The notes beneath the pieces are model-generated. The model was not told where the DNA came from. It did not search any database and saw nothing but the letters and a program-made list of their open reading frames with translations. DNA of 24,895 nucleotides from IMG/VR virus record IMGVR_UViG_3300017772_000117, positions 1 through 24,895 of that record; one strand, written 5' to 3'. The DNA comes from a virus. Shown here in pieces: positions 1 through 24,895 of the stretch. How positions within the stretch are numbered: position 1 is the stretch's first letter; each line of letters begins with the position of its first letter. Position numbers and translations under genes: made by a program.

Positions 1-1901
1 CCTATTGTGGTAGTCGCAGCCTCCCCTCTGCCGCCAGAAACTGATGCAACTGCACCATATGTACCGCCGGTTGTGTTTTGCTGTATCTCTACATGACTAA
101 AATCTGCATCTGAAGGGTTAGTCCAAGACAACACAACTGCATTAGATGCTGCGGTTTTTGAAAGTCCTGTAATTGCAGCAGGGGCAGTATCATCGCCTGA
201 AGCGGTTACATTTGCTGTAATGTAACTGCTCTTAACACCTAAATTATTAACTGCTCTGACTCTAACGTAGTATGTAGCGCCAGCAATAACTGGCTGTACT
301 TCGTAGGTTAAACCGTCAGTTACTGCGGTTTGATAAGGCGCGTTAAAAGTTGCCCATTCTACTTCGTATCTCTCAACATAGACATCTGCGCTAGCACCCC
401 AGCTAATAAGCAATTTCTCAACAGCTGTTCCATCTTCATTAATAAGTGTAGAAGTTGTAGCCGTTAAGCTACTGGGTGGCTGTGCCGTTGAACCATCATA
501 TAAATCTAGCTCGCCAGAAGCGAAAAAATCTTTTTCGTCTGAAGCATTCCAATTGTATATATCGGACGCGGTCTCTATTAACTCTAGGTTTACAATAATT
601 TGACCTGCATCAGAGAAAGACATCTGATAGCCTATCACTTCAAAAACCTTAAATGACCAGCCCATTTTTACGTTACTTACCATAACATTATCGCCAGCTT
701 TAAAGTTTAAAGCAGCTAGGTTGCAAGGTATGGTTACAGATGTTTGTTGCCTAGACTCGAACAGCGCTATTTTTGCAAGTCTCTGAGCTTGTGTATTGTT
801 GGTTACAAAGGGTAGCTGTAAATCCATATAGATGGGGTCGCCATCAGCAGCCGCATAAGTTGAGCTAATCTGTGCGGGGTAGTCGGACTTGATGTAGTTG
901 TTTTCTGCACTTATGTAAGTGCCTTTCACGCCGTTGTATAGCTGCCTTCTGCTTTGCTTTGTGCGCGTCTTAATGCTGCCTACAATATTACTTTCATCAA
1001 TTACTACAGATGAAGGGGACACATAAACCGCAGGCTTCATATAGTAAAATTTATTTGAATAGGTTAATTGACCACCCATGCATTTTAGCAGGTTGTTTAT
1101 ATTGGCTTTCCTGCTTCTATCGCTGCTCATAATGCCGTTGCAGGTATATCTTTTCTGATTGCCGCCAGCATCTAAAGCTACGGTTTCATCACACTTGCTA
1201 ACAGCAAAAGCCAATGAATCAGCATCTATTGAAGATGCCGGTTCGCCTAATCCGTACTTGGTATCTGTTAAATAATCTCTGATGCACAATGCAGGATTAT
1301 CAGAAAAAGCCGTAACACCAGTTGCAGGGTTTAAGACTTTTCTGCCTTCAATAATCGCCGAGATGTTAGGAATGCTGTTTAATTCTTCTGCGTCATATTT
1401 CAAACGCACATAGATGTAGGCGGTGTCTAACAGCTTGTGATTGCTTGTCCATTTTGTTGTGCGACTAACAAGAACAGAGTCAGCAGCTGTTTCGTTGCCG
1501 CGATGAATGCGAATATCTAGATATTGGTTCCAATTACCTTGATAAGCACCATCATCCCAAACCAGTTTTTCATTAACAAAAATCTTTCTGTAATCGTTAA
1601 TTTCATGTCCAGCAAATGCGACTACCATGTGCAGATACTTGTTATCGTCCCCAGTGGTGTCGGCAAATATAATTACACCGCCTGTCCTAACCGTTCCATA
1701 TATCAAAGGTCTTGGAGCCGCTGGCTCCTTTATCGTTTGGGTGCTTCCGTCCATACCTCCTGTGTCTGGAACCATGCCGTCCATGACGTACTTGCCAAGC
1801 CCTGCGCCTACAACAAATGCACCAGCTATAAGCAGCGCACTTGCCCCTAAAGCCGCAGCACCTGCCGCACCTGCTATACCAACTACTAACGAAACTGCCA
1901 T
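1..1901 (-). CDS. J-like tail tip / receptor-binding protein, partial (3' end beyond the left edge)
   Basis: Open minus-strand frame starting at ATG 1901 and running off the window, with 633 codons visible. The start is preceded by AGGTGA and follows directly after the stop of the GNAT gene. Residues 1-40 are hydrophobic and rich in Gly/Ala. Residues 64-75 read RPLIYGTVRTGG, the signature region of TipJ/J-type central tail-tip proteins. A beta-rich hub region follows, and from about residue 472 come fibronectin type III-like domains (one near 472-565, a second running past the edge), as in phage lambda J. In this family the protein forms the tail tip and contacts the host receptor, with the distal part deciding host range. 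Position as last gene of the tail block fits. The missing C-terminus would hold the specificity region. Confidence 0.88.
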   Translation of the reverse strand, partial: MAVSLVVGIAGAAGAAALGASALLIAGAFVVGAGLGKYVMDGMVPDTGGMDGSTQTIKEPAAPRPLIYGTVRTGGVIIFADTTGDDNKYLHMVVAFAGHEINDYRKIFVNEKLVWDDGAYQGNWNQYLDIRIHRGNETAADSVLVSRTTKWTSNHKLLDTAYIYVRLKYDAEELNSIPNISAIIEGRKVLNPATGVTAFSDNPALCIRDYLTDTKYGLGEPASSIDADSLAFAVSKCDETVALDAGGNQKRYTCNGIMSSDRSRKANINNLLKCMGGQLTYSNKFYYMKPAVYVSPSSVVIDESNIVGSIKTRTKQSRRQLYNGVKGTYISAENNYIKSDYPAQISSTYAAADGDPIYMDLQLPFVTNNTQAQRLAKIALFESRQQTSVTIPCNLAALNFKAGDNVMVSNVKMGWSFKVFEVIGYQMSFSDAGQIIVNLELIETASDIYNWNASDEKDFFASGELDLYDGSTAQPPSSLTATTSTLINEDGTAVEKLLISWGASADVYVERYEVEWATFNAPYQTAVTDGLTYEVQPVIAGATYYVRVRAVNNLGVKSSYITANVTASGDDTAPAAITGLSKTAASNAVVLSWTNPSDADFSHVEIQQNTTGGTYGAVASVSGGRGEAATTTI

Positions 1902-2357
1902 TTATTCACCTAAGTATTTTGTGTAGACTCGCTCGGCTAAATCATAGCCATTGCCAGTTAGTAAGCTGTCGAAAGGTACGGCCACTTTAGTGTTGATGGT
2001 AAGCATTGAAACACCGCATTCACGGCAATAATTCTCAGCATATTTTAGCAGTTTGTAACCAGTAGCCCCAGCCCTGCTGTCCGGCTTTACAAATATCACA
2101 TCATTAGTTGCAAAAAAGTGGTCTTTATAGTGGATGCTTTTATTTATTATCAAAACAAAATAGCCCACTAAAACGCCATCATTTCGCGCTGTGAATATTC
2201 GTAGTGCGCCACTTGCGTCAAGTCTTGCGTATTCCTTCCAGTCAGGATTGAGCTTAATCTTATCTTGGTACATTGCGACAAGCTCCCAATGCTGCTCAAG
2301 CAAAGGTTGTAGCTCGCGTTTAACTTTTGTTAGATTTTCAAGATGCAATGTAAGCAT
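1902..2357 (-). CDS. GNAT-family N-acetyltransferase in the tail-tip module
   Basis: 151 residues. The fold pattern is GNAT: a central strand DGVLVGYFVLII, then a strand NDVIFVKPDSR leading into SRAGATGYKLLKYAE, which matches the acyl-CoA-binding motif A (R/Q-x-x-G-x-G/A), and a C-terminal NGYDLAERVYTKYL. It overlaps the stop of the upstream tail-hub gene by one base and ends one base before the J-like start, so it is co-translated with tail-tip proteins. In related tail modules this slot usually holds an NlpC/P60 peptidase. GNAT proteins occur at tail genes in other phages, but the substrate is unknown. It may modify a tail protein or a host target. The family call is firm; the role is not. 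Confidence 0.8.
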   Translation of the reverse strand: MLTLHLENLTKVKRELQPLLEQHWELVAMYQDKIKLNPDWKEYARLDASGALRIFTARNDGVLVGYFVLIINKSIHYKDHFFATNDVIFVKPDSRAGATGYKLLKYAENYCRECGVSMLTINTKVAVPFDSLLTGNGYDLAERVYTKYLGE

Positions 2358-3364
2358 TATCTCGTATCCCTCATGCTCGTATCTCTCGCGCTGCCGCTAC
2401 TAGCAACACTGCTTGCTGGTGTAGCCCTTCCAAATATAATTTCTTTATCTTGCAAGCTGGCTACAAACTCAAAACCCTTGTCTGAAGGGTGGTCAATGCG
2501 CTGGTCATTATCAGTGAAACGGCGTACAAACTTTCTTTCAAAAGCAATCAGCTTGTTCTCTAGTGTTACATTGATGGTCGATTTGTCACCGCTATCTAGT
2601 ATGGTCATCACATCCATGAATCCCTCAAATATACTTACCGGCGATATGATGGGGTCACCAAGCTCATTCATTGCGCCTAAACTTATTGCCGCAGTTTTGC
2701 CTTGATAATCTTCATCTCTTGCAACTTGAACAAGTGAAGTTTTTACACCTGTCAAAGTTATAGATGTTCCATTTGCTTGCAATTCAGTAGACTCTTTAAT
2801 CTGATTGATTTTTAATAAATCGCCTAGACCTTGGTAAGTTTGTGTATTGTTTAACTTAATGCTTTTCACCGCCGCCGTGCCGCCGTAGCGACTGCGCACC
2901 ATTATCTGCGTGGTTGTCCCCAGTGCTGTAAACGTATATTGAAACGTGCCTGCCGAGATTCTTTGGTAGTAAAAGTAGTTGTCTGGCCCGACATACATAT
3001 CTCCAAGCCTTACCTCAACATCTGCTCCAGTATGCTCGACCGTCACAGTGTATTTCTTACCTGCAACTGTTGAAGTACTTTGATAAATGCCAGCCCTGTC
3101 ATTATAGCTGGGGCCAGTGAGATTGGCTTGACCTGTTGTATATGTGACAGATGAACCAGTGCCCAGTGCTTGGGTAGACCAGTTATTTAGATTAGAATCA
3201 AAGCTAGGATTTAAGTTAATGGGGTCTCCCACTGGAGAATCTAATTCCCCTAGGCCAGACCACATGTATATAGGACTGCTAAAATTCATATCTATCAAAT
3301 AGAAAGGTCTGACAACCTCTGCTAACGAAGCAGCACTCATTTCTGCTGATATATCTCTAGCCAT
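2357..3364 (-). CDS. Tail hub/minor tail protein (DUF2163-like position) with inserted carbohydrate-binding-like domain
   Basis: 335 residues. The N-terminus (PFYLIDMNFSSPIYMWSGLGEL, residues 20-41) and the C-terminal part from about 176 (TYQGLGDLLKI, then EDYQGKTAAISLG, FEGFMDVMTI, GFEFVASLQDKEI) resemble a widespread minor tail protein found just before the peptidase/J genes in marine and GTA-like tail modules. Between them, residues about 43-173 form a separate domain: NPSFDSNLNNW, GKKYTVTVEHTG, FTALGTTTQIMVRS. This is the pattern of a CBM4/9- or galactose-binding-like jelly roll. The protein most likely sits at the tail tip, with the insertion exposed for surface sugar binding. The stop overlaps the GNAT start by one base. 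Confidence 0.75.
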   Translation of the reverse strand: MARDISAEMSAASLAEVVRPFYLIDMNFSSPIYMWSGLGELDSPVGDPINLNPSFDSNLNNWSTQALGTGSSVTYTTGQANLTGPSYNDRAGIYQSTSTVAGKKYTVTVEHTGADVEVRLGDMYVGPDNYFYYQRISAGTFQYTFTALGTTTQIMVRSRYGGTAAVKSIKLNNTQTYQGLGDLLKINQIKESTELQANGTSITLTGVKTSLVQVARDEDYQGKTAAISLGAMNELGDPIISPVSIFEGFMDVMTILDSGDKSTINVTLENKLIAFERKFVRRFTDNDQRIDHPSDKGFEFVASLQDKEIIFGRATPASSVASSGSARDTSMRDTR

Positions 3365-3928
3365 TTATAAAGCCTCTACAAATGCAAAAGTGAAGCCATA
3401 CATAGACGCGGCGTTTGTTTTCCAGCCTATATCATTTGATGCCATGCGCCAAAGGCTCTTAGGGCTTGTGAAATCTAAAGCTGTGCCGCTCGCAACAGCA
3501 GTTCTTAACGGCGGCTGAAACTTTATAGGCGCGGTTCCTGATGCTTTATCTTCTGTGCAAATGTACAGATAATCTCCAAGCTGAAAGTATGTTCCGGCAA
3601 CAACAGAGGATGAGCCACTACTGCAATTAATCTGCTCTGCTCGAATAGCTGTTGTCCCGCTTGATGTAACAGTCTTGCCTGTAGTGGTAGTTAAGGGGTG
3701 ACCAAATGTGAACGTCCCTGATTGCCCTTTAAGAGCGACTATGAAAGCCTGTACCGAACGTGCCTCTGAGATGCTTAAAGGCGGTAAGGTAACCTCACAT
3801 TCCCATCTAGCACCCTGATGCTCGTAGACTTGCTGCTCATAAGAAAAAGGCGATTCACTTACTGCAACCGCCCTTTTCAATCTCATCTCTATATTTTGTA
3901 TCCCAACACTGGGAAATGCTAAAGGCAT
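3365..3928 (-). CDS. Minor tail protein (distal-tail/DUF2460-like position)
   Basis: 187 residues, lying between the tape measure and the tail hub with no intergenic space. An N-terminal strand set (WECEVTLPPLSISEARSVQ, residues about 42-60), then ALKGQSGTFTFGHP, is typical of small minor tail proteins encoded just after the tape measure. The middle is Ser/Thr/Gly rich (residues 80-115), and the C-terminus YGFTFAFVEAL is a strand reading as a tube-like fold. Known biology of this position (GTA gp12, distal tail proteins) suggests it connects the tail tube to the tip complex. No catalytic motif is visible. The structural role rests mainly on context. Confidence 0.65.
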   Translation of the reverse strand: MPLAFPSVGIQNIEMRLKRAVAVSESPFSYEQQVYEHQGARWECEVTLPPLSISEARSVQAFIVALKGQSGTFTFGHPLTTTTGKTVTSSGTTAIRAEQINCSSGSSSVVAGTYFQLGDYLYICTEDKASGTAPIKFQPPLRTAVASGTALDFTSPKSLWRMASNDIGWKTNAASMYGFTFAFVEAL

Positions 3929-3929
3929 T

Positions 3930-5723
3930 TTATGCTCCGATTATTGCTTGGCTATAGCTACCGCCGCGCTGTCTTGCGTCTGCTACTGCTCCCTTGGCTG
4001 CGTCTGCTATCTGCGGCAGTAAGTTTGCAACCTCTGCGCGAACTGTTTGGACTACGCCAGTAGATACGTTTATTGTCTGATTAATAATAACAGCTTGCCC
4101 GCCACCGCTTCTACGCAATCCACCGCCCTTAGTGTGGTCAATAACTGTCTCATTAGGGTGCAAGATAGCATTAAAGCCACCCTTGCCATCAACGCCGCCA
4201 GTACGTGACCCATGCCCTGTAAAACCACCACCGTCAAAAGACTGTGAGCGAATGCTTGAAACTTGCGCTAAACCGCCAGCAACAACAGCCGCAGCCATTG
4301 CAAAGTTAATCGGTGGCGGGTAAGCAGCCATGGCCTTAGTTGCGCCCTCATAGGTAGACATAACAGCCTTGCCAATACTCGCGGCTTTCTGTATAGCAAA
4401 CAGCTTCTTGCTTTGCCCCTTAGTTGCTGATAGTTCCTTGCTCATATTTGTCAGCACATTCTTGGTCTTGTCTGCGTTATTCATTGCGTCAAACTTAGCT
4501 AAGTCAGCTGCACCCTCTTTTTGCAACTGCTGAGTGTAATTGTTACTCGCTTGAATCGTTTGGTTAGCAGTCGTTACTGTTTCAGGTAAAGTTGTTATTT
4601 TTTCTTTTAAAGAATCAATCTGCGCAATAGCTCCGCTAAAATCTATTAGCTTCATCTCTGCGGTTTCTTCTTCCATCAATCGGAGCTGCTCAATTAAACC
4701 AGCCCTTTCTTCTTCAAGCTGTGCAAGCAGTCCTGTGTCTAATTTAACACCATGCTGTGCAGCCTGCCCCATGCCGCGCATTCTCGCGCTAATATCATCA
4801 ATGCTGGCTGCTAGTTGCTGTTGTACCTCGGGGGGGAAGAAGCGCTGCAATGCTCCATAAACTTTGTTAGCAACCTTAATTACAGTATTGGCAAACTCTT
4901 GCGCGCCTTTAATGGCTCTAGATAATCCTTCAAGGAATCCAGTAGCCAGAGCCTGACCTACTCCGTTAATGCCCTCTTTAGTGCTTGCCATCTTCAGAAT
5001 AAAGGCAGTCAAAGTCTCCGTTACTGCTGTAATCGCGGGCGCAAGCGCAACAGCAAACTGGTCTTTTAAGCCTTTAACTATTGAAAATAAATCTGATAAA
5101 GCATCGTTTGCAGTTTCAGCTCCAGCAGCAGCAGAGCTAGACATAACTATTCCTAACGCCTCAGCCCTGCCAAATAACTCTTCCATGCCCTTTTCGCCAA
5201 GAGCCAAAGTATTTACAAGGGCGGCACCTTCACTATCAAACAGCTTAAAAGCTAATCTAAGTTTGTCGCTGTCATTTTCGACATTAGAAAAAGCCTCTGA
5301 TAGAGCTTGCATTTGTTTATCTAGCGGCAGTTGTTGCAACTTCTTTGCGTTTAGACCAAGCTCTGCAATAGCTGCTTTAGCCTCACCAGTTCCCGCAGCA
5401 GCTTCCGCAGTACGTCTGGTAAATCTTTGCATAGCCATGTCAAGAGTATTAGCTTCAACTCCTGTTATAGATGCAGCATAACGTAGCTTAGATAATGCTT
5501 CAGTTGTCGTGCCAATTTTCGCAGATGTTTTTGCAAGTGCATCGGCAGAATTAAGAGAGCTTTTAACAAGATAGCCAAAGCCAGCAGCACCAGCCACACC
5601 AACCAAAGCAGTTCTCATGCTAAAGATAGATGACGTTATAGATTTTAGTCCGCTGGTAACAGACTTAAATCCTTTAGACGTTTTATCAATAGCTGATATT
5701 GTAATTCTAGCTGCTGCTGCCAT
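3930..5723 (-). CDS. Tape measure protein
   Basis: 597 residues, the longest complete gene here. The N-terminus (ITISAIDKTSKGFKSVTSG) is the usual start of phage tape measures. A hydrophobic stretch around residues 35-55 precedes helical Ala/Ser/Lys-rich sequence, and long coiled-coil segments follow near residues 335-420. The C-terminal part has the common tape-measure tail QKAASIGKAVMSTYEGATKA, then Gly-rich FDGGGFTGHGSRTGG and LHPNETVIDH. Tape measures set tail length at about 0.15 nm per residue, which would give a tail near 90 nm; this is inference from length only. The start at 5723 lies inside the frameshifted extension of the chaperone gene, overlapping it by 17 bases, the classical G-GT-H arrangement. 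Confidence 0.93.
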   Translation of the reverse strand: MAAAARITISAIDKTSKGFKSVTSGLKSITSSIFSMRTALVGVAGAAGFGYLVKSSLNSADALAKTSAKIGTTTEALSKLRYAASITGVEANTLDMAMQRFTRRTAEAAAGTGEAKAAIAELGLNAKKLQQLPLDKQMQALSEAFSNVENDSDKLRLAFKLFDSEGAALVNTLALGEKGMEELFGRAEALGIVMSSSAAAGAETANDALSDLFSIVKGLKDQFAVALAPAITAVTETLTAFILKMASTKEGINGVGQALATGFLEGLSRAIKGAQEFANTVIKVANKVYGALQRFFPPEVQQQLAASIDDISARMRGMGQAAQHGVKLDTGLLAQLEEERAGLIEQLRLMEEETAEMKLIDFSGAIAQIDSLKEKITTLPETVTTANQTIQASNNYTQQLQKEGAADLAKFDAMNNADKTKNVLTNMSKELSATKGQSKKLFAIQKAASIGKAVMSTYEGATKAMAAYPPPINFAMAAAVVAGGLAQVSSIRSQSFDGGGFTGHGSRTGGVDGKGGFNAILHPNETVIDHTKGGGLRRSGGGQAVIINQTINVSTGVVQTVRAEVANLLPQIADAAKGAVADARQRGGSYSQAIIGA

Positions 5724-6206
5724 CTTGTTCGCCTTTTAAATAGTAGTAAGCCATCCACTCATTGAACTCTGATAGGCTCATCTGTTCAGCTTCTGATATT
5801 GTCATATTAAGCCTCTCAGCCAAGGTAATTAAATTAAACCTAGACTGAGAGGATTTTAGTTTTTTAGCGCATCTTCCCGCGTTTCCACCATAGCAAACAT
5901 CTGGTTGGCAATTTCACTAATTACAGTAGTTTCTTCGCCCATTAAATCAATCTTATCCTCACCAGATGTGAACAGCTTTTCACCATCTTCGCTTTGCGCT
6001 TTCATCACAATCAAGTCAACCATTGCACCAATAGTTGTGTTCTCTAAAAAATCTGGGTGCTTTTTCTGTAACTCATTCAGATCGTAACAGGTAATAGCCC
6101 CACAAAATAACTTGAAGGGCTTACCCTTTTCATCTGACCAAGCTGGAACTAAAACTTCACGCTTGATTGCTTTTCTTCTGTTTCTTAGTTCTTTCGCTAA
6201 TCCCAT
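5707..6206 (-). CDS. Tail assembly chaperone, -1 frameshift fusion (G-T type), 166 residues
   Basis: Product of a predicted -1 ribosomal frameshift at 5859-5865 in the 116-codon gene that starts at 6206. After the slip, 50 further codons (CTA AAA TCC onward) end at TAG 5707-5709. The extension includes LAERLNMTISEAEQMSLSEF and the motif EFNEWMAYYYLKG, close to the El-EW-AYY pattern of known T-domains of tail chaperones. This frame has no ATG at its beginning and is not otherwise covered by a gene, so translation by frameshift explains the gap between chaperone and tape measure. The fusion would recruit the tape measure during tail assembly and be absent from mature virions. Confidence 0.82.
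5812..5852 (-). promoter_or_regulatory. Frameshift-stimulating RNA hairpin
   Basis: Minus-strand RNA arms CCTCTCAG and CTGAGAGG are perfectly complementary (8 bp). The stem continues through a T-G wobble, a C-G pair, one T-T mismatch and four more pairs (AGGT/ACCT), closing an 11-base AT loop. Spacing from the end of the slippery heptamer is 6 bases (TAAAAT), in the range seen for stimulatory structures. The hairpin lies wholly inside the T-extension coding sequence. Confidence 0.75.
5856..6206 (-). CDS. Tail assembly chaperone, short form (G type)
   Basis: 116 residues in frame 0, ending at TAA 5856-5858 immediately after the slippery heptamer. Sequence features include MGLAKELRNRRKAIKREVLV and a C-terminal helical region (VISEIANQMFAMVETREDALKN). 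It lies between the tail tube gene and the tape measure, the invariant position of G/GT chaperones in siphophages. The abundant short form is thought to bind the tape measure together with the rarer extended form. The start ATG has an upstream GGAGAAATTGC, a good ribosome binding site. Confidence 0.85.
   Translation of the reverse strand: MGLAKELRNRRKAIKREVLVPAWSDEKGKPFKLFCGAITCYDLNELQKKHPDFLENTTIGAMVDLIVMKAQSEDGEKLFTSGEDKIDLMGEETTVISEIANQMFAMVETREDALKN
5859..5865 (-). promoter_or_regulatory. -1 ribosomal frameshift slippery heptamer A AAA AAC
   Basis: On the minus strand the last frame-0 codons read CTA AAA AAC TAA. The heptamer A AAA AAC matches X XXY YYZ exactly in the zero frame. It stands directly before the stop codon and six bases before a long hairpin. 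Slipping back one base opens a 50-codon frame with tail-chaperone features, so the site very likely works in the translation of the fusion. Confidence 0.85.
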
Positions 6207-6231
6207 TGCAATTTCTCCTGTTGTAGTGGGG

Positions 6232-6633
6232 TTATGCTGTTGCTTCTGTTACTGCGCCGTTCACCTGAATAGCAAAGCTGGCTTCAACCATGCCGTCAAA
6301 AGAGGCAGTGATTGACTTGCTAGTTACTAATCCAGTGGCAGTGTAATACTTCTCGCCACTGCCAGTGCCAGTAGGATAGATTTCAACATCAAGAGAGCTA
6401 CGCGCATCAATAACTAGCTGCTGTGTGTCTGTGTCATCCCAGTAGCACTCAAGAGAAATAGTGCTTGTTTCAAGTCCTGACTTGTAAGTACGCGCAACAT
6501 CACCCATTGCGCTATCTTCGATTGTATCGGCAGAGCTTTCGATTGTGTAAGAGCGAACTTCACCAACAACGGCAACAGAAGTTCCTGCAACCTGTAGTTT
6601 AACAACGCCGCTAGAGCCTGTATTTGTAGCCAT
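6232..6633 (-). CDS. Major tail (tube) protein
   Basis: 133 residues. Pattern of a tail tube protein: GVVKLQVAGTSVAVVGEVRSYTIE, then DTIEDSAMGDVARTYKSGL, then TISLECYWDDTDTQQ, and YYTATGLVTSKSITASFDGM near the C-terminus. This order (strand, a Gly/Asp-rich loop with MGD, strands ending in a substitution-effect style motif) is typical of small siphophage tube proteins. Located between tail terminator and tail chaperone, as expected. Hundreds of copies would be needed, and the gene has its own ribosome binding site (AGGTGATATAA before ATG 6633). Confidence 0.88.
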   Translation of the reverse strand: MATNTGSSGVVKLQVAGTSVAVVGEVRSYTIESSADTIEDSAMGDVARTYKSGLETSTISLECYWDDTDTQQLVIDARSSLDVEIYPTGTGSGEKYYTATGLVTSKSITASFDGMVEASFAIQVNGAVTEATA

Positions 6634-6648
6634 TTATATCACCTTTAG

Positions 6649-7086
6649 TTAAGTTGTGCCGCGAGTGTATTCATATACAACGCGAACAGTTAGAATCACA
6701 CCGCCGACAGGTTCAATAGAACCTTCATCGACTTCAATGTTTATTAGCTGGGTGTCCAGCGCGTAACCGCCTCTAGTGCGGTCAAGTTCCAAGCCTTCTT
6801 CAATGGCTTCGATTATGTTGTTTCTTGCTTCGTCAATTATACCTGACTTTACAAAGCAGACCATCTCATAGTTGATGCTTGCCATACGGCTACCCATAGA
6901 GCCGCCAATAGAGCTATCTTCTCTATCCTCTCCAGCAGTCCTAACCAGTACGGCTGGAAACTGCGCGTTAGATAGCTTCTGGAAATCAAAAGGCTCTCTA
7001 GTTGCCATCTTGATGCGGGTCGGCTGGATAACGCTATCTCTTAGCGTATCGACTATATTGTTTGCAATGCTTTCTCTAACGCTCAT
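6649..7086 (-). CDS. Tail terminator / tail completion protein
   Basis: 145 residues. MSVRESIANNIVDTLRDS at the start and FPAVLVRTAGEDRED followed by NYEMVCFVKSG, then EAIEEGLELDRTRGG and GGVILTVRVVYEYTRG at the end match the alternating helix-strand plan of gpU-like or DUF3168-like terminators. Start overlaps the stop of the upstream neck gene (ATGA). Position before the tube gene supports a role in capping the tail tube at the head end. There is no catalytic motif. Confidence 0.75.
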   Translation of the reverse strand: MSVRESIANNIVDTLRDSVIQPTRIKMATREPFDFQKLSNAQFPAVLVRTAGEDREDSSIGGSMGSRMASINYEMVCFVKSGIIDEARNNIIEAIEEGLELDRTRGGYALDTQLINIEVDEGSIEPVGGVILTVRVVYEYTRGTT

Positions 7087-7505
7087 TTTATAAACCTTTC
7101 AAAAGACTTAGTTAGCTCACCTTGCTCATCTCGACTAAATCCGAAAAAAGGCCGAATAGAATTGTTGCCAGATGCTTTGCCAGATTCTTCTCTGCCTCGA
7201 AAGAATATGACTGCGCGTTTATAGTTAGCTTTGCTTGTCATTGCCGCCAGCATCTTACCGCTCATGGTAAGGTTAGGAGTTAGCGTCCTGCCTTTCTTAG
7301 ACCTAAACTTAGAATACTTTTCTGAGTAAGGTTTGAACGCGCCATCCTTATAGCCTTTCCCAGACTTTGTTCTATCTAGGATTATATTAATTCCTATCTG
7401 CGCAACGCGAAACAGAGCCGATTTATATTTGGCCGTAATCTCTTTGCGTAGCTTTCTCGGCAAGCTAGACAAGTCTCTAGGGCTAACATCTAAACGCACA
7501 TTCAT
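7083..7505 (-). CDS. HK97 gp10-like neck / virion morphogenesis protein
   Basis: 140 residues, strongly basic. Includes LRKEITAKYKSALFRVAQIGINII, then FKPYSEKYSKFRSKKGR, a phrase typical of Mu gpG/HK97 gp10-type proteins, then LTMSGKMLAAM and RPFFGFSRDEQGELTKSFERF at the C-terminus. The family takes part in head-tail joining or tail completion. The gene overlaps both neighbours (TAATG with the connector gene, ATGA with the tail terminator), so it belongs to one translation unit. Confidence 0.75.
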   Translation of the reverse strand: MNVRLDVSPRDLSSLPRKLRKEITAKYKSALFRVAQIGINIILDRTKSGKGYKDGAFKPYSEKYSKFRSKKGRTLTPNLTMSGKMLAAMTSKANYKRAVIFFRGREESGKASGNNSIRPFFGFSRDEQGELTKSFERFIK

Positions 7506-7918
7506 TAGCGAACTAACCTGCCTGAGTTAATAGGCTCTTTCTCTTTGTCCGTTACAGTGCCATCACCGTCAGCGTCATAGTCAACGCCATCGCGAAACAC
7601 TGCTTCTATCTCCTCGCCGTAGCGAGACTTGTAGAAATCAATCATGCCAAGGAATCGGTCATTATCTACCCAGTTGGTCAGCTTTGGCAGAGCGTACTTC
7701 CAGAGTACAAGGTAAACACTGCATCGAGTCCACTGGCTGTCTGTTAGCTTGCTAGGTACTAGCTCACCACTATAGCCGCGCTTGTCCCACCAATCGGCGC
7801 GTATCTTGCGCTCTATGTCGGCTTGCGCTCTTGCGTGTTCTTCACTAAAGGAATCAATGCCAAGATTAAGAATATCTGGAACCATCTCCATCAGGTCTGC
7901 GTCTGTACTAAATGCCAT
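7505..7918 (-). CDS. Head-tail connector (adaptor) with a C-terminal EF-hand-like loop
   Basis: 137 residues from ATG 7918, chosen because its TAATG overlap with the upstream stop and the AAGGTG eight bases before fit better than a GTG at 7924. The helical body (MVPDILNLGIDSFSEEHARAQADIERKIRADWW and WTRCSVYLVLWKYALPKLT, in pieces) resembles small gp6-like adaptors that sit under the portal. Residues about 115-126 read DADGDGTVTDKE, a complete EF-hand calcium loop (D-x-D-x-D-G-x-V-x-x-x-E). The function is assigned by position and helical pattern; calcium binding is inference. Confidence 0.65.
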   Translation of the reverse strand: MAFSTDADLMEMVPDILNLGIDSFSEEHARAQADIERKIRADWWDKRGYSGELVPSKLTDSQWTRCSVYLVLWKYALPKLTNWVDNDRFLGMIDFYKSRYGEEIEAVFRDGVDYDADGDGTVTDKEKEPINSGRLVR

Positions 7919-8205
7919 TACCACTTCACCTTATCTGCCCAGTATGCCGCCGATGCGGTTTTGTCTTTGCGACCTTTCTCAATGTCTTTAGCGAATCGCG
8001 CTTTAAATGACCTGCGCTTTGCCTTGTCAGCTTCGCTCTCGTTCTTTCTTGGTGGCTTATTATCTGCGCCCTGCTGCCCGAACCTAATCAGCTTAACCTT
8101 GTCGCCTTCTTTTGCGAGTACGGCATGGCTCTTGGTTGGGTGCTTACTGGTGCGCTTGGGTTTATTGTACCCTTCAAAGCGTTCGCCTCGGTATGTAATA
8201 GCCAT
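7918..8205 (-). CDS. Small basic phage protein of unknown function, conserved type
   Basis: 95 residues from ATG 8205. That start is placed five bases after AGGAG, better than ATG 8208 (two bases) or an upstream frame to 8235 that would read through a terminator. Sequence ITYRGERFEGYNKPKRTSKH, then SHAVLAKEGDKVKLIRFGQQG and a Lys/Arg-rich tail ending in AAYWADKVKW. I recognise this as a type that recurs next to capsid genes in marine phages, but its role is not known to me. The basic charge fits DNA or capsid-interior binding. It is the first gene after the capsid terminator. Confidence 0.75.
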   Translation of the reverse strand: MAITYRGERFEGYNKPKRTSKHPTKSHAVLAKEGDKVKLIRFGQQGADNKPPRKNESEADKAKRRSFKARFAKDIEKGRKDKTASAAYWADKVKW

Positions 8206-8215
8206 CATATCTCCT

Positions 8216-8249
8216 AAATAAAACCCCACCCCCAATAAAGGGGGCAGGG
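8216..8249 (-). terminator. Intrinsic terminator after the major capsid gene
   Basis: The minus-strand RNA forms a 10-bp stem, CCCTGCCCCC pairing with GGGGGTGGGG (two G-U wobbles), around loop TTTATT, followed by TTTTATTTA. The wobble pairs become mismatches on the plus strand, so it is directional. It lies 13 bases after the capsid stop codon. Some read-through must occur, because the tail genes beyond it show no clear promoter of their own. It would explain how capsid protein is made in excess. Confidence 0.8.
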
Positions 8250-8262
8250 ATTATCAACACTC

Positions 8263-9096
8263 TTAGAGAGCAGCGTCAGCAGTGATTTTCACGCCGAAAG
8301 TATCATCAAGCTCTGCAACACCATAAGCGGCAGTTGCGTTAAGCTCGAAGGCTCGGAGAGAAGCGTCACGCTGTGATTCAATGCCGAAGTCTCGCTTCAT
8401 AGCGATAGCAAGAGCTTCAGGGGCGAATACAGCGGCAACAGCGTCATCATTGGCGTCAACAGTCAGGTTAGCTGACTCATAAACGTCAATGCCAGCGATA
8501 GTGCCAACATAGCCGTTAATCATAGCGGCGTTCTGAGCGTCACCACCATTCGGGTTAGCGAAGGTGTTAGTCAGACCAGCTTTGATTTGGTAGGCTTGGA
8601 ATGGGTGCAATACAGCAGCCAAGTTACCAGTAACCTTGTTAGCTCGCAGAGTAGCCTGTGCCTTAAACAGATCAGCAACAGTAATTTCTGCGCCAGCAGC
8701 ACCCAGACCAGAACTAAAGCCAGAGAACAGAGCCAAAAGGTCTTTGTCCATCTTAGTAGCGATAGCGTTACCAAGTACAGTGCCAAGCTCTACAGCAGGG
8801 TTGCCCGCGCCGAATGCAGCCATGTCAGTCAGAACAACCTGCGCACCAACTTCGCCAACAGTTACAGAAACTGAGCTAGTAGATACAGTGGTTGAACTCA
8901 TGTCTGTGCCTTCGGTCAGGTCAGCAGCAGCAATTGCAGGGTACTTAGGAATCTGGACAGTCTTGCCAGCTTCGTTAGCGATGTTGTACTGAGTTACCAA
9001 GCCCATCATCAGAGATTGTTCTTCAGCAGTGAAACGTGCCTGAGCGATAATATTCGCAAACAGGTCGTCAAGTGTGGAGCTAGTAGTAGCAGCCAT
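8263..9096 (-). CDS. Major capsid protein
   Basis: 277 residues, HK97-type coat protein by size, composition and context between scaffold and connector genes. N-terminal helix STLDDLFANIIAQARFTAEE, the phrase VQIPKYPAIAAADLTEGTDM near residues 49-68, VGEVGAQVVLTDMAAFGAG, the long helix region with ALFSGFSSGLG, and near the C-terminus IAMKRDFGIESQRDASLRAF plus AAYGVAELDDTFGV. This pattern is common in phage coat proteins (DUF/P22-like family). The start has GAGGT eight bases upstream. No protease gene is nearby and no long delta domain precedes the fold; the scaffold is a separate gene. Confidence 0.9.
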   Translation of the reverse strand: MAATTSSTLDDLFANIIAQARFTAEEQSLMMGLVTQYNIANEAGKTVQIPKYPAIAAADLTEGTDMSSTTVSTSSVSVTVGEVGAQVVLTDMAAFGAGNPAVELGTVLGNAIATKMDKDLLALFSGFSSGLGAAGAEITVADLFKAQATLRANKVTGNLAAVLHPFQAYQIKAGLTNTFANPNGGDAQNAAMINGYVGTIAGIDVYESANLTVDANDDAVAAVFAPEALAIAMKRDFGIESQRDASLRAFELNATAAYGVAELDDTFGVKITADAAL

Positions 9097-9127
9097 TTGT
9101 AATACCTCAATAGGTTAGATTAAAAAA

Positions 9128-9790
9128 TTATTTTTTAGCCTTCATCAGAGCGCGGTAAGCCTCGCGGCCACCTTCGTTCCAGTTATCGACCATATCATTA
9201 ACCGTTGATTGAGGCTTCAACGTAGAGCCACCAGCGTTACCTTGTGAACCTGTCCCGCCTTTACTGGCTCGAACAAAGTGTGGGTTAGCTGTAAGAAATT
9301 CGCTTACCATCTCATTGACGGATAGCAAGTCACCGCTGTCATTGTAACGCGGTGTGCCGTTGTTGTCTAACACCTCTACAGTTCCATCTTCACCCAGTCG
9401 GGTCTGCGCTTTAAGCAGCGAAGATACTTGCTCTGGGCTTACTGCGTTATTGTTGCTTGCTGCTCCCAGAATAGCCCCATCAACTAGGGTCTGCTGTAGC
9501 TTGGTCTTATAGGCGTTAATCTCGCTGTCTTTCTTCTCGACAGTCTGCTTTAGTATTGTCTCGAACTCGCCGCGCTCTTTCATCTTGTCCTGCTCCACCT
9601 GTTCTTTCTGGGTTAGCAGTTGGCGGGCTTCATCTAGGTCAATCCCAGATAGTTTCTTATCGAACTTGCGCTGCTCTCTTGCTACTCGGTCAGCCACAAT
9701 CTTGTCGATTTCTTCTTGCGTAAATGTTTTCTCTGTTGGGGTTTCTACAACTGTTTCTTCTGTCTGGTTATCCACGATTTCTTCGCTCAT
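9128..9790 (-). CDS. Capsid scaffolding protein
   Basis: 220 residues from ATG 9790. A longer frame to 9853 is unlikely because a promoter-like element fills 9826-9853. The protein is Glu/Lys/Gln rich and almost wholly helical in the first half: EKTFTQEEIDKIVADRVARE, then KFDKKLSGIDLDEARQLLTQ and KMKERGEFETILKQTVEKKD form a coiled coil. A Gly/Asn linker and a basic C-terminal helix (REAYRALMKAKK), the usual coat-binding end of scaffolds, follow. It directly precedes the capsid gene. GAGG lies nine bases before the chosen start. Confidence 0.88.
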   Translation of the reverse strand: MSEEIVDNQTEETVVETPTEKTFTQEEIDKIVADRVAREQRKFDKKLSGIDLDEARQLLTQKEQVEQDKMKERGEFETILKQTVEKKDSEINAYKTKLQQTLVDGAILGAASNNNAVSPEQVSSLLKAQTRLGEDGTVEVLDNNGTPRYNDSGDLLSVNEMVSEFLTANPHFVRASKGGTGSQGNAGGSTLKPQSTVNDMVDNWNEGGREAYRALMKAKK

Positions 9791-9825
9791 GTAACGATGC
9801 CTCAAATTGAGTTTGGTGAACCCCG

Positions 9826-9853
9826 ATTTTAGCATATAAACATTTTTGCTCAA
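9826..9853 (-). promoter_or_regulatory. Candidate promoter for scaffold-capsid-tail genes
   Basis: On the minus strand, TTGAGC (9853-9848), 16 bases, then TAAAAT (9831-9826) with TGC just before it (extended -10). Transcription would start shortly before the scaffold ATG at 9790. A promoter here is needed because the plus-strand cassette with its terminator lies between this block and the head-packaging genes. The match is moderate, and no start site is proven. Confidence 0.45.
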
Positions 9854-9867
9854 ATATCATCTAAAGT

Positions 9868-9897
9868 GTTGACATTAATGTAAACAACAGGCAAGAT
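9868..9897 (+). promoter_or_regulatory. Promoter/operator copy A (reversed cassette)
   Basis: TTGACA at 9869-9874, 17 bases, CAAGAT at 9892-9897. The -35 box is embedded in an 18-bp near-perfect palindrome, GTTGACATTAATGTAAAC (9868-9885), with only one mismatched pair. The leader from 9903 to the ATG at 9932 (ACATTCAAAAAAACAAAGGG and TTATACAC) is nearly identical to those of two other loci on the minus strand. The element thus combines a sigma70-type promoter with a likely repressor site. Confidence 0.75.
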
Positions 9898-9931
9898 GCT
9901 CCTACATTCAAAAAAACAAAGGGTTATACAC

Positions 9932-10213
9932 ATGACTAACTTAACTTCAAATCAAAAAGCGGCTCTTGCAGTGTTTCACGAATACATTGAAAACGAATCA
10001 GATTTTGAGTGGGGCGATTACTTCTGGATAGCCGACCTGCTTACACTGCTTGTAGACAATGGCTGGGAGCGTAAAAGCGCGGAAGGCACAATAGGCAGTC
10101 TGCTCGAATCAGGCGGCAGTGATTTGTACGCTTTTGAAAATACGCCAAACCCACAAAAAGGCGACCAAAAAGAAATGCTCTACATTGTCGAATACAAGCC
10201 AAGCTGGGCATAA
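9932..10213 (+). CDS. Hypothetical protein, first gene of the reversed cassette
   Basis: 93 residues from ATG 9932. This start is chosen because AAAGGG lies just upstream and the same leader precedes two other genes; an in-frame ATG at 9896 lies inside the promoter. Sequence begins MTNLTSNQKAALAVFHEYIE and is acidic, with several Trp/Tyr (FEWGDYFWIADLLTLLVDNG) and a helical segment AEGTIGSLLESGG. I do not recognise the family. It is one of only two plus-strand genes, driven by promoter A, between minor head and scaffold genes. This is the behaviour of a moron: an accessory gene with its own control. Confidence 0.8.
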   Translation: MTNLTSNQKAALAVFHEYIENESDFEWGDYFWIADLLTLLVDNGWERKSAEGTIGSLLESGGSDLYAFENTPNPQKGDQKEMLYIVEYKPSWA

Positions 10214-10223
10214 TAAACCAACC

Positions 10224-10239
10224 GCCCCCGAAAGGGGGC
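10224..10239 (+). promoter_or_regulatory. GC hairpin (GAAA tetraloop) in the leader of the second cassette gene
   Basis: GCCCCC-GAAA-GGGGGC, a perfect 6-bp stem with a GNRA tetraloop, 17 bases before the ATG at 10257. No T-run follows, so it is not a normal terminator. It is followed by CTACCCTTGGAGGGG, in which CCC and GGG could also pair around the Shine-Dalgarno. A closely similar hairpin plus CTATCCCTTGGAGGGG precedes the gene at 17841. Possible roles are mRNA stabilisation or tuning of second-gene expression. Confidence 0.6.
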
Positions 10240-10256
10240 TACCCTTGGAGGGGATT

Positions 10257-10589
10257 ATGAATATTTTAAAACCAGCACCGCAGACGCTAGACGAAGCCCA
10301 CGACCAATACTGTGACGACAATCACCTTGGTAGCTTCGAGATGCTAACCCAGCGCGAGTACGACGAAGTCCGTAGGCAAGAGAAAGCCAAAGGCTTGATT
10401 ATATTCGAGGGCGATTATGTAACGCTGACAGGCGAACCAGAATGGCTCGAAGTTGTAGAGATTGTTATTGTGGACGGCAACCGCGCCAACAATATGCTCA
10501 AGCTCTCAGATGGCTATGTAGTGCCAGCACCAGTTGAGCGTTATGTTGACGAAGTGATTTCTAAGAAAGAGTTTATAGCCCTATCCTAA
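10257..10589 (+). CDS. Hypothetical protein, second gene of the reversed cassette
   Basis: 110 residues from ATG 10257, with GGAGGGG three bases upstream; the frame is open further upstream but without a comparable ribosome site. Sequence starts MNILKPAPQTLDEAHDQYCD, continues with a charged helix (REYDEVRRQEKAKGL) and then a beta-rich region (IIFEGDYVTLTGEP, VVEIVIVDGNRANNMLKLSDGY in pieces) that suggests a small SH3-like barrel. Family not recognised. It is co-transcribed with the 93-residue gene and followed by a strong terminator. Confidence 0.8.
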   Translation: MNILKPAPQTLDEAHDQYCDDNHLGSFEMLTQREYDEVRRQEKAKGLIIFEGDYVTLTGEPEWLEVVEIVIVDGNRANNMLKLSDGYVVPAPVERYVDEVISKKEFIALS

Positions 10590-10609
10590 TTGCAGCAGTG
10601 TAACCCTTT

Positions 10610-10639
10610 AGCCCAGCTTATTTAGTGGGCTTTTTTTTC
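10610..10639 (+). terminator. Intrinsic terminator of the reversed cassette
   Basis: Stem AGCCCA (10610-10615) with TGGGCT (10626-10631), a 10-base loop and a run of eight T. It lies 20 bases after the stop of the plus-strand gene. The minus-strand reading has no T-run, so it stops only plus-strand transcription and prevents it from running into the head genes. Confidence 0.85.
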
Positions 10640-10662
10640 TTCTTCTTTTTACCGTATGCCAT
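10618..10662 (-). CDS. 14-residue lysine-rich micro-ORF after the minor head gene
   Basis: Reads MAYGKKKKKKKPTK, starting one base after the minor-head stop (TAA C ATG), with GAGGA five bases upstream inside the preceding gene. The stop lies inside the loop of the plus-strand terminator. Short basic MAYGKKK-type peptides are encoded at this kind of position in other phages, as far as I recall. Seven consecutive lysines would suit binding to DNA or to the acidic capsid interior. It could also be chance sequence opposite the T-run. Confidence 0.5.
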   Translation of the reverse strand: MAYGKKKKKKKPTK

Positions 10663-10663
10663 G

Positions 10664-11545
10664 TTATTCCTCGTCAAATACTGGTCGCCAGTGGTGTCGG
10701 CAGTTATAGCCGCCGCGTACAATCAATGGGTCGCCAGATGATTTGCCTTTCCAGCTTCCCGCCCAAGTGTCTGCAATTTCTTCTTCAGTAAATACCTGTC
10801 CAGCGTGTTTGCGGCAGAATGGTCTACTGTCCCTAATAACATCTCCATAATACTTCCACTTGGTCGCACCGCTTTGGATACCGATAGCTGTGTTTATAGA
10901 TGCGTCGAACTGCATCAGGCTGTCTTGTGCCATTTGTGTAGCGTAACGTCTTAGGTTGTTCCCTGCCCTGTCTCTGGCGAACTTGGTGCGTAATAGCTCT
11001 GCCGCATCTTTAGACTGTGCCGCTGTGCCGTTATTAACTAAGTCAACAAGCCGCTGGGCTTCTACATCGTCGCTCTGGATATACACGCCGTTGATTGTCT
11101 GGCGTAGGTTCTTAACGGTGTCGTTAAAGCTACGGCCTGTCAGGGTTGACTGGTAGACCTCGGTGGCTAGGGTGTCCAAATACTCGTTGGCAACAGCCTC
11201 AAAGCCTTGGAAAGATAACCGCTGCAACTGGTTAATCGTTGCAGAATCTATCTTAGTAAAGTCGCCATACGTTGAGAGCATATCCTGCGCATCAACTGCG
11301 ACAGAGCCGTACCCTCTAACAATGCCGTCCACTTCAGACAGATAAGCATCGTCCATTGCTTCTTTAAGGGCTGGCCTTGCATTGATAGCCCACTCAGTAT
11401 CAAAGAGCTTGCCACCCTGTAGCGGAGCGTCAGCCATAACATCAACTACGCGCTCCTCTAAGGTCACTAGGGCATCGGCTAGGCGTTGCTGATGGGTATC
11501 AGCCAGCTTATCCAATATCTCGTCATACTGGTTATCTGTAGGCAT
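10664..11545 (-). CDS. Minor head / head morphogenesis protein (Mu gpF / SPP1 gp7-like)
   Basis: 293 residues. Long helical N-terminal part with coiled-coil character, then SLMQFDASINTAIGIQSGATKWKYYGD (in pieces), DSRPFCRKHAGQVFTEEEI and GDPLIVRGGYNCRHHWRPVF. The Cys/His set (C-R-K-H and Y-N-C-R-H-H) at the C-terminus is the hallmark of the phage Mu protein F-like family. These proteins bind the portal and enter the prohead in a few copies. TAATG overlap with the portal gene indicates coupled translation. Confidence 0.87.
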   Translation of the reverse strand: MPTDNQYDEILDKLADTHQQRLADALVTLEERVVDVMADAPLQGGKLFDTEWAINARPALKEAMDDAYLSEVDGIVRGYGSVAVDAQDMLSTYGDFTKIDSATINQLQRLSFQGFEAVANEYLDTLATEVYQSTLTGRSFNDTVKNLRQTINGVYIQSDDVEAQRLVDLVNNGTAAQSKDAAELLRTKFARDRAGNNLRRYATQMAQDSLMQFDASINTAIGIQSGATKWKYYGDVIRDSRPFCRKHAGQVFTEEEIADTWAGSWKGKSSGDPLIVRGGYNCRHHWRPVFDEE

Positions 11546-12927
11546 TATTCAGCCTCGTCGTTGAACTGCCCTATAACTTGTGTGCCTTGGTCTATCTCAA
11601 GGTGCGACTTCGCCAGCTTCTCATCGTCCAACACTAGGTCGGCAATCTGCTTATCTATTTCTTGCGATAGGGTTACAGACTTCACGCCAGTAGCTCGCAT
11701 CTGCTGCAAGAAGATTAGCTCTTTGTCCATATCGCGAATATCAAAGCTATCAGGGTAAAAGATTTCAACGTCAGGGGTTATCTCTTGGTAATCACACCAA
11801 AGGTTCCAGATCTGCTCCTCAGCAAGCTCCAAGATGTCAGCCTTCTCAGCCAGCTTTGCGTTAAGCATTTGGAACTCTGTCTGCATTGCTACACCAGACT
11901 GCGTGATTGCCTCTGTGCCGCGTACTGCGCCCATGTGTGACATACGATTGATATATTCAATCTTGTCGTTAATAGACGCTCTAACGCTGTCCAGATTAGA
12001 ACCGCTAGGCTGTAACATGTAGGGCTTCATCTGCGCGTCCATATCATCAGGCATATTGATAACCGAACCAGCACCAGCACTTGCATCAGTCTCGTATGAC
12101 TTAACAAGGGTAGGGTGGTTACTGATACGGATAAGCTGCTCTACTTCCGAAAGTTCCTGATAGATAGCCCGCTGCATATAGGCAACGTCTGACAGGTCGC
12201 TAACACCAATGCCGCGAACTACTGAGCGTTGCGCAGGTAGGAACACCGCAGGGATTCTGCCCAGCACGTTTTCTTCTGTGCTGATGTGCGTGTCCTGCTC
12301 GTTAATGCTCTTATAAAGCTCGACCTTATCCTTGTGCCAGCAACGGTAATAAACAACCTTCTCTGTGTCGCTGATTTCCTCGATAGACTCGCGCACCTTC
12401 AAGTAGCAGAGCTCATAGCGGCCTGATGGCATTCGCTCATATTCCCAGTCGAATACATTCTCAGGCGTGAACATGGTCACATAAGGTCTAATGTCCTGCC
12501 CTAGCTCCTCAGCCTTAGTGCGTGCATTAGAAGATGGCTTGTCTACCATAATCCAGACGTTACCGTAAACGCTTGCCCAGATGTTAGCCTCTCGCATAAA
12601 CGCATTGAAGCTGCGACCATCTAGGTCGGCATCTTTCATAAAAGGCTCAATCGCATAGTTACCAGCAGCAGAGTTAAAGCTGCGCACTGGTGGCTGTCGC
12701 CATAAGAAACTGCTGTAGATGTGGACAATGTTCTTGCTGTGGTTGTCCATCGGGGTCAGGTCAAGGCGGCGATTGTATTCGTCCTTGTCCTCATTGATGT
12801 AGCGCGTCAGGTATGCGCCATCGCGGTAATCTTCGCCACCCATATAGCTGCGCAGATAGAACTCCCAGCGATACTTGTTGTTGTCATATTGTGGGTGCGT
12901 GTATTCTAAATCTTTGCTGTAAGCCAT
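11545..12927 (-). CDS. Portal protein
   Basis: 460 residues from ATG 12927 (TAATG overlap with the terminase stop; GGTGGAG just upstream). A start three codons earlier at 12936 is less likely. Portal features include HPQYDNNKYRWEFYLRSYMGG near the N-terminus, DNHSKNIVHIYSSFLWRQPP, the wing/stem region with RGIGVSDLSDVAYMQRAIYQ, and the crown helix ITQSGVAMQTEFQMLNAKLA. Twelve copies would form the DNA-entry ring at the capsid vertex and dock terminase. Position between terminase and minor head gene is standard. Confidence 0.9.
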   Translation of the reverse strand: MAYSKDLEYTHPQYDNNKYRWEFYLRSYMGGEDYRDGAYLTRYINEDKDEYNRRLDLTPMDNHSKNIVHIYSSFLWRQPPVRSFNSAAGNYAIEPFMKDADLDGRSFNAFMREANIWASVYGNVWIMVDKPSSNARTKAEELGQDIRPYVTMFTPENVFDWEYERMPSGRYELCYLKVRESIEEISDTEKVVYYRCWHKDKVELYKSINEQDTHISTEENVLGRIPAVFLPAQRSVVRGIGVSDLSDVAYMQRAIYQELSEVEQLIRISNHPTLVKSYETDASAGAGSVINMPDDMDAQMKPYMLQPSGSNLDSVRASINDKIEYINRMSHMGAVRGTEAITQSGVAMQTEFQMLNAKLAEKADILELAEEQIWNLWCDYQEITPDVEIFYPDSFDIRDMDKELIFLQQMRATGVKSVTLSQEIDKQIADLVLDDEKLAKSHLEIDQGTQVIGQFNDEAE

Positions 12928-14138
12928 TAACTCCACCGTCTAGGTTGTTCAACTATTCGCTCTGTGCGTACTGGGAATAGGTATTCTACCAGATAGCCTA
13001 GAGCATCATTCATGTGGTCAAATCCGTCCTTATTAGGAACGCTTGTACCTTCTTTGTAGGTCTGGCGTTCTAAGGATTCGATTGTCTGTTTACACTTGGG
13101 GTCTATCAACAACTTCCGCTGACCATCGCTTGATAGTAGTCTGGAGTTGACCGCATTTATTCTGTCTCGAACCAGTGCGTGTCTGGTCTTAGCCTTAACC
13201 TCAAAACCTGCGTTTTGAAGAATGCTTAAATCTGTGCGCCCACCTGCGCTCGTCTTTCTCTGGCGTGAAGCTGGGTCGGGGTAAATGATAACACGTTTGT
13301 CAGGGTAGCGCGTTCGCAATTCCTGCGCCATCTCGTCGGTGTTGCTGCCCCACATAACTACCTCATCAATCGCCAGCAGTGTGTCATGGTGTCGGACACA
13401 AACAACCGCACTCATAGGGTCAAGGTTGAAGTCCATGCCAACGTGCAGCGTGTGGTGGTCTGCCTCTATCTTGCCAACCGATTCTTCTCGGCTAAAGCCG
13501 TAGTAGATGATGCCGCTGTAGTTTACAAACTGCGCGTTATATTCCTGATTAAAGGTGCGCTCGTCTAGGTCTTGCTGGGCTTGCTCTATCTCTGTCTGCG
13601 GTACGTTACCGCCTTGGATAGTGGTGTACTGAAAGCTCTGCCAATCATCATCACCGTCTAGCCCTTTGCTGTATAGGTCATAGAAGTGGTTGCGACCTTT
13701 AGGTGTACCGATAAACAGAGCAGAACCTAACCTGTCAGATAGCGATGGTCTGATAACCTCATACCAAGCCTCGGGGCGCATATCTGCAAACTCATCAAGC
13801 ACAACAAAGTCTAAAGCTCGGCCTCGCAGGTTGTTAGGCTTCTCTGCTCCTTTAAGGCTAATAGTGCTGCCGTTAATCAGGCGCATCGTTAGGCTGCTTT
13901 CGTTTGTCTTGGTTAGGTACTCAGGGGGAATGGTCTGTGTAAGCATATCCCAAGCAATGTCTTTAGCAGAGCCGTAGGTCGGTGCTACATACCAGCAGTT
14001 CTTATTCTTACCTGATGTGGCTGCTCGCAGTATCTCGCCAGTGCTAAGGAATGTCTTGCCGAATCGCCGCCCAGCAACAACGCTACGGAAACGGCTAGAG
14101 CTACAAAATATTTCACTCTGTGGCAGGGTCAGTTGCAC
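12927..14138 (-). CDS. terL: Terminase large subunit
   Basis: 403 residues with GTG start at 14138, inside the end of terS; the frame is closed by a TAG three codons upstream. ATPase: Walker A GRRFGKT (23-29), Walker B VVLDE (112-116), coupling motif GTPKG (144-148). RNase H-like nuclease: GMDFN with Asp236, YPDP with Asp288 and DHMNDALGY with Asp374/Asp378. All key residues are present, so the packaging motor should be active. 403 residues is slightly short for the family but complete. It translocates DNA into the prohead and cuts the concatemer. Confidence 0.95.
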   Translation of the reverse strand: MQLTLPQSEIFCSSSRFRSVVAGRRFGKTFLSTGEILRAATSGKNKNCWYVAPTYGSAKDIAWDMLTQTIPPEYLTKTNESSLTMRLINGSTISLKGAEKPNNLRGRALDFVVLDEFADMRPEAWYEVIRPSLSDRLGSALFIGTPKGRNHFYDLYSKGLDGDDDWQSFQYTTIQGGNVPQTEIEQAQQDLDERTFNQEYNAQFVNYSGIIYYGFSREESVGKIEADHHTLHVGMDFNLDPMSAVVCVRHHDTLLAIDEVVMWGSNTDEMAQELRTRYPDKRVIIYPDPASRQRKTSAGGRTDLSILQNAGFEVKAKTRHALVRDRINAVNSRLLSSDGQRKLLIDPKCKQTIESLERQTYKEGTSVPNKDGFDHMNDALGYLVEYLFPVRTERIVEQPRRWS

Positions 14139-14493
14139 GATGGTCTACCACTATATTGATTGGGGGAATCTCTTGCGCTTCTGCCTCGGTTTCTCTCCAG
14201 CCACCTTGTGTCTTTAGGTAAAAGATATTCGCCGTTACGTTGCCGCCCTTAGCCATCTGGATTAAGTTGCTGCCCATGCTTGCGACTTGTTTGACTCTGC
14301 CCTTTTTATAAGCCTCAGAAACTTCAGGCTGTCGCTTCTCTATCTCACGCAAGGTGTTTTCGCAGATGCCAAAGTAATCCGCTACTTGCCCTTTAGTGAG
14401 TACAGCAGACAATGCCTGTAGTTCTATTATCTGCTCTGGCGTTAGCTCAACAGGTGGTCGCCCACCCCCATCGCCTTGATTGCCTTGCTTCAT
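14113..14493 (-). CDS. terS: Terminase small subunit
   Basis: 126 residues. A Gly-rich basic start (GNQGDGGGRPP) is followed by LTPEQIIELQALSAVLTKGQ and a helix-turn-helix VADYFGICENTLREIEKRQP, then AYKKGRVKQVASMGSNLIQM and the phrase ANIFYLKTQGGWRE, typical of small terminases. It recognises packaging sites on DNA and oligomerises to regulate TerL. The start overlaps the stop of the Mom-like gene (ATGA) and the end overlaps terL by 26 bases. Confidence 0.88.
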   Translation of the reverse strand: MKQGNQGDGGGRPPVELTPEQIIELQALSAVLTKGQVADYFGICENTLREIEKRQPEVSEAYKKGRVKQVASMGSNLIQMAKGGNVTANIFYLKTQGGWRETEAEAQEIPPINIVVDHRATDPATE

Positions 14494-15191
14494 AGATTAT
14501 CACTTGATTGGAGCGTACAGGTCGGAGTTGCACCGCCCAGACTAGAGGGGTTCTCTAGCTCCTGCTCTTTTGTACGCTTTGGGTAGGGTTTACACAAGTG
14601 GAGTATAGACTGTTTAGTTTCTTTGTCTAGTGGCATCAAATATCTATGCTTACCTTTAGTGTAAAAAACTGTCGCATTAGGGTCTAGATGTTTTCTAACT
14701 TCAGCTATGCTTTGCTTAACCCCTTTGCTGTGAACTGATTTTGGATGTGTTTTCTTTCCATGAATAATAAAAGCCCCCATAGTCCCTGCATTCATCAACC
14801 CACTATAAATCCAGTTAGTTGCTTGATAGATGCCACCATGATGATTTTGGTCAGCGTCAGCATAACTAACAACCAATTTTAATCCTGAATTAGATTTTTT
14901 CAAAAATTTAATAGCCAATGCCATTATCTTGCTAACTGGTGTCTTGTGTTTAGTTAATGCAATTCTTACCAGTTCACAGCCTTGGTCTGCTTTTAAGCCA
15001 AATGGTTTTAGCATATTGTTATTAGCACCCCTACCGAATAAAACAACGCCTATATATTTTCCATCTTCCCAAGCACCAACTTTGACAAGTTTGCCAACAG
15101 GAATTACACCACTATAGTGCCAATTCTCACAAGCGTACTTAGCAGCTTCATGTGACGCCCAATCTATTCTTATATTAGCTTTGTCTGACAT
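14490..15191 (-). CDS. mom: Mom-like DNA modification protein (adenine modification)
   Basis: 233 residues. Strong family signals: KYACENWHYSGVIPVGKLVK (residues about 18-37), YIGVVLFGRGANNNMLKPFG, CELVRIALTKHKTPVSKI, LVVSYADADQNHHGGIYQAT then NWIYSG, and late GKHRYLMPLD and KPYPKR. These are the conserved blocks of phage Mu Mom, a GNAT-fold protein that makes carbamoylmethyl-adenine and protects phage DNA from restriction enzymes. No Com translational activator is seen next to it; an unknown 68-residue gene and a ParB-like gene precede it instead. The family call is firm; the exact modification here is inferred. Confidence 0.88.
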   Translation of the reverse strand: MSDKANIRIDWASHEAAKYACENWHYSGVIPVGKLVKVGAWEDGKYIGVVLFGRGANNNMLKPFGLKADQGCELVRIALTKHKTPVSKIMALAIKFLKKSNSGLKLVVSYADADQNHHGGIYQATNWIYSGLMNAGTMGAFIIHGKKTHPKSVHSKGVKQSIAEVRKHLDPNATVFYTKGKHRYLMPLDKETKQSILHLCKPYPKRTKEQELENPSSLGGATPTCTLQSSDNL

Positions 15192-15381
15192 TCTGGACTC
15201 TATTCCCCCATCTAGAATTAAGGGATTCGATAATTTGGCTTATATCAGCACCCTGCATATTTATCATTTGTACATTTTTGCCGTCAAGCTCAAAAGTATA
15301 TTTTTTTATTTTCGTGCCAGTTTTTTCAGTATCAAACCTGCTAAGAATATTTTTGTTTTTCTGCTCATTAGATATGCTCAT
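15175..15381 (-). CDS. Hypothetical protein between ParB-like and Mom genes
   Basis: 68 residues. Starts MSISNEQKNKNILSRFDTEK, then a beta-hairpin KKYTFELDGKNVQMINMQGA and a helix ISQIIESLNSRWGNRV. Basic N-terminal half. Not recognised. AAGGAG lies six bases before the ATG, the start overlaps the ParB-like stop (ATGA), and its end overlaps the Mom start by 17 bases, so the three genes are translationally linked. Could be a partner or regulator of Mom, by context only. Confidence 0.7.
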   Translation of the reverse strand: MSISNEQKNKNILSRFDTEKTGTKIKKYTFELDGKNVQMINMQGADISQIIESLNSRWGNRVQNVRQS

Positions 15382-15896
15382 TCCACGCTCCTTAAATCAA
15401 ATTCTTTACCACAATGCGGGCAGTCTACCCACTTAGGGTCTAACTCATCTAATTTGCCTTGTTCATCTTCTGTTGCTGGGTCAAAATTTGGCTCAAAAGA
15501 TTCTGTTAGTTTTCCTAATAAATCATCATCAAAACCGATAACATTTAAATTGAAGTCTAACTCCTCTAGTCGGTTTATTTCAACTTTTAAAGCATCAATA
15601 TTCCAATCTGAATTTAAAGCTAACTGGTTATCAGCGATAACGTATGCCTTTCTCTGAGCCTCTGTAAGCCCTTTTAACGTGATTGTCGGAACTTCGGCAA
15701 TACCGCATAGCTGTGCAGCTTGCAGCCTTCCATGCCCTGCTATAATGCCTCCATCGTCATCTATAAGGATTGGGTTGGTAAATCCAAACTCTTTTATGCT
15801 TGCTGCTACTTGTTGAACCTGCTCCTCGCTGTGCGTTCTTGAATTGTTTACATAGGGGATAAGCTCCCCAGTGGCTTTATATTCAACAGATAACAT
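15378..15896 (-). CDS. ParB/Srx-like N-terminal domain protein
   Basis: 172 residues. LIPYVNNSRTHSEEQVQQVA (residues 13-32), ASIKEFGFTNPILIDDDGGI, the core IIAGHGRLQAAQLCG and AYVIADNQLALNSDWN are the standard blocks of phage ParB/Srx domains, which bind or hydrolyse nucleotides and often nick DNA. In many phages this domain is fused to a DNA methyltransferase; here the protein stops after a short acidic linker and a C-terminal CPHCGKEF zinc half-site. Overlap with the upstream gene is TAATG. Likely linked to DNA modification with Mom. Confidence 0.85.
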   Translation of the reverse strand: MLSVEYKATGELIPYVNNSRTHSEEQVQQVAASIKEFGFTNPILIDDDGGIIAGHGRLQAAQLCGIAEVPTITLKGLTEAQRKAYVIADNQLALNSDWNIDALKVEINRLEELDFNLNVIGFDDDLLGKLTESFEPNFDPATEDEQGKLDELDPKWVDCPHCGKEFDLRSVE

Positions 15897-16150
15897 TAGA
15901 CCTCAGTGCCAAATGCGGCGCGTATATTCATTATGGGGTTATGTAACATAACATCTTGCTCATCAGGCGGTAAACCATTAACTCTGCAATCAACGGCATC
16001 ACACCAAAATCGCAGTGCAGTGATAACAGGTTGGGCTGCTGATGGGTTGTCGATAAGGCTCTGGGTTATGCTATCGACCTTAGACAGTAAATCGTGCCAG
16101 CCGTTTTCTTCACATTCAATTATACGGCTCACAATATTCAACTGGTGCAT
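15896..16150 (-). CDS. Hypothetical protein, first gene of the packaging operon
   Basis: 84 residues: MHQLNIVSRIIECEENGWHD, then helical LLSKVDSITQSLIDNPSAAQ, ALRFWCDAVDCRVNGLPPDE and a short C-terminus. No known motif. Very strong ribosome site (GGAGG, five bases, ATG) and a candidate promoter upstream make it the leading gene of the block down to the minor head protein. It overlaps the ParB-like start by TAATG. Confidence 0.72.
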   Translation of the reverse strand: MHQLNIVSRIIECEENGWHDLLSKVDSITQSLIDNPSAAQPVITALRFWCDAVDCRVNGLPPDEQDVMLHNPIMNIRAAFGTEV

Positions 16151-16180
16151 ATTAACCTCCGCAGGCTAACAGTTTGGTTG

Positions 16181-16222
16181 TGCCGTTATTGTAAACGCTG
16201 CTTACTTTTTGTGCAATCTAAG
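16181..16222 (-). promoter_or_regulatory. Candidate promoter for the modification-packaging operon
   Basis: On the minus strand TTGCAC, 17 bases, then TACAAT, about 45 bases before the ATG at 16150. The -10 matches 5 of 6 consensus bases, the -35 only in TTG. GTTTACA, a half-site of the three-copy operator described elsewhere in this window, overlaps the -10. No other good promoter is seen before the packaging genes. Confidence 0.4.
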
Positions 16223-16279
16223 GTCTTGTATAGCCACTAGAATAAGGGCTGAGAGGATAAAGCCTATCATATACAACAT
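16202..16279 (-). CDS. Possible 25-residue single-span membrane peptide
   Basis: ATG 16279 to TAA 16202 reads MLYMIGFILSALILVAIQDL then RLHKK: one hydrophobic helix followed by a basic end, the form of a small inner-membrane peptide with the C-terminus in the cytoplasm. The ribosome site is weak (AGAG about 9-12 bases upstream). A second frame overlaps it (31 codons from 16311) but looks non-coding. It lies at the end of a run of other very small membrane genes, which raises the chance that it is real. Confidence 0.45.
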   Translation of the reverse strand: MLYMIGFILSALILVAIQDLRLHKK

Positions 16280-16380
16280 CACGCGGGTCTCTGGTTGGTA
16301 AATTCGCGGGCATTGTAAAGGCTATCAAATATGATTAGAAATGATGGTTTAGCATGGTAGGTATATCACTAAAGATATAG

Positions 16381-16413
16381 TGCCGCGTTGTGACTACAGG
16401 TGCGGCAAACCTG
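16381..16413 (-). ncRNA. Candidate H-type RNA pseudoknot in a gene-free region
   Basis: Minus-strand RNA: CAGGT (16413-16409), T, TGCCGC (16407-16402), ACCTG (16401-16397), ten unpaired bases, GCGGCA (16386-16381). CAGGT pairs with ACCTG and TGCCGC with GCGGCA, giving interlocked 5-bp and 6-bp helices with loops of 1, 0 and 10 bases, a geometry allowed for H-type pseudoknots. A small hairpin TATATC-TTTAGT-GATATA follows. The region 16280-16437 has no convincing ORF. Folding is inferred from base pairing only. Confidence 0.45.
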
Positions 16414-16437
16414 CTTCAAGGGGTAGGAGGGGAAACC

Positions 16438-16656
16438 CTAGTCGATAATTATTATAATCAGGGCTAGTAATATGGCAAGGCCATTGCTTGCAGGCTCAAC
16501 AAATAGCCAGTTGCGTATTCTACCAAACGGCTCGTCACCTAATAACTTATACAGCCTTTCCTCAACCGCCCACTCAATCTTTTTTCCAAGGCTTCTGTCT
16601 GCCGTTTTGTGGGCATCTTTAATCATGGCTTCAACTTCTTCTTTGCTTACTGGCAT
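16438..16656 (-). CDS. Small C-terminally anchored membrane protein
   Basis: 72 residues. Residues 1-55 are charged and helical (MPVSKEEVEAMIKDAHKTAD, KKIEWAVEERLYKLLGDEPF); residues 56-72 (ASNGLAILLALIIIIID) form one hydrophobic segment ending at the C-terminus, so it is tail-anchored or inserted post-translationally. Family not recognised. It overlaps the end of the secreted repeat protein by 10 bases. A lysis-accessory or exclusion role is possible from its membrane nature, but unproven. Confidence 0.7.
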   Translation of the reverse strand: MPVSKEEVEAMIKDAHKTADRSLGKKIEWAVEERLYKLLGDEPFGRIRNWLFVEPASNGLAILLALIIIIID

Positions 16657-17006
16657 CGTGTTGTCCCCCAGTAGTCAGTCTTGCAGCTTGTTCCGTCACT
16701 GTAGCGAGTTGTTCCCCAAGCGTCTGTCTTAGACGTTGTGCCATCGTTAAAGCGGGTAGTTCCCCAGCTATCAGTTTTCCAGCTAGAGCCGTCAGAGCCG
16801 CGTGTAGTACCCCAAGAGTCTGTCTTGTAGGTTGTGCCAGTGCGTGAATCCCTAATAGTTCCCCAGCTATCTTTAGTTAGCGTTCCGCTAGTGCCGCCGC
16901 AGTTGTAGCGAGTGTTGCCCCAGCTATCAGTTTTTGATGTGCAGGTTGCGTTTGCACCCGCAGATAGTGCGCTTACAGTCAGCGCGATTAGTGCGTATTT
17001 CTTCAT
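16647..17006 (-). CDS. Secreted protein with six WG repeats (KTDSWGTTR type)
   Basis: 119 residues from ATG 17006 (AAGGAG eight bases upstream, preferred over a GTG three codons earlier). Residues 1-20, MKKYALIALTVSALSAGANA, are a classical signal peptide with an ANA cleavage site. The mature part is about six imperfect repeats of 16-19 residues, best copies KTDSWGTTRGSDGSSW, KTDSWGTTRFNDGTTS and KTDAWGTTRYSDGTSC. Four cysteines could form disulfides in the periplasm. I do not know the function. Repeats also show at DNA level, so expansion or contraction by recombination is possible. Confidence 0.8.
   Translation of the reverse strand: MKKYALIALTVSALSAGANATCTSKTDSWGNTRYNCGGTSGTLTKDSWGTIRDSRTGTTYKTDSWGTTRGSDGSSWKTDSWGTTRFNDGTTSKTDAWGTTRYSDGTSCKTDYWGTTRCQ
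16668..16945 (-). repeat. Tandem repeats inside the secreted protein gene
   Basis: About six units of 48-57 bases, each carrying a CCCCA-type core on the plus strand (gttccccagctatcag, gttccccaagcgtctg, taccccaagagtctg) that encodes DSWG. The three central units are 48 bases and the most alike. Variation between units is mostly in the loop codons after TTR. Confidence 0.75.
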
Positions 17007-17028
17007 TGTTTCCACTCCTTCAGTTAGT

Positions 17029-17187
17029 TTATGCGTCTACTAATCCAACAGTTTTTTCGTTTAGGTCATACCCTGCATCTTCAAGAAACTCTTGGAAGGT
17101 TGCAATGGCTTCTTCTAGGCTGACGCGGTCTTGGTTTATCTCAACGGTAATTCCGCGCTCACCATCATTAAAAATTAAGCTAGTCAT
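17029..17187 (-). CDS. Small soluble hypothetical protein (52 residues)
   Basis: ATG 17187 to TAA 17029. Reads MTSLIFNDGERGITVEINQD, then RVSLEEAIATFQEFLEDAGY, ending in DLNEKTVGLVDA. Acidic alpha-beta mini-domain without membrane segment. Its start overlaps the stop of the preceding 48-residue membrane gene (TAATG), so it depends on translational coupling. Not recognised. Confidence 0.65.
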   Translation of the reverse strand: MTSLIFNDGERGITVEINQDRVSLEEAIATFQEFLEDAGYDLNEKTVGLVDA

Positions 17188-17333
17188 TAAGTGTTACTCC
17201 ACTCATCAAGTTGTTTTTTGCGCTTGCGCTCTTTGTGCCACTGCTTTGTTTTCTTAAACTTGTAAGCTACTAAATGCCCAAGCATATAACCAGTGAACAG
17301 CATTATAAACATTGCTATCAGTTGGTCTAGCAT
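17187..17333 (-). CDS. Small membrane protein (48 residues)
   Basis: ATG 17333 to TAA 17187. MLDQLIAMFIMLFTGYMLGH then LVAYKFKKTKQWHKERKRKK and QLDEWSNT: one N-terminal transmembrane helix (about 4-24) followed by a strongly basic cytoplasmic tail. Coupled by TAATG to both neighbours. Family unknown. Size and topology resemble phage exclusion or holin-like peptides, but nothing proves it. Confidence 0.65.
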   Translation of the reverse strand: MLDQLIAMFIMLFTGYMLGHLVAYKFKKTKQWHKERKRKKQLDEWSNT

Positions 17334-17488
17334 TAGCACACCCCCTGCAAGCAATCATTATAAGCCATGGTTGAGGCTATGCAGTAAAGGACAAACAGCC
17401 CTAAACCGCAAACCAGGAATTGACGATTTTGTGCGCGGCGTTCCTTTGCCACGCGGTCTCTTGCGTACTTATAATCATAGTTAATCAT
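17333..17488 (-). CDS. Small membrane protein (51 residues)
   Basis: ATG 17488 to TAA 17333. Basic N-terminus MINYDYKYARDRVAKERRAQ, then a hydrophobic segment FLVCGLGLFVLYCIAST (24-40) and a short C-terminus with Cys (AYNDCLQGVC). By the positive-inside rule the N-terminus is cytoplasmic and the Cys end periplasmic. TAATG overlap with the next gene. Not recognised. Confidence 0.65.
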   Translation of the reverse strand: MINYDYKYARDRVAKERRAQNRQFLVCGLGLFVLYCIASTMAYNDCLQGVC

Positions 17489-17490
17489 TA

Positions 17491-17841
17491 TTATTGACCT
17501 CTCTCATATCCGGCAAATGGCTCTGCTTTCATGTGCGCTTCGCAGAAGTGGTCTTGCACTTTTTCGCGCAATGCTTCTTCAGCATCTAGGTATATAAAAC
17601 ACTTCAGCAACTGTGAAGCATCGTCTGTACCGTCAGTGTAGAGAATCTCTAAATACTCTAACTGGGTCTCTCGGCCTACAATACAAGCTGGCAAACAATC
17701 ATCTAGCCAGCTTGGATATGCCTTCAACCACTCATAACAAAGAAGGTCTTTGTCATCTTCTGTCAGGTCGATAATGTCGCCGTCCCAGTCTTGGTATTTG
17801 TTGTGAAAATCTTCAATAAGAAATTTGATTTCGCTTTTCAT
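17491..17841 (-). CDS. Hypothetical acidic protein, second gene after promoter B
   Basis: 116 residues from ATG 17841, six bases after GGAGGGG; a TTG at 17856 lies inside the ribosome site and is rejected. Begins MKSEIKFLIEDFHNKYQDWD, very acidic (DGDIIDLTEDDKDLLCYEWL), with FIYLDAEEALREKVQDHF near the C-terminus. No known motif. Preceded by hairpin 17863-17876 and a CTATCCCTTGGAGGGG leader nearly the same as that of the plus-strand gene at 10257. Confidence 0.78.
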   Translation of the reverse strand: MKSEIKFLIEDFHNKYQDWDGDIIDLTEDDKDLLCYEWLKAYPSWLDDCLPACIVGRETQLEYLEILYTDGTDDASQLLKCFIYLDAEEALREKVQDHFCEAHMKAEPFAGYERGQ

Positions 17842-17862
17842 TTGCTTCCCCTCCAAGGGATA

Positions 17863-17876
17863 GCCCCCGAAGGGGC
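17863..17876 (-). promoter_or_regulatory. GC hairpin (UUCG tetraloop) before the second gene of promoter B unit
   Basis: Minus strand GCCCC-TTCG-GGGGC, the very stable C(UUCG)G tetraloop type, without a following T-run. The identical 14-base sequence occurs at 23476-23489. It lies seven bases after the stop of the 61-residue gene and before the TTGGAGGGG ribosome site. Confidence 0.65.
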
Positions 17877-17883
17877 AGTTCGT

Positions 17884-18069
17884 TTAGCGTGAAAGTGCAA
17901 CTGTGCAGTTGTAGTTGCTGCCAATCTCAAACATTACTTCGTTTGATTCGGCTGGGCTGTCTGCGTACATATCAACCAGCAGCTTGAGACCGTAGTAATC
18001 AACAGAGCCATCTTTTTCCATCATAGAGTTGGCGCGTTTTGTAGCATAATTAAGTAGTGAATTGTTCAT
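17884..18069 (-). CDS. Hypothetical protein, first gene after promoter B
   Basis: 61 residues: MNNSLLNYATKRANSMMEKD, then GSVDYYGLKLLVDMYADSPA and ESNEVMFEIGSNYNCTVALSR. Likely a small helical protein. Its ATG ends the shared leader (CAAAGGGTTACAAACATG), which supports the start. Family not recognised. Confidence 0.75.
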   Translation of the reverse strand: MNNSLLNYATKRANSMMEKDGSVDYYGLKLLVDMYADSPAESNEVMFEIGSNYNCTVALSR

Positions 18070-18102
18070 GTTTGTAACCCTTTGTTTTTTGAATGTGTGG
18101 GT

Positions 18103-18132
18103 ACTTTGCCCGATGTTAACGAAACTGTCAAC
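18103..18132 (-). promoter_or_regulatory. Promoter/operator copy B
   Basis: Minus strand TTGACA (18131-18126), 17 bases, CAAAGT (18108-18103). The operator-like half-sites GTTGAC and GTTAAC frame GTTGACAGTTTCGTTAAC (18132-18115). The downstream leader ACACATTCAAAAAACAAAGG matches copies A and C. The -35 box overlaps the ninG stop codon, so this regulated promoter sits at the end of the replication block. Confidence 0.75.
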
Positions 18133-18571
18133 ACTTTATTTCACCTATGCGCCATTCTTCTACTTTTATCTGTTCTTTAAGGTCACGCGCAAAGGCAATA
18201 ACTTCTTCTCGGTCATACCTCTTAGCAGGTCGCCATGCCATACGCTCCATAGCTTTAACCCTGCGCTCGCCGTATGTGTCCACCATGTACTGCCTATAGC
18301 GTAGCACGTAGTGTGCCTGTTTCATGCCCCAGCAGTTACAATGGGGACACTGTGGTTTTATGTTAAATTCCGCTAGTTTAAAAATCGTTCTGTGGCGGGG
18401 TATGAAGTGGCCGCCCTGTAGGTTTTTGTAGTGGTCTACCTTGTCGCAGGTAACGCACTGGGCGTAGCCGTTATCATCTGCTGCCTTTAATCGCACCAGC
18501 CGCTGCAAAAGCTTGGCTGCTTTCTCCATCTCCTGCGCGACTGTGGTTTTCTTTCTACCTTTTTTCGCCAT
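18128..18571 (-). CDS. ninG: NinG-like recombination nuclease
   Basis: 147 residues. Basic N-terminus (MAKKGRKKTT), then KLLQRLVRLKAADDNGYAQC, CVTCDKVDHYKNLQGGHFIP with RHRTIF, and CPHCNCWGMKQAHYVLRYRQ, closely following phage lambda NinG (Rap). Cys pairs (C-V-T-C and C-P-H-C) plus GGHFIPR form the HNH-like zinc nuclease site. It resolves recombination intermediates such as D-loops and Holliday-type junctions. The start overlaps DUF3310 by 17 bases. Confidence 0.88.
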   Translation of the reverse strand: MAKKGRKKTTVAQEMEKAAKLLQRLVRLKAADDNGYAQCVTCDKVDHYKNLQGGHFIPRHRTIFKLAEFNIKPQCPHCNCWGMKQAHYVLRYRQYMVDTYGERRVKAMERMAWRPAKRYDREEVIAFARDLKEQIKVEEWRIGEIKC

Positions 18572-18767
18572 ATTCCAGCTCTAGTAATAGTTCGCAATAG
18601 TGAATGGCTTTCCGAATGTCCTCAGCTCCATTCTTGCTGCCATGCCTTGTGATGTATTTAACCACGTTGCCCTCGCAGTAGTCTAAGCTGTTTTTGTAGA
18701 TGTACTCGATTGGCTGTATAGCTAACTGGTAATGGCTGCCGCCTGTCTGTTTATCAAGTGCGCTCAA
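18555..18767 (-). CDS. DUF3310 protein
   Basis: 70 residues. GGSHYQLAIQPIEYIYKNSL, then DYCEGNVVKYITRHGSKNGA and EDIRKAIHYCELLLELE match the whole DUF3310 domain (HY-x-IQP, EGN-VKY-TR, KNG-eD-rKA-hY). The domain is common in phages, alone or in nucleotide kinases such as T7 gp1.7; its own activity is not settled. Overlaps the zinc-ribbon gene (ATGA) and ninG. Confidence 0.85.
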   Translation of the reverse strand: MSALDKQTGGSHYQLAIQPIEYIYKNSLDYCEGNVVKYITRHGSKNGAEDIRKAIHYCELLLELEYGEKR

Positions 18768-18946
18768 TGTTCCGTCTCCTCAGTAGATAAATCAATTTCA
18801 TCAGGTATGTTAAGGTCGCAGCTAGGACATAGACCATAAGCAGAATCATCATCGCCAAGCCAATAAGTAAGAGGCTGTTGACATTCCTCGCAATAGACTC
18901 TAACCAATTTAATAGACCTTTTAGGAAAATTAACAACTTTACTCAC
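18764..18946 (-). CDS. Small zinc-ribbon protein
   Basis: 60 residues with two Cys pairs, YCEEC (about 18-22) and LCPSC (39-43), an arrangement for one zinc ion. Acidic C-terminus (PDEIDLSTEETEH). Chosen over a hydrophobic frame at 18754-18936 because its start and stop make ATGA overlaps with both neighbours and the Cys spacing is meaningful. Role unknown; perhaps a nucleic-acid or protein adaptor in the replication block. Confidence 0.7.
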   Translation of the reverse strand: MSKVVNFPKRSIKLVRVYCEECQQPLTYWLGDDDSAYGLCPSCDLNIPDEIDLSTEETEH

Positions 18947-20112
18947 CCCTCCACCTTTATTTTTACCCGCGAATCTTCACCGCTATCTTTGTGATAAACC
19001 ACTGCCGTCATAGAACGTTCTGCCCCATAACCTGAATCACTATGCCACTGGTCTGTCGCCGTTAAACTGCCCCAGTGTTCAAAGTGCATAGAGCCAACCT
19101 CTCTGGCGGTGTGGTGATGTATATGCCCCAGATGACAATAGCGGTTCTTTGACTCTGCCCATTCATCGTCTAGGTTCTTAATCACCGTCTGTAGAATTTG
19201 CTCGTGCTTTATGCGGTCGCCATGGTGGAAAACAAATAGATTGTTGTGCCACTGGTAGGATATAAACTTGCTGTAGTTCTGCACAATCTCAACCCTCGGC
19301 TCTTTGCTGTAAAGCAGCTCTAGGCAGCTAGATAGGTGGCAAGCCATATCATAATCGTGATTGCCGCGCACATTAACCACAACTACTTTCTCATGGGTCT
19401 GTAGCATCTTGTCGATTAGCACATTAAACAGCCTGCCTGCCAGCTTAAAGGTCTTACCGATGCGCGTGTCTACGTCTACCGGCGTTCCCTTTGTAGTGGT
19501 GTTAGAGCTGCTGTCAGCGTGAAAAAAATCACCTACGTTAAGCAGAACACCAGTGCCAGCGTTTCCAACTCGATTTGCCAGCCTGTCGGTTGTGTCAATT
19601 AGTATCTGGGTTGCAATCTTTGTGTCCCAATCATCGTCATCAACCTTCGATTCTGAATCCGCGAGCATTCCCATGTGATGGTCGCCCACCATGTACATTG
19701 CGAGATAGTCATCGCGCACTTCAGTGGGGGCAGGAACAGGCTTTTTAAAGCCATCTAAATCTTCTTTTACGCCCTCAATCATAAGGTCTAGGCGTTCTTT
19801 TAGGCTCTGCTTTTGCGGCTCTTGGATAACCCATTGCAGGGCTACTGTGCCATCTTCTTTGTATGCTGTAGATACGCGCTTGGCATCAAAGCCCTCGGCG
19901 GTCTGGTGAACTAAGTCGCGATGCGGTGCGACTCCTTTGGCTGCGGCATATCCTTCAATGCGCTTTAGGGTCTTATCAACTCCGCGCCTGTTTAGTCCCA
20001 GTGCTGCGGCTGCTTTAACATTTGAGCCATGCTCGATAATTGCGTTTAGAACTCTTGTCTGTGCTTCGCTTCGTGCAAACTCCAATAAACTGCGGGGGTC
20101 AACTCTGTCCAT
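18943..20112 (-). CDS. HTH-metallophosphoesterase (Mre11/SbcD-like nuclease fold)
   Basis: 389 residues. N-terminal helix-turn-helix near 28-52 (SNVKAAAALGLNRRGVDKTL). Calcineurin-like phosphoesterase from about 135: GDHH (143-146), GDFFH (194-198), GNHD (250-253), HHGD (296-299), GHIHHH (329-334), so all metal ligands are present. Such HTH-phosphoesterases occur in phage replication blocks and probably act on DNA ends or branched DNA, but the substrate is not established. Overlaps its neighbours by one and four bases. Confidence 0.87.
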   Translation of the reverse strand: MDRVDPRSLLEFARSEAQTRVLNAIIEHGSNVKAAAALGLNRRGVDKTLKRIEGYAAAKGVAPHRDLVHQTAEGFDAKRVSTAYKEDGTVALQWVIQEPQKQSLKERLDLMIEGVKEDLDGFKKPVPAPTEVRDDYLAMYMVGDHHMGMLADSESKVDDDDWDTKIATQILIDTTDRLANRVGNAGTGVLLNVGDFFHADSSSNTTTKGTPVDVDTRIGKTFKLAGRLFNVLIDKMLQTHEKVVVVNVRGNHDYDMACHLSSCLELLYSKEPRVEIVQNYSKFISYQWHNNLFVFHHGDRIKHEQILQTVIKNLDDEWAESKNRYCHLGHIHHHTAREVGSMHFEHWGSLTATDQWHSDSGYGAERSMTAVVYHKDSGEDSRVKIKVEG

Positions 20113-20558
20113 TACTTCACCTGTTGTAGTTGTAGTTTCCTATATTCGCTTTCTGGGTCAATCTGTAACGTGTAACCAAGGTCAAAAGCCCAGCTATGCA
20201 CCTCAGTTAAAAAGTGGTGCATCTCGCCGCTGTCTAGTTTGCTAGTGTGTCGCAACTGGTTCTCAATAACGGTCTTGCCAACCTTTATTGATTCTGTGCC
20301 TAGAAACTTCTGCTTGAGTAGTAGTTTAACATTTTCGGGGGTGTAGGTAGGGTCGCGCTCTATAACCCATGCGGATAGCTCTCTGCACCAAGCATGGAAC
20401 ATAGCGTTCTGTGAAGTTGTGCGGGGGTTGCGGTAAGGCTTTAAGGTAATGGCGCAGGGCTTTGTGTAGTCCCAAACCTTTAGGCGGTCAGCGATGTAAC
20501 CAAGCCGAACTTCAATCTCGTCGGCTTGGAACACCTTAACTGTATCGCCTTGGCTCAA
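20112..20558 (-). CDS. ninB: NinB-like recombination mediator
   Basis: 148 residues, TTG start at 20558 overlapping the previous stop (TTGA); no better start is visible. KPYRNPRTTSQNAMFHAWCR corresponds to the R-s-x-Q-N block of lambda NinB/Orf, and TSKLDSGEMHHFLTEVHSWA to its C-terminal block. NinB binds SSB-coated DNA and helps load annealing proteins. Together with NinG and ERF it forms a lambdoid-style recombination set. Similarity is partial, so the call is moderate. Confidence 0.65.
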   Translation of the reverse strand: MSQGDTVKVFQADEIEVRLGYIADRLKVWDYTKPCAITLKPYRNPRTTSQNAMFHAWCRELSAWVIERDPTYTPENVKLLLKQKFLGTESIKVGKTVIENQLRHTSKLDSGEMHHFLTEVHSWAFDLGYTLQIDPESEYRKLQLQQVK

Positions 20559-20857
20559 ACCAAAGCCTTAGCAAGCCATTGTTGGCTCATTATAGTTTCT
20601 GCTGATTCTAGCCTTGTCTCAAACGGCTTATCGGCATTGTTGTTATATGCTGCCTTAGCCACTCTCAGGTCGTAGTCAGTGATTATCTTGCACTGCTTAG
20701 CGCGTAGTCTGCTGTGCAGGGTCTTTGCATTGATACCCGCTACTTCAGCCATGTGCGGCAGTGTGTATTTTTCGCCGTTTTTTAGCCCGCCCTTTTTGCC
20801 AGCAAACAAGTATTTCTTTGGCGTTTTTCCTGCATCTCTGCGTCTATCGTTATGCAC
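20555..20857 (-). CDS. Hypothetical protein with helix-turn-helix-like segment
   Basis: 100 residues, GTG start at 20857 with GGAGG six bases upstream, overlapping the previous stop. Basic N-terminus (DRRRDAGKTPKKYLF), then EKYTLPHMAEVAGINAKTLH and SRLRAKQ, which reads as a helix-turn-helix recognition region. C-terminal half unremarkable. Probably DNA-binding, but the family is unknown to me. Confidence 0.7.
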   Translation of the reverse strand: MHNDRRRDAGKTPKKYLFAGKKGGLKNGEKYTLPHMAEVAGINAKTLHSRLRAKQCKIITDYDLRVAKAAYNNNADKPFETRLESAETIMSQQWLAKALV

Positions 20858-21242
20858 GTTTCACCTCCGCGCCACCATCATAGTAGTAGCCATATTTATT
20901 AAGTAAATGCTGCTTCTGTGCTTCGCGCTCTACACCGTCTAGCCATGTAATATCAGTAAGCCCCATCATTATTGACCTGCCGCGTATTGAGTCATCTTGG
21001 TTAACCGCTGGCTTATGGTTAGCAACAAATGGTGAAACACCGCCTGTCTTTTTGGCTCTAGCTAACCAGCTATTTATGAACTTAGGCATTCCAACTTTGG
21101 TTTTGCGCTTTGCCTTGTTTGAGAATAACCACATTCGCATCGCTTCTAGCTCGTCCCTAACCATCTCATCTCCGTAGCTTTTAATCAGCTCTTCGTAAAG
21201 GTCATCAGGGATAGCGTATTCTTCGCCAGTTTTTAAGAGCAT
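20850..21242 (-). CDS. Replication accessory protein (DnaT/DnaD-type C-terminal region)
   Basis: 130 residues from ATG 21242 (GGAG six bases upstream; a frame to 21269 is open but lacks a ribosome site). YAIPDDLYEELIKSYGDEMV, then ELEAMRMWLFSNKAKRKTKV and KFINSWLARAKKTGG match the block found at the end of many phage replication-initiation proteins (d-EL-kMr-WL-sNp-kRkT-Gi-rFInsWL). Here it stands alone. It may help load helicase. The C-terminus (GLTDITWLDGVEREAQKQ) is less known. Confidence 0.65.
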   Translation of the reverse strand: MLLKTGEEYAIPDDLYEELIKSYGDEMVRDELEAMRMWLFSNKAKRKTKVGMPKFINSWLARAKKTGGVSPFVANHKPAVNQDDSIRGRSIMMGLTDITWLDGVEREAQKQHLLNKYGYYYDGGAEVKRA

Positions 21243-21445
21243 GGCAGACTCCAGCGGGCAATAGTGCATTCTTCGTCGAATCTGTTTTTAACAGTGACGT
21301 TTTCTTTTATCAGGTGATGCCCATCGCGCTTCAGGTTATACACTACAGCAGATATTCTGGTTATGCCTAGCTCATGGAAAGCGTCTAGGCTTGTAATGGT
21401 GTTACCACTTCTCAGGTAATCGAGTACACGTTGCTTCTGGTTCAT
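21233..21445 (-). CDS. Helix-turn-helix DNA-binding protein
   Basis: 70 residues from ATG 21445, eight bases after GGAG; an ATG two codons earlier is too close to it. MNQKQRVLDYLRSGNTITSL then DAFHELGITRISAVVYNLKR and DGHHLIKENV is a small winged helix typical of phage early genes. It leads the replication block and overlaps the next gene by ten bases. It may regulate the block or take part in replication initiation. Confidence 0.8.
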   Translation of the reverse strand: MNQKQRVLDYLRSGNTITSLDAFHELGITRISAVVYNLKRDGHHLIKENVTVKNRFDEECTIARWSLPCS

Positions 21446-21451
21446 CTTCAT

Positions 21452-21575
21452 AACTCCTTGGGTTTCCGCTAAAGCGAAAACACGTTTCTTTGAATGGATT
21501 TTTTTTAACTTTATTTTCTTTGAAATACTTTAACCCTTTTTACTTGTCATCAAGTAAATTTTCAAGATAAGAGGG
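21452..21575 (-). other. AT-rich control region before the replication block
   Basis: No gene is seen in this stretch. On the minus strand it holds a candidate promoter (21565-21537), the small inverted repeat ACTTG-ATGA-CAAGT (21557-21544), long A and T runs, and the hairpin GTTTTCGC-TTTA-GCGGAAAC just before the ribosome site of the winged-helix gene. It could be a leader with regulated translation, or part of an origin; neither is proven. Confidence 0.5.
21537..21565 (-). promoter_or_regulatory. Candidate promoter of the replication/recombination block
   Basis: Minus strand TTGAAA (21565-21560; 5 of 6 consensus), 17 bases, TAAAAA (21542-21537; 4 of 6). About 92 bases before the ATG at 21445, in AT-rich sequence. 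Confidence 0.5.
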
Positions 21576-21698
21576 CTAAAGCGACTCCTCGGTAAATTCG
21601 TTATCGTATCGAATATTTAATCTATCCGTCTGCCAGTACCGACCGGCATCAGGGGCTATATCAAGAGGGTCAACTTGGTCTTTGGGGTTTAATTTCAA
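21576..21698 (-). CDS. Possible 40-residue protein with TTG start
   Basis: Frame from TTG 21698 to TAG 21576; GGGGA lies about five bases before the TTG. An upstream in-frame TTG at 21710 would add four residues. Reads (M)KLNPKDQVDPLDIAPDAGRY then WQTDRLNIRYDNEFTEESL. Composition is protein-like, and W-x-T-D-R-L-N-I-x-Y-D resembles the DRLNI block of I78-type peptidase inhibitors, though I am not sure of homology. It lies alone between the XRE gene and the replication block. Confidence 0.42.
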   Translation of the reverse strand: MKLNPKDQVDPLDIAPDAGRYWQTDRLNIRYDNEFTEESL

Positions 21699-21775
21699 AT
21701 GGTTCCCCAACCTCTAGCCCGACAACATTTTTATTCTATTAAATTGTAAGCCTGTTTGTAAACACAAAACAGGAA

Positions 21776-21982
21776 CTATTTTCCTAGATTCAAAAAATCA
21801 GCTATTTCTACACCCAGCACGTTGCAAATGCTTTGCATGGTGTGCAGCTTCATGTTTGGCTGCGCTCTCCAGCGTATAACCTGCTGTGGGCTTGTCTTAG
21901 CGATTCTAGATAATTCTGCGTTAGATATACCTGCATTAGCTTGCGCGGCTCTAACGGCCTTTCCTGCGTCTATAAGTTGCAT
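21776..21982 (-). CDS. Small XRE-family HTH regulator (repressor candidate)
   Basis: 68 residues. AVRAAQANAGISNAELSRIA then KTSPQQVIRWRAQPNMKLHT and MQSICNVLGVEIADFLNL: a complete Cro/CI-type HTH with recognition helix SPQQVIRWRAQ and the usual L-x-x-I-x-x-x-L-G end. GGTGAG eight bases before ATG. With no C-terminal dimerisation domain it is Cro-like in size. The best candidate in the window to bind the three-copy operator, but no binding is shown. Downstream CCTGTTT/AAACAGG hairpin (21751-21773) could be a weak terminator. Confidence 0.85.
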   Translation of the reverse strand: MQLIDAGKAVRAAQANAGISNAELSRIAKTSPQQVIRWRAQPNMKLHTMQSICNVLGVEIADFLNLGK

Positions 21983-22046
21983 ATTATAATCTCACCTGTG
22001 GTATATTGTTAATGACCGACTAGCGTTGGTCTTTCTCCTGTTGGTT

Positions 22047-22064
22047 GCCCCCCGCGAGGGGGGC
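22047..22064 (-). promoter_or_regulatory. GC hairpin between the SSB-like gene and the XRE gene
   Basis: Minus strand GCCCCCC-TCGC-GGGGGGC, 7-bp stem, nine bases after the SSB-like stop, with no T-run (AACCAACAGGAG follows). Fourth member of the hairpin family seen at 10224, 17863 and 23476. May protect the upstream mRNA or pause transcription before the regulator. Confidence 0.55.
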
Positions 22065-22073
22065 ATTTAACTC

Positions 22074-22343
22074 TTAAAACGGTATATCTTCATCGAACTC
22101 GGCAGTCTTGGGCTGTACTGCTTTCTGTGCTTGCGCCATGCCTTGCTGCTGGGCTTCATCTTTTGCGCTGAACTTCAGGCTCATGTACTTAGTGCCTGTC
22201 TTGCTGGTATTAACCCAGCCGCTTACCCAGTATTCTTTGCCGTCAATTAACGCGCTACCTTTGCGGTCAGGGTGTGTCTCCGACTCTTTCTTGTCGTTTA
22301 CAAACATCGCGCCGCTGTTATCTTTCTGCTCGTATGTACTCAT
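22074..22343 (-). CDS. Single-stranded DNA-binding-like protein (DUF736-type)
   Basis: 89 residues. Core GSALIDGKEYWVSGWVNTSK then TGTKYMSLKF is the short OB-like pattern of DUF736-type phage proteins. A Gln/Lys linker leads to the acidic end EFDEDIPF, the same kind of tip (D-D-I-P-F) through which bacterial SSB recruits partners. Lies 12 bases after ERF, so it likely works with the annealing protein. Shorter than a classical SSB (about 170), so the SSB role is inferred. Confidence 0.65.
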   Translation of the reverse strand: MSTYEQKDNSGAMFVNDKKESETHPDRKGSALIDGKEYWVSGWVNTSKTGTKYMSLKFSAKDEAQQQGMAQAQKAVQPKTAEFDEDIPF

Positions 22344-22355
22344 TTTCTTCTCCAG

Positions 22356-22991
22356 TTATTGTGCTGTTCTAAATTCAGGGGTTTTCATTGTGGCGCGTTC
22401 TTGGGTAGTGAATACGCCGCCTTTGCTTGGTGCTTTCCAGAGTAGTTGCTTCTCTGTGTCGCTCAACTCTTTCCACGCTTCGTTCGCTGTAGACAGGTCG
22501 CCAGTTGCCAGACCGTCCTTGATAGCCTTAACGCTTGGCATCAGGTCGATAATGGAATCTTCATAGCTTTCCTGCTCGGCTTTCTTAACTGCCTTGTCGC
22601 TTCTTAGCATTGCCGCTTCTGCATCGTCGTCCACTTGCGGGATTCCAGCCATGGCAGCAAGTCCATACCGTCTTGCGTAACTAATACAAGAGCCGCCCGC
22701 CTGTGGGTCTCGCTTAACCATCGGCAGTAGAAACTCTTGCTCTAACCACTGACCAGATGTGTGCATCAGTCTGGTTGCTACGCCCACGCTGTTCTCGGTA
22801 CTAACTGGGAACTGCACATAGCTCAGGCCATTAGCTGCAAACGGCTCCTTAACAACCTGCATAACGTCTGACAGGTTCGCATATTTGGATTTAAAGAAAG
22901 GGTTGCCAGTGCCTTTAACAGCACCCCCCATTACGGCTTGCGCTTTGCATAAAGCTGTAGCCAGTTCGTTGATTGATTCGCTTGAAAACAT
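22356..22991 (-). CDS. erf: ERF-family single-strand annealing protein
   Basis: 211 residues. ELATALCKAQAVMGGAVKGT, NPFFKSKYANLSDVMQVVKE, GLSYVQFPVSTENSVGVATR, LMHTSGQWLEQEFLLPM, and the block AGGSCISYARRYGLAAMAGI with PQVDDDAE are the complete ERF core. ERF promotes annealing for recombination and genome circularisation. C-terminal 80 residues are a charged, variable region. AGGAG five bases before ATG. Part of the operon of promoter C. Confidence 0.92.
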   Translation of the reverse strand: MFSSESINELATALCKAQAVMGGAVKGTGNPFFKSKYANLSDVMQVVKEPFAANGLSYVQFPVSTENSVGVATRLMHTSGQWLEQEFLLPMVKRDPQAGGSCISYARRYGLAAMAGIPQVDDDAEAAMLRSDKAVKKAEQESYEDSIIDLMPSVKAIKDGLATGDLSTANEAWKELSDTEKQLLWKAPSKGGVFTTQERATMKTPEFRTAQ

Positions 22992-23021
22992 AATAGCTCC
23001 TATTGTTGGATAGTGATTATA

Positions 23022-23213
23022 CTAAAAGGTTGATGATGCGGTAACACTTTTGTCAGGGTCTGCGCAGTTAGCAGAATCGCATTCCCCCTGAGCGTAAAGT
23101 GCGGCGTATGCGTGATAGTATTCTTCTGGCATATCTTCGCGGCATGGATTGTGCATGGCGTAGTCTTTCTCTGCCAGCTCGTAAAAGTAATTATTAAAAT
23201 CTGCGGTAAACAT
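23022..23213 (-). CDS. Hypothetical protein
   Basis: 63 residues: MFTADFNNYFYELAEKDYAM, then HNPCREDMPEEYYHAYAALY and AQGECDSANCADPDKSVTAS. Rich in Tyr and acidic residues, three Cys. Good ribosome site (AGGAGG, four bases, ATG). Not recognised; lies just before ERF. Confidence 0.7.
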   Translation of the reverse strand: MFTADFNNYFYELAEKDYAMHNPCREDMPEEYYHAYAALYAQGECDSANCADPDKSVTASSTF

Positions 23214-23221
23214 AAAGCCTC

Positions 23222-23461
23222 CTATTGCTCTGTGCGTTTAACAAACAATTCAACAGCATCTTCAATCTTCATGCCGTTGGTGGTTATTTCTTTGACTTCA
23301 TCGCCTGACATATCGGCTTTCGGAAATACAATTCTCCATCGCTCTAGCATTCCTCGGCGCAAATACCCTGCGGTCTTTTTGTTTAGAACTGACACAACCG
23401 CGCCTGAGCCTACGCGCTCAATCTTGAATGTGTCACCCTTGCTGTTTTTCTTGGTGTGCAT
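23222..23461 (-). CDS. Hypothetical protein, second gene after promoter C
   Basis: 79 residues: basic N-terminus MHTKKNSKGDTFKIERVGSG, a strand-rich part AVVSVLNKKTAGYLRRGMLE and a helical end MKIEDAVELFVKRTEQ. AGGAGG four bases before ATG, preceded by the UUCG hairpin at 23476. Unknown family. Confidence 0.72.
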   Translation of the reverse strand: MHTKKNSKGDTFKIERVGSGAVVSVLNKKTAGYLRRGMLERWRIVFPKADMSGDEVKEITTNGMKIEDAVELFVKRTEQ

Positions 23462-23475
23462 ACTGCCTCCTGAAT

Positions 23476-23489
23476 GCCCCCGAAGGGGC
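23476..23489 (-). promoter_or_regulatory. GC hairpin (UUCG tetraloop) before the second gene of promoter C unit
   Basis: Minus strand GCCCC-TTCG-GGGGC, identical in all 14 bases to 17863-17876. It stands between the 81- and 79-residue genes and is followed by ATTCAGGAGGCAGTATG, with no T-run. Same place in the unit as the hairpins of units A and B. Confidence 0.65.
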
Positions 23490-23496
23490 GTTGAAA

Positions 23497-23742
23497 TTAA
23501 ATTGCTTCGATACGTTGGCGGCCTAATTTTTCGTACATTCTGTCGGTGAGGTCATTGCCAAGGTCAACGGTTCGCATAACGTCTGGGCGGTCTGTGTATT
23601 CTGTGCCTTCAGATATTGATTTAGTTACTGTAAATTCAATCACGCTGTTGCAAATGCTAGTAATTAAGCCCTCAACGTAGCAATCAGTGCGTGAAACAAA
23701 GTCGTAGCTGCGAATTTTTTGTCCAATTTGAAAAGTAGTCAT
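23497..23742 (-). CDS. Hypothetical protein, first gene after promoter C
   Basis: 81 residues: MTTFQIGQKIRSYDFVSRTD, CYVEGLITSICNSVIEFTVT, then a charged helical end DLTDRMYEKLGRQRIEAI. The first half looks like a small beta barrel (F-x-x-G-x-x-I-x-S-Y-D-F). Start confirmed by the shared leader (ACAGGGCTACACACATG). Function unknown. Confidence 0.77.
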   Translation of the reverse strand: MTTFQIGQKIRSYDFVSRTDCYVEGLITSICNSVIEFTVTKSISEGTEYTDRPDVMRTVDLGNDLTDRMYEKLGRQRIEAI

Positions 23743-23776
23743 GTGTGTAGCCCTGTTGTTTTTTGAATGTGTGGTT

Positions 23777-23806
23777 ATAGTGCCTGACGTTTACATTTAT
23801 GTCAAC
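23777..23806 (-). promoter_or_regulatory. Promoter/operator copy C
   Basis: Minus strand TTGACA (23805-23800), 17 bases, CACTAT (23782-23777). Near-palindrome GTTGACATAAATGTAAAC (23806-23789), 16 of 18 bases the same as copy A. Leader ACACATTCAAAAAACAACAG follows. Starts right after the lysis terminator, so it opens the early operon. Confidence 0.78.
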
Positions 23807-23814
23807 ACTATAGG

Positions 23815-23841
23815 CAATAAAAAGCCCAAATAAATGGGCTT
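23815..23841 (-). terminator. Intrinsic terminator of the lysis genes
   Basis: Minus strand AAGCCCA-TTTATT-TGGGCTT followed by TTTATTG. A second hairpin, CGGACAA/TTGTCCG (23843-23868), stands between it and the endolysin stop. Separates the late lysis genes from promoter C, which lies only about ten bases further on. Confidence 0.85.
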
Positions 23842-23868
23842 CCGGACAATTTGTTGTAATTTTGTCCG

Positions 23869-24258
23869 TTAATATGACCAGATAGCAGGGCAGGTGAACC
23901 CATCTTCCTCAGTGCAGGCATCTAGGTGGATGAATCTAGTGCGTCCCTTTTGCTTGATACCAATCCTTTGTATGCCATGCTTCTGAGCCACTCTAATTAC
24001 TTCTAATGCTTGTTCTCCAGAAACAAGTATGTCTACCGCCTTACCAGTCGAATGCGCTCCTGCCTTCGCCTTTTCTTTGCGCTGTTCTATGGGGTGTTGC
24101 GGGCTGCGGTATGCACTGCTGATTGGAAAGCCAAAGCCGCACTCTTTCCTAATCTTAATTAGCAGCTTAACAAAGTCTGCATCCATTCCATTCTCGCCGC
24201 TGTGCTTGCAGGCCAGTTCCTTATCTGTGAAATATACTACTTTCTTTTTAGCTGTCAT
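23869..24258 (-). CDS. Endolysin: M15-family peptidase (D-Ala-D-Ala type)
   Basis: 129 residues. Substrate-binding ISSAYRSPQHP (46-56), zinc ligands in AGAHSTGKAVDI (His69, Asp76; H-x6-D) and RFIHLD (His111, Asp113) fit Peptidase_M15_3/VanY-like lysins. These cut the peptide cross-links of peptidoglycan. No signal peptide, so a holin or similar partner is needed to cross the membrane. Follows the membrane/coiled-coil gene by nine bases and precedes the terminator. Confidence 0.88.
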   Translation of the reverse strand: MTAKKKVVYFTDKELACKHSGENGMDADFVKLLIKIRKECGFGFPISSAYRSPQHPIEQRKEKAKAGAHSTGKAVDILVSGEQALEVIRVAQKHGIQRIGIKQKGRTRFIHLDACTEEDGFTCPAIWSY

Positions 24259-24267
24259 GTTCTTACC

Positions 24268-24750
24268 TCAATTTAATGGGTTGCTCAGGTAGTCCAAGCC
24301 TTTCCATATATCGTCAATCTCTGTAGTTACAACCTTAACACTTTTCTCAATATCGGTCACACCTTCAGCCAGTAGCTTTGCCTCAGTTACCATTGCCTTC
24401 ATAGACTCAATCTCTTTTTCTAGGTCGGTCACTTGGCTCTGGATTGTTAGCAACTTATCCTGCTGCGCCATAATGGTTGTTAGATTAGCGCCTAGCTCTG
24501 CCAGCTTTGCTTTAAGTTGTGAGACATCATTGTCGGTCAGCTGCTGTTTGATAAGGCTAATTTCCTTCAGTGTTGGTTTGATGTCTGGTATCTCTTGCGC
24601 TTCAACGCCCTGTAGCCGCCCATATAAGCTGCTAGCCGTCCAAACGCCGCCGCCGAGTGTGGTAGCTAGGCTTAAAAGTATTGCGATATAAACGCCCTTA
24701 AATGACGCTCCTCCAATCTTTAGCTCTGTATCTTCAAGGCTCATAGTCAT
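24268..24750 (-). CDS. Membrane-anchored coiled-coil protein (holin- or spanin-like candidate)
   Basis: 160 residues. Short N-terminal tail, one transmembrane segment around 20-41 (YIAILLSLATTLGGGVWTAS), then an almost continuous coiled coil (residues 60-150; LTTIMAQQDKLLTIQSQVTD, LEKEIESMKAMVTEAKLLAE). Topology and position before the endolysin suit an i-spanin or a class III holin-like lysis protein, but no o-spanin lipobox is seen nearby. Start at 24750 overlaps the upstream stop by 17 bases; a start at the third codon is possible. Confidence 0.65.
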   Translation of the reverse strand: MTMSLEDTELKIGGASFKGVYIAILLSLATTLGGGVWTASSLYGRLQGVEAQEIPDIKPTLKEISLIKQQLTDNDVSQLKAKLAELGANLTTIMAQQDKLLTIQSQVTDLEKEIESMKAMVTEAKLLAEGVTDIEKSVKVVTTEIDDIWKGLDYLSNPLN

Positions 24751-24895
24751 ACTCGCAGTTTATCTGTTGAACAAAGCAATCGTAACCGACCTTAGTAGGG
24801 CTGCCGCCGTAGAACTCTGTCTGCTGTCCGTAGGCTAAAACATCTGCCTCAGTAACGTAGGCATCAATGCCAAAGTTATTCCCATTTACAAATAC
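24734..24895 (-). CDS. Unrecognised protein, C-terminal 53 residues only
   Basis: Open minus-strand frame entering from the right edge and ending at TGA 24734-24736. Reads VFVNGNNFGIDAYVTEADVL, then AYGQQTEFYGGSPTKVGYDC and FVQQINCEYDYEP. Aromatic and Asn/Gly rich, without membrane segments. It overlaps the next gene start, so it belongs to the same late operon. Could be the end of a tail-fibre or lysis-linked gene, but nothing allows a choice. Confidence 0.55.
   Translation of the reverse strand, partial: VFVNGNNFGIDAYVTEADVLAYGQQTEFYGGSPTKVGYDCFVQQINCEYDYEP

Follow-up and report, generated by a model that had tools for sequence, protein, structure and literature searches.

The window, by which we mean the whole stretch of 24,895 nucleotides analysed here, is the entire IMG/VR record IMGVR_UViG_3300017772_000117, a 24.9-kb virus fragment of a full genome of roughly 32 kb. 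It carries three copies of a repeated control element, and reading and aligning the sequence placed them at 9868-9932 (+), 18132-18069 (−) and 23806-23742 (−), where a sequence-only reading of this DNA had put them; the three align as described there, from AGTG through the start codon, with a one-base difference in the leader A-run. We refer to these positions as sites A, B and C, and to promoter, operator and leader together as the module, with the following parts.

9867..9886 (+), site A putative operator dyad TGTTGACATTAATGTAAACA, holding the −35 box; 18/20 self-complementary, dyad kept across 25 non-redundant relatives
9869-9874 (+), site A putative −35 box TTGACA
9892..9897 (+), site A putative −10 box CAAGAT, 17 bp from the −35 box
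9904..9931 (+), site A leader ACATTCAAAAAAACAAAGGGTTATACAC; predicted mRNA 5′ end 9904, ATG 9932
18114..18133 (−), site B putative operator dyad TGTTGACAGTTTCGTTAACA, holding the −35 box; 12/20 self-match
18131-18126 (−), site B putative −35 box
18103..18108 (−), site B putative −10 box CAAAGT
18070..18096 (−), site B leader; predicted mRNA 5′ end 18096, ATG 18069
23788..23807 (−), site C putative operator dyad TGTTGACATAAATGTAAACG, holding the −35 box; 14/20 self-match
23805-23800 (−), site C putative −35 box
23777..23782 (−), site C putative −10 box CACTAT
23743..23770 (−), site C leader; predicted mRNA 5′ end 23770, ATG 23742

When copy A was used as a query against the window, exactly three sites were returned (E 5e-30, 8e-10 and 2e-7), and self-BLAST of the window revealed no other repeats at E<0.01. 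We also scored all 990 pairs among the 70-nt regions upstream of 45 window genes. The top three scores (63, 58 and 58) were those of the three copies, with a mean of 13.2 (sd 2.6) for the remaining pairs; ranks 4 and 5 corresponded to a second repeated element, a hairpin with a Shine-Dalgarno sequence. The same similarity between unrelated intergenic regions had been named beforehand as the result that would count against a control element, and the copies outscore the other pairs in the window. Relatives were then gathered from IMG/VR by portal and leader searches. A motif model in the form of an iterated weight matrix recovered 49 distinct extended sequences (42 distinct modules); even the best of the shuffled controls scored far below its threshold. 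All module copies found in relatives lay at A, B or C, as placed by their neighbours, in about 48 distinct module-gene combinations (some loci share contigs; counts are of distinct module/gene combinations only). Site A lies on the opposite strand beside the scaffold gene, site B after NinG, and site C ahead of ERF, SSB and the XRE gene; two or three copies, laid out in this way, are present in most of the longer contigs among the relatives. No equivalent repeat was found in distant portal relatives or in Pelagibacter phages, and the 40 loose-pattern matches in cellular genomes, spread among phyla with no relation to one another, were taken for chance hits rather than prophages. Fortuitous promoter similarity or a recent local duplication might be entertained since the boxes are common to all sigma-70 promoters, but the likeness extends across spacer and leader, and diverged relatives keep all three copies at the same sites. 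The exact three-site match, the top-three pair scores and the fixed sites in relatives refute this explanation, to which we assign a vanishingly small probability, and the earlier dismissal of chance stands.

These comparisons bear on what the module controls. The view of a single control element in several copies, whose conservation reaches from operator to start codon despite differing proteins, is borne out across the phage clade at the same three sites; the "phage-specific regulon" of the sequence-only reading survives as to the repeated element, but is clade-wide rather than confined to one phage. The description of "separate accessory units" fits the opposite-strand site A, but B and C lead long same-strand gene runs. 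The C run includes the conserved ERF, SSB and XRE genes, and the B run includes the ORF2 family, a ParB-like gene and terminase, and B and C are probably core-operon promoters whose first gene is an exchangeable accessory.

All aligned copies have TTGACA-like and TATAAT-like hexamers, and the claimed 17 bp to the −10 box, within the 16-18 bp usual for sigma-70, was upheld in every one of them, a geometry suggesting that the three sites are host sigma-70 promoters. The anatomy upstream needed correction: the dyad is 20 bp rather than 18 bp, and the −35 box lies inside it, not behind it. In the window the dyad reads TGTTGAC-N6-GTwAACA/G, spanning the −35 box and extending into the spacer, and the clade consensus is TGTTkAC-N6-GTwAAyA (20 bp), with a −35 consensus of TTKACA. 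Among 25 non-redundant modules, dyad symmetry was maximal at exactly the 20-bp register, and the right half-site, inside the spacer, carried 0.8-1.9 bits per column vs 0.03-0.28 in adjacent spacer columns, a comparison in which relatedness among the modules inflates both these values and those of neighbouring columns. The three −10 boxes of the window are weak, with 3/6 consensus bases each. Two promoter classes were seen in relatives: a weak −10 box (GGCAnnAT) goes with TTGACA, and a good one (TTTAAT, GATAAT) with TTTACA. This pairing of strong and weak boxes looks like balanced promoter strength.

The leader ACATTCAAAAAACAA begins 7 nt past the −10 box and is followed by a variable Shine-Dalgarno stretch and the ATG. 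Because sigma-70 transcripts are expected to start 5-9 nt past the −10 box, the first A of the leader is probably the mRNA 5′ end. Columns 38-48, in the leader, carry 1.3-1.9 bits in relatives and are the most conserved part of the module. That the best-conserved part begins at the expected mRNA start, follows the gene rather than the site, and persists where the operator has been lost (related contig L193) is what one would expect if the element worked mainly at the RNA level, with the leader recognised in mRNA as a translation enhancer or by a phage translational regulator or small RNA, and the upstream likeness being that of a shared promoter. We consider this unlikely, as the spacer half of the dyad is conserved without any RNA role, and a 10-nt leader complement at the 3′ end of the window's XRE gene, a candidate for antisense pairing, was rejected when it proved not to be conserved among relatives.

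The genes directly behind the modules behave differently from their surroundings, and comprise the following.

9932..10213 (+), exchangeable ORF1 of site A (93 aa); 12 related contigs with syntenic neighbours lack a homologue
10224..10256 (+), hairpin GCCCCCGAAAGGGGGC and Shine-Dalgarno CCCTTGGAGGGG ahead of site A ORF2
10257..10589 (+), ORF2 of site A (110 aa), shared with several relatives at 72-96%
17884..18069 (−), site B ORF1, 61 aa; family also at site C in related contig L079
17842..17876 (−), hairpin GCCCCTTCGGGGGC and Shine-Dalgarno ahead of site B ORF2
17491..17841 (−), site B ORF2; family (MKQEIK...) directly behind the module in many relatives
23497..23742 (−), site C ORF1, 81 aa
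23462..23489 (−), hairpin GCCCCTTCGGGGGC and Shine-Dalgarno ahead of site C ORF2
23461-23222 (−), site C ORF2

Related contigs keep the surrounding genes in synteny, for the most part at 50-99% identity, and it is the genes right behind the modules that are missing or different. Site A ORF1 had no Pfam, PHROG or PADLOC match, and the ORF1 proteins as a set gave no Pfam, PHROG function or PADLOC match and no informative family. We found that genes have moved between sites, which the sequence-only reading had missed: the window's site C ORF1 is at site A in related contig L112 (98% nt), and site B of L102 holds a relative. Three families of ORFs are each shared by two or more sites, among them MNNSLL at B and C and MxNYWK at A and C. 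Where the site is the same and the gene different, promoters are 85-100% identical and ORFs 40-54%, which is background; where the gene is the same and the site different, flanks are at background (49-53%), leaders at 74-96% and ORFs at 68-98%. Site label predicts promoter similarity (0/1000 permutations). As judged from these alignments, promoter and operator appear to stay with the genome site and the leader to travel with the gene. Behind ORF1 at all three sites is a hairpin, GCCCC-TTCG/GAAA-GGGGC, usually about 10 nt past the ORF1 stop and followed by a Shine-Dalgarno sequence; this element, overlooked before, accounts for the window's pair ranked fourth in upstream similarity (10257 vs 17841, the ORF2 starts of sites A and B). 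No hairpin is seen where ORF1 is absent and the site B module directly precedes the ORF2 family, and this, with the swapping of ORFs between conserved ends, indicates that leader and hairpin are the borders of exchange. As Erf-type recombinases use short diverged homology (PMC3945230), the phage ERF is a plausible agent, and recombination by this route a candidate mechanism. With exchange taking place between leader and hairpin, the elements could be recombination linkers only, short homologous borders for swaps with no regulation beyond that of ordinary promoters. However, linkers need no 17-bp spacing, dyad or compensating box strengths, and the promoter alleles remain with their site; we regard this as very improbable. 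A phage moron is a single gene that sits in a late operon under a promoter of its own, and site A resembles this arrangement in placing an opposite-strand gene with its own promoter between structural genes, but the promoter type here is common to two core operons and stays at its site while the gene changes.

A regulator and two neighbouring features in the same part of the genome bear on what may read the operator.

21776..21982 (−), XRE/Cro-type regulator, 68 aa, proposed operator binder; Pfam HTH_26 E 2e-8
21733..21764 (−), site D, degenerate operator-like promoter TGTTTAC-AAACAG-GCTTACA, TTTACA/TAGAAT, without leader
21517..21729 (−), conserved structured RNA, non-coding, immediately downstream of the XRE gene

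A phage-encoded HTH regulator, as would be looked for in a Cro/XRE repressor regulon, is present at 21776-21982 (HTH_26, E 2e-8), with a PHROG transcriptional repressor match at 2e-5. Its gene is part of the same-strand run that site C heads and is in every related module-bearing contig that covers its region. Site D, between this gene and the RNA and absent from the sequence-only reading, resembles the TTTACA class of modules in this clade; most of its right half-site is lost in the window, and related contigs L212, L233 and L242 have a perfect or near-perfect GTTTAC-N6-GTAAAC there. A pattern drawn from the conserved sequence that follows the XRE gene retrieved 79 distinct virus-contig loci, 74 with an XRE gene just upstream. 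A GTTTAC promoter followed the XRE gene in 27/45 loci with an SPQQV(I/L)RWR-type recognition helix vs 0/16 with other helices, and matches to TGTTTAC-N6-GTAAACA were significant in 16/45 of the former vs 0/16 of the latter, a helix/operator correlation that is partly phylogenetic (p 0.007, kinship left uncorrected). In L193, where the XRE protein has another helix, leader and −10 box are kept and the operator is lost. The co-occurrence of helix type with GTTTAC and the operator loss in L193 favour the 68-aa XRE protein as the likely operator binder. The same regulon could instead be read by a host repressor or activator or by another phage DNA-binding protein, such as that encoded at 21233-21451 or one beyond the fragment; several more small uncharacterised proteins are encoded, the window has a degenerate form of the operator-like site beside the XRE gene, and binding by XRE is a prediction. 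Set against this are the restriction of the dyad before the XRE-linked RNA to loci with the matching helix and the retention of XRE in module-bearing relatives, and we consider another binder doubtful, though a serious contender. As the record covers 24.9 kb of roughly 32 kb, another regulator gene may lie outside it.

Our preferred reading, to which we give a probability of about 0.62, is that the three sites form one phage regulon of sigma-70 promoters with the −35 box inside a 20-bp operator, an A-rich leader, feedback by XRE and a swappable first ORF. Host RNA polymerase would read all three sites, presumably early in infection. Transcription from site C would cover the recombination run with ERF, SSB and the XRE gene, that from site B the run after NinG, and that from site A a short opposite-strand unit, with the A-rich leader serving as mRNA 5′ end and translation start region. 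The Cro/Aca-like XRE protein made from the C run would then bind the operators, cover the −35 boxes and silence the promoters in negative feedback, and may also face the related promoter before the structured RNA adjoining its own gene. ORF1 could be replaced by recombination in the upstream leader and the downstream hairpin/Shine-Dalgarno, leaving promoter and operon undisturbed. The weak −10 boxes of the window, the degraded site D and the significant dyads at only 16/45 SPQQ-type neighbours speak against a regulon with XRE. More tentatively, and at less than even odds, we propose that a marine phage clade keeps three standard slots, each with the site's promoter and operator plus a leader on one side and the hairpin and ribosome-binding site on the other, and that small genes are shuffled from phage to phage and from slot to slot, all of it controlled by one Cro-like protein fixed beside a previously undescribed structured RNA.

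The closest known kind of system is the ESAS/SAS of cluster K mycobacteriophages, in which SigA-like promoters are combined with inverted repeats and start-codon-linked sequences (PMC3203893, PMC11373665). As far as those accounts go, the resemblance is in working only: both have a repeated intergenic promoter (17-18 bp spacing) with an imperfect inverted repeat, conserved to the start codon, before genes of different families. An ESAS-like promoter with an upstream inverted repeat before genes of different families is indeed found here. SAS, however, consists of the 13-bp GGGATAGGAGCCC adjoining the start codon, a sequence not found before start codons here, where the conserved leader begins at the presumed mRNA 5′ end and leaders read ACATTCAAAAAACAAAGGG...ATG. 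The accounts count 7 ESAS and 11-19 SAS vs three fixed sites here, with different sequences and hosts, and the portions of PMC3203893 and PMC11373665 considered do not describe gene exchange between sites with a border formed by a hairpin. In Bacillus phage SPbeta, the SPBRE operators are bound by MrpR (PMC10516654), likewise a case of several phage promoters sharing one motif that a single master repressor of the phage reads. MrpR differs in having a recombinase fold and maintaining lysogeny of a temperate phage, the motif is 15 bp, and a conserved leader is not described in the part of that source considered (PMC10516654). Aca-repressed acr promoters are served by HTH proteins of 60-79 aa in most families, of HTH_3/XRE types, with AcrIIA1 being HTH_26 (PMC9410906). 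Like the module, they carry an inverted repeat within the core promoter, start with small accessory genes and have a small HTH protein encoded downstream; here the XRE gene may belong to the same operon as site C, whose same-strand run contains it. By contrast, Pfam, PHROG function and PADLOC searches matched none of the ORF1 proteins to a known anti-CRISPR, the ORF1s match no defence-related model, and three promoters share one operator. From what these accounts say of SPBRE/MrpR (PMC10516654) and Aca (PMC9410906), one phage repressor can read repeated promoter dyads. Judged by sequence, the module appears to belong to none of the ESAS/SAS, SPBRE/MrpR or Aca systems, and gene exchange between fixed slots is its unusual part. 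Descriptions of phage promoter/operator/leader repeats often lack a binder or a purpose. Here the parts separate, promoter and operator being the site's, the leader the gene's, and the gene exchangeable, which offers a picture of how phages may gain small genes without rewiring control. Searches with the module could be a direct way of compiling candidates for host-interaction genes from uncultured marine phages.

The pairing of the XRE gene with the structured RNA may be a separate novelty, as the RNA appears to be previously undescribed: it had no Rfam match, tRNA/tmRNA searches were negative, blastn found no match among isolate phages, an exact pattern was absent from 398 genomes of one bacterial phylum, and a model search did not find it in HTVC111P, HTVC112P or DSL-LC06. 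Its fold has 43 pairs including a pseudoknot, of which 21 are changed on both sides; 98.8% of cells are paired vs 34-43% when slid, and there are 165 double-change cells vs 44 in shuffles. It scores 196 bits with model R1. The RNA also occurs in phages without modules, and is therefore not needed for the module.

A second repeated element in the window, a GC hairpin with a Shine-Dalgarno stretch after it, lies 3' of the first ORF behind every copy of the promoter, operator and leader module (sites A, B and C), and a similar hairpin is present upstream of the gene for the Cro-like XRE regulator.

10224-10256, GC hairpin and Shine-Dalgarno stretch behind the site A first ORF
17876-17842, the same behind the site B first ORF
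23489-23462, the same behind the site C first ORF
22065-22046, similar hairpin upstream of the XRE gene
21517-21729 (-), conserved structured RNA immediately 3' of the XRE gene
21482-21497 (-), degenerate leader copy CATTCAAAgAAAC, downstream of the structured RNA and before gene 21451
14490-15191 (-), gene for a Mom-like protein, likeness judged by eye
16647-17015 (-), small protein in which DSWGTTR units recur and which seems to carry a signal peptide

The structured RNA was found in at least 79 distinct marine virus loci and shows strong covariation, and no entry in Rfam 15 matched it. The degenerate leader copy, also seen at L036:1908, is easier to recognise in the related phage genomes G001 and G003. 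At 32,313 bp, G001 (L092 and L093 joined) appears to be a relative that is nearly complete and circularly permuted; among the ORFs listed for its remaining region, no integrase was obvious. In other phages (L193:2108, L256:289, L258 and L267), the leader ACATTCAAAAAA occurs with a promoter of 17-bp spacing and without the operator.

The 14490-15191 product, which has no counterpart in the relatives compared, is a candidate DNA-modification protein, resembling Mom-type proteins by eye.
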